The position numbers and the translations under genes were made by a program. The notes under the pieces were generated by a model that worked only from the letters and a program-made list of their open reading frames with translations, was not told the origin of the DNA and did no database searches. This document shows positions 1-42,132 of a DNA stretch of 42,132 nt, one piece after another. Source of the stretch: Fibrobacter succinogenes. GTDB taxonomy: Bacteria; Fibrobacterota; Fibrobacteria; Fibrobacterales; Fibrobacteraceae. The stretch spans positions 67,110-109,241 of the forward strand of contig CACWPM010000017.1 of the NCBI GenBank assembly GCA_902762795.1, written 5' to 3'. Position 1 is the stretch's first letter. Each line of letters opens with the position of its first letter.

Positions 1-1335
1 GCGACGCTTGTCGGGTTTGCTAAAAGATTTCATGGTCCGATTTTAGTGAAAAAGCCTGTCAAAGGTGTCAAGCCAAGAAAAAATTTGAAAAAGATTCCAG
101 AAGATAAAATCAAAAGATTTTTTGATGTGAATCGCGATTCGTTGCACAAGGAGCTTTGGCTCGAAGTGGAGAAAAATGAATTTGTTAGAATTTGTGTTGA
201 CGTGCCTGTTGTCGCGTGGGAAACATCATTGAAATCAAGTATCCTCAACGATTCCTGCTTAGCGTTTCAAATACCGATATTTACTGGAGTTGAAGCAATT
301 AACGTTTACTTTCCCGAATCAGAAAATTCAAACAAAATCAATCTAGCCGTTGGAATGAAATATCTAAACTTCGAAAATGAAGAAGTTTTATTAGGATTCA
401 ACAAATATAATGAAACTGAACTGTATGCACTGGGTTACAAGAACAATCATGATCCAGAAAGGCTGGTAACTATTACAGGAACTTATTTGGTCGATAAATA
501 TCCTGTGACAAATTGCGATATCATACAAACAATGTGGGATAACCTTCCGTCTAAAAAGACATCGTTTACAAATTGGAACAGAAAACGTCTTGCTGATGAG
601 TGGGTGACAAGAAAAAGAAATAGCTCGCGTCATGGAACCTGTGATGTACACGACTCTGCGGCATGTACAATTTTGTTACTTCAAGCTATAAAATACGCAA
701 ACGCCCGTAGCATTAGAGAAGGACTAAAACCATATTACTTTTTTTCATCATCAAATGAATTCCATTCGAGAATTATTTCAAAAGGTAATTATATTATTGG
801 TTACTACAATTTTACAGATAAAGATGAAGGAAAAGACGAAATTCAAGTCTCAATCGACAGCACTTCGGATGGCTACAGGCTCCCGTTTTACGATGAATGG
901 ATGATATTCGCTCGCGGCGGTGACAAAAAGAAACAAGCTCCGTGGAGTGATTCGGCTACATTTGAAGAAGCTTCGAAATATGCTCAATTGGGACCAGAAT
1001 GGCATTATGATAAATCAAAACCTGTGGGACAACTATTGCCAAATGGATATGGCTTATATGATATGTTGGGTTTGGTTGAAGAGCATGTTCTTTTTGAAGA
1101 AAAAAATCCTTTTTCTGCTCCTAGTAATAAGCCGTCTTGTGTAAAAGGAGCCAATGATCGAACTGAACAAGAATGGAAATCTGCTTCAAAATCTTCTGGA
1201 CCTTATTGGAAAGATGTAAACTATGGGTATTACCGCGGAAACTACAACGAAGGTTTACCAGCAGGTTTCCGTCTCATCCGCAACATCGGCAATAACGTCA
1301 AATGGGAAAAAAGCAAAACAAACGACAAGCAATAG
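1..1335 (+). CDS. FGE/SUMF1-fold secreted protein, 5' partial
   Basis: The reading frame is open from base 1, so the gene very likely begins outside the window. A GTG at 46 is the first internal start candidate, but the paralogue that follows has about 50 more N-terminal residues including a signal peptide. The C-terminal half carries the pattern of the formylglycine-generating-enzyme (FGE/SUMF1) fold: a YPVTN segment, GYRLPFYDEW, ARGGD, then NGYGLYDMLGLVEEH and a terminal GFRLIRN. The usual GNVWEW and RGGSW motifs are replaced, and the copper-binding cysteine pair of true FGE is not evident. A binding or structural role is therefore more likely than sulfatase activation. It is about 60% similar by eye to the next gene, so this is a tandem duplication. 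The function is unknown. Confidence 0.8.
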   Translation, partial: ATLVGFAKRFHGPILVKKPVKGVKPRKNLKKIPEDKIKRFFDVNRDSLHKELWLEVEKNEFVRICVDVPVVAWETSLKSSILNDSCLAFQIPIFTGVEAINVYFPESENSNKINLAVGMKYLNFENEEVLLGFNKYNETELYALGYKNNHDPERLVTITGTYLVDKYPVTNCDIIQTMWDNLPSKKTSFTNWNRKRLADEWVTRKRNSSRHGTCDVHDSAACTILLLQAIKYANARSIREGLKPYYFFSSSNEFHSRIISKGNYIIGYYNFTDKDEGKDEIQVSIDSTSDGYRLPFYDEWMIFARGGDKKKQAPWSDSATFEEASKYAQLGPEWHYDKSKPVGQLLPNGYGLYDMLGLVEEHVLFEEKNPFSAPSNKPSCVKGANDRTEQEWKSASKSSGPYWKDVNYGYYRGNYNEGLPAGFRLIRNIGNNVKWEKSKTNDKQ

Positions 1336-1340
1336 CTTTA

Positions 1341-1370
1341 AAAAAGGAGACCCGATTAGGTCTCTTTTTT
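1341..1370 (+). terminator. Rho-independent terminator
   Basis: GAGACC (1347-1352) pairs with GGTCTC (1359-1364) around a 6-nt loop. An A run precedes the stem and a T run follows it, so it can also work on the other strand. It lies 6 bp after the stop codon of the first FGE-like gene and separates it from the paralogue downstream. Confidence 0.8.
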
Positions 1371-1384
1371 GTATATTCCGTTAT

Positions 1385-2734
1385 ATGAACCGGATTGCCA
1401 TTACGAAAACGATTCTGCTATTATTCGTCTCATGCCTTGCTGTGGCAAATGCGCGTCAATATACTATTGAATCCCTGAAAAATCCAAGCACCAATCAACA
1501 AAACATAGCTCTGTTAAGTCAGGTACAAAAGACGATAGATGTGAATCGAAAATCCTTAAAGAACTTGCAATGGCTCGAAGTCGAGAAGAACGAAATAGTC
1601 AAAGTTTGCATAGACGGTAAAATCCCCGTATGGGAGACTTCGTTAAACGCGGCGATATACAACGACTCGTGCATCGTGTTCCAGGCACCGACTCTCATCG
1701 GTGTCGATTCGCTTAAAGTTCATTTCCGTAAAGGCTACAAATCGCATAAGATTAACCTAGCTATCGGCATGAAATACTTAAATTTCAAAAATGAAAAAGT
1801 CAAATTAGGATATAACGATTATACCGAAGAAGAAATATTTCTATACGGAATTCAAAATGACGATCCTGAAAGATTCGTTTCGTTCACAGGAACATTTCTA
1901 GTCGATAAGTACCCCGTAACAAATTGTGAAATCATGCAATTGATGTGGGATAGCATTCCCATGAAAACATCGATTAAAGAACCAACATTGCAAAAATTAG
2001 CAGAACAATGGGCGAACAGAAAAAAGTTTTCTACACGTAATGAAAATTGCGCAGCTCATGATTCCGCCACCTCTACATTTTTTGTAATTCAAGCTATGAA
2101 ATATGCAAACGCACGTAGCACAAGAGAAGGATTAAAACCCTATTATAAATTTAAAGAAACAAACGAAAGAGAACCTGCAATTTTATCCAGAGGGCTCTAC
2201 GTTATAGGCTATTATGATTATTTCAATTTATACGGAGAAAGCGAAATTCAAGTTTCAATAGATAGCACCTCTAAAGGTTACAGGCTCCCATATTACGATG
2301 AATGGATGATGCTTGCTCGTGGCGGCGACAAAAAAAACAAGTATTCATGGGGCGATTCGGCATCCTTTGACGATGCTTTAAAATATGCACGATTCTATCA
2401 CTGTAAAAGTTTTTATGAAACAGACCATGTCGGGCAACTTTTACCTAATGGATACGGCCTATACGATATGTTCGGTCTAGTAGAAGAGCATGTCCTTTTT
2501 GAAGAAGTAAACCCCTTTATAGAACATGATGGAGGTCCGTCATGTATGAAAGGAGGCGATATTCGTGTCACAAAGGAATTTCAAGAAAATCCAGCTCGAT
2601 CATATTGGAAACAAATCAATTACGGATATAACAGAAGCAACAACAATAGTGCCATGCCAGGCGGTTTCCGCCTCGTTCGCAACATCGGCAATAAAACCAA
2701 ATGGAGCGAAATTAAAACCGTTGGCAAAGAGTAG
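1385..2734 (+). CDS. FGE/SUMF1-fold secreted protein, paralogue
   Basis: This 449-aa protein starts at ATG 1385, chosen because it opens a clear Sec signal peptide (MNRIAITK, a hydrophobic stretch, then ANA). The longer frame from 1223 would read through the upstream gene and its terminator. The mature part matches the preceding protein along its length: a beta-rich N-terminal region with WLEVEKNE, then the FGE-like C-terminal domain (YPVTN, GYRLPYYDEW, ARGGDKK, NGYGLYDMFGLVEEH, GFRLVRN). Canonical FGE catalytic features are degenerate here too. A TATATT at 1372-1377 ends 7 nt before the ATG and could place the transcript start at or next to the start codon. It is probably a periplasmic or surface protein of unknown ligand. 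Confidence 0.85.
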   Translation: MNRIAITKTILLLFVSCLAVANARQYTIESLKNPSTNQQNIALLSQVQKTIDVNRKSLKNLQWLEVEKNEIVKVCIDGKIPVWETSLNAAIYNDSCIVFQAPTLIGVDSLKVHFRKGYKSHKINLAIGMKYLNFKNEKVKLGYNDYTEEEIFLYGIQNDDPERFVSFTGTFLVDKYPVTNCEIMQLMWDSIPMKTSIKEPTLQKLAEQWANRKKFSTRNENCAAHDSATSTFFVIQAMKYANARSTREGLKPYYKFKETNEREPAILSRGLYVIGYYDYFNLYGESEIQVSIDSTSKGYRLPYYDEWMMLARGGDKKNKYSWGDSASFDDALKYARFYHCKSFYETDHVGQLLPNGYGLYDMFGLVEEHVLFEEVNPFIEHDGGPSCMKGGDIRVTKEFQENPARSYWKQINYGYNRSNNNSAMPGGFRLVRNIGNKTKWSEIKTVGKE

Positions 2735-2773
2735 TGACCTGTTTCTAAGCTGCAAAATTCTATCTTATCTCCT

Positions 2774-4570
2774 GTGAATAAGAAATATATCATCCCTGTC
2801 GTTATTTTTTCGATTTTGTTGTTGCTCCCGTTTGGCGTGCAGGCGGTTGCCGACTTGCGTGGCGAAAAGCGCTTCCAGCCGTTTGACATTTTCAAGGATG
2901 TGGTTTACACCCCGATTGTGCGCGAGAAGAATGTGGCTGCGGCTGCGGACTCGCTCGATGTGAAGTGGCGTGCGGCGCGCGAGGCGATTGCTGCGGGTGC
3001 AGAGGCGGCTGATGCGTTGGAGCCTGTGACGTCTTCGCTTTCGGACTTGGAAGCGGCCGTGCTTTCGGTGAATACGTATGCCGAACTCGATACATCTGAA
3101 GCTCGTTACAAGAGCCTCAAGTTGGCGGATACGCTCCTCTCGAAGCTGGAGGACGAACCGGAATCGTTTCCGCAGGCGGATTCTTGCATCAAGTCGCTCG
3201 TGGCGGACCTTGGGCATGTGTCGCTTTGGCGCGCGTTCTTGGACGTAAAACATTACGGCGTCTGGACGAGCCGCTATTTGCGTGCGTTTGAAAATAAGAT
3301 TGACGACGAGAGCGCTATTGTGTTGGCGTTGCGCCCCAAGTACCAGCTTGCGGTATGGAACCTTTTTAGCGATCCGGGCGAGAAGGTTGTTCTCGGCGCT
3401 GCTGGCGATTGCATTGGTGCGGGCTGTGGGCGCGATACCGCCGCGGCTTCCGACCGTTGGCTTTTCTACCGCCAGGATGTGGAATTCCTGGTGCAGCCGT
3501 CTCCGCTTGATGTGCGCAGTGCAAAGCTCGACAATCCGGTGAAGGCGATTGAAAGGTTCCGCGACCAGCTCAAGGCGAAGGGTGTGGAACTCTTGGTGGT
3601 GATTACTCCGGGCAAGCCGAGCATTTACCCGGAACGGTTGACGGGCAAGAATTCGGATGCCGCCGGAACTGCCGCCGGCCATGAAAATGCTGCCGCAGTC
3701 GGGGATGCCGCCGGAACTGCCGCGGGGGAAAATGCCGCCGCCGTCGGGAATGCCGCGAGGGAAAATGCCGCCGGGCTCCAATCGCATGGCAAGAAAATTT
3801 TGGATTCGCTCACGCGTGCTGGCTTTAACACGGTGGATTTGTACACGCCGCTTTTGGCCGCAAAGTCCCGCGATGCTGCCGAAGGTCCGTTGTACCTGAA
3901 CGACGATACGCACTGGACTCCGCGCGGGGCGGAAATTGCCGCCGACGTAATCGCGAAAAAAGTCCGCGAAATGGTGGATGCGGGAATAGTCAAAATCCGT
4001 GGAAAGGATGAAGTGCGCTACATTGCCGCCGATTCCGTGGCAGACCGCATGGGTGACGTGGGCGAGATGAGCGGACTTAACAAGTTCAATGTATTCAAGG
4101 TGCAGAAAGTGACGGGACACGTTGTTTCGCAACAGAATATCAAGGAACGCACCGAAAAACTCCCGATGGATACTGCTTGCGTTGCTGCGGCAAAGAACGC
4201 TTGCAAAAAGAACGATTCTTGCTTTATTGCTCAGTCCGCGCTTTGTGAACGAGACACAGTGCTTTACGACACCACAGTCACTCCCTTCAAAGATGATTTC
4301 CGCAAGTCCGAAATTTTGATTCTCGGTGACAGCTTCAGCCGTATTTACCAGACCGATTCCCCTGTGAACGCCGGTTGGATTGCACACTTCGCGAAGAACA
4401 TGAACGCCCGTGTCGCAAGCATCGTGAGCGACGGTGGCGCCTCGACGCTTGTCCGTGAAAAGCTCGCCCGCAAGGCTAGCGTGCTCAAGGGCAAAAAGCT
4501 CCTCATCTGGGAATTCGTCGAACGTGACCTCCGCTTCGGCGCCGAAGGCTGGAAGGATGTAAATTTTTAG
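2774..4570 (+). CDS. AlgJ/AlgX-like SGNH acetyltransferase-family protein
   Basis: This 598-aa protein starts with GTG, directly opening an N-terminal membrane anchor or signal segment (residues 1-25). The fold signature is that of the AlgJ/AlgX/DHHW SGNH-hydrolase family, which O-acetylates exported polysaccharides in the periplasm. A DDTHWTPRGAE block lies near residues 376-386, with the Asp and His of the catalytic triad. An ILGDSFSRIY block lies near residue 516, with the GDS serine. Family members usually sit beside an MBOAT acyl-carrier gene, and none is visible here. Residues 295-334 are an Ala/Gly-rich tandem repeat inserted between the N-terminal part and the DTHW block. No strong Shine-Dalgarno precedes the start. 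It follows the FGE-like gene by 39 bp and may share its transcript. Confidence 0.75.
   Translation: MNKKYIIPVVIFSILLLLPFGVQAVADLRGEKRFQPFDIFKDVVYTPIVREKNVAAAADSLDVKWRAAREAIAAGAEAADALEPVTSSLSDLEAAVLSVNTYAELDTSEARYKSLKLADTLLSKLEDEPESFPQADSCIKSLVADLGHVSLWRAFLDVKHYGVWTSRYLRAFENKIDDESAIVLALRPKYQLAVWNLFSDPGEKVVLGAAGDCIGAGCGRDTAAASDRWLFYRQDVEFLVQPSPLDVRSAKLDNPVKAIERFRDQLKAKGVELLVVITPGKPSIYPERLTGKNSDAAGTAAGHENAAAVGDAAGTAAGENAAAVGNAARENAAGLQSHGKKILDSLTRAGFNTVDLYTPLLAAKSRDAAEGPLYLNDDTHWTPRGAEIAADVIAKKVREMVDAGIVKIRGKDEVRYIAADSVADRMGDVGEMSGLNKFNVFKVQKVTGHVVSQQNIKERTEKLPMDTACVAAAKNACKKNDSCFIAQSALCERDTVLYDTTVTPFKDDFRKSEILILGDSFSRIYQTDSPVNAGWIAHFAKNMNARVASIVSDGGASTLVREKLARKASVLKGKKLLIWEFVERDLRFGAEGWKDVNF
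3656..3775 (+). repeat. In-frame Ala-rich tandem repeat within AlgJ/X-like gene
   Basis: Two near-identical units of 48 and 45 bp (3656-3703, 3704-3748) and a shorter third (3749-3775) encode DAAGTAAGHENAAAVG, DAAGTAAGENAAAVG and NAARENAAG. All length changes keep the frame. The array sits in a surface-loop position between conserved blocks and looks like a recently expanded linker. Confidence 0.8.
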
Positions 4571-4631
4571 AACTTAGAGCTTAGAACTTAGAGCTTAGAT
4601 TTTCTAAGTTCTGCCAACTAAGTTCTGCCAA
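4571..4631. repeat. Paired 14-bp direct repeats in opposite orientation
   Basis: Immediately after the stop codon come two exact copies of AACTTAGAGCTTAG (4571-4598). After 5 bases follow two exact copies of CTAAGTTCTGCCAA (4604-4631). AGAACTTAG (4583-4591) can pair with CTAAGTTCT (4604-4612), giving a hairpin. It may act as a weak terminator, but there is no U tract. Confidence 0.75.
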
Positions 4632-4651
4632 CTGCGCTGGAGGCGCAAAAT

Positions 4652-4888
4652 ATGCCAAGACATGGAACCCCGACGCCGGGACAGGCAATCCTCGAAGGAA
4701 TTGAATGGCTTAAAATCGACAAGCCCGAATTTGCACGCAGGGTAGGCGTTTCTGTAGAAATGCTCGACCAGCTGATTGCGGGTGAAGTTTGCATCTCGAC
4801 TGAAATTGCAAACGCGCTCGAATCCGTGACCGGGAGCCCCGCCGCCTACTGGAAAATGCTCGAACGCAAAAGCCGCGCCTCTCGTTAG
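4652..4888 (+). CDS. HigA-family XRE antitoxin-like regulator (orphan)
   Basis: This 78-aa protein matches the small HigA/VapI antidote family. It has an N-terminal P-T-PG-AIL-EGIEWL segment, a helix-turn-helix (residues about 25-50, FARRVGVSVEMLDQLIAGE), then ISTEIANALE and the family's SPAAYWKML ending. GGAG about 10 nt upstream supports the ATG. HigA normally represses and neutralises a HigB RNase toxin encoded immediately upstream. Here the upstream gene is the AlgJ/X-like protein and no toxin ORF is seen on either side, so this looks like an orphan regulator or a decayed module. The final codons and the stop lie in the first unit of a tandem array. Confidence 0.8.
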   Translation: MPRHGTPTPGQAILEGIEWLKIDKPEFARRVGVSVEMLDQLIAGEVCISTEIANALESVTGSPAAYWKMLERKSRASR

Positions 4889-4989
4889 GCCGCGCATTCC
4901 AGTAAATCGCGCTTCTCGTTAGGCCGCGCATCCCGATAAGCCGCGCTTCTTGATAAGCCGCGCATCTCGATAAGTCGCGCTTCTCGATA
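4871..4989. repeat. 17-18 bp tandem array overlapping the higA-like stop
   Basis: About seven imperfect units of the form aGcCGCGCwTCtcGaTA run end to end. The first unit encodes the last residues and stop codon of the HigA-like gene. The others fill the gap toward pmbA. The alternation of A and T at one position suggests the ancestral unit was a pair of about 35 bp. Confidence 0.8.
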
Positions 4990-5000
4990 AAGCAAATGTC

Positions 5001-5020
5001 ATTCCCGCGAATGCGGGAAT
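5001..5020. repeat. REP-like palindrome
   Basis: ATTCCCGC (5001-5008) and GCGGGAAT (5013-5020) form a perfect 8-bp stem with a GAAT loop, embedded in a GTCATTCCCG context typical of dispersed REP-like elements. It lies 31 bp before pmbA, with no U tract to make it a conventional terminator. Confidence 0.6.
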
Positions 5021-5050
5021 CTTCTTCTTGAATTTAATTATACTTGCGAT

Positions 5051-6379
5051 ATGAATATTAAAGATGCCGTTTCTTTCATGTGTGACCTCGCCAAGGGCGA
5101 AGCCGACCAGTTTGATGTTATTGCTTCCAACGCCCATTCCGAAGGTTTGTCTGTCTTTCAGGGGCAAGTGCAAAATACCGAAATTTCGGATTCCGTCGGG
5201 CTTGGCATTCGCGTTATCAAGGATGGCCGCCCGGGTTACGCTCACACGGAACGTTTGACGGACGAAGCTCTCAGCCAGACGCTCAAGGACGCTCTTTGCC
5301 ACACGCAGTGGACCGAAGAAATTGATATCACTCTCCCGCAGGCGGTCGAACTCCCGAAGGGCGAACCGAATTACAATCCGGTTCTCGAAACGCTCGACCT
5401 TGCAACGATGAAGGACTTCTGTATCGAACTTGAAAAGGCGACTTTTGCAAAGTCCAAGGAAATCGAGAACATCCCGTACCTCGGTGGCGATATCGAACGT
5501 GATTATTCTGTTGTTGCAAACAACACGGGGCTTTTCTACGAAGCTCGTTCGAACTGCGCTTCTGCGGGTGCCGGTGCGGTCGCAAGCCGGGGTGGCATCA
5601 AGAAACTTGGCAATTTTGTCAAGAATGGCCGCGACTGGAACGAATTCTCGGTCGATGAAATCGCAAGCAAGACTGCCGAATACGCTACAGAACTTTTTGG
5701 CGCCCAGAAAATCGAAAGTGGCAAGATTCCGGTGATTCTTTCGGAACGCATTTCCGCACGCTTCCTCGGCATGTACAGCCAGCCGTTCTTTGCAGAAACT
5801 ATGCAGAAGGGCCAATCCCGCCTCGACGGCAAGGAAGGCGAAAAGATTGCAAGCGATGTCTTCTCGCTGTGGAACGATCCGGTCGGTGAAATGTTTGAAC
5901 ACAAGTTCTATTTCGATTCCGAAGGCTGCCTTGCGAGACGAGTGAAGGTTGTCGAAAATGGTGTTTTCAATTCCGCTCTTTATAATCTTGAAACCGCTTC
6001 AAAAGCGCACTGCGAAACGACCGGCAATGGAGCTCGCAGCTTTGGCAGCAAGATGTCCACGAGCTTTTACAATATGCTTGTGCCGCCTGGTGAAATGACG
6101 ACTGCGGAACTCCTCAAGATTTTCCCGAAGTGCTTGCTTGTCGTGCGCTTGGAAGGCAATTCCGGTTGCAATCCTGTGAGCGGCGAACTGAGCATTGGGG
6201 CTCACGGCTTCTGGTGTGAGAACGGAACTATCCAGCATCCGGTTGACGGCGTGACTCTCAGCGGGAACTTCTTTGAGATCATCAAGAACATTGTTGCGGT
6301 CGGCAACGAATACCGTGACCCGTTCGCGACGTACAAGGTACCGGCGCTTGCGGTAAGCGAGTTAAGCGTGAGCGCGTAG
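5051..6379 (+). CDS. pmbA: TldE/PmbA-family metalloprotease subunit
   Basis: This 442-aa protein matches the length and landmarks of PmbA/TldE. The N-terminal domain contains the SVGLGIRV segment, a central ANNTGLFYEARS block follows, and the C-terminal domain has GNSGCNPVSGELSIGAHG and SGNFFEIIKNIVAVGNEY. TldE pairs with TldD, which carries the zinc HExxxH motif. That motif is absent here, as expected for the E subunit. The complex trims peptides such as microcin or peptide-modification precursors. No tldD lies in the window, so the partner must be elsewhere. No Shine-Dalgarno is visible. A TATACT at 5039-5044 sits 6 nt before the ATG, so the mRNA could be leaderless. Confidence 0.9.
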   Translation: MNIKDAVSFMCDLAKGEADQFDVIASNAHSEGLSVFQGQVQNTEISDSVGLGIRVIKDGRPGYAHTERLTDEALSQTLKDALCHTQWTEEIDITLPQAVELPKGEPNYNPVLETLDLATMKDFCIELEKATFAKSKEIENIPYLGGDIERDYSVVANNTGLFYEARSNCASAGAGAVASRGGIKKLGNFVKNGRDWNEFSVDEIASKTAEYATELFGAQKIESGKIPVILSERISARFLGMYSQPFFAETMQKGQSRLDGKEGEKIASDVFSLWNDPVGEMFEHKFYFDSEGCLARRVKVVENGVFNSALYNLETASKAHCETTGNGARSFGSKMSTSFYNMLVPPGEMTTAELLKIFPKCLLVVRLEGNSGCNPVSGELSIGAHGFWCENGTIQHPVDGVTLSGNFFEIIKNIVAVGNEYRDPFATYKVPALAVSELSVSA

Positions 6380-6416
6380 TGTTCGAAGCTTTTGGCAGCT
6401 TTGTTATGTGTTATTT

Positions 6417-6440
6417 GGGCGGTTTTTATACCGCCTTTTC
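6417..6440 (+). terminator. Terminator after pmbA
   Basis: GGCGG (6418-6422) pairs with CCGCC (6431-6435) around an 8-nt loop and is followed by TTTTC. It lies 38 bp downstream of the pmbA stop, between convergent genes. A second long-range pair, TGCTGCAAG (6452-6460) with CTTGCAGCA (6492-6500), follows it. Confidence 0.7.
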
Positions 6441-6531
6441 TGTATAAAAAATGCTGCAAGAACATTGTTGGAGGTGAATCCTTTTCAAGTCCTTGCAGCA
6501 CTATGTTTGAGGTGTTTCTTTATAAAAACTG

Positions 6532-7524
6532 TTACGGGTCGTATTTCTCGCTGTTGCGGAAGAGCGGAACTTTTCCTACTGAAACCGTATTTGTCGTATG
6601 GCAGTACAAGTCATGTGGCGTGACGAACATGGCCTGCTGTTTTTTTGCGTTGTCGATCAAGTCCTTGACGTTGTCGACGACAATTCCGCCTGCTTTCAAC
6701 AACATTTTCAAGAAGCCCTCGATGGCGCTGCTCAGCGGCTTGCTCTTTAACAGATAAATGTGGTCTTCGTTTTCTTTATCGACGAGATTTTCCAAAATTT
6801 CTTGAACGGATTCCGTCACCTGTTCATCTTTTTCTGCGGCGAAACTCTTGTTGAAGCCGTATTCGGCGGCGTGTTCGGCGAACAAGTCCAAAAGCGTCGC
6901 TGTTCGCTTACATTCTCCCGGATTGCCTGATATATCTCCGTTCTTGATGTCAATCTTCAGGTCAGGATTGTTCTTGGATGCATCCAGAAAGCACTGATAA
7001 ACAAACGAAGAGCTTTCCATAGTGTGCTTGCCATTGTTGTTCTTTTCATCGATCAAGGTCTTCAGTTCGGCGGCTGCAAGTTTCAAAAACTTGATAATGG
7101 CTGCTTGCTTGAGGCTCACGTGCGAAACGTCCTTGTAAATAAGAATCATGGCAAGAAGGACCAAGTTTGAATAAGGATAGGCAAGTCCCTGTTGGGTGTA
7201 ATTGCGGGCGATGTCGATGACCGGTTCTATGGTCTTGTCGAAATTTTCGAATCCTCCCTTTTTGGTGATTCGGCGGACATGCACTCCTCGGGCCGTCGGG
7301 AAACTTTTGACAAGGTGCGTGTGAATACCGTTTTCTCCAGCGTCGGCCAAAACTGCGTCTTCTCCGTTCCGCATGAATATTGCTCCGTGCGTGACTCTGG
7401 AATTAGTGAACGCCATGATCAAGCGAGAAATGAGATCGTCCGTTTCCCCGTCAAAAATGAGAATGTCGCCAGGCTTCAGGTCCTTAAGCTCGATGTCCCT
7501 TTCTTCTGTTTTTTGCGTGCTCAT
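6532..7524 (-). CDS. YiiX/NlpC-P60-like permuted papain-fold protein
   Basis: This 330-aa protein is read from the ATG at 7524, which has AAGGGA about 9 nt upstream. A longer in-frame start at 7602 lacks such support. The N-terminal half has the circularly permuted NlpC/P60 (YiiX/LRAT-like) pattern: LKPGDILIFDG, a VTHGAIFM block with the conserved His, then an LADAGENGIH strand. Later comes the HTMESSSFVYQCF helix and a terminal FVTPHDLY segment. In the family the Cys nucleophile starts the CSxFVY helix. Here that position reads Ser, so hydrolase activity is doubtful. No signal peptide is seen. The LuxR-type regulator lies just upstream on the same strand, separated by a terminator. Confidence 0.7.
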   Translation of the reverse strand: MSTQKTEERDIELKDLKPGDILIFDGETDDLISRLIMAFTNSRVTHGAIFMRNGEDAVLADAGENGIHTHLVKSFPTARGVHVRRITKKGGFENFDKTIEPVIDIARNYTQQGLAYPYSNLVLLAMILIYKDVSHVSLKQAAIIKFLKLAAAELKTLIDEKNNNGKHTMESSSFVYQCFLDASKNNPDLKIDIKNGDISGNPGECKRTATLLDLFAEHAAEYGFNKSFAAEKDEQVTESVQEILENLVDKENEDHIYLLKSKPLSSAIEGFLKMLLKAGGIVVDNVKDLIDNAKKQQAMFVTPHDLYCHTTNTVSVGKVPLFRNSEKYDP

Positions 7525-7620
7525 CTGGCGGTCCCTTGGAATAGGATTAAAAATTATTCGCAAAAAAGATAAATGCGTAAAACATTTTATGCAATAACCC
7601 ATTTGGGCTATATTGATTAA

Positions 7621-7660
7621 TAAAAAAGGCGAAAACCCTAAAAAAATGGATTTCGCCTCT
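7621..7660 (-). terminator. Terminator for LuxR-TPR gene
   Basis: On the minus strand AGGCGAAA (7658-7651) pairs with TTTCGCCT (7634-7627), followed by a T-rich run. It lies about 45 bp after the stop of the regulator gene and before the YiiX-like gene. Confidence 0.75.
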
Positions 7661-7704
7661 TTCGAAATTTATTCGTCAAGCCTTTTGCTCCCCTTGGCTT
7701 TATT

Positions 7705-9048
7705 TTATTTATTGAAAACATTTTGTAAAGAGTCCATGATTAACGTCTTTTTTTCAGGTATACTCCCCATTATAAGCTGTTCTATATCGTCTTTGCAAAA
7801 GGTGGGGTGGTTTTCGTATAACAGATTGATTTGCTTTTTTTCTTCTGCGAATTCGCCTTTCCGGTTGCAGCAGGCGATCATCATCAGACGTGCAGGTATC
7901 GCTTTCGGCGTGTAAAGCAAAATTTGTTGTGCCAGGTGCTTGCATTCGTCGTACTTGCCCTCAAGGAACAAGATGAACGCTCTTGCATGGTAAACTGAAG
8001 CCTGGTTTGCGGTCTCGGGAATCAGTCGCTCGCAAGAGTCTATGAGCTTGAGAGCCTTCTCTTCGTCGCCGGTGAGCATGTAAATTTGAATGAGGTAATT
8101 ACGGGCCGTAATCAAGAGCGGGTTTTCATCGATGATCTGCTGGAGATAGGCGATAGCTTCGGATTTGTTGCCTATGGTCGTGTTGTAAAACGCCATGATC
8201 ATCTTTGAGTAGATGGAATAAGGCGCATTGAACATTGCTTTGCGGGCAAGTTCGCCTAGGACTGTGATGATGGTTTGCCTGTCCTCCCAGTTTTCCATGA
8301 AGCCTATGTAGTACGCCAACGACAATATGTAGACCGGCTGTTCGTTGTACTCCTTGCCTGTCGTAAGAGGCGTGAGCATTTTCTTTGTTATTTCGAAGGA
8401 TTCCACGCAGCGGTTTTCGAGCTTCACGTTGCAGTACGTCGAAGCGTACCACCAGTAGGGGATGGAACTTTCAGACGTGTATTTCATTTTGGCAGTGGCA
8501 AGGATGAGGCTACGGAACAGCAGCATTGTTGTCTTTTGTGCCAATACCAAAATGTCTTCGTTGTTTATCTTGATCGATGTTGTCCAGAGAAGCTCGCGAG
8601 TTGAACCTAGCCTAATGGAAATGAACAGAATTTCGTCGTTATCATGGGTGGCCGAAACTGTAATTAGGAAGTCCGGAACGATATTTTTTTCTGGAAAATC
8701 AGTAATGCGGAAAATGTGATACTGATGGAACGATTCTACTACGGACAGGTAAAGTTCGTGAGCCTTGGGAGCTATCGAAAGGTCGTTTTCCTTGCTGAAA
8801 ACTATGCACAAATCTTTTTTGATGTCATCGTCGTTTGAATCTTGCTCGTTTTGGCTGGAAACGGCTTCGGTTCTATTGGTGACTTCGAGGATTTTGTAGA
8901 TGTTGGCAAGGTGCACTTTGACGGTGTTTGCCGAAATGCCCAAAGTCCTGCATATTTCGATATTTGTGAGCCCTTTACGCAAAAGGGCCAATATTTCTTT
9001 TTGCCGGACGGTTAGTTCCGGTTTTGTATTTTGCTCAAACATAGGCAT
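7705..9048 (-). CDS. LuxR-type HTH regulator with TolB-like and TPR regions
   Basis: This is a 447-aa cytoplasmic protein. Residues about 10-65 are a LuxR/GerE helix-turn-helix (ELTVRQKEILALL, then ISANTVKVHLANIYK), unusually at the N-terminus. Residues about 75-190 resemble the TolB-like strand/helix region found in CadC and adenylate-cyclase-type regulators, with SIRLGSTRELLWTTSI. The rest (about 200-440) is helical with TPR character, for example ARNYLIQIYMLTGDEEKALKLID and ASVYHARAFILFLEGKYDE. Such proteins bind DNA through the HTH and sense partners through TPRs. It is divergent from the leader-ORF gene across 475 AT-rich bases and is the most likely regulator of this accessory region. 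ATG 9042 is an alternative start. Confidence 0.75.
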   Translation of the reverse strand: MPMFEQNTKPELTVRQKEILALLRKGLTNIEICRTLGISANTVKVHLANIYKILEVTNRTEAVSSQNEQDSNDDDIKKDLCIVFSKENDLSIAPKAHELYLSVVESFHQYHIFRITDFPEKNIVPDFLITVSATHDNDEILFISIRLGSTRELLWTTSIKINNEDILVLAQKTTMLLFRSLILATAKMKYTSESSIPYWWYASTYCNVKLENRCVESFEITKKMLTPLTTGKEYNEQPVYILSLAYYIGFMENWEDRQTIITVLGELARKAMFNAPYSIYSKMIMAFYNTTIGNKSEAIAYLQQIIDENPLLITARNYLIQIYMLTGDEEKALKLIDSCERLIPETANQASVYHARAFILFLEGKYDECKHLAQQILLYTPKAIPARLMMIACCNRKGEFAEEKKQINLLYENHPTFCKDDIEQLIMGSIPEKKTLIMDSLQNVFNK

Positions 9049-9523
9049 AATTTAATATAAAATGAGACTTTTATATTGACGTAACGTAAAAAAAACTGCT
9101 ATTCTTACTACAAAAGTGTCTTTTTTGCTGAAATCTTCCTAAAAAAAGGCATAATTTCAACAAATGGATATCGAATTGTGGATAAATTTATTCCATTGCG
9201 GAGGAGGGTCGCCTTTTTACCAGGAAAATGTCGAAATATGACTGAATGTATTGTTAATTGATAACAAATTTTTACCAAAAAATGTTACACAAAAAAAACA
9301 AGTGAAAATGTAAACTTATAAATGAATTTTATGATATTTTATGTATATTGAATACAAACATTTATTTTTTTAAACAACAAAATTAGAGTAAAATAAACTT
9401 TACAATATACAAAATAGTAAACTTATAGTTATATTGCGGCGTTGAAAGGTGTGAAAGCAGTTTAGGAATACATATAAATATATATAAGTAAAATAATTAA
9501 ATGATCAGGGACGAGGTTATAAA
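9049..9523. other. AT-rich divergent intergenic region
   Basis: These 475 bp separate the LuxR-TPR gene (minus) from the leader ORF (plus). The stretch is rich in A/T runs and contains TTTTATGATATTTTATG direct repeats at about 9328-9344, a TTTACA at 9399-9404 and TATAGT at 9424-9429 (19-bp spacing, a weak plus-strand promoter candidate). I see no ORF with a ribosome binding site before 9524. The length suggests a long regulated 5' region. Confidence 0.5.
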
Positions 9524-9568
9524 ATGGGTAAGTTGAACAGTTTGTGGGGACAATTGGGGCTTATCTAA
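9524..9568 (+). CDS. 14-codon leader ORF coupled to next gene
   Basis: ATG 9524 has GAGG 7 nt upstream (9513-9516) and encodes MGKLNSLWGQLGLI. Its TAA (9566-9568) overlaps the ATG (9568-9570) of the next gene as TAATG. The next gene lacks a strong site of its own, so ribosomes terminating here could restart there. It could be a regulatory leader peptide, or the two frames could be joined by frameshifting. No conservation data are available. Confidence 0.45.
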   Translation: MGKLNSLWGQLGLI

Positions 9569-10299
9569 TGGATTACGTAAGAATAGTTGACGTGTCTCTT
9601 TGCCATGAATATTATAATGGGAGTTCCTGTGGTTTTAAGGTGACGCCGTCTGTTGAAACGGCCGAGATTTTAAAGAAGGAAGAAGCTCTCTGCCGCATTT
9701 ACGATGGAAAAGTGCGGATCATGGCGCCCGTAAATGCATTTGTCAAGGAAACAACGCTCTTCTTTTATATCAAGGCTTCAATTGCCGAAATTTGGAATGT
9801 GACAAATTTTGACGGAATTGCCCACGATGAGTTTCCGGTGGCGGTCGTATGCGATAATGAAGTTTATTTTGATGGGCGTAAAAAGGATTCTATGCCGGAA
9901 TTGCAACGGATGTTTGGCGTCATCTTTGCGCTTGAACTTCATATAAAGCCCAACGACCTGCTTACGTGCACGGTGAAAATCCCGACAAAGAAACTGAGAT
10001 GGTGCTATTGCGTTTCGGGCAATTATGCAGAACGTGATTTGCAGATAAGCGATTCTCTCAAAACGGACGATCCGGTACAGTTCGACTGTGTGGAAAAATC
10101 GTCGCGATTTTCGTTGTACATATCGCGAAGCGAAATTCCGATTGTGAGTGGGGCGCCTCCCAGGTTCCAGCTAAAGGATTCCGCGACTTCGAAAGTGCTT
10201 GTGAAAAGTCTTCCGAACGCGAACGCGAAGTCTATTGCCAAGGCTAGCCTTGACGACGGAACTAGGGCCATTGTCGCAGAATGCTTTGTCAATCCTTGA
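9568..10299 (+). CDS. Unknown protein, possible phage-tail-like cluster family
   Basis: This 243-aa protein reads from ATG 9568 overlapping the leader stop; a GTG at 9544 would add 8 residues within the leader. It has no signal peptide or membrane segment and is predicted beta-rich. From memory the order of features, a Y/F-dG motif early (HEYYNGSS), TPSVETAEILKKEEAL, a middle AELHI-type strand and a late ISRSEIPIV...P segment followed by KVLVKSLPNANAK, resembles a family of unknown proteins found beside phage-tail-like loci. I cannot verify this. The DUF1353 gene follows 108 bp downstream in the same direction. The function is unknown. Confidence 0.6.
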   Translation: MDYVRIVDVSLCHEYYNGSSCGFKVTPSVETAEILKKEEALCRIYDGKVRIMAPVNAFVKETTLFFYIKASIAEIWNVTNFDGIAHDEFPVAVVCDNEVYFDGRKKDSMPELQRMFGVIFALELHIKPNDLLTCTVKIPTKKLRWCYCVSGNYAERDLQISDSLKTDDPVQFDCVEKSSRFSLYISRSEIPIVSGAPPRFQLKDSATSKVLVKSLPNANAKSIAKASLDDGTRAIVAECFVNP

Positions 10300-10407
10300 T
10301 TTTTGCCACTGGATGGCGAATTTGAACAAATCTTCTGCCTTTAATATCGTATCTTTACTCCTATGGCGTCTGCATCATAAATGTAAATAAAGAAAAGAAG
10401 GTGAAAA

Positions 10408-10962
10408 ATGTGCAATCTGAAATCGCTTCTGAACAAACTTAAAGATAAAGTCAATCCTCCCAAAGAGCGGAATTCCATTACGGTGGACGACATCTCGTTG
10501 GATTTTCCCCTTGTATTCGAAGGCAACGGCAAGATGTATTTTATCAAGATGGACCGCTACGTCTATGTCAAGGGTTCTCGCTATACCAAGCTGGACAAGA
10601 AGAGCCGCCCGTTCCTCTTGACCTGCCGTTTCAGGAGAGGCTTCATGTCCGATGGCGCGTCGGCACCCGAGTTCGCGAAGATTTTCGTGCCCGATGTCAA
10701 GAAGGGGGACGATGTTTACAATGCCGCCCCGTTCATTCATGACGGACTTTACATGTATGAGGGCAATATCGATGGCATCAACATGACTCGCGAGGAATGT
10801 GACGATATCCTTCGCGGGATTTGGAGGCTTGCGGGTATGTCCCGCGTCGTTGCTGGCGCTGCTGATCTTGGAATCCATGTTTTTGCCGGTTCGGACGACC
10901 ATTGGGGCAACGATTCCAACAATTGCAAACACCTGTTCGAAGCGAAATTCGAGTATCGTTAA
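10408..10962 (+). CDS. DUF1353 family protein
   Basis: This 184-aa protein has AAGGTG a few bases before its ATG. It shows the DUF1353 signature: a beta-rich N-terminal part, FRRGFMSDGASAP (residues about 78-90), then AAPFIHDGLYMYEG and MTREECDDILRGIWRLAGM. DUF1353 occurs in phages and in bacterial accessory loci, and its biochemical role is not established. The conserved His-Asp in IHDGLY could bind metal, which is speculation. It lies between the unknown 243-aa gene and the HD-GYP sensor, and it is closed by a strong terminator. No signal peptide is seen. Confidence 0.8.
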   Translation: MCNLKSLLNKLKDKVNPPKERNSITVDDISLDFPLVFEGNGKMYFIKMDRYVYVKGSRYTKLDKKSRPFLLTCRFRRGFMSDGASAPEFAKIFVPDVKKGDDVYNAAPFIHDGLYMYEGNIDGINMTREECDDILRGIWRLAGMSRVVAGAADLGIHVFAGSDDHWGNDSNNCKHLFEAKFEYR

Positions 10963-10992
10963 TTTTCATGGCTTGAAAGCGAAAATCTGCGA

Positions 10993-11022
10993 AAATAGCC
11001 CGGAAACGGGCTATTTTTTTTT
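10993..11022 (+). terminator. Strong terminator after DUF1353 gene
   Basis: AAATAGCCCG (10993-11002) pairs perfectly with CGGGCTATTT (11007-11016) around a GAAA tetraloop and runs into a T tract. It ends the leader/243-aa/DUF1353 transcript. Confidence 0.9.
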
Positions 11023-11145
11023 GCTTTTGCGGGGATTGTTCTTACGGAGGTGGTCGAGGGTGCTTTTCGACTGCAATTTTTTTTGAAAAGATGATACAAT
11101 TTTCGTTTAATTTACTTATTATTAGAGGTGAGAAGGATTTTTGGT

Positions 11146-13335
11146 ATGAGAAGATTTGATTTTGAAAAAATGTCCAGTTTCAAGAGCGTCTTGTTGCTGC
11201 TTGTGGGTGGACTGCTGTTGAACATCATCCCAGCGAAAATCGCAATCGCCCTTGGTTTACCGTTGTTCCTGGATTGCACTGGAACTGTACTTACGGCAAT
11301 GCTTGGCGGCTACCTGCCCGCGATTATAGTTGGCTTTGCGCTTAACGCCATTAATGGTATAGCTGATCCGGTCTCGACGTATTATGGCGTCTTGAGTATA
11401 TTGATCGCTATTTTTGCGACGCTTTTTTTCCACAAAAAGTTTTTCAAGAGTGCACTGCGTATTTTTGTCGTGATATTCTCGTTTGCTATTATCGGTGGGG
11501 GGCTGGGATCCATCTTTACGTATTTCCTGTTCGGGTTCAATTTTGGCGAGGGCATTTCCGCTCCGATTGCGATCGCGTTTCACGATGTCATGAACTTTAG
11601 CTTGTTCAAGTCCCAGTTCCTAGCCGATATTGTGATCGACATTTTTGACAAGACTATAATCGTTGTACTGGCGGTCTTCATATTCCACTTTGTTCCCCAG
11701 ACCTATAAGGACCGGTTGAACAAGATTTTCTTGCGAAAGACGGATTCGGGGCGCGGTTTCGGGGGCTCGATGGTCAGCAATTCGCTCTTGCGCAAGGCGG
11801 TCATCATGATGACGATTACTGAAGTGCTTTTGGGAGCGCTTGCGAGTGTCATCGGCTTCTTCCTGTATCGCGAAAAATCGGTCAACAGCTTTATCGAAGT
11901 GGCGAACGGAGCCGCCAAGGCGGCGACTGTTGCAATCGATGCCGAAAAAATTGACGAGTATATCGCTCGTGGTTACGAACTCGAAGAATACAATCACACA
12001 AAATGGGTCCTTGAACGCATTCGTGAAAGCTTCCCGCAGACAAAGTATCTATATGTCTACAAGATTATGGCGGACGGGTGTATTGTTGTGTTCGATGTCG
12101 ATATTGATGGCGTGCCGGGTGAGCCTCCAGGAAAAAAGATTGATTTTGATCCCTCGTTTAGACAACATCTACCGAAGCTTTTGGTTGGCGAGGAAATCGA
12201 TCCGATTATTTCGAATGACCAGTATGGTTGGTTGTTGACGGTCTATAAGCCAATCTACAATGCTGCGGGAAAAGCCGTTGCCTATATTGGGGCGGATATT
12301 GCGATGGAATCCATCAAGAATGACGAGGCCATTTTCTTTATCAAGCTGCTCTCGCTGTTTTTTGGACTTTCCATCCTTATCATGTGTGTCGTTATCGAAC
12401 TTGTAAAACGCCGTGTAGTGGCGCCTCTGAACAGCATGTCTCAGGCTGTATTCCGCATTGCTACGAATACGATGCTTGCAAGCGAGCTTGATGAAAATAT
12501 GGATCTCGGTAAAATTAACAATGCCGTGAAAAAATTAATTGCACTCGACATCCGTAACCATGACGAAATAGGAAAGTTGTACGAAGACGTGAGTACCATG
12601 TCCCGCGATACGTATAACTTTATGTGGAAATCGCAGGAACAGGGCAAGCGGATCCAGCGCATGCAAGAAGTGATCATTATGGAATTCGCCGAGATGGTTG
12701 AAGCCCGAGACAAGAGTACAGGCGACCATATTAAAAAGACAGCCGAATACGTGGAAGCCATCGCTCGCGAACTCCAGGCCGAAGGCAAGTTCAAGGGCGT
12801 TCTCACGGATGCCTATGTCAATAAGCTTAAGCGAGCAGCCCCGCTTCACGATGTCGGAAAAATTGCCGTATCGGACCTGATCTTGAACAAGAACGGCAAG
12901 CTTACCGATGAAGAATTTGCCATTATGAAGAACCATACGACCGAAGGCGGTAAAATCCTCCAGAAAATTGTCGATGAAGCGAAAGGAGCTTTCGATGCCG
13001 ACTATTTGACCGAATCCATCGAAATGGCAAAATACCACCATGAAAAGTGGAACGGTTCCGGCTATCCGGAACGCCTCAAGGGTGAAGAAATCCCGCTTTC
13101 CGCAAGAATCATGGCTGTTGCGGACGTGTTCGATGCGCTTATTGCCGAACGCATTTACAAGAAGGGTTTTAGCTACGAAAAGGCCATGGCGATTATCACC
13201 GAGGGTGCGGGCAAGCACTTTGATCCGGAAATTGTCGAAGCGTTCACGCATATTTCCAGGCGGCTGTATGACGAAAGAACGGTGATTGATTCGGATGCTT
13301 CCCACGAAAATGTATCAGAGAAAAAGCAAGGCTAA
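11146..13335 (+). CDS. Membrane sensor HD-GYP c-di-GMP phosphodiesterase
   Basis: This 729-aa protein starts at ATG 11146 with AAGGA 8 nt upstream; a GTG at 11128 is less likely. Residues about 10-200 are a hydrophobic multi-pass domain (around six helices, with LFLDCTGTVLTAMLGGYLPA) that recalls small-molecule uptake or sensing modules. A further helix, a periplasmic Cache/PAS-like domain (about 245-400) and another helix follow, then a linker and the HD-GYP domain (about 515-720). The catalytic HD is at 568-569 and HHEKWNGSGYP at 631-641, so metal-binding residues look intact. HD-GYP enzymes hydrolyse cyclic di-GMP. The ligand is unknown. It may report an external signal to the accessory region. 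Confidence 0.88.
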   Translation: MRRFDFEKMSSFKSVLLLLVGGLLLNIIPAKIAIALGLPLFLDCTGTVLTAMLGGYLPAIIVGFALNAINGIADPVSTYYGVLSILIAIFATLFFHKKFFKSALRIFVVIFSFAIIGGGLGSIFTYFLFGFNFGEGISAPIAIAFHDVMNFSLFKSQFLADIVIDIFDKTIIVVLAVFIFHFVPQTYKDRLNKIFLRKTDSGRGFGGSMVSNSLLRKAVIMMTITEVLLGALASVIGFFLYREKSVNSFIEVANGAAKAATVAIDAEKIDEYIARGYELEEYNHTKWVLERIRESFPQTKYLYVYKIMADGCIVVFDVDIDGVPGEPPGKKIDFDPSFRQHLPKLLVGEEIDPIISNDQYGWLLTVYKPIYNAAGKAVAYIGADIAMESIKNDEAIFFIKLLSLFFGLSILIMCVVIELVKRRVVAPLNSMSQAVFRIATNTMLASELDENMDLGKINNAVKKLIALDIRNHDEIGKLYEDVSTMSRDTYNFMWKSQEQGKRIQRMQEVIIMEFAEMVEARDKSTGDHIKKTAEYVEAIARELQAEGKFKGVLTDAYVNKLKRAAPLHDVGKIAVSDLILNKNGKLTDEEFAIMKNHTTEGGKILQKIVDEAKGAFDADYLTESIEMAKYHHEKWNGSGYPERLKGEEIPLSARIMAVADVFDALIAERIYKKGFSYEKAMAIITEGAGKHFDPEIVEAFTHISRRLYDERTVIDSDASHENVSEKKQG

Positions 13336-13383
13336 AATTTAACGCCCTTGTAAAAATTTTTTGCAAAATGCCGATACAATAAA

Positions 13384-13410
13384 AGCCAAACTCGAGTTAC
13401 GAGTTTGGCT
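13384..13410. terminator. Bidirectional terminator between convergent genes
   Basis: AGCCAAACTCG (13384-13394) and CGAGTTTGGCT (13400-13410) form a perfect 11-bp stem with a 5-nt loop. T-rich sequence follows better on the minus strand. It sits between the HD-GYP gene and the end of the 1293-aa gene. Confidence 0.85.
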
Positions 13411-13436
13411 GTAATTTATGGTTTCAAGATTTATTT

Positions 13437-16400
13437 TTAAATATTTATAATATTGATTTTATGCTTTTCGATACCGTTTTCGCAAACACTCGCCTCGATT
13501 TTCTTTGTTCCTGCCGGAATGTTGCCTACATGGAATATCCGGTAGCCTTCATCGCCTGAGAGACAATCAAGTTTTGTCGAGAACGCAAGCTCTTCATCGG
13601 TCTTGTAGTTGACTGTATATGACTTATTGTTGTTTGTCGCGTTCAACCATGAAACTTTTAGGAGAATCTTGTCACCAGGTTTCGTTTTTACGAACTTTTC
13701 GTTTGTCTTTTCTTGAGAAACGCGACCAATATTGATTCCGTCTTCTTCACGGTAAATGTCAACGCGCACATTCGCGCCTTGGATGTATGCCCTGATATTG
13801 GACGCTTCATTTGTGCCTGTGGCGATATCCAAATACGTCAAGGGTCTGACGTTTTCTCTATTGGTGAATTCGTTGCTCAAGTCGATTTCTCTAGTGAACT
13901 TGTATTCATTACCCGCAGTGTATTGTTTGTGTCTTTCGCCTAGCGCTTCCCCGAGGATAATTGTATTACGATCGACACTATTTAATTTGACCGTTGCTTC
14001 CCATTTTTGATAGTGGGCGATGTCTCCAAACACACTGGTATTGTCGAGGACGGTTATGGCCTGCCCCTTTCTCATGACCGGTTGGCTGCATTTGGGCATA
14101 TCCAGCGAAGGATTTGTTTCGTAATAATCGCGTTTAGTCAGAACGTACGGACGCTTGCTCCCCTTTATCACGATCCAACGGCCAGGACCTTTTTCATGTC
14201 TAAAAATGTATCCACTCGGGAATACAACCGTTTTCCCGTTGACTGTGGCCAAAAGGTCTTTGCGCAAACGTGCTTTTTTGCGTAACTTCGGGAATTTGGC
14301 ATGGAGGATACCTTTTTGGGGCTTGCACACGTATCGCACGTTCTTGAAGGATGCCGGACCGAACTCTTCCAAGGTTATGCGATAAATCTGGTATTTCCCG
14401 ATTTGCCACCCGGAAAGGATAAACGGGCTGTTTTCCGGAATGATTTCTTGGATAAGCGAAATCGTTTTACTGCATAGGGGGAGGGCCTTGTCCAGATCCT
14501 TAATTGTTTTTTGAGTTTCCCCGAATACATCCTTGAAGTAATCCTGAACGCTGATAGGTTCGAACGTGGCTATGTCATTTTGTGGCAATGCGCGCAAGAC
14601 ATTTTCGCCGTGTTTCGCGTCGTAATTGTAATCGAAATAAGCATAAGTTATTTCGGGCTTGCACATCCAGGAATGAATCAACATTTCTCTATGGAACTGG
14701 CTGCTATTGTAAACGGTTTGTAATTGCTCGCTTGTCGGGGTGTAACCTGCGGGATCTTTCTTTTCATCTCTATCGCATGAGTAGTTGTTCCAACTGTATT
14801 GCGTTGCGATAAATGGGTGTACGCCTATGTTTGGATTGGATAACATAGCCGCTCGGACGTTGTTGATATAGAATTTTAGGCGTGCGAACGGAGTCACCTT
14901 TGGAATGTAAGTTTTCCAGTTGTCCATCGAATCTTTTTCAAAAGCGTCCAACTTTAGCGTGTACAAACTGGGATTGGAGCGCATTCCGGCAGGAAGCTTG
15001 ACTGAACCCCCTAAGTATGTTTCAAATTCATTGCCGTTTTGGTGGTGATTGATGTAGCCGGCCTGGCTATTGACGGAATGCAAGGACCGGATTGCTTTGG
15101 GATAGTAATGACGGATTGGCTTTACAAGATACTTGTCAAGCAATCCTGCGTAGTATTCCATCATTACGCAATCCCAAATGTTGATGTTGCGCCTTCTAAC
15201 GTATGTTTGTGAAGCGTTGTATCCGCTACTGCTCCTTCCATCGCTGAGATTACTGTGTCTGCACGACTTGACATCGTTTAAGAGAATGCTGTTGCCGTTT
15301 TCATCTGTGAACGCGTAGCCTCGTTTTTCTAGGTTATCGTAAATTTTTCGGTAGCTTTCGGTTTCCTTGTCTTTACGGTCATGCAGGCTTTCGCAAATGC
15401 TGTCCCAGACTTGGTCTCTTGTTGCATCCAGTGGCTCTGTCGAGGCTTTGTCGTCCCTTATATAAAAACCTCGCTGGACGATTCTGATTTCGTTTGCCGT
15501 ATTGCGCATACCTTCGAAGTCGCAATAAATGAAATCTACTTCGATGTGATAACGTTTTTGAAGCTTTTCGAATATCTTGTCTAGAAGATTTCGCAAGGCT
15601 TCGGCACCGGAAATGGGACCATCCGTATTGTCATCGCTCCTGACATTCTTGTTTGTATAAAGTTTACGGAGCCGTTCGCAATAATCTTGCTTTATGGACG
15701 CGTCGACATCCTTGATTTTTGGATTATCGTAGTGAATAGGTGCATCGTAAAAAATGTAGCCGTCGCCACAAAGCCCCTTTTGCTCGCTATCCTCGAAATA
15801 GACCATGGAATGGAGAAAATTCTTCTGTCTCTTGACGAAAATGCAGTCATTTATATATTCATTATATTTTTGTAATTGTTCCGGATCGTTGTCTTCGGGT
15901 TTATCTACTGCTTTCTTGGTCGTCTTTATCCTGTCGGCGATTTCAATCGCTCCACCAAAAAGCTGCTCGAAAACGTCTCCCTCAATGGACACGCTACGAC
16001 GTCCGCGCGGCTGTGCAAATAGAGCACGGGCCAATTTTCTTGCAGCTTCTTCTGGGGAAACCGTTTCCAAACTGTCTAAGTTCGGATAAATCTCTTGCAA
16101 AGAGTAGCTGTCGAATAAATTTGGATATTTGCTATGACGATTGAATTTTTTAAGATTTTCTGGAGCGTTTTCTTTCAGCTCGCTGTTGAATTCAGAACCG
16201 TAATACTTTTCCGGTTTGACAAGACCGTTTTGGAACCAGAGGAATACATCTTTCTGGTTGTTGATCTTCTTGAAAACCGGAACCTGTAATTTGAATTTCC
16301 CGCGAATGTCATAATGCCTTCTAACGTGACTGAGCAATTGATTATATCTTGCTTCGTTAAAACTCGGTTTGAAGAAGTAATCTAAATCACCACTAATAAA

Positions 16401-17318
16401 TGCTTCATAGGCAAAATTCCGCTCAAGAGTCTGTTTGAGCTTTAGCTCAAAACAAATGGCTTCAAATTCGAGAAAATCTTTCCCATTATTCTTGACTTTT
16501 TCCATTGGGACTGTTTTCCACAAACATAGTCCTCCGCCCACGGGTTTTCCGTTTTGCGTAATCCTTCCCGGTATAATCATTGAGCGGACAAGTAAATCTC
16601 CATCGTAAAGGGCTTCTGCAACAGGATTTTCGAAAAAGACCATTTTGTTCCTGTCTGCATAATTAGAACAAAGTTCTATTTTGCTATCGACTTCGCTAGG
16701 AACGTATTTGGAGACTACTGCTACATATAAAGTGTTTTTTGTGTAATCTAAATTGAAAAAATTGTTGGGTATCGCATATTCTTTAGCGGGAGCGTATTCA
16801 GAAATGCTGTCAAAGAAATACGGAATATAATGCAATCCGATTTTTGAAACTTCGATTTGTGATGTCCCCGGGGTGACTCCTATGCTCGAAATATCTATTT
16901 CCGGGGTGGCTGATATTTCTTTGTTCTTTTCGGCATAGTAAAAGCCTGCGATAGGCCACTTGCGCAACCTTTCGTTTAATCCGCTTGGAAGATCTTCATT
17001 GTTGTTTTTTATTTGTAACGCCTTTACATATTCATCGAGTTCAAAGAAGTAAACATAGTAATCGGGAGTTCCATTTCTTTTGTAAAAATAGCCTGCACTG
17101 TTGAAAAGATGATTTTTGATAAAGTATTTGTGATTCAAATTTTCTGACGAACTGGCCTTTAGTTCTTCAAGACGAAAAATTTTGGGAATGTTTAAATCCT
17201 CGGGAAATACGGAAAACTTGGGATCGATTAACTCCTTTGTACCGTCTGTTGGAACGATATGTTGGCCTATGATATCCTTGATAGGGCTTGATGTGATTTT
17301 GGTTGTATTTTGTTGCAT
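13437..17318 (-). CDS. Giant unknown protein, possible glycosidase-like core
   Basis: This 1293-aa protein starts at ATG 17318 with AGGA upstream. There is no signal peptide and no transmembrane segment. Residues about 1-450 are mixed alpha/beta with no recognised domain. Residues about 560-900 have a rhythm of strands ending in acidic residues (HIEVDFIYCDFEGMRN, then HPFIATQYSWNNY, then KPEITYAYFDYNYDAKHGEN). This could be a TIM-barrel hydrolase, but no family is identifiable by eye. The C-terminal 200 residues look like beta-sandwich binding modules. It is the third gene of the minus-strand cluster, after a 116-aa gene and a partial terminator. It is AT-rich relative to ruvAB, which may indicate transfer. 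Confidence 0.75.
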   Translation of the reverse strand: MQQNTTKITSSPIKDIIGQHIVPTDGTKELIDPKFSVFPEDLNIPKIFRLEELKASSSENLNHKYFIKNHLFNSAGYFYKRNGTPDYYVYFFELDEYVKALQIKNNNEDLPSGLNERLRKWPIAGFYYAEKNKEISATPEIDISSIGVTPGTSQIEVSKIGLHYIPYFFDSISEYAPAKEYAIPNNFFNLDYTKNTLYVAVVSKYVPSEVDSKIELCSNYADRNKMVFFENPVAEALYDGDLLVRSMIIPGRITQNGKPVGGGLCLWKTVPMEKVKNNGKDFLEFEAICFELKLKQTLERNFAYEAFISGDLDYFFKPSFNEARYNQLLSHVRRHYDIRGKFKLQVPVFKKINNQKDVFLWFQNGLVKPEKYYGSEFNSELKENAPENLKKFNRHSKYPNLFDSYSLQEIYPNLDSLETVSPEEAARKLARALFAQPRGRRSVSIEGDVFEQLFGGAIEIADRIKTTKKAVDKPEDNDPEQLQKYNEYINDCIFVKRQKNFLHSMVYFEDSEQKGLCGDGYIFYDAPIHYDNPKIKDVDASIKQDYCERLRKLYTNKNVRSDDNTDGPISGAEALRNLLDKIFEKLQKRYHIEVDFIYCDFEGMRNTANEIRIVQRGFYIRDDKASTEPLDATRDQVWDSICESLHDRKDKETESYRKIYDNLEKRGYAFTDENGNSILLNDVKSCRHSNLSDGRSSSGYNASQTYVRRRNINIWDCVMMEYYAGLLDKYLVKPIRHYYPKAIRSLHSVNSQAGYINHHQNGNEFETYLGGSVKLPAGMRSNPSLYTLKLDAFEKDSMDNWKTYIPKVTPFARLKFYINNVRAAMLSNPNIGVHPFIATQYSWNNYSCDRDEKKDPAGYTPTSEQLQTVYNSSQFHREMLIHSWMCKPEITYAYFDYNYDAKHGENVLRALPQNDIATFEPISVQDYFKDVFGETQKTIKDLDKALPLCSKTISLIQEIIPENSPFILSGWQIGKYQIYRITLEEFGPASFKNVRYVCKPQKGILHAKFPKLRKKARLRKDLLATVNGKTVVFPSGYIFRHEKGPGRWIVIKGSKRPYVLTKRDYYETNPSLDMPKCSQPVMRKGQAITVLDNTSVFGDIAHYQKWEATVKLNSVDRNTIILGEALGERHKQYTAGNEYKFTREIDLSNEFTNRENVRPLTYLDIATGTNEASNIRAYIQGANVRVDIYREEDGINIGRVSQEKTNEKFVKTKPGDKILLKVSWLNATNNNKSYTVNYKTDEELAFSTKLDCLSGDEGYRIFHVGNIPAGTKKIEASVCENGIEKHKINIINI

Positions 17319-17347
17319 TTTTTTTATCCTAATAAAAAAATATGAAA

Positions 17348-17375
17348 AGCCCCAAGAAAGAGATTTCTTGGGGCT
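17348..17375 (-). terminator. Intracluster terminator or attenuator
   Basis: AGCCCCAAGAAA (17348-17359) and TTTCTTGGGGCT (17364-17375) form a perfect 12-bp stem with a 4-nt loop. On the minus strand TTTTCATATTTTTTT follows. It lies between the 116-aa gene and the 1293-aa gene and may reduce, rather than abolish, expression of the latter. Confidence 0.85.
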
Positions 17376-17386
17376 ATATCTTGTTC

Positions 17387-17737
17387 TTACTTATCGAGAA
17401 GTTTTGTTAACAGAGATGAAACGATGGTATTTGTCATCTCTGGAGCAAAACTAGTCGGAAGTCCCAAAGCAGAGGAAACGATTTGCATAAGCATGGATTG
17501 AATTTCGTCTGCTTTTGCAGCTTTTTTAGCTTCCAAATCGGCAAGTAGATTATAATATCCTCCAACTTCTGTAATATTTTTAGGAACGGGGATTCTTGTT
17601 GCTTTTACTTCTGTTTCAAGTGCTGCTCGTAACAAAAGTAGTTGCCTGATTTTTTGCATTTCTTCAGATTCGTTATTTGACAAGAGTTTTTCGATTAAAC
17701 TCTGAAATGCTGTTGTATTGGTTATAGATTCAGACAT
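17387..17737 (-). CDS. Small helical protein of unknown function
   Basis: This 116-aa protein has AAGGAG about 8 nt before its ATG and starts 23 bp after the stop of the 1605-aa gene, so the two are almost certainly cotranscribed. It is largely helical: an N-terminal amphipathic helix (SLIEKLLSNN), a central helix rich in Leu and Ala, and a hydrophobic C-terminal helix pair ending SSLLTKLLDK. There is no signal peptide and no Cys. It could be an adaptor or chaperone for the giant proteins on either side, judging only from position and size. Confidence 0.7.
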   Translation of the reverse strand: MSESITNTTAFQSLIEKLLSNNESEEMQKIRQLLLLRAALETEVKATRIPVPKNITEVGGYYNLLADLEAKKAAKADEIQSMLMQIVSSALGLPTSFAPEMTNTIVSSLLTKLLDK

Positions 17738-17760
17738 GTTATGATTCTCCTTGAAAATTC

Positions 17761-20700
17761 TTATTTACCATTTGAGGGGGGGGTAGTTGGATTGTTTTTT
17801 CCGTTGTTATCTTTGTCTGTACTGCTTTTCTTTGTGTCGCTACTATTGCCACCACCAAGTTTAGAAATTGCTTCGATTATTTCTGGTGTGAGTTTATCTG
17901 TGTTGTATTTTGTATTGCCATTTTCGTCATCTTCTTCTGTTATGAATTTATCAAGAAGATTGGATTGCATTCCTCCGCCGGTGTAGTATGCTACAACAGC
18001 GTCGGCAACAACCTTGGCTGCGTCAACAGATGTCTTAAGTGCGTTGTTTGTTAAATCCATACCCTTTTCAAGAGCGTTCTGTGCACTTTCTGTACCCTTG
18101 TTGAGGACATCCTTCAATTGGTCAAGACCTGTCAAGTTGCCAAAGTCAGGACGAGCCTTTTCGCGGAGCTCCTTGAGCAAGTCAGGAGCTGTTACAGATG
18201 TAGGTGCTGTTGCCGATTCAATGTTCAGCGGTGTTATGCTGCTTGTGTTCTTGCCTTGCAAGTAATCTGTATTGTTGAGGTAATTGTTAGAAAGTTCCAT
18301 TTTGTCAATTGGAGAATCCTGCCAGTTCCAGAATCTTGTGAGATCGATCTTTTCGCTGACATTTGTTTCTCCAAGAACAGCTTCGCCAACCATGCCATCT
18401 GTTGGCAGGGAGATGACTGTTGTGGGTACTCTGAAATGATTCGTATGGTAACGATACAGTGCGTCTTGCAATTCGAATGCGGTCTTTCCGAGTCTCTTGG
18501 CAAGCTTTTCTGGGTATGTGAAGGGGAACATCATGCAGTTTCCGTAGAAACCGAGCATCTTTTTGACATCAATGCAGTTTAACAACGGGATATCATCATA
18601 GGTTGTACCCTCTGTTTCTTCGATATCCTTGAAGTTCATGTCAATGGTGTATTTTTCCAACATCAAAGCTCGTTCATCTGCGGACATGGCACGCCATACG
18701 GCTTGAGAATAGCGCATTGTGTGCGACGCGATGTGGTGCATTGTGTCTTCGATTTTTTGTTGTTCCTTGACAGAAATTGTTGGAATTTCAGAATCAAGAT
18801 AGATGTACGTGTAATTTGTTAAGTTGTTGGATGATGTTTTGCATGTTAGATCGGCATTTCCTAAGCTTGCCGAGATGCCTCCACTTATGTAGAGATCCAT
18901 TAAATTGTTGCTCGACAAGTAATTTTTTCCCCAAGAAATATTGGGATTTCTCCAGGCTTCCAAATATTGGAACATCTTGAAGAAGTTGTCTCCGTATAGT
19001 CCGGTATGTTTTTCTGGATTTTTTGAAAGAGTGTATTCAAAATTGCTGCAGTTGTGAATAAGCTTGATATAGGATATATCACGAGTTGAAGACACTGCGT
19101 TATAGAAATCACAGGTGCAAGTATATTCGTTACCGTCCAATCTGCAATTCTTAATTTCGTTTCTAACTTCTCCAGAGGTCTCAAGACCGTCTTTAATTAC
19201 AGTGCCGGTTAAGCTAACGTCTTGGCAGTATATTGTAGTTCCGTTCTTCAATACCAAAATTGCCGAAATCTTGTCAAAAGACATGAATTTTGCTTTGAAT
19301 GATATCCGAAGATTCTGTGCCTTTTGTTCTTTTGAATCAATAGCGAAGTTGGAATAGGCACAATACTGTTTTGCTAGATCTAATCCGCTTCTGTACTTGT
19401 ATGGAAGGGCTGGACGTAGGGCGTCATAATGTTTAGATAGTAATTCGTATCGCTCCTTGAATCCATTAACGTTTAATTCATTTTCGATTTGATAGGGTTT
19501 ACAATTTAGGAAACTGATCATTTCCATCGGGACAAAAAGAATGAGATCCACATTCTCGATGCAAGTCTGAAGCTTGTAGCGTCTCATAACTTCCCAATAC
19601 TGAATTGTCATTGCGTGGGAATGATTATGGTTTGCAATAATTTTAGTTGAAACTGCGTCAGATTCCTCGCTTGAAGCAGTCTTGATAAGAAGTCTGCTTG
19701 CTTGAGAAATCTTTTCTGATGCAGCCTTGATTGCGTTTTGGAAATTCCTTGCAGCGCCAGATGCTTCATTGTAGTTGTTTGCTTGATGTGCATGGGATTT
19801 TCCAGAACCACTAGAACTAGATTTGCTAGAATGTCCACCGACGAGGCCTAAGAATCCTCCGCCACAAGAACGACTTGAGGATGAGGCTCCGTAGGAATAG
19901 TCGGAACTTCCATCGGATATCTGGGATATGGCTTGGTTGTAAGCTTCCGTTGTTTTTTGCGTTTGGCCACTTTGATAGCTTTCTGCCGTTGAATCGATTC
20001 CTTCTTGCTGATCGATAACTTCATAGCTTTGTTTTTGTTCTCGCAAAATTAAACGTTGTTCTTCGCCTGGAGCCAAAATTGTAGAATACAAAAGTGTTCC
20101 GAGCGAGAATCCGTCTGGGACCCAGGCTTGATGCATGTTCAATGCATAACCAATCCCGAGAGAACTCATGTGAGGAATTGAGTTTGGATTGTCTTGGAGA
20201 TTTTTCTTAAATGTCGTAATATCGATTGCTTTGTTTAAGGAAATGCGCGGCTTATTGGCAGACGCTTCTTCTGGCAGCGGACTGATTGCTGGTTCCACGA
20301 GTCTTTGAATCATGGAATAGTTATATACTTCCGATGGCGCTGTATCGGTGGGCAAGTAAAGCGAATTCCCGTTATTCTCGATAAATTTAACGCTAGGGAG
20401 TAATTTGTTTTCTTTTTCGGAATTGTTGATGAATGTCGCTTTGTCAATGACGAAAAGCGGATGTTCGGTGTCTTTGCCGATTTCTGTTTCCCATCCCGTA
20501 TCGTTCAGCATGTTTTCTATAGCGATGTAAAGATTGCTTGCTTTGCTTGGATCTTTGAGTTCGCTTTTGATTTTGAGGTATTCTTGGCACAGATTGTATT
20601 TTTTCTTGTTTTCTTCTGTGTCCTTTTTGTTAAATTGTTCGATGTCGGATTCGTTTTCGAACTTGAGCTCGGCGCGGATATCGTACAGTCTGTTGAGCTG

Positions 20701-22578
20701 TGTGAATGTGTTGAGTGTCTCTTGGTCGACTCCGTTTAAGAATTCCGTTGCGCTGACGGTAAAGCTCTTGCTGCCTTTTTTATTACCTTCACCTCTTGTA
20801 AATGTGAATGTGAGGGCGTCCTTGAGGTTATAACCTGTTGGAAGCGTGATTATGAATCTACCGTTTGCATCGGTGTATCCCTGAGGCTTTGGAGCATTGA
20901 CTTCATCGTTTGACGGATCTACGATACCGTCGATTTCGACGAGGGCTCCTGAGAATCCCTGGGTGTTTCCATTGGAGTCAACGATGTTGGTGTTTCCATT
21001 CGAGTCCATTTCGTAAACATAACCGATGACTCTTTTCGGCAAAGGCATTTCTTGTTCGACATCGCGGAGGAAACCAAGTCCTTTAGCGATGACTTCTGCA
21101 TTGTTGACTGCTTGGGTTGCAATTTCTGATTCTAGTTCATTTCCGTTTACAAAAAGGTGTATCGGAGCAGGTTCATCAACTTCAATTGTCGTGTAGAATA
21201 TGAACTTGTTTAGATTTAACTGCTCTTTAACATTGTCGAGTTTATCGCGAAGGGTTCTAAATTTACTATCACTTTTGACCCGATTGTCGTTTAAAAGTTC
21301 CTCGATATTGGCAAAATGGGTTGCCAATATTCTGTCGTGACTTGTTTGCCGTCTTACGAGGTTCGTGAGTATTTTTTTTGCATTTGCAATAATATCTTCG
21401 AGTCTGGATCTTGTTATGAGCTTGTATTCAGGTTGAGCTCTGTCCAGTGATTCCATCAAAGGATACACTTTGTTCGGATCCAATTTTTTCACATCGTCTA
21501 CATAGCGTACACCCAATCGTACGAGCATATCGGCCGAATCGGGATCCATCAATGTGATTCTCCACAGATCAATTTGCTTTGTCCAATATGTGAAGTTGTT
21601 GTAGTAAGTTTCAAGGGTGTTGGCTGGGATTCTTATTTTTTCATTTTCGTTTAAGGGAAGAGCGCCTTTTTTCTCTAATAAATAAAGTTTGGTGGCCAAT
21701 CTTGTTCTGTTGGCTATAGTCTTGCCTTCTGTAAGCAAATCTGCTGGTGATTTTATGCCAAGAACGGCTAAATTTTTAACTCTGCTTTCATCGAGTCCTT
21801 TGACTTTTATGAGCTCTTGTTGACTCTCTGATAATCCTGGAATTACTACTCCTATTGGCTCAAGCGGGGGTGTAACGATTGGAGCGGGTTTTCTGAATCC
21901 TGGGGCCGTTTCTGCTGGGGTAAATTCAATGCGACCGATTGGTTCGAGTTTTCCGAGTTGTTCTCTTATAAAGTCGATGTCTTCGATGCCGAAATGCTTT
22001 CTGATGAACTTTTGTTCTTTGTTGAGGAAATTTCGGAATTCAGTGTCGTATTTATCTTTGTAGTAACTGAAAATCTGGTCCGGTTTTAAAAGAGCTTCCT
22101 TTAGTTCAATGCCGGTAACATCTTTAAACAAATCGGCTTTCTTGGAAAGGATATCCTTAATTTCTAATTTGTGTATCTGGATAAATTCTTGAGCTTTGCT
22201 TGCTATGATCTTCCCGTTGTTGTCGAGAAGATCGTTTGTTTTGAGAAGCCCAGGAATTCTATTGTTTACCCAGTTTCTGTCATTTTCGATGAAATTTTTG
22301 AATCCTGCGGGATCTTGTTCAATTGCATTCTTTAAAACGTTTTTATCGAACTTATTCGATGCATCAAGTATTGCAAACGATTGCAATCTATTGTTTTCAA
22401 CTACTAGTTTGTTGTAATCTTCCCTGGCTACAAGCCCAAGGCCTTCTATAGCAGGCTCCTTAAGCTCATTTGTGTGTTCTGAAAAGAATTTTAAAAAATT
22501 TTTTTTGTCTAATGTTCCGTCTTCTCTTCGCAGAACAATATTATCGAAAATAACTTCACGAGAAAGTCTTTCAGGCAT
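17761..22578 (-). CDS. 1605-aa multidomain protein of unknown function
   Basis: ATG 22578 has AAGGAG upstream. No signal peptide is present. Residues about 268-300 and 350-404 resemble helix-hairpin-helix/DUF4332 modules (NLAVLGIKSPADLL; MLVRLGVRYVDDVKKLDP). Residues about 515-600 look like a carboxypeptidase-regulatory beta-sandwich (GALVEIDG, GYTDANGRFIITLPTGY). A core begins around 800 with SLGTLLYSTILAPGEEQRL, a Ser/Gly-rich insert (889-932) and TIQYWEVMRRYKLQT (991-1005). Around 1390-1426 comes SLPTDGMVGEAVLGETNVSE followed by FWNWQDSPID, a pattern I recall from large uncharacterised bacterial proteins. A low-complexity hydrophilic tail ends the protein. It leads the minus-strand cluster. 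The function is unknown. Confidence 0.8.
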   Translation of the reverse strand: MPERLSREVIFDNIVLRREDGTLDKKNFLKFFSEHTNELKEPAIEGLGLVAREDYNKLVVENNRLQSFAILDASNKFDKNVLKNAIEQDPAGFKNFIENDRNWVNNRIPGLLKTNDLLDNNGKIIASKAQEFIQIHKLEIKDILSKKADLFKDVTGIELKEALLKPDQIFSYYKDKYDTEFRNFLNKEQKFIRKHFGIEDIDFIREQLGKLEPIGRIEFTPAETAPGFRKPAPIVTPPLEPIGVVIPGLSESQQELIKVKGLDESRVKNLAVLGIKSPADLLTEGKTIANRTRLATKLYLLEKKGALPLNENEKIRIPANTLETYYNNFTYWTKQIDLWRITLMDPDSADMLVRLGVRYVDDVKKLDPNKVYPLMESLDRAQPEYKLITRSRLEDIIANAKKILTNLVRRQTSHDRILATHFANIEELLNDNRVKSDSKFRTLRDKLDNVKEQLNLNKFIFYTTIEVDEPAPIHLFVNGNELESEIATQAVNNAEVIAKGLGFLRDVEQEMPLPKRVIGYVYEMDSNGNTNIVDSNGNTQGFSGALVEIDGIVDPSNDEVNAPKPQGYTDANGRFIITLPTGYNLKDALTFTFTRGEGNKKGSKSFTVSATEFLNGVDQETLNTFTQLNRLYDIRAELKFENESDIEQFNKKDTEENKKKYNLCQEYLKIKSELKDPSKASNLYIAIENMLNDTGWETEIGKDTEHPLFVIDKATFINNSEKENKLLPSVKFIENNGNSLYLPTDTAPSEVYNYSMIQRLVEPAISPLPEEASANKPRISLNKAIDITTFKKNLQDNPNSIPHMSSLGIGYALNMHQAWVPDGFSLGTLLYSTILAPGEEQRLILREQKQSYEVIDQQEGIDSTAESYQSGQTQKTTEAYNQAISQISDGSSDYSYGASSSSRSCGGGFLGLVGGHSSKSSSSGSGKSHAHQANNYNEASGAARNFQNAIKAASEKISQASRLLIKTASSEESDAVSTKIIANHNHSHAMTIQYWEVMRRYKLQTCIENVDLILFVPMEMISFLNCKPYQIENELNVNGFKERYELLSKHYDALRPALPYKYRSGLDLAKQYCAYSNFAIDSKEQKAQNLRISFKAKFMSFDKISAILVLKNGTTIYCQDVSLTGTVIKDGLETSGEVRNEIKNCRLDGNEYTCTCDFYNAVSSTRDISYIKLIHNCSNFEYTLSKNPEKHTGLYGDNFFKMFQYLEAWRNPNISWGKNYLSSNNLMDLYISGGISASLGNADLTCKTSSNNLTNYTYIYLDSEIPTISVKEQQKIEDTMHHIASHTMRYSQAVWRAMSADERALMLEKYTIDMNFKDIEETEGTTYDDIPLLNCIDVKKMLGFYGNCMMFPFTYPEKLAKRLGKTAFELQDALYRYHTNHFRVPTTVISLPTDGMVGEAVLGETNVSEKIDLTRFWNWQDSPIDKMELSNNYLNNTDYLQGKNTSSITPLNIESATAPTSVTAPDLLKELREKARPDFGNLTGLDQLKDVLNKGTESAQNALEKGMDLTNNALKTSVDAAKVVADAVVAYYTGGGMQSNLLDKFITEEDDENGNTKYNTDKLTPEIIEAISKLGGGNSSDTKKSSTDKDNNGKNNPTTPPSNGK

Positions 22579-23097
22579 TATTGACTCCTTATTGCTTGAA
22601 AATGATACTTTTTTAGTTTGAATAAAAACAACCTTTCTTATTACAGAAAACTGTTTTTTTTAAAATAGTATTCCTTGTTTGAAATACAATTCTGTTTAAT
22701 TTAATTTACGAGCTTTACTTTTTTGTTATGTTGTTTGTATAAAATAAAAATTGAATTTTTCCAATTATTTATTTCAAATTGCTTTTTTTGAAAAATAAAA
22801 TACAGAAGCAGATTTTTTTTTTTTAAATTTGATGCGTTTTTTTTGAATTTTTGTTGATTTCTAAAATGATGTAAAAAACTTTTTTCAATGTTATTTTTTG
22901 CTTAAAATTTAGTATACAAGCCTCGTCTTTTTAAACTGTTAATGAAATAGAATTTTTAACAGCGTTGACTAAATTTGACATGGATGATTTTGGAAAAATG
23001 CAGATTTTAATGTTGCTTATTATGGTTTATGTTTATGGATTTATGAAACATAATTTCTTCTTTTAAACATGATCCATCCTGAAATGCTGGACCCCGC
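22579..23097. other. Very AT-rich divergent intergenic region
   Basis: This stretch between the 1605-aa gene and the tRNA promoter is dominated by A and T homopolymer runs. It presumably holds the minus-strand promoter, but no convincing -35/-10 pair stands out. A 28-codon hydrophobic ORF (22980-23066) lacks a ribosome binding site and is not called as a gene. Confidence 0.5.
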
Positions 23098-23126
23098 TTG
23101 ATAAAATAGACGAAAATTACTATATT
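23098..23126 (+). promoter_or_regulatory. Sigma70-type promoter of tRNA-Arg
   Basis: TTGATA (23098-23103) and TATATT (23121-23126) are exactly 17 bp apart. The predicted start near 23133 is about 9 nt before the tRNA. Confidence 0.7.
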
Positions 23127-23141
23127 CGCTTGCGCTTATGA

Positions 23142-23214
23142 GCCTGGTTAGTTCAGATGGATAGAACGAGTCCCTCCTAAGGATTAAACTCGCGTTCGAC
23201 TCGCGAACCGGGTA
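23142..23214 (+). tRNA. tRNA-Arg (anticodon CCT)
   Basis: A complete cloverleaf can be drawn. The acceptor GCCTGGT pairs with ACCGGGT (two G-U pairs). The D stem is GTTC/GAAC. The anticodon stem AGTCC/GGATT has loop CTCCTAA, giving anticodon CCT for AGG codons. The variable loop is AAAC. The T stem TCGCG/CGCGA has loop TTCGACT. The discriminator base is A at 23214 and no CCA is encoded. It has its own promoter and terminator, and it lies between two giant accessory genes. No duplicate of its 3' end was seen in the window. Confidence 0.93.
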
Positions 23215-23223
23215 TAGCAGAAG

Positions 23224-23252
23224 AGCCTCCTACTTTGTAGGGGCTTTTTTTT
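23224..23252 (+). terminator. Terminator of tRNA-Arg transcript
   Basis: AGCCTCCTAC (23224-23233) pairs with GTAGGGGCT (23237-23245), with one bulged base, and is followed by a long T run. Confidence 0.85.
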
Positions 23253-23477
23253 GTGTTTTGTTTTTATTTGATTTTGTTTAGAATACGTTTTCATAAAAGA
23301 AAGCAAAAATATGTTTTTTTTCTAAAAAAAATAAAAGTGTAAAAATAATATTATCATTATATGTAAATAAAAATAAAATTATGTGTAAAAGTATCATATT
23401 TTGATAATCTTTTTGTAATTTTGTCGCCAATGTTACAAATAACATTGAATTGAAAACAAAATACCAGGAGATTGTTT

Positions 23478-26400
23478 ATGGCTACTTTGAAAAATGCCGC
23501 TCAACTTAAAGCGAACTTGAATGGGAACCGAACTCAAAATGATTTGAAAGTTTCGACAACTCAATTGAAGGAAAAGGAGATTGTTGGAAAAAAAAATTCT
23601 GTAGAAAGTTTAAAAATAGAAAAGGTTACGACTATTAAGGAACCGGTTCTTAAAAAGCCTGTAGATCTTGCCAAGGGTGTTCGTGTTAGCTTGAATGATA
23701 AACGTTTTGTAGATTTTTCTGCAAATAATAAAATTACCAAGCTTGAGTTTAATTTACATGGTCTGTCTAGAGATGATGCTCGAAATTTATTTAATTCATT
23801 GAATGAACGGCTGAGAAATATTGATGCCAGTATAGAAATGAGAGCTATGGCTGCGTTTAGACGGATTATGGAGAATAGGGAATATTTAGACTATGCAGGA
23901 CCTAAAACGGGTCTTGATCTCTTAGTAAGCCCTCTTGGGGGTATTGATTGCGGTTATATTGTGACAACGGAAGGTCGTTACTCATATAGATTGCTTAAGA
24001 AAAAAAATATTATTCTTGTGAAAAAGAACATTACTACTGTAAAAACAAACAATTTGTTGTCGAATAATCGTGTAGCAATTGTTTCTGGAGAACAATATAA
24101 AGACTGGGAAGAGATTGATAAGGTTGAAAATGTTTATCTAAACTCTGGTCATGGCTTTATCTGTAATGATAAGGATGTGAAAGAAGGATTTAGATATTCA
24201 TATTGCTTAGAATTGAAAAATGAAAATAATGGTCTGATATCATATTATGAAAAAGAAATTTTGTATGAAAAACTGATTATTAAAGCAAGCTTTTCTGCTA
24301 AGCCGGATCCTTATGAAAAACGGGTTTGCTTATATTGCAATGTGGAAAATTATAGTGAGTTGAAAATTTATCGAAAAGATAATGGCAAAGATTTGACGGA
24401 TGCTCTAGAAGATAAAAATGTTGCTTTAGGTGGTCGATATGAGTATGTTTTAGAGGCCTCTAATTATTGGGATCCTGTAAAATTGACTGCGAAAGTTGAT
24501 TGCTCGGGCTTGAATCCTGTTCTTGTTGATAAGAATATTTCATATGTTCTAGAAAAGTTTGATAAGGGTGTTTCGTTAAGTTGGACTTCTGCCAAAAGTG
24601 ATTATAAATGTGTTATTAAGAGAAAAAAAGAAAAATCTACATCTTGGGAAAATATTTATGAGAGTAGAATATCCGATACTTCTAGATCTGATCATTTGTA
24701 CAAAGATATTAGCTCATCTTTGGAAAAAGGCGCTGTGTACAATTATGTAATTTATTGTTCCAATGGTTGGGGTGAAGATGCATCAAATGTTATTTCAATT
24801 TTGATGGATAATTCTGTTCCGCAAAGACCTCGATTGTTGCCAACATCGGATAAATTACTTTTTACTTGGGTAAAGGATGATCTTGCAAAAGAATATGTTA
24901 TTTATAGATATGATGATTCTTTAATGAAAAATTTGAATAATATAACGTATAATAAAATGATTTCTATGCCCAAATATGCTCCTAGTTATAGGGCTGTTGA
25001 TATTTCAAAAAATGTTTTGTATACATATAAGATTGTAGCGCGTAATGGCTGGGGTGATTCTGAACCGTGTTATTATGATGTTTTTGATAACGTAAAAGGA
25101 AATCTGGATGGATATTTGAATAATTCTTATTTTTATAATGGTCAATTAGAAAAAATTGATACGGAATGGACTGATGATTTTCAGGGCATTACAACGGATG
25201 GAAAATACTGGTATTTGACTAATGGGTCTGGCTATGCTGCGTTGCGTAAATTCTCTGTTCGTGATTCGATGAGACGAAAAACTCCTAATTTTCATTTGTC
25301 TGGTATTGCAGGGGCTAAGCCTAAAGGGTATGATAATAAAAAAACATTTAATGGTGAAGTTTCTTATTGGCTAATAGAAGATAATGGATGTACATTATTC
25401 TATACTGAATATGCTAAACATTTTGGAGATTTATCGTATTATAAAAATTATTTGTTTATTCCGGCTTATGATGGTAAATTGGCCTGTGGTGAAATTTGGA
25501 TTGTTGATTCAGTCTCGTTAGAACTTAAACATAGGGAACCTTTAAAAGATAGATTTGGAAATTGCTTAAGTGATTTAGGATGGTGCGCCATTAATCCATG
25601 TGATGGAAGATTGTATACTACAAATGGAGCTTTGAATGGCTTTTTATATTCCTATCGGATAAATATAAATAATATTGGCTCAGCTAAAAATGTATTTGAA
25701 TTTGCACAAACTGTATCTTTGTATGATGAAAAAGGGTCTGTATTCCCTATAAAAAGCTGTATGCAGGGAGGTTGCTTTGATTATTACAATAATATCTATT
25801 TGAATAGTGGATATTATGAAACGGAACGTAGACCTAATGAAGGTGTTCATGTTTTTAAGTTGATACCTGATAGATCTGTTGTTGTTGACAAAATAAATGC
25901 GAGCGAAACAACGGATAGCGGAAAAACTAAGGAATACGAAAGATTTTTATCGGGTGATTTGCAAGTTCCTATTGAAAATACGAAAGGTGTATTGATTTCT
26001 TATTCAACTCGTGAACATACTGATTCAAATAATAATTTTGTTTATCAAGTATCTCATGGTGCAGTCTCTTATCCGACAAGCGTAAAAGATTTCTTTGGAA
26101 TATTTGTTGGCGATCCTTGGGAAGGAAAAATTGAAGTGATTGGGGAGGAACCGGAAGGTTTGGTGTATTATGATTTCAAGAGCGAGAATGGTGCTTGGAG
26201 ACCATATAGTAGTGCGACATATCAATCTTCTCTTCATATCAGTTTGCTTGATAATGAGCTCGATAAAGGTTGTATTGACATAAATGATCAGCTGTATATG
26301 AAAGAATATTTGCATACATATAGAGAAACAGAACAAAAGAGTATTTTTTATAGGCCTTTGAACTTGAAAGTTGTTGCTGGCGATTCAAATAATGATTGGA

Positions 26401-26846
26401 AAGTAGTTGATGGTGGAACTCTTGTAAGAAAATTTAAATCATCATCTGTTGCGAAAAATGCTGTGAAAATTTTAAAATATTTTGATAGAATTCATACCAT
26501 TGGTTGGCTGTATACGAGTTCTCCTAATCATAATTATGAATTTAGTGTTGGATTGAATTATAGTGGTTCTGTTCCTGATTATGGACAGAAAAAAATTACT
26601 TATGATGGAAAACAGTTCAATTCTATAAAGGAGGATAATCTTTATAAAGCGGGTGATGAACGATGTGTGGTTAGATTGAACGCTCTTGATGGTCGTAATT
26701 ATTATTTCTTGGCTCATAATTTACAAGATGCTCGCAAAATAGTGGATCTCCTGAAAAATTACAATAAAATTTGCTACATCGGTGTGGGTCCTGATAGTGA
26801 TGGTCGCATCCGTAGCGATTACAATTTAATTTGGTTGGAAAAATAA
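23478..26846 (+). CDS. Unknown 1122-aa protein with FnIII and propeller-like regions
   Basis: ATG 23478 is preceded by AGGAG with a 7-nt spacer; the frame could open at TTG 23472 without that support. There is no signal peptide. After a Lys-rich N-terminus and a helical segment, residues about 250-540 contain two or three fibronectin-III-like repeats, each ending in an (N/S)GWG(E/D) strand. Residues about 550-800 resemble a beta-propeller (DFQGITTDGKYWYLTNGSG; HFGDLSYYKNYLFIPAYDG). The C-terminal 220 residues hold two related modules (about 960-1035 and 1045-1122), each with an FxxxxxAxxAVxILKxFDxIxxIG-type helix-strand unit. The coding sequence is the most AT-rich in the window. A binding, lectin or adhesin-like role is plausible, but the export route is unclear. 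Confidence 0.75.
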   Translation: MATLKNAAQLKANLNGNRTQNDLKVSTTQLKEKEIVGKKNSVESLKIEKVTTIKEPVLKKPVDLAKGVRVSLNDKRFVDFSANNKITKLEFNLHGLSRDDARNLFNSLNERLRNIDASIEMRAMAAFRRIMENREYLDYAGPKTGLDLLVSPLGGIDCGYIVTTEGRYSYRLLKKKNIILVKKNITTVKTNNLLSNNRVAIVSGEQYKDWEEIDKVENVYLNSGHGFICNDKDVKEGFRYSYCLELKNENNGLISYYEKEILYEKLIIKASFSAKPDPYEKRVCLYCNVENYSELKIYRKDNGKDLTDALEDKNVALGGRYEYVLEASNYWDPVKLTAKVDCSGLNPVLVDKNISYVLEKFDKGVSLSWTSAKSDYKCVIKRKKEKSTSWENIYESRISDTSRSDHLYKDISSSLEKGAVYNYVIYCSNGWGEDASNVISILMDNSVPQRPRLLPTSDKLLFTWVKDDLAKEYVIYRYDDSLMKNLNNITYNKMISMPKYAPSYRAVDISKNVLYTYKIVARNGWGDSEPCYYDVFDNVKGNLDGYLNNSYFYNGQLEKIDTEWTDDFQGITTDGKYWYLTNGSGYAALRKFSVRDSMRRKTPNFHLSGIAGAKPKGYDNKKTFNGEVSYWLIEDNGCTLFYTEYAKHFGDLSYYKNYLFIPAYDGKLACGEIWIVDSVSLELKHREPLKDRFGNCLSDLGWCAINPCDGRLYTTNGALNGFLYSYRININNIGSAKNVFEFAQTVSLYDEKGSVFPIKSCMQGGCFDYYNNIYLNSGYYETERRPNEGVHVFKLIPDRSVVVDKINASETTDSGKTKEYERFLSGDLQVPIENTKGVLISYSTREHTDSNNNFVYQVSHGAVSYPTSVKDFFGIFVGDPWEGKIEVIGEEPEGLVYYDFKSENGAWRPYSSATYQSSLHISLLDNELDKGCIDINDQLYMKEYLHTYRETEQKSIFYRPLNLKVVAGDSNNDWKVVDGGTLVRKFKSSSVAKNAVKILKYFDRIHTIGWLYTSSPNHNYEFSVGLNYSGSVPDYGQKKITYDGKQFNSIKEDNLYKAGDERCVVRLNALDGRNYYFLAHNLQDARKIVDLLKNYNKICYIGVGPDSDGRIRSDYNLIWLEK

Positions 26847-26871
26847 TCGGCTGATTTAATATAAAATAAAT

Positions 26872-26910
26872 AAACCTCGGAAGTGAATGCTTTCGAGGTT
26901 TTGTCTTTTT
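26872..26910 (+). terminator. Terminator after the 1122-aa gene
   Basis: AAACCTCGGAA (26872-26882) pairs with TTTCGAGGTTT (26891-26901), with one G-U pair, followed by TGTCTTTTT. It lies 25 bp after the stop and separates this gene from the convergent yciO-like gene. Confidence 0.8.
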
Positions 26911-26949
26911 GGATAATCTTGGTTTTGAAGAATTTAGTTTTGCGATTTT

Positions 26950-27537
26950 CTAAACGAGTTCTCCGCGGAGGATCTCGATGGAGTCGCCGACTAGGCTTAC
27001 GACATTTGTAGGGTTGATTTCGATGTTGCCGCAGTCGACCATCATGTCCACTGAATGCTGGAATGTTTTCCAGAGGTCGTCGGTTTCGTAGATGTCTTCT
27101 TCGCTGAGTTTGGCTGCCGTGCTGAGGATGGGCTTGTCAAAGTGCTGGAAGAGTTCCTTGAAAAACGGGTGCGTCGGGATGCGGATGCCGATTTCCGGAC
27201 GTTTGACATCGAGCTTGCGGGCGATGTGCGGGTCGGCGGGGAGGATGAATGTGTAGGGGCCTGGCACGCGCTGCTTGATAATGTTGAAGGCGAAGTTGCT
27301 TACGCGGGCGTAGCCGGTGGCGAATCGGATGTCAGGGACGATGAGTGCCATGAAAAACTTTTTCATGGGCTTCTTGAGGGCGTAAAGTTTGTGGATCGCC
27401 TTGGTAGATTCGGCGTTGCAGCCAATGGCGTATCCGGATTCTGTAGGGTAGAGGACGAGTCCGTCGTCTTCGAGGATTTCGACGGCTTGTTTGACTATTC
27501 GTGCTTGCGGATTGTCTGGATGTACTTCGAGTCGCAT
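26950..27537 (-). CDS. yciO: YciO-type YrdC/Sua5-fold protein
   Basis: This 195-aa protein has the YrdC fold: HPDNPQARIVKQAVEILEDDG at the start, LVLYPTESGYAIGCN, PGPYTFILPA, IGIRIPTHPF and PILSTAA. The N-terminal HPDNPQ motif points to the YciO branch rather than TsaC. YrdC/Sua5 enzymes make threonylcarbamoyl-AMP for the t6A modification of tRNA. YciO paralogues have weaker or undefined activity. The size matches YciO, at about 200 residues. It follows yraN on the same strand with a 139-bp gap that contains an AATATA (TATATT on the minus strand), so it may have its own promoter. Confidence 0.88.
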   Translation of the reverse strand: MRLEVHPDNPQARIVKQAVEILEDDGLVLYPTESGYAIGCNAESTKAIHKLYALKKPMKKFFMALIVPDIRFATGYARVSNFAFNIIKQRVPGPYTFILPADPHIARKLDVKRPEIGIRIPTHPFFKELFQHFDKPILSTAAKLSEEDIYETDDLWKTFQHSVDMMVDCGNIEINPTNVVSLVGDSIEILRGELV

Positions 27538-27676
27538 AAAATTCTTTGTCTGTATTTTCCGATTTTTGGAAAAATAATATACAAATTTTATGGGAAAAAA
27601 GTTGTGATTAAAATCGCGTTTTTCGGGATGACGGGAAAAAACGCTTTGGATGATATAAATGGACGTGTGGATTGCG

Positions 27677-28084
27677 TCAAATTCTTGGTATGACTTCGTG
27701 ACCTTCGAATGCGTTTTTGTAGTGCGTGAATTGTAGCGGTTCCTGGTAGGCGCGGGTGCTTAGCACGTCAAAACGGCAGGGCTCGTCGAAGCTTTTGGGG
27801 GCGATTGCTTTTTGTGTTGCCAAAAAGTGGCAGGCGGTTTGCCATATTTTCTTTTGTTTGAAGGTGTTTACGCGGGCTGCGGGGTTCCCTTCTTGGTTAT
27901 TCCAAACGGACTTGACTTCGACAAAGACTAGCATAGCTCCGTCTCGAGCGACGATGTCGAGTTCACCGCCATGGTAGGCGTAGTTGCGTGCAACGACTTT
28001 GTAACCTTCGCGTTCCAAATAAGCAACGGCTTGAGTCTCGATGAAATTTCCCTTGGTCTTGTTCTGCGATTTCTTAGAAATCAT
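27677..28084 (-). CDS. yraN: YraN/UPF0102 family nuclease-fold protein
   Basis: This 135-aa protein matches UPF0102 in length and motif: GNFIETQAVAYLEREGYKVVARN, GELDIVARDG and LVFVEVKS, that is the E...GEID...EVK signature of Holliday-junction-resolvase-like PD-(D/E)XK folds. AGGGGAG just upstream supports ATG 28084. Its cellular role is not firmly established; the fold suggests DNA cleavage or repair. It sits downstream of the kinase operon and upstream of yciO on the same strand, but the 315-bp gap to the kinase contains a heptad array, so a separate transcript is likely. Confidence 0.9.
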   Translation of the reverse strand: MISKKSQNKTKGNFIETQAVAYLEREGYKVVARNYAYHGGELDIVARDGAMLVFVEVKSVWNNQEGNPAARVNTFKQKKIWQTACHFLATQKAIAPKSFDEPCRFDVLSTRAYQEPLQFTHYKNAFEGHEVIPRI

Positions 28085-28248
28085 ACGCTCCCCTTTTTAA
28101 TTGCTTTTTTCGAGACTTTACTGGATGGCGCAAGCTTTAATCTCTTTGGTTCGGTTCAATGAATATACAGGCGTATTCGGTACTGTATGGATCCCCTGCG
28201 CTTCGCTCCGAGGATGACCTCTCCAGGATGCCCCCATCCTTCTAACAT

Positions 28249-28402
28249 CCAACTTCCAACTTCCAACTTCCAACTTCCTACTTCCTACATCCAACATCCT
28301 ACATCCTACATCCAACATCCTACTTCCAACATCCTACTTCCAACTTCCAACTTCCTACTTCCTACATCCAACATCCTACTTCCAACATCCAACTTCCTAC
28401 TA
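28249..28402. repeat. Heptad tandem array CC(A/T)AC(A/T)T, 22 units
   Basis: Twenty-two contiguous 7-bp units (CCAACTT, CCTACTT, CCAACAT, CCTACAT) fill the region between yraN and the kinase. The last unit, CCTACTA, supplies on the minus strand the TAG stop codon of the kinase. Units differ at only two positions, so the array looks slippage-driven. The remaining gap (28085-28248) shows only an AATATA and no gene. Confidence 0.9.
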
Positions 28403-29905
28403 ATTAACCTCCATCCCCAGCAGTCTAATTTCGGAAATTGCGTAGTCATCGTTATCGGCATCGTAAATGTCATCGAGATAGAATCGGAGTTCGGTCGTTT
28501 CGACTGCCTGAATGTTCGGGTATTGCATCCCCTTGATGTTTTCGAGGTGAAGGCGTTGCTTGAATCCGTCTTTTGTTTCGATGGTTATTGTTCGTGGTTT
28601 CTTGAAAATGCGGAAGCGGTCACCGAAGGCGTCATCGACTGATTTTTGGTAACCGATGGCGATGCCTATGTTCGTGATGAGCGTGTTCTGGTCGAAGTAC
28701 ATGGCGAGCACCGGATTCAGCGGTTTCAATGGCATGGTGTTGAGCCATGCGGTAGTGAGGTCTCCGTCATTTAGGTTCGTGAGGGGGTATCCTTTTTTGT
28801 TTTCCGGTTCGATGGCTCTGGTTTCGTGGTTTCCTAGAATCTCGTTCCATTCGACTTCGTGCAGCATGTTTTCTGGCTTGTGCGTGAACATGAGCAGCAT
28901 GAGTAAAATCACGATGATGGGGAAGAGCACCGAGAATGCAATGATGATGAGTTTGTGTGGAGTGAGGTTGTTTCCAAATCTTCTAGCGGCATCTGCAATG
29001 GATTGAACATTACGGTGGCTGCCGGTTTTTCTTAAAATGGATGGGCTCTGGTGCGGGGTGTCATGCTGCGGGAACACCTGGTCGCATTCGTCCAGAAATT
29101 CTTGCATGTCATGAAAGCGTTCGTTGAGTTTTTTCTTGAGACACTTGAGGATGAGTTCCGAGAGCCCTTCGGGAATGTCTTCGCGAAAAAGTTCCGGTGG
29201 CGGAGGAGGTTCTTGCACGTGCTTGAGCGCAATTTCCACAGGACGGTTGCCTTCGAATGGGAGGCGACCGCAGGTCATTTCGTAAAGGATTACGCCCATG
29301 CTGTAGATATCGGATTGGAGCGTGACTTCATCGCCGTGGCACTGTTCGGGCGACATGTATTCGGGTGTGCCCATCGTCATACCGGTGCGGGTGAGGCGTT
29401 CCTTTTCCATCTCTTGTATGTAAGAGATGCCGAAGTCCATGATGTAGACACGATTGTCGCGCGTGAGCATGATGTTTGAAGGTTTTACGTCGCGGTGGAC
29501 GATACCCTTGCTATGCGCGTAGAGGAGACCGCGTGCAATCTGCTTGATGATGACTTCAATCGCTTCGAACGAGAGCTTGCTCTTTTTTTGCAATATTTCG
29601 GCAAGCGAAATACCTTGCACGTAAGTCATTGCAATGAAGAGTTGGTTGTCCTGCTGACCGAAGTCGAAAACGTGGACGATGTTCTGGTGGTCCAGTTCCT
29701 TCATCGCCTGCGCTTCGAGATAAAAGCGTTTGATGGCCTCGCCATCGGAGGTTGAATCGAGAATTTTGAAAGCGACTTCGCGCTTTAATTTCTTATCGAG
29801 GGCCTTGTAGACGTAGCCCATTCCGCCTTTGCCGAGAGTTCCCAATAGTTCATAGTTTTCGTTAAAGGGGTACGGAAAATTTTGCGGTTGTTCTGGACGT
29901 ATCAT
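28400..29905 (-). CDS. Membrane Ser/Thr protein kinase with C-terminal discoidin-like domain
   Basis: This 501-aa Hanks-type kinase has glycine loop GKGGMGYV (25-32), Lys47, the catalytic HRDVKPSN (137-144), DFG (157-159) and GTPEYMSPEQ. All are intact, so it should be active. One transmembrane helix (about 319-340) places the final 150 residues outside the cytoplasm. That part is beta-rich with LNDGDLTTAW and resembles the discoidin/NADase-type glycan-binding domain, a possible cell-wall sensor. Its ATG overlaps the TGA of the FHA-ABC gene (ATGA), so the two are translationally coupled, and the FHA domain is the natural reader of its phosphorylation. Its stop codon is supplied by a heptad repeat. 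Confidence 0.92.
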   Translation of the reverse strand: MIRPEQPQNFPYPFNENYELLGTLGKGGMGYVYKALDKKLKREVAFKILDSTSDGEAIKRFYLEAQAMKELDHQNIVHVFDFGQQDNQLFIAMTYVQGISLAEILQKKSKLSFEAIEVIIKQIARGLLYAHSKGIVHRDVKPSNIMLTRDNRVYIMDFGISYIQEMEKERLTRTGMTMGTPEYMSPEQCHGDEVTLQSDIYSMGVILYEMTCGRLPFEGNRPVEIALKHVQEPPPPPELFREDIPEGLSELILKCLKKKLNERFHDMQEFLDECDQVFPQHDTPHQSPSILRKTGSHRNVQSIADAARRFGNNLTPHKLIIIAFSVLFPIIVILLMLLMFTHKPENMLHEVEWNEILGNHETRAIEPENKKGYPLTNLNDGDLTTAWLNTMPLKPLNPVLAMYFDQNTLITNIGIAIGYQKSVDDAFGDRFRIFKKPRTITIETKDGFKQRLHLENIKGMQYPNIQAVETTELRFYLDDIYDADNDDYAISEIRLLGMEVN

Positions 29906-32070
29906 CTTGGTTTCTTTAATTTGTGTAGTAGGATTGCTGTTACAATATAGAAAGCTAGCGCGATGATGATGGCGAAAATGGAATTGGAAATGTCATCTTT
30001 TCGTTCAAGTAAAGTATTGAGGAGCGATGCTTGGTTGTAACGCGACCAAATAACGCTGGAGAGGGCACGACCGATGGGTTGCATTTGGTCAAGCGGCACA
30101 AGGGCTCCGGCAAGGGCGACTTGCGGAATGATGAGGAGCGGGAGGAAGGCGTTGGCCTGGCTCGTGTTCTTGGCAAGGGTACTTGTGAAAAGACCGACTG
30201 CTGTTGCGGGGAGGGCGATGCAAGCGAAAACGCTTGCGATAAGCGCTAGGTTGGGGGGTACTGTAATGCGGGTACTGATAAACGCGTAGACGATGGCGGT
30301 TTGCATCATCGTGAAAATGATGGGGAGCGTGCACTTGGCGGTTAGCGTCGAGAGTGCAGATACGCCGCGACGAAATTTATCGCAAAGTATTTTTTTGTCT
30401 TGTACTATTTCTCGGATGGAAAGCGAGAGCGAAAACCAGTTCGCACAAAGGATGATGGCAAAAGCAACGGTCCATAGCGAAGATTTGCTGGAGAATATTT
30501 GTGAAAGCAAAAATCCAATAATCGCGGGCTGCAAAAATAGCGCTGCAATGCGGCCTTTGTCGCGAAACCATTGCTTTGCGCTGAGGCTCACGGTGTAGGC
30601 GAAATTGCGTGGAAGCTTGATGCGTTCAAAGAAGTACTTGGATTCGTTCTTTTTGACGATGTTTGTATTTTCGATGGCTTTCGATGCTGCTCGAGATGTT
30701 ACTCGAGATGTTACTCGAGATGCGCGCCACTCGGCGGATTTGCTTTGCGTGATGCTTGTGAGGAGCGCTTGCGGATCGTTTGTGTTGAAATGCGCATATG
30801 CGGCTTGAACGGTCCCGAAGAACGCTTCTTCGCCCTGGTGCAGTATGAGTATTTTGTTTGCTATCAGCAATGCTTCGTAGCTGTGAGTCGTGAGTATAAT
30901 GGTGTGTCCAAGGAATGCAAGCTGCTTGAGGTGCGTGCAGAGAATTCGTGAATTGTATGGGTCGAGGCCAGACAGCGGTTCATCGAGAATCACGAGGCCA
31001 GGACTTCCCATGAGCTCGCGGGCGAGGGCGACGCGGCGTAATTCGCCGCCGCTGAGCGTCTTCACGAGGTTATGTTTGCGTTCGCTCAGCCCGAAAAGTT
31101 CGCAGAACTTTTCGAGTCGCCCGAGTGCATCTTGCTTGAAATTCCTAACATCCATCGAAGATCGTGCACCATCGAGGATTGTTTCTTCGACGGTCAACTC
31201 TGGCCGGAGCGGTGGGTCTTGCGGGAGTATCGCGATGCGCTTGCGAATTTCGCTTTTGCGGTAGTCGACACCGCCGATGCGGACAACGCTTTGCTTATCG
31301 CAGCGGTTAATCCCTTGGATGAGCTTCAAAAGAGAAGATTTACCTTGTCCGGACCGCCCGATAATAGCGAGAATCTCTCCTGCGGGGAGCTCGAAATCGA
31401 TTTCTTTCAATAACTGTTTTTTGCCTGCGAAAACATTTACGTTTTGTGCGAAAACGTCAAAACCTGTTCCTTGCGCTTCAATCAGCAAATCGTTGTTGCG
31501 GAAGCCTACCACGGCGGATTCAAAACGCCTTGCGTTCCCGTTTGCAATTGTAATTGTGCGAATGCGTTTGCCACTTTCGTCCACAATCGCTTTCTCGAAC
31601 TTTATTTCGGCTCGATTTTCGCCGGCATTATCGGTGTTGATGGTGTTCCCGGAATTACGACTCTCTCGGCCGCTATTCCCGAGAATTCTCGCATAGGCGT
31701 TCCCTGCTATTCCCGGGATTATAATTTCGCGCCATTTCTCTGTTAGCGATATCGTCTGCATGTCGCTAGCAGTCTCTCGTTCCATCACGAGGAGCGTTAA
31801 ATCCGTGCCCCGGAGTGTTGCTCGCAATTGTCTTGGACCGATGTGGATGATGTCGCCGTCGTTTATCGTAGCGGACTTTACGTCTTTCCCGTTCAGCATG
31901 GTGATGCTGTTTTGGGATAAATTTTGCAAGATCCATTTGCCGTCGGTAAAGTTCAGAACCGCATGATACCTTGAAACCATCAAGTTGTCGAATTGCAAAA
32001 CGTTGTCCGATTTGCGCCCGATGGTAAAGGGTTTTGATGGGTCTGGATTTACGAGACGGAATGGGAACAT
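29902..32070 (-). CDS. FHA domain-ABC ATPase-permease fusion (Rv1747-like)
   Basis: This 722-aa protein has a phosphothreonine-binding FHA domain (about 1-90, GRKSDN and SRYHAVL) and a linker. An ABC ATPase follows (about 205-430; Walker A GRSGQGKS 238-245, signature LSGGE 339-343, Walker B LVILDE 359-364, His396). A variable linker with SRVT repeats leads to an ABC-2-type permease with about six helices. This is the architecture of mycobacterial Rv1747, an exporter controlled by a neighbouring Ser/Thr kinase. Here a kinase gene overlaps its 3' end, which fits. The substrate is unknown; lipid or envelope components are the family expectation. It starts 12 bp after the aminotransferase stop. 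Confidence 0.92.
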   Translation of the reverse strand: MFPFRLVNPDPSKPFTIGRKSDNVLQFDNLMVSRYHAVLNFTDGKWILQNLSQNSITMLNGKDVKSATINDGDIIHIGPRQLRATLRGTDLTLLVMERETASDMQTISLTEKWREIIIPGIAGNAYARILGNSGRESRNSGNTINTDNAGENRAEIKFEKAIVDESGKRIRTITIANGNARRFESAVVGFRNNDLLIEAQGTGFDVFAQNVNVFAGKKQLLKEIDFELPAGEILAIIGRSGQGKSSLLKLIQGINRCDKQSVVRIGGVDYRKSEIRKRIAILPQDPPLRPELTVEETILDGARSSMDVRNFKQDALGRLEKFCELFGLSERKHNLVKTLSGGELRRVALARELMGSPGLVILDEPLSGLDPYNSRILCTHLKQLAFLGHTIILTTHSYEALLIANKILILHQGEEAFFGTVQAAYAHFNTNDPQALLTSITQSKSAEWRASRVTSRVTSRAASKAIENTNIVKKNESKYFFERIKLPRNFAYTVSLSAKQWFRDKGRIAALFLQPAIIGFLLSQIFSSKSSLWTVAFAIILCANWFSLSLSIREIVQDKKILCDKFRRGVSALSTLTAKCTLPIIFTMMQTAIVYAFISTRITVPPNLALIASVFACIALPATAVGLFTSTLAKNTSQANAFLPLLIIPQVALAGALVPLDQMQPIGRALSSVIWSRYNQASLLNTLLERKDDISNSIFAIIIALAFYIVTAILLHKLKKPR
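30691..30726. repeat. Three 12-bp units in FHA-ABC linker
   Basis: TCGAGATGTTAC occurs twice, followed by TCGAGATGCGCG. On the coding strand this gives SRVT-SRVT-SRA in the linker between ATPase and permease. All units are in frame. Confidence 0.85.
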
Positions 32071-32082
32071 CGCGTATTTCCG

Positions 32083-33273
32083 TTATTGTAATTCTTTCAC
32101 GAACGCTTCAAAGCGGTCGCAAGCCTTTGTCAGGTTTTCATCGCTTGCCGCATACGAGAAGCGAACGCAGCTGTCGTCGCCGAAGGCGGCTCCGGGTACA
32201 ATGGCGAGTCCCTTAGATTCGAGGAGCGCACTGCAAAAATCAATCGAGCCTGCAATCACACGCCCGTCCGGAGTCTTCTTGCCATAGTAATCGCTTACTG
32301 GTGCAAAAAGGTAGAACGCGCCTTCCGGTGCGCGCGGCTTTGTCTGTAAGAACGAGGTGCGTTCGAGCATGTAGGCTCTGCGCTTGCGGAATGCAGCCTG
32401 CATGGCGTGCACATTGCTCTTGTCCATGTTGAGTGCGCCAAGTGCTGCGTACTGTGCGACATTGCTCGGGTGGTGCGTGGCTTGCCCTTGAATTTTGCCG
32501 ATGATTTTTGCAATTGGAGCGGGAGCGGCATCGTAACCGATTCTCCAACCGGTCATACAGTGCGATTTTGAAAATCCGTTGATGACGATGGTGCGTTCCG
32601 CCATTCCCGGGAAAACTGCTGCACTTGTAAATTCCGTATCGTAGACAAAGTATTCGTAAACTTCGTCCGAGATGCAGTAAATGTCCTGAGCGACAATTTC
32701 CTTGGCAAGTGCTTCTAGTTCGCTTTTGCTGTAAACGGCGCCGGTCGGGTTGCATGGATTGTTCAAAAGAATTGCCTTGGTGCGCGGCGTGCATGCCTTG
32801 CGCAAATCTTCGGCGTCAATTTTGAAATTCTTTTCAATTCCGGCTTCAACAAAAACAGGAGTGCCGCCGAGCCACTTGACAAGTTCTGGATAAGTTACCC
32901 AGTACGGGGCGGGGATAATTACTTCGTCGCCAGGATTGACTAGAGCTGCGAGCGCGTTAAATACGGCGTGTTTTGCTCCGCTAGTCATGATGATTTGCGA
33001 AGCATCGTAATGGAGTCCGTTTTCGTCTTCCAATTTCTTTGCGACTGCCTTGCGCACGTCCAAAATCCCGACGGGGGCGGTGTAGCGTGTTTTGCCTGCG
33101 CGGATGGATGCTATGGCCGCGTCTTGAATGGGGACGGGTGTGTCAAAATCAGGTTCTCCTGCTCCGAGACTTACAACGTCTTTCCCTTCTGCAATCATCT
33201 GTTTTGCCATTGTGTCGATAGCGACGGTGAGCGATGCTGCAATATTTTGCGTTCTATCGGAGAGCGATTTCAT
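32083..33273 (-). CDS. aspC: Aspartate/aromatic aminotransferase, class I PLP
   Basis: This 396-aa protein has the class I/II aminotransferase landmarks: SLGAGEPDFDTP near the N-terminus, PAPYWVTYPE, NNPCNPTGAVY (171-181), SDEVYEYFVY with Asp203, and GFSKSHCMTGWRIGY with the PLP lysine at 236. It resembles the Bacillus/Thermus-type aspartate aminotransferases, which interconvert aspartate and oxaloacetate; closely related enzymes act on other amino acids. The start codon overlaps the stop of the MMPL gene (ATGA) and the FHA-ABC gene begins 12 bp after the stop. It is thus embedded in an export/signalling operon, perhaps only by convenience. Confidence 0.9.
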   Translation of the reverse strand: MKSLSDRTQNIAASLTVAIDTMAKQMIAEGKDVVSLGAGEPDFDTPVPIQDAAIASIRAGKTRYTAPVGILDVRKAVAKKLEDENGLHYDASQIIMTSGAKHAVFNALAALVNPGDEVIIPAPYWVTYPELVKWLGGTPVFVEAGIEKNFKIDAEDLRKACTPRTKAILLNNPCNPTGAVYSKSELEALAKEIVAQDIYCISDEVYEYFVYDTEFTSAAVFPGMAERTIVINGFSKSHCMTGWRIGYDAAPAPIAKIIGKIQGQATHHPSNVAQYAALGALNMDKSNVHAMQAAFRKRRAYMLERTSFLQTKPRAPEGAFYLFAPVSDYYGKKTPDGRVIAGSIDFCSALLESKGLAIVPGAAFGDDSCVRFSYAASDENLTKACDRFEAFVKELQ

Positions 33274-35687
33274 GTTTGAGATTCCTTTTTCCTTTGCTGC
33301 CTCAGACGGTATTGGTCAAGTGATCCTGCGATGAGGGGGAATATTGTGAATTGTGCGATGAAGATGCAGATAAGTCCGGTCAACGAAACATAGCCCATGC
33401 TTCGTAGCCCCGGGTGGGATGAAACGAGCATTCCGTATGTACCGATGAAGGCGGCCATCTGTGAAAGAAAAATCGTGAAGAATCTGTCCCTTAAAATGGT
33501 AAGCGCGGTTCCTTTTTGCTTTTCGTAGTATGCCGAAAAAAATTGAAGGGAACCATCGACGCTAGCTCCGATGAGAATGGGGAAGGTGAGGGCGCTGTAT
33601 GCCGAAATTTTTACATCGAAGAAGTTGAGTGCTGCGAGAAACCAACTTGCGGCGAAGACCGATGGAAGTGCGGTAAATAGGGCGCGGCTAAAACGGTTGT
33701 AATAAACGAGCAAGAAGAGGAACACAAGGATGCCTCCGACTTGCAGCGGTCTGCTTATATTGTTTGTAATCTGGTTCAGGAATATGGCGCGCGTGACGGG
33801 AATGCCTGCAATTTGATATGTCCCGTTATTGATACCTTCGATTTGATGAAGTTCGCTATAGAGCTTGGAACAATCGCTGCCGAAATTTTCCTTGATGTCC
33901 GTAAAGATGAACGCGAATCTTCCTTGCTTGCCCTGCTTGTCGCGGAATTTTTTGGCGATATATTCTGGCGGTTCGAATTCATCGCTTTCATCGAATTCAA
34001 GAGCTTGCTCGATTTTTTCGAGGTTTTCTAATTCGCTTTTCGAAAGAGCCTCGCGGAACTCCTTTGAAACCATGTTATGGAGTTGACGGAGTTTTTCCAT
34101 TTTTTTCTGTTGCAGGTTCGGAGAAAACTGTGCTAGGGTAAAGATGGAATTGACCGTAGAAATAGCGCCGCTTTCCTTGAGCTTGTTGAATTGCTCCAGC
34201 AAAAGTTCGCTTTCGAACTTGTCCGGCAACATGACGATGATAGGTGTCTTGTTCAAGAATCCGGTCTCTGCAATTAGCGAATCGATCATTGCGTTTTTGT
34301 AGCTTATTTCTGTTGCCGAAAAATCGTTGCGGATGTGTACGCGCGTACCGCCGATGTAAAGTCCGACAAGGCTTGCTGCGATGATGATGGAAAAAATAAT
34401 CCAATTAACTTTGTTTGAAAGCATGGATATCTTGTAATCCGAATGGATTTGTGCATGCTTGACCGAGAAAGGTTTTTTGCGTTGTGCGACCTGTAAAAGG
34501 GCTGTCGAAAATAGGAGCGTAATGGCCCAGTTCAGGATACAACCCGTGGAGCCGAGAACGCCCAATTCCTGAAGTCCTGGCAACGGAATTAATATGAGAC
34601 TTGCGAATAAAGTGGCGAATGTGAAACTCGATACGGCGGTAGAAGGTCCAATGCCAAGGAGCGCACTTTCGATGCAAAGCTGTGGACTCAGGTTCTGCTC
34701 GCGTTCAAGGAAGTAGCGGTTGAGAATGTGGTTTATGATTTGCAGTGCTTGACCGGGGAGCACAATTGCAAGCAACAGCGTAAAGAGATTAATGCGCCCG
34801 TAGAAAAGGTAGGAGCACGCGAGCGTTGTGAATATGGGGGTTGCTATCGGAAGAGCCGAAATGAAAATTAGTTGTGGCTGCCTAAAGAAGTGGAGGACTA
34901 GGAGCAGTAAAATCAATACAGCGGTGACGATGCCTACCATCTTCGCTTCGGGCAGGAGCCGTCTCCCAGTCTGGATGGATTCGTAAATCTTTCCGGCATA
35001 GTGGATGCGGAGGTCGTGAGGCTTGCTTGCTTTATCAAGCTGTGTCTTTACATCGTAAAATAAATTGCGGTTCGCCTGCAAATCCGAAATGGAATGTGTC
35101 GGATAAATTTCGACGATACGGATTGTTCCTGTTTTGTTGGAATGGCTTATCGAAAGCTTGTCGAAATATTTTTTTTCGAGGTCGCTTAAAAGCTGTTCGC
35201 GTTCTTCAGCCGTGGTTCGCGTGATGGAATCGATTGCGCTTTTTAAGTCGATGAACAGCGGGTTGTTCTTCAAGATGTAGTCGTGCTTGAGTTTCTCGAT
35301 GCGGTGCACCATGATGTCGATATCGTTTTCGCTTGCGTAGAGAAACTTGTTCTTCTTGTAAAAATCGATGTCGGTTTCGAAGTCCGCAAAATGTACCGCC
35401 GAACTCTGCTGCATCTTTTGCGCGAGGTCCCTTGCGATGCGGTAGTTCGCACTTGAATCCTCTGATTGCAATATGACGATGAGGCTCCCGAGTCCGCCGA
35501 ACGCGTCCTCGATTTTTTGGACATTGCTAGGTTCTCGCGCACTTGTAATGGTATCTTGCAGTTGCAAATCCCAGCGCAAGTGCATTATGGGGTATATGCT
35601 CAGAATACCTATCGTGAGAAAAACCGTAAGGATTATTTTGGGATAGGCCGCTAATTTTTTGATAATTTTTGCAAAAAGAGAAAACAT
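33270..35687 (-). CDS. MMPL/RND-superfamily exporter
   Basis: This 805-aa protein starts at ATG 35687, where a short cytoplasmic N-terminus and the first helix begin (AYPKIILTVFLTIGILS). Upstream in-frame Met codons would run into the divergent gene. Two repeats of one helix, a large periplasmic loop, and five helices are visible. The second half starts near IIFSIIIAASLVGLYIGG, and a typical SVDGSLQFFSAYYE segment follows an ALTFPILIGA helix. This is the MMPL/HpnN-type organisation, which moves lipids or hydrophobic molecules by proton motive force. It is the first gene of the four-gene overlapping operon and divergent from an outer-membrane barrel with only 32 bp between, suggesting a shared envelope task. 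Confidence 0.88.
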   Translation of the reverse strand: MFSLFAKIIKKLAAYPKIILTVFLTIGILSIYPIMHLRWDLQLQDTITSAREPSNVQKIEDAFGGLGSLIVILQSEDSSANYRIARDLAQKMQQSSAVHFADFETDIDFYKKNKFLYASENDIDIMVHRIEKLKHDYILKNNPLFIDLKSAIDSITRTTAEEREQLLSDLEKKYFDKLSISHSNKTGTIRIVEIYPTHSISDLQANRNLFYDVKTQLDKASKPHDLRIHYAGKIYESIQTGRRLLPEAKMVGIVTAVLILLLLVLHFFRQPQLIFISALPIATPIFTTLACSYLFYGRINLFTLLLAIVLPGQALQIINHILNRYFLEREQNLSPQLCIESALLGIGPSTAVSSFTFATLFASLILIPLPGLQELGVLGSTGCILNWAITLLFSTALLQVAQRKKPFSVKHAQIHSDYKISMLSNKVNWIIFSIIIAASLVGLYIGGTRVHIRNDFSATEISYKNAMIDSLIAETGFLNKTPIIVMLPDKFESELLLEQFNKLKESGAISTVNSIFTLAQFSPNLQQKKMEKLRQLHNMVSKEFREALSKSELENLEKIEQALEFDESDEFEPPEYIAKKFRDKQGKQGRFAFIFTDIKENFGSDCSKLYSELHQIEGINNGTYQIAGIPVTRAIFLNQITNNISRPLQVGGILVFLFLLVYYNRFSRALFTALPSVFAASWFLAALNFFDVKISAYSALTFPILIGASVDGSLQFFSAYYEKQKGTALTILRDRFFTIFLSQMAAFIGTYGMLVSSHPGLRSMGYVSLTGLICIFIAQFTIFPLIAGSLDQYRLRQQRKKESQT

Positions 35688-35719
35688 CACTCTCAATATA
35701 ACTATATATGGGAGAGAAA

Positions 35720-37171
35720 ATGATACGTTTTGTGACATTATTGGTGCTTGTGGGGGTGCTTGGTTTACCGGCACATGCGAAGAAGCCGCTCGAAGCCGTG
35801 CAGGACACGTCTTCGAGTTCGATGTCGTTTATGGAAATTGTTTCGTGGCCGTTTATCCATGTTATTCAACCTGTTTTCGGAATGTTGGTTTATCCGGTGG
35901 CGGCTCCGCTGCATTACGCCATTGACAATGGAGTTGCCGACAAGGCTGTTGATCTGATCACATTTGGTGAAAAACGTAATATCCTTATTTATCCCGTATT
36001 CAACCTGAAGCCCGGAAGTTCTACGATGATCGGAATTTGCTACCGTCATCGCAATCTTTTTGTGCAAGGGGATTATGGGGTCTTTGAAGGAAACTACTAT
36101 GCGAATAGCGATATCGATGTTAAGTTACGTTATTCTAAGCAATCGATTTTTGGAAAAAAAATGTACGGCGCGACAAGTTTCAATATATACATGGATCGCG
36201 ATAATGGCTTTATTCTTCCAGGAACAAAGGAAACCTTCAAGCAGGCGGATACGACAGTTGCGCTAAGTGCCAAGGTTGGGTTCCCGATTACGGAGTCTCG
36301 AAATTTGAACTTGAGCTTTGGCGGTGAATTTGTCTATCATATCGCCGATTTTTCGGATACGAAGGATTCCGTGCTGGACGATGCCAAGTACCCGATCGTG
36401 GACCGAGGCTTGTATCAAAACCATATTGAAATACCGTTTTATGTCAATCTCGTTTTTGACAATCTGGATTTCCCGTATGCACCGTCAAGGGGGCAGCGTT
36501 TGAGTCTCAAGGCGTCGTATGTGCTTACGGGCAAATATAGCGGGATTAAAGAAAGTGATCTGGCCTTGGTTGGGTTAAACCGTTCGGGATCTTTGAAAGA
36601 CGGCGGGTTGAATCATGATTTTGTCTTTGTCGATGCGTTTTATCAGATCTATTTCTTTATTGGGAAGGCTGACCAGTATGTGCTTTCGGTAAAGGAAGGG
36701 CGAAAAACGAGAAAGTTTTATACGGATTTTTCTCTGAATGAAGCGCTTCGCGTATGGCGTCCGGAAAATTTGGTGGAAACGCTTTTTGAACGTCGTGTTT
36801 TTGCGTTCCAGTTGCGCTTCCAGGGCTTGTGGGAAATGGAAAAAGGCGGGGCGCCATATTCGGCGTTCCCTGCGCTCAATGCGAGGTTCCCCCTACGTGG
36901 TTATTCGGATGCTTGGGTGAGTCCGTTCTTGCTAGGTTTTTCCATGGAATACCGATGGCCGATTGATCGCCTTGTCGATGGAGTTGCCTTCGACGAGTAT
37001 GCTATGACTAGCGATAGGGTGAATCATTGGTCCAAAAAACATCTATACAATTCATGGGGCTTTGGCGTACGAGTGCGTAAACCGGACATGTACTTGTTCC
37101 GTATGCAGTTTGCTTTCCATGGATGGCATGGCATTAGTCTCGTGCTGACTATCGCGCCGGAATTCAGGTGA
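35720..37171 (+). CDS. Omp85-superfamily outer-membrane barrel, POTRA-less
   Basis: This 483-aa protein starts at ATG 35720 with GGAG 5 nt upstream; an ATG at 35708 would lack spacing. The first 20 residues are a signal peptide ending AHA. The mature protein is beta-rich with alternating hydrophobic strands and repeated aromatic ends. The last 150 residues show Omp85 barrel features: a FPLRGYSDAW loop motif (the family's (V/L)RG(F/Y)), a SMEYRWPIDRL strand and a terminal VLTIAPEFR. There is too little N-terminal sequence for POTRA domains, so it is probably a surface-antigen-type barrel rather than BamA itself. It is divergent from the MMPL exporter and may be its outer-membrane partner, an inference from position. 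Confidence 0.75.
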   Translation: MIRFVTLLVLVGVLGLPAHAKKPLEAVQDTSSSSMSFMEIVSWPFIHVIQPVFGMLVYPVAAPLHYAIDNGVADKAVDLITFGEKRNILIYPVFNLKPGSSTMIGICYRHRNLFVQGDYGVFEGNYYANSDIDVKLRYSKQSIFGKKMYGATSFNIYMDRDNGFILPGTKETFKQADTTVALSAKVGFPITESRNLNLSFGGEFVYHIADFSDTKDSVLDDAKYPIVDRGLYQNHIEIPFYVNLVFDNLDFPYAPSRGQRLSLKASYVLTGKYSGIKESDLALVGLNRSGSLKDGGLNHDFVFVDAFYQIYFFIGKADQYVLSVKEGRKTRKFYTDFSLNEALRVWRPENLVETLFERRVFAFQLRFQGLWEMEKGGAPYSAFPALNARFPLRGYSDAWVSPFLLGFSMEYRWPIDRLVDGVAFDEYAMTSDRVNHWSKKHLYNSWGFGVRVRKPDMYLFRMQFAFHGWHGISLVLTIAPEFR

Positions 37172-37219
37172 TGGCTAGGCGACCGTTCTTAGATCTTTGA
37201 TCTTGGAAAAAACAATCAA

Positions 37220-38257
37220 CTATAAATCCAGTTCCGTCTGTTCGTTTACCAGTCCTTTCGGGATGGCCTTGTGTAACATCTTGTAAGCGTTTGGCGTTGC
37301 AATGCGTCCGCGTGGAGTGCGTGAAATCAGCCCTTTCTGAATGAGGTACGGTTCGTAGACTTCTTCGAGAGTGTCCGGTTCTTCGCCCATTGCTGCACTG
37401 ATCGTGCCCAGGCCGACAGGTCCTCCGCCAAACTTGTCGATCATCATCGACAAAATTTTACGGTCCGTCGGATCTAGGCCTTCGCTGTCGATGCCGAGCA
37501 TTTCAAGCGTTTTGATGGCAGCGCGTTCGTCAATGACGCCTGTACCGCGCACCTGCGCTACATCTCGGCAACGCCTGAGAACGCGGTTTGCTACACGGGG
37601 TGTTCCGCGGCAGCGCCCTCCGAGGATTTTGGCTGCATCTTCTGTCAGTTCAACTCCCAGAATGCGTGCGCTGCGCATGAGTATTTTTACGAGATCTTTT
37701 TCGTTGTATAGTTCTAGGCGATACTGCAACCCGAAACGGTCTCGGAGAGGACCTGTCAAAAGTCCGCTGCGAGTCGTTGCGCCGACAAGTGTAAAATGTT
37801 TGAGTGGAAGGTTTACGCTTCGTGCCGCAGGGCCGGAATCTAGCATGATGTCGAGCCTGAAATCTTCCATGGCGGGGTATAGGTATTCTTCGACAACTCG
37901 GTTTAGACGGTGGATTTCGTCAATGAATAAAACATCGTTTTCTTGCAGGCTCGTGAGGAGTCCCGCCAAATCGCTAGCCTTTTCAAGCACGGGACCGCTT
38001 GTGATGTGGATGTTCACGCCCATCTCTTTTGCGATAATGCTTGAAAGAGTTGTTTTCCCGAGTCCTGGAGGCCCTGCAAAAAGACAATGGTCGAGCGCAT
38101 CGCCGCGCTGTTTTGCGGCTTCAATTGCAATCGAAAGACTTTCCTTGATGTCGTCCTGACCTGTAAATTCGCTAAGGCTAGGCGGTCGCAAGTTACGGTC
38201 CGAATCGCCTTCGTCAAAAGAGCATTTTTGCGGAGAAATTATACGCTGATCTTCCAT
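37220..38257 (-). CDS. ruvB: Holliday junction branch migration helicase RuvB
   Basis: This 345-aa protein starts at MEDQRIIS, the usual RuvB N-terminus; an ATG at 38272 would add 5 residues and lies beside an intergenic repeat. It has [11 protein letters not shown], Walker [10 protein letters not shown] (about 62-70), Walker [11 protein letters not shown] (111-120), a sensor [16 protein letters not shown] block with the arginine finger, and the C-terminal winged helix with [12 protein letters not shown]. Hexameric RuvB drives junction migration with RuvA. ruvA is directly upstream on the same strand. No ruvC is visible in the window. Confidence 0.97.
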
Positions 38258-38279
38258 TTTCTTGTTTGTCATGCTCGGT

Positions 38280-38353
38280 GCCTGTCCTCGCGCCTGTCCT
38301 CGCGCCTGTCCTCGCTTGACGGGGATGACGGGGATGACGGGGATGACCGGGCA
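38280..38353. repeat. Two tandem arrays in the ruvA-ruvB gap
   Basis: GCCTGTCCTCGC is repeated exactly three times (38280-38315). It is followed by three 9-bp units GACGGGGAT (38318-38344) and a degenerate fourth (38345-38353). They fill nearly the whole gap between the two cotranscribed genes. Confidence 0.9.
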
Positions 38354-38359
38354 TCTCCT

Positions 38360-38968
38360 TTATAAGTATTTTAACGCTTCCGGTATGAGAGCTGCGGCAT
38401 CCGCCTCATCTCCAAGAACCTCGACGGCTTTTACAACTGCTTTTTCTGCGGCAGGATCCTTTACGCCAAGAGTGTGAAGTGCCAAAACGGCTTCTAGCTT
38501 TGCGCCTGTTAGAGCACCGACGCTTGTGATACCGCTGCCTTCAACATCGCCAAGGGCTTGCAACATGTGGGTCGCTTTTTCTTTGAGTGTTAATGTCATT
38601 TGCTCGCAAGTCTTTTTGCCTAACCCCTTGATTTTACCAAGTGCGGCCTTGTTATCGCTTGCTATCATGTTCAAAAGATCTGCCGGAGTGCTCCCGCTCA
38701 GAATCCGTTGGGCGAGTTTGGGGCCGACCCCGTTTACGTCCAGAAGCATGAGGAATAAGTTTTTTTCAGTCGTGTCGGCAAAACCAAAAAGCGTCATGGA
38801 ATCTTCTCGCACCACGAGATTCGTATGCAGTGTGACCTCTGTACCTTCGTCGGGGAGTTTGCCTGCTGTAAACGCCGAAATATTGATGCCGTAACCGACA
38901 CCTGCGCATTCCACGACGACATATGTGGGTGTTTTTTGCACCAAGATACCACGAATTCGCTCGATCAT
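38360..38968 (-). CDS. ruvA: Holliday junction DNA helicase subunit RuvA
   Basis: This 202-aa protein has the RuvA order: an N-terminal OB domain (MIERIRGILV, VECAGVGYGINIS), two helix-hairpin-helix motifs (LLDVNGVGPKLAQRIL and IKGLGKKTCEQMTLTL), and a C-terminal helical domain that contacts RuvB (ALHTLGVKDPAAEKAVVKAV). RuvA binds the four-way junction and recruits RuvB. GGAG precedes the ATG. A promoter with TTGACA-17-TATATT lies 41-69 bp upstream. The length is normal. Confidence 0.97.
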   Translation of the reverse strand: MIERIRGILVQKTPTYVVVECAGVGYGINISAFTAGKLPDEGTEVTLHTNLVVREDSMTLFGFADTTEKNLFLMLLDVNGVGPKLAQRILSGSTPADLLNMIASDNKAALGKIKGLGKKTCEQMTLTLKEKATHMLQALGDVEGSGITSVGALTGAKLEAVLALHTLGVKDPAAEKAVVKAVEVLGDEADAAALIPEALKYL

Positions 38969-39008
38969 AGTTTCTCCAAAACATTATGCACTTTTGTGCT
39001 ACTGCACG

Positions 39009-39037
39009 AATATACACTATTTTTGCGGTTCTGTCAA
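39009..39037 (-). promoter_or_regulatory. ruvAB promoter
   Basis: On the minus strand TTGACA (39037-39032) and TATATT (39014-39009) are separated by exactly 17 bp. The predicted start lies near 39002, 34 nt before ruvA. The -35 box lies in a CTTGACAGAACC motif that recurs in the window. Confidence 0.8.
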
Positions 39038-39154
39038 GCCTTTCCGTATTGTTGCGTTAAAAATCTTTATTCACTGCAAATTGGCTGCAATTTCTTGGCG
39101 GGCTCTGTCATACCTGACCGTATGTTTGCGAACTGGCTGTGGTTATGCTGCGGC

Positions 39155-39279
39155 GGTCAAATAGGCAATTTTAGCCTAAAAATAGCATTTCTGAGGTGAA
39201 TTTACAGGTTTCGATGGGCTGACGGATTGGGAAAGTTTTGCTAACCCAGGGTTGGCGTATAAAATGACTTGACAGAGCC
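39155..39279. repeat. Imperfect direct repeat, copy A (left of C25 gene)
   Basis: Starting at GGTCAAAT, through TTAGCCTAAA, GATGGGCT, TTTTGCTA and ending CTTGACAGAGCC, this 125-bp block matches 41317-41430 with the same order of landmarks, apart from a 10-11 bp insertion after GGTCAAA. The remaining upstream gap of the C25 gene (39280-39367) has TATATT at 39315-39320. Confidence 0.65.
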
Positions 39280-39367
39280 AAGATTGTCGTAGCCCTTTCG
39301 AGCCGAAAAAAATATATATTTTCCCAAAAAAAGGATTTTGTCTTTAATGAAGTCTAGGGAGGCTTTC

Positions 39368-41137
39368 ATGAAAAATACATTTAAATATTTTTTGGGGGTA
39401 TTTCTCCTATTTTCTGTTTGCGCATGGAGTAGAGCCTCTGATATCCTCATCGTCGTTGACGACGAAATGATAAAAGACAACGAAATCAGGAATGCCATAA
39501 ACACCTATACAGATGACATTTGGAATACTTATCAAGTAAATGCCTCTATCGTATCTTTCAAATCCCAGAAGAACGGCGGGAAAGCCACCGACCTAAAAGA
39601 AATACTCGTAAGCAAGAAGGACTCCATCGCGGGAGCCATTTTTGTTGGAGACATTCCGCGAGCCCAATTTGAATTCTACCAGAAAACAGAAGAAGGATTC
39701 CGATACCAACGTTGGGTAACAGACTTTTACTTCATGGATCTTGACGGTGTTTGGAAAGACACTGCTGCCGGAGGCCCCGAAGCCCATGGCGGAAAGTTGT
39801 TTGACACCACCACGACAACGTTAAACTTCAATGTAATCAACGGTTCTCCGATACCAGGGAAGGTACCGGTGGATAGTTTTTCAATTGCATATTCCGGATA
39901 CATAAAATCTCCAGTCACCGCACTTTGTTCCCTGCAACTTACTACGGACAACGACAGACGCCTTTGGATTAACGATTCCCTGCTCATTGACGCATGGTTC
40001 AACAACTGGGACATTCCCTATTACAGCGCTTTTCAATTCAAGAAAGACAGTCTCTACAAATTCAAACTGAACTATGCAGAAGAATTTGGCGACGCTTATC
40101 TGACACTAAAATGGAAATGCGGGAATAATGCCTCCTATATACCAATCCCTGATTCCGTTTGGCGTCAAAATGACAAGAGCACACGCGGTCTCAACCAAAC
40201 CTTTTACGGAAATATTTTCATGATAGATTCGCTCCCCGAAGAAGACATAAAGCACCTTTGGATTTCTGGAAAATCCAATGGAGTTTTTGACGGGCACTAT
40301 TCCAAAAGTGGCGCGGTTTCTGATTCCTTTGAAATATGGGTTTCTCGAATTGACCCCAACACGGCTGGTTTCTACGGTAACCCCAAAACACTTTTATTGA
40401 ACTATTTCGAGAAAATCCACAACTACTATCTCGGTTTGTTCAAGAAAGCTACGCGTAGTGCCATGTTCCTAACTGAGGAAGGAGGCCTAAACAATCCTCT
40501 AGACCAGAAATTCGTTGATGGTTTGAGCCTTCTTTATTCCCCAGACTCCCTTGATAAGTCTATCGCCGATGGACAGGAATATCTAGACAACATAAAATCA
40601 GATAAGTATGATTGGGCCCTTTATGGTGGGCACGGAGGCCAGACTGGCCTTGGAAACGGACTGGATATAACACGAGTGGAAAGAAACATGTGCGTGTCAC
40701 CGAGATTCTTCCACTTTGCCTGCTGTGGTCCACTTACCTGCTATGATTTCTACGGCAACGCCAATAGTGCCTCTGTTGGAAGCGAGCATATCTTTAACAC
40801 GATTAACGGCGGTTTTGTAAGTATCGGTTCATCCAAAACCAGTGGAAGCGACCAAATGGATGGTTTCATGTACTACGCCTTTGAGCACAAGTTCATTGGC
40901 GAATCGTTCCGGGAATGGGTAAACGAAAGGGTGAAAAGGAACCAGTACGGTCACAAGGAAGACCTTTACGATTGGTTCTATGGAGAATCGATTATCGGAG
41001 ATCCGATGCAAAAACTGGCTGTGCCAGAACAAAAAACGATTCGCATCCATAAAGTCAAAGCACAACAGAAGCCACAAAAAAGCAGCAAGCTGTACGACCT
41101 TTTGGGAAGAACCAAAGGCTATTCCAACATCCAGTAA
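39368..41137 (+). CDS. C25 (gingipain-like) peptidase with inserted PA14 domain
   Basis: This 589-aa protein starts at ATG 39368, after GGGAGG with a 5-nt spacer. The signal peptide (MKNTFKYF, hydrophobic core, SRA) follows immediately. The caspase-like C25 fold is split. The first half (about 25-140) contains IAGAIFVGDIP. A PA14-like carbohydrate-binding domain (about 145-265: GYIKSPVTALCSLQLTTDND, LLIDAWFN) interrupts it. The catalytic part follows, with YGGHGG (His422) and FFHFACCG (Cys452 the likely nucleophile), then NGGFVSIGSS and ESIIGDPMQKL. The last 20 residues hold LYDLLGR, a tail recurrent in secreted Fibrobacter-type proteins. It is secreted and probably acts on protein or glycoprotein substrates. 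Confidence 0.85.
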   Translation: MKNTFKYFLGVFLLFSVCAWSRASDILIVVDDEMIKDNEIRNAINTYTDDIWNTYQVNASIVSFKSQKNGGKATDLKEILVSKKDSIAGAIFVGDIPRAQFEFYQKTEEGFRYQRWVTDFYFMDLDGVWKDTAAGGPEAHGGKLFDTTTTTLNFNVINGSPIPGKVPVDSFSIAYSGYIKSPVTALCSLQLTTDNDRRLWINDSLLIDAWFNNWDIPYYSAFQFKKDSLYKFKLNYAEEFGDAYLTLKWKCGNNASYIPIPDSVWRQNDKSTRGLNQTFYGNIFMIDSLPEEDIKHLWISGKSNGVFDGHYSKSGAVSDSFEIWVSRIDPNTAGFYGNPKTLLLNYFEKIHNYYLGLFKKATRSAMFLTEEGGLNNPLDQKFVDGLSLLYSPDSLDKSIADGQEYLDNIKSDKYDWALYGGHGGQTGLGNGLDITRVERNMCVSPRFFHFACCGPLTCYDFYGNANSASVGSEHIFNTINGGFVSIGSSKTSGSDQMDGFMYYAFEHKFIGESFREWVNERVKRNQYGHKEDLYDWFYGESIIGDPMQKLAVPEQKTIRIHKVKAQQKPQKSSKLYDLLGRTKGYSNIQ

Positions 41138-41316
41138 TCAACACTTGTTTCTAATCGGTTGATCCGTTTAAACTAGCGAACCGAAAACCCAAAGATTTTC
41201 AGGTTCAAGGGACACTTTGTCATCCGGGCCAAGACGAACATGCAGTACGAGGTTCTCGATACAAAAGAAAATATTGCAGACAACATCCTTTTTCCAAAAC
41301 TGCGGGAACCAAAAAT

Positions 41317-41430
41317 GGTCAAATTAGCCTAAATTCTGCAATTCTGTAGTAAATAAACAGCTTTGGATGGGCTTACGAAACCGTTTTTTTGCTATGGCGA
41401 CGGAACCGTATGAAAAAGCTTGACAGAGCC
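41317..41430. repeat. Imperfect direct repeat, copy B (right of C25 gene)
   Basis: This 114-bp block matches 39155-39279, with the landmarks GGTCAAA, TTAGCCTAAA, GATGGGCT, TTTTTGCTA, CGTAT and the terminal CTTGACAGAGCC. The stretch between the C25 stop and this copy (41138-41316) holds no gene. Confidence 0.65.
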
Positions 41431-41450
41431 TTTTTTGCGGCTCTGTCAAG
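41419..41450. repeat. Perfect 12-bp inverted repeat
   Basis: CTTGACAGAGCC (41419-41430) and GGCTCTGTCAAG (41439-41450) are exact complements around an 8-nt TTTTTTGC loop. On the minus strand CTTTTTCAT follows, so it could add to termination. Confidence 0.85.
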
Positions 41451-41461
41451 ATGAATGATGC

Positions 41462-41494
41462 AAAAAATCCATCGGTTTTGCCGATGGATTTTTA
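41462..41494. terminator. Bidirectional terminator before aconitase 3' end
   Basis: AAAAATCCATCGG (41463-41475) pairs perfectly with CCGATGGATTTTT (41481-41493). A and T runs flank it, so it can serve the minus-strand aconitase gene. Confidence 0.9.
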
Positions 41495-41588
41495 ATGTTT
41501 TGGAATCTTCGCAACCTTGCGGCTGCTCAAGATGACGAATGGCGCATCCGCGATGGCTTGTGCTGTTGATGGGGAATGCGCCTTATCG

Positions 41589-42132
41589 TTACTTGTTGTT
41601 CGCGCGGATGAGGTTGAGGGCGGAACCCGCCTTGAACCATGCCCACTGCTGTTCGTTGTAGGTGTGGCTGAGCGCGATGTTATCGACCGAGCCGTCCTTG
41701 TGGTGGGCGACGAGCGTGAACTCGGAACCCGGAGCGAACTTGGTGAGACCGACGATATCGAATACGTCCTGTTCCTGGATCTTGTCGTAGTCGGCGGCGT
41801 TCTTGAAGGTGAGGGCGAGCATGCCCTGCTTCTTGAGGTTCGTCTCGTGGATGCGGGCGAAGCTCTTCACGATTACGGCCTTCACGCCGAGGAAGCGCGG
41901 TTCCATGGCGGCATGTTCGCGGCTGGAGCCTTCGCCGTAGTTTTCGTCACCGATGACGATGGAGCCCGTGCCCTTGGCCTTGTAAATCTTGGCAAGTTCC
42001 GGAACTTCCTTGTATTCACCGCACTGGCAGAGAACCTTGTTCGTTTCGCCGTTGAAAGCGTTCACGGCGCCGATGAGCATGTTGTTCGAAATGTTTTCGA
42101 GGTGACCGCGGTAGTTGAGCCACGGACCGGCC
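41589..42132 (-). CDS. acn: Aconitate hydratase, C-terminal part (runs off the right edge)
   Basis: The frame continues through the window edge. Upstream of the first internal Met it reads [16 protein letters not shown], so this is the 3' portion of a longer gene. The 180 visible residues are the aconitase swivel domain: [57 protein letters not shown] and the terminal [13 protein letters not shown]. The SSREHAA and [10 protein letters not shown] active-site segments are intact. The [11 protein letters not shown] sequence fits mitochondrial-type aconitases, which interconvert citrate and isocitrate. The 4Fe-4S cysteines lie outside the window. A terminator sits 95 bp downstream. Confidence 0.95.

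What the first reader, a model, noticed from the sequence alone, without database searches (positions are those of the whole stretch)
9524..26846. Accessory island centred on three giant, signal-less proteins
Between the leader ORF and yciO lie unknown proteins of 243, 1293, 116, 1605 and 1122 aa, DUF1353, an HD-GYP sensor and a tRNA-Arg. The giants are AT-rich, have good Shine-Dalgarno sites, lack signal peptides and carry modular beta-rich regions. A divergent LuxR-TPR regulator and a YiiX-like protein border it. This is the best candidate for a coordinated undescribed assembly or effector system.
Basis: partly seen in the sequence, partly recalled or inferred. Interest (0 to 1): 0.72.

Follow-up and report, generated by a model that had tools for sequence, protein, structure and literature searches.

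The report
Undescribed two-gene cassette in Fibrobacter
Two of the giant-island genes (a 1605-residue protein and the 116-residue protein right after it) form a conserved, undescribed gene pair found in many bacterial phyla and probably some archaea, sometimes with cell-wall or protein-cutting enzymes beside it; the other "giants" nearby are unrelated Fibrobacter genes.

Summary
The observed genes are real, but the island is not one system. In about 100 related genomes, the 1293-aa (C), 1122-aa (D) and YiiX-like genes occur independently. An intrinsic terminator separates C from 1605/116. A related genome has the whole locus without A, B or C.

What holds is the 1605 + 116 pair (A-B). In 66 of 69 A loci with enough downstream sequence, B follows on the same strand. 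A and B co-diverge (Mantel r about 0.8). A pattern scan found 232 A loci in 84,980 species genomes, from Bacteroidota to Actinomycetota plus one methanogen MAG. None were found in phages or viral contigs. No Pfam, NCBIfam, PHROGs, PADLOC or PDB sequence model explains the A core or B. No N-terminus tested looks like a signal peptide.

Models of A show a beta-sandwich, a long beta stalk with a Gly/Ser-rich tip, and a PLAT/C2-like lipid-binding domain. In the gut-anaerobe clade, signal-less amidase, NlpC/P60-like, papain-like or transglutaminase-like genes sit between A and B or just after B. The tree mixes phyla, which points to transfer.

Best reading: a mobile, membrane-engaging two-protein device that can carry hydrolases. 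The pair is firmly established; the mechanism is inferred.

The parts
17761..22578 (-). A: 1605-aa giant, first gene of the conserved pair
   Evidence: ATG, AAGGAG Shine-Dalgarno
17387..17737 (-). B: 116-aa obligate partner, 24 bp after A
   Evidence: conserved motif RIPxPxNITExGGYxNLL
17543..17596 (-). Signature motif of B (RIPVPKNITEVGGYYNLL, residues 48-65)
   Evidence: alignment A2
17348..17375 (-). Intrinsic terminator (12-bp stem, 6 GC pairs, T-rich tail) ending the A-B unit before C
   Evidence: consensus match only
21373..21603 (-). DUF4332 (helix-hairpin-helix) region of A, residues 326-402
   Evidence: Pfam E 1.3e-5, above cut-off
20410..21045 (-). N-terminal beta-sandwich of A (residues 512-723)
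   Evidence: model, VIA Z 6-7 to transthyretin-like and dioxygenase folds
19528..20157 (-). Long beta-strand stalk with Gly/Ser-rich tip (residues 808-1017; LAPGEEQR and NHNH..QYWEV motifs)
   Evidence: tip pLDDT under 50
18793..19338 (-). PLAT/C2-like lipid-binding domain of A (residues 1081-1262)
   Evidence: VIA Z 8.7, ranks 1-36 all PLAT-type chains
18310..18735 (-). C-terminal signature block of A (YSQAVW, GFYGN, GEAVLG, RFWNWQDSP; residues 1282-1423)
13437..17318 (-). C: 1293-aa Fibrobacter protein, separate unit, not part of the pair
23478..26846 (+). D: 1122-aa Fibrobacter protein, independent of the pair
23142..23214 (+). tRNA-Arg(CCT), conserved at this locus in G001
11128..13335 (+). 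HD-GYP sensor, locus backbone gene
10408..10962 (+). DUF1353 protein, locus backbone gene
7705..9048 (-). LuxR-TPR regulator, locus backbone gene

Best explanation
Shown: genes A (1605 aa) and B (116 aa) are one copy of a conserved, horizontally exchanged two-gene cassette. A is a large protein with a conserved ~800-residue core; B is its constant partner. Family-wide, neither shows an N-terminal signal. In the gut-anaerobe clade, signal-less peptidoglycan- or peptide-hydrolase-like genes are sometimes inserted between A and B or placed directly after B. Inferred: A and B form a cytoplasmically made, membrane-engaging complex. The PLAT/C2-like domain docks on lipid, the long beta stalk with its Gly/Ser-rich tip inserts into or bridges a membrane, and B holds or caps A or attaches cargo. 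The complex is released by lysis or an unknown route, acts on neighbouring cells, and escorts the hydrolases where they exist. In the window no such cargo is present; C is a separate unit.
For: Pair: 66 of 69 A loci with at least 700 bp downstream encode B on the same strand, 60 of them directly adjacent. Perfect A/B co-occurrence in about 100 related genomes. Mantel r 0.81, and 0.72 and 0.83 within the two clades, 0 of 2000 permutations as high. Transfer: tree with starred branches mixing phyla; the G018 Fibrobacter A groups with Ruminococcus, and their downstream genes share a ~45-aa N-terminal domain, E 3e-10. Cargo: Amidase_2, NLPC_P60-like, Transglut_core and DUF6765 neighbours. Membrane engagement: PLAT-like domain, VIA Z 8.7, Foldseek prob 0.99-1.00 to PLAT-bearing lipases; Gly/Ser/Ala-rich tip. 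No signal peptides.
Against: About half or more of the gut-clade loci and nearly all environmental loci have no cargo, so hydrolases are optional. No immunity or secretion gene recurs nearby. The stalk tip has pLDDT under 50. Resemblance to pore-forming toxins was weak (TM 0.03-0.12) and largely vanished in the second, domain-sized model. PLAT is a fold match and shows no function.
Confidence: 0.33

Rival explanations
1. A-B is an envelope or surface scaffold: A binds lipid or wall through its PLAT, Ig-like, tectonin or OmpA-type domains and B anchors it, with hydrolases remodelling the producer's own wall.
For: Accessory domains that bind surfaces: Big_2 in G018, Tectonin in Streptomyces, OmpA fusion in Psychrobacter, PLAT-like domain. 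Cargo acts on peptidoglycan.
Against: No export signal in any of 69 A proteins. Patchy, phylum-crossing distribution is unusual for housekeeping wall biology.
Confidence: 0.25
2. A-B is an intracellular membrane-acting conflict device (for example anti-phage, abortive type): A damages the cell's own membrane when triggered and B restrains or assembles it.
For: Two-gene, mobile, signal-less, membrane-binding; the Polaromonas plasmid copy sits near TIR, PIN, DUF262 and type I restriction genes.
Against: No PADLOC model matches. Among 101 neighbours, defence matches are few and scattered.
Confidence: 0.2
3. The whole island (243, 1293, 116, 1605, 1122 aa and regulators) is one coordinated system.
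For: Adjacency in this window; G018, the other A-carrying genome of the set, also has a D relative on another contig.
Against: C, D and YiiX distributions differ from A-B; terminator between B and C; G001 and G038 hold parts of the locus without A-B.
Confidence: 0.04
4. A-B is a remnant or accessory of a phage tail or contractile injection system.
For: Large, modular, signal-less proteins with hydrolase neighbours resemble such gene clusters.
Against: No relative in phages or IMG/VR by the searches run; sheath family PF04984 absent from 36 of 45 A-carrying genomes, including this one.
Confidence: 0.05

Closest known systems
PLAT/LH2 (C2-like) domains, e.g. the C-terminal domain of clostridial phospholipase C, lipoxygenases and pancreatic lipases
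   Same: Residues 1081-1262 of A take this fold (VIA Z up to 8.7; the 36 top-ranked chains are all PLAT-bearing proteins).
   Different: Sequence identity is only 5-16%, the domain sits inside a giant protein with no matching catalytic domain, and no Pfam PLAT match is made.
Beta-barrel pore-forming toxins (aerolysin, lysenin, Ib/CDTb families)
   Different: TM-scores 0.03-0.12, no shared domain order, and not reproduced as top hits in the second model.
Polymorphic toxin / effector cassettes with variable hydrolase cargo (PMC3482391, title and abstract only)
   Same: Constant module plus variable neighbouring peptidase- or amidase-like genes; shared N-terminal domain on different enzymes.
   Different: Cargo is encoded as separate genes, often absent, with no immunity gene or known secretion marker seen.
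Extracellular contractile injection systems
   Same: Patchy, cross-domain distribution and signal-less effectors (own knowledge).
   Different: No sheath gene in 36 of 45 carrier genomes, and no tail genes adjacent.

Membership tests
PLAT/LH2-type lipid-binding domain | Eight-stranded PLAT beta-sandwich fold | tested here: met
   Predicted domain, pLDDT mostly over 90, VIA Z 6.0-8.7 to about 40 PLAT chains, then a drop
PLAT/LH2-type lipid-binding domain | Lipid or membrane binding | not testable with these tools
   Needs a binding assay
Beta-barrel pore-forming toxins | Amphipathic beta-hairpin stem in a recognisable pore-former fold | tested here: inconclusive
   Weak hits in model 1, not on top in model 2; tip pLDDT under 50
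Beta-barrel pore-forming toxins | Oligomeric membrane pore formation | not testable with these tools
   No assay possible
Contractile injection systems | Sheath/tube/baseplate genes in the genome or cluster | tested here: not met
   PF04984 absent in G000 and 36 of 45 A-carrying genomes
Known anti-phage defence systems (PADLOC) | Match to a defence model | tested here: not met
   No match at E up to 0.1 for A, B, C, D, the 251-aa protein or DUF1353
Polymorphic toxin / effector systems | Constant module with variable toxin domains | tested here: inconclusive
   Variable hydrolase-like neighbours in a minority of loci
Polymorphic toxin / effector systems | Adjacent immunity gene | tested here: inconclusive
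   No recurring small partner other than B; unclustered immunity genes would be missed

The most novel reading that the evidence does not exclude
A-B is a new, widely exchanged two-protein membrane-translocation device, made without a signal peptide and independent of contractile machines, that carries interchangeable wall- or protein-cutting enzymes docked through short N-terminal domains, and is shared among gut Bacillota, Bacteroidota, Fibrobacterota and methanogens.
Probability: 0.2. Interest if true: 0.88.

Novelty: categorically new. Interest (0 to 1): 0.62.

Why it matters
A strictly paired gene cassette in at least 232 loci across species genomes of many phyla has no Pfam, NCBIfam, PHROGs, PADLOC or solved-structure relative for its conserved core and no paper found here. 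If it delivers hydrolases, it would be a new way for gut and soil microbes to act on each other or on their own envelopes. It is directly testable because several carriers are cultured non-pathogens (Ruegeria, Butyrivibrio, Novosphingobium, Streptomyces).

Tried and rejected
- Pfam, NCBIfam and PHROGs for A-D: nothing beyond DUF4332 in A.
- PDB by sequence or profile: nothing meaningful for A or C.
- Viral contigs and phages: no relative of A.
- Contractile-system link: rejected by the sheath survey.
- Defence-island idea: neighbours scanned against PADLOC, few and scattered matches.
- A constant third gene near A-B: none. An apparent shared neighbour (389/597/610 aa) is probably the common Fib_succ_major family, found in 2 of the 101 neighbours.
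- Long-B C-terminal domain as a swapped part of A's N-terminus: no match.
- Pore-forming toxin membership: only weak, model-dependent similarity.
- C as A-B cargo: rejected by the terminator and by its distribution.
- C could not be folded: the tool takes at most 1200 residues and relatives from the genome search are not accepted. A catalytic, glycosidase-like reading of its conserved motifs (DFExMRNTA, HxWxCxPE) is by eye only.
- Literature: searches on eCIS/Fibrobacter, tectonin, T6SS/Fibrobacter, PLAT/pore-forming toxin, DUF4332, Fibrobacter islands, accession numbers and effector/rumen/amidase terms found nothing on this pair.
Full report
Setting. The window lies in a 3.93-Mb genome, G000. 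Its genus is Fibrobacter: the same-genus genome G018 contig C61 (50,054 bp) is the record JAGCGO010000049.1 of Fibrobacter sp. RGIG9772, with the A gene at the same contig position. I call the 1605-, 116-, 1293- and 1122-aa genes A, B, C and D.

The island is not one system. In the same sample of 101 genomes, A and B are each found only in G000 and G018. C is found in five genomes, none of which except G000 has A. D is found in twelve and the YiiX-like gene in sixteen. G001 keeps LuxR-TPR (62%), the 243-aa gene (83%), DUF1353 (78%), HD-GYP (66%), a D relative (36%), tRNA-Arg(CCT), yciO (94%) and the downstream operon (84-97%), but has no A, B or C. G038 has C next to the same HD-GYP gene without A-B. 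A 12-bp-stem terminator lies between B and C, and another follows C. C is therefore its own unit. D lies on opposite sides of the tRNA in G000 and G001. C and D have relatives only in Fibrobacter within the sample.

The A-B pair is real and widespread. tblastn on plasmids found A relatives in Ruegeria, Novosphingobium, Streptomyces, Polaromonas, Embleya and Haladaptatus. In Ruegeria and Novosphingobium the next gene is a B relative. A scan of 84,980 species genomes with two short patterns found 232 relatives of A; the best 80 gave 75 loci, from Bacillota, Bacteroidota, Fibrobacterota, Pseudomonadota, Actinomycetota, Planctomycetota, Nitrospirota and others, plus a Methanosarcinales MAG. By six-frame HMM search, 66 of the 69 A loci with at least 700 bp downstream have B on the same strand. 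The three without are divergent plasmid copies (Streptomyces, Polaromonas, Psychrobacter). A and B distances correlate at r = 0.81 over 58 pairs, and at 0.72 and 0.83 within the two clades, with 0 of 2000 permutations as high. B is short (85-182 aa) in most anaerobe-clade loci and long (about 310-530 aa) elsewhere.

Transfer. The A-core tree has two main clades; the 33-row gut clade mixes Bacillota, Bacteroidota, Fibrobacterota, a methanogen MAG and Pasteurellaceae. Starred branches force at least two changes for Fibrobacterota. The G018 A groups with two Ruminococcus copies (100/95). The genes after B in G018 (188 and 530 aa) share a ~45-aa N-terminal domain with the 550-aa gene after B in Ruminococcus flavefaciens L065 (E about 3e-10 and 2e-7), although the remainders differ. 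This suggests that the pair moves together with its neighbours. MAG binning can misplace contigs, so single MAG placements are not proof.

Neighbouring enzymes. In five gut-clade loci one or two genes lie between A and B: Amidase_2 (L036 twice, L054), NlpC/P60-like (L045; the related L058 399-aa gene), and papain-like proteins by motif (L058 480 aa, L078). After B come a transglutaminase-like protein (L065), an NlpC-like protein by motif (G018 530 aa), an amidase plus DUF6765 (L074) and a related set with hydrophobic stretches (L056, L067, L092). A neprosin peptidase precedes A in Novosphingobium and a subtilase in a Nitrospirae locus. Many loci have no such gene. Among 101 neighbours, Amidase_2 is the most frequent family (3) besides integrase, SLH and helicase-type domains; no constant third gene exists.

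What A looks like. No curated family matches A's core. AlphaFold2 on residues 500-1600 with 66 relatives gave pLDDT 70.6 and pTM 0.58. The parts are a beta-sandwich (512-723), long strands 808-860 and 962-1017 with a tip of pLDDT under 50, a domain at 1081-1262, and a conserved C-terminal block. The tip is enriched in Gly (14.5% against 6.9%) and Ser (24% against 11%), with a hydrophobic centre in most members (39 of 67 reach a 19-residue hydropathy of 1.0; the window's own copy is only 0.4). A second model of residues 798-1270 confirmed the 1081-1262 domain as PLAT/C2-like: Z 8.7 to clostridial phospholipase C C-domain, with the 36 top-ranked chains all PLAT-bearing, then a drop. I treat them as a lead only.

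Topology. None of 69 A or 53 B N-termini carries a hydrophobic segment typical of a signal peptide. The phage sheath family is absent from 36 of 45 carrier genomes including G000, and A was not found in phages or viral contigs. The pair therefore does not depend on a contractile machine, and its route out of the cell, if any, is unknown.

Verdict. Established: A-B is a conserved, mobile, undescribed two-gene cassette, and C, D and the flanking genes do not belong to it. Inferred at about one in three: a membrane-engaging complex that can escort hydrolases. Main rivals are an envelope scaffold and an intracellular conflict device. 'Categorically new' refers to the gene pair, for which no known family or paper was found here; its working principle may turn out to resemble known effector or pore systems. 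Literature coverage was limited to open-access papers.

Noticed in passing
L119 (Psychrobacter plasmid) 5253-10523: An A relative of 1756 aa carries a helix-hairpin-helix match at its start and an OmpA-like match after the conserved block, and has no B: a possible fusion variant.
   Followed up: partly
L118 (Polaromonas plasmid) 6036-9647: A relative without B close to an integrase, PIN, TIR and type I restriction genes.
   Followed up: no
BFVD A0A5K0U6Q4 (Yasminevirus): Foldseek match to the A model (E 2.4e-5, 16% identity): a giant virus may hold a relative of A.
   Followed up: no
L034 5496-6704 and L035 10752-11981: D relatives in G029 and G001 have a 402/409-aa neighbour (about 40% identical to each other) that is missing beside D in the window.
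   Followed up: no
L028 and L032: A C-terminal fragment of C in G038 is 96% identical to the G048 copy, and nearby genes share near-identical N-terminal ~160-aa stretches: signs of recent recombination.
   Followed up: no
window 28239-28401: Heptanucleotide tandem array (CTTCCAA-type, 23 copies) downstream of yraN-like; other 14- and 34-bp arrays at 4567-4633 and 4870-4990.
   Followed up: no
L042: Methanosarcinales MAG contig with two tandem A genes followed by one B.
   Followed up: no
L036 2988-4355 and L074 16538-17782: DUF6765 proteins (weak zinc phospholipase C similarity in one) sit beside the A-B cassette with amidases in two loci.
   Followed up: no
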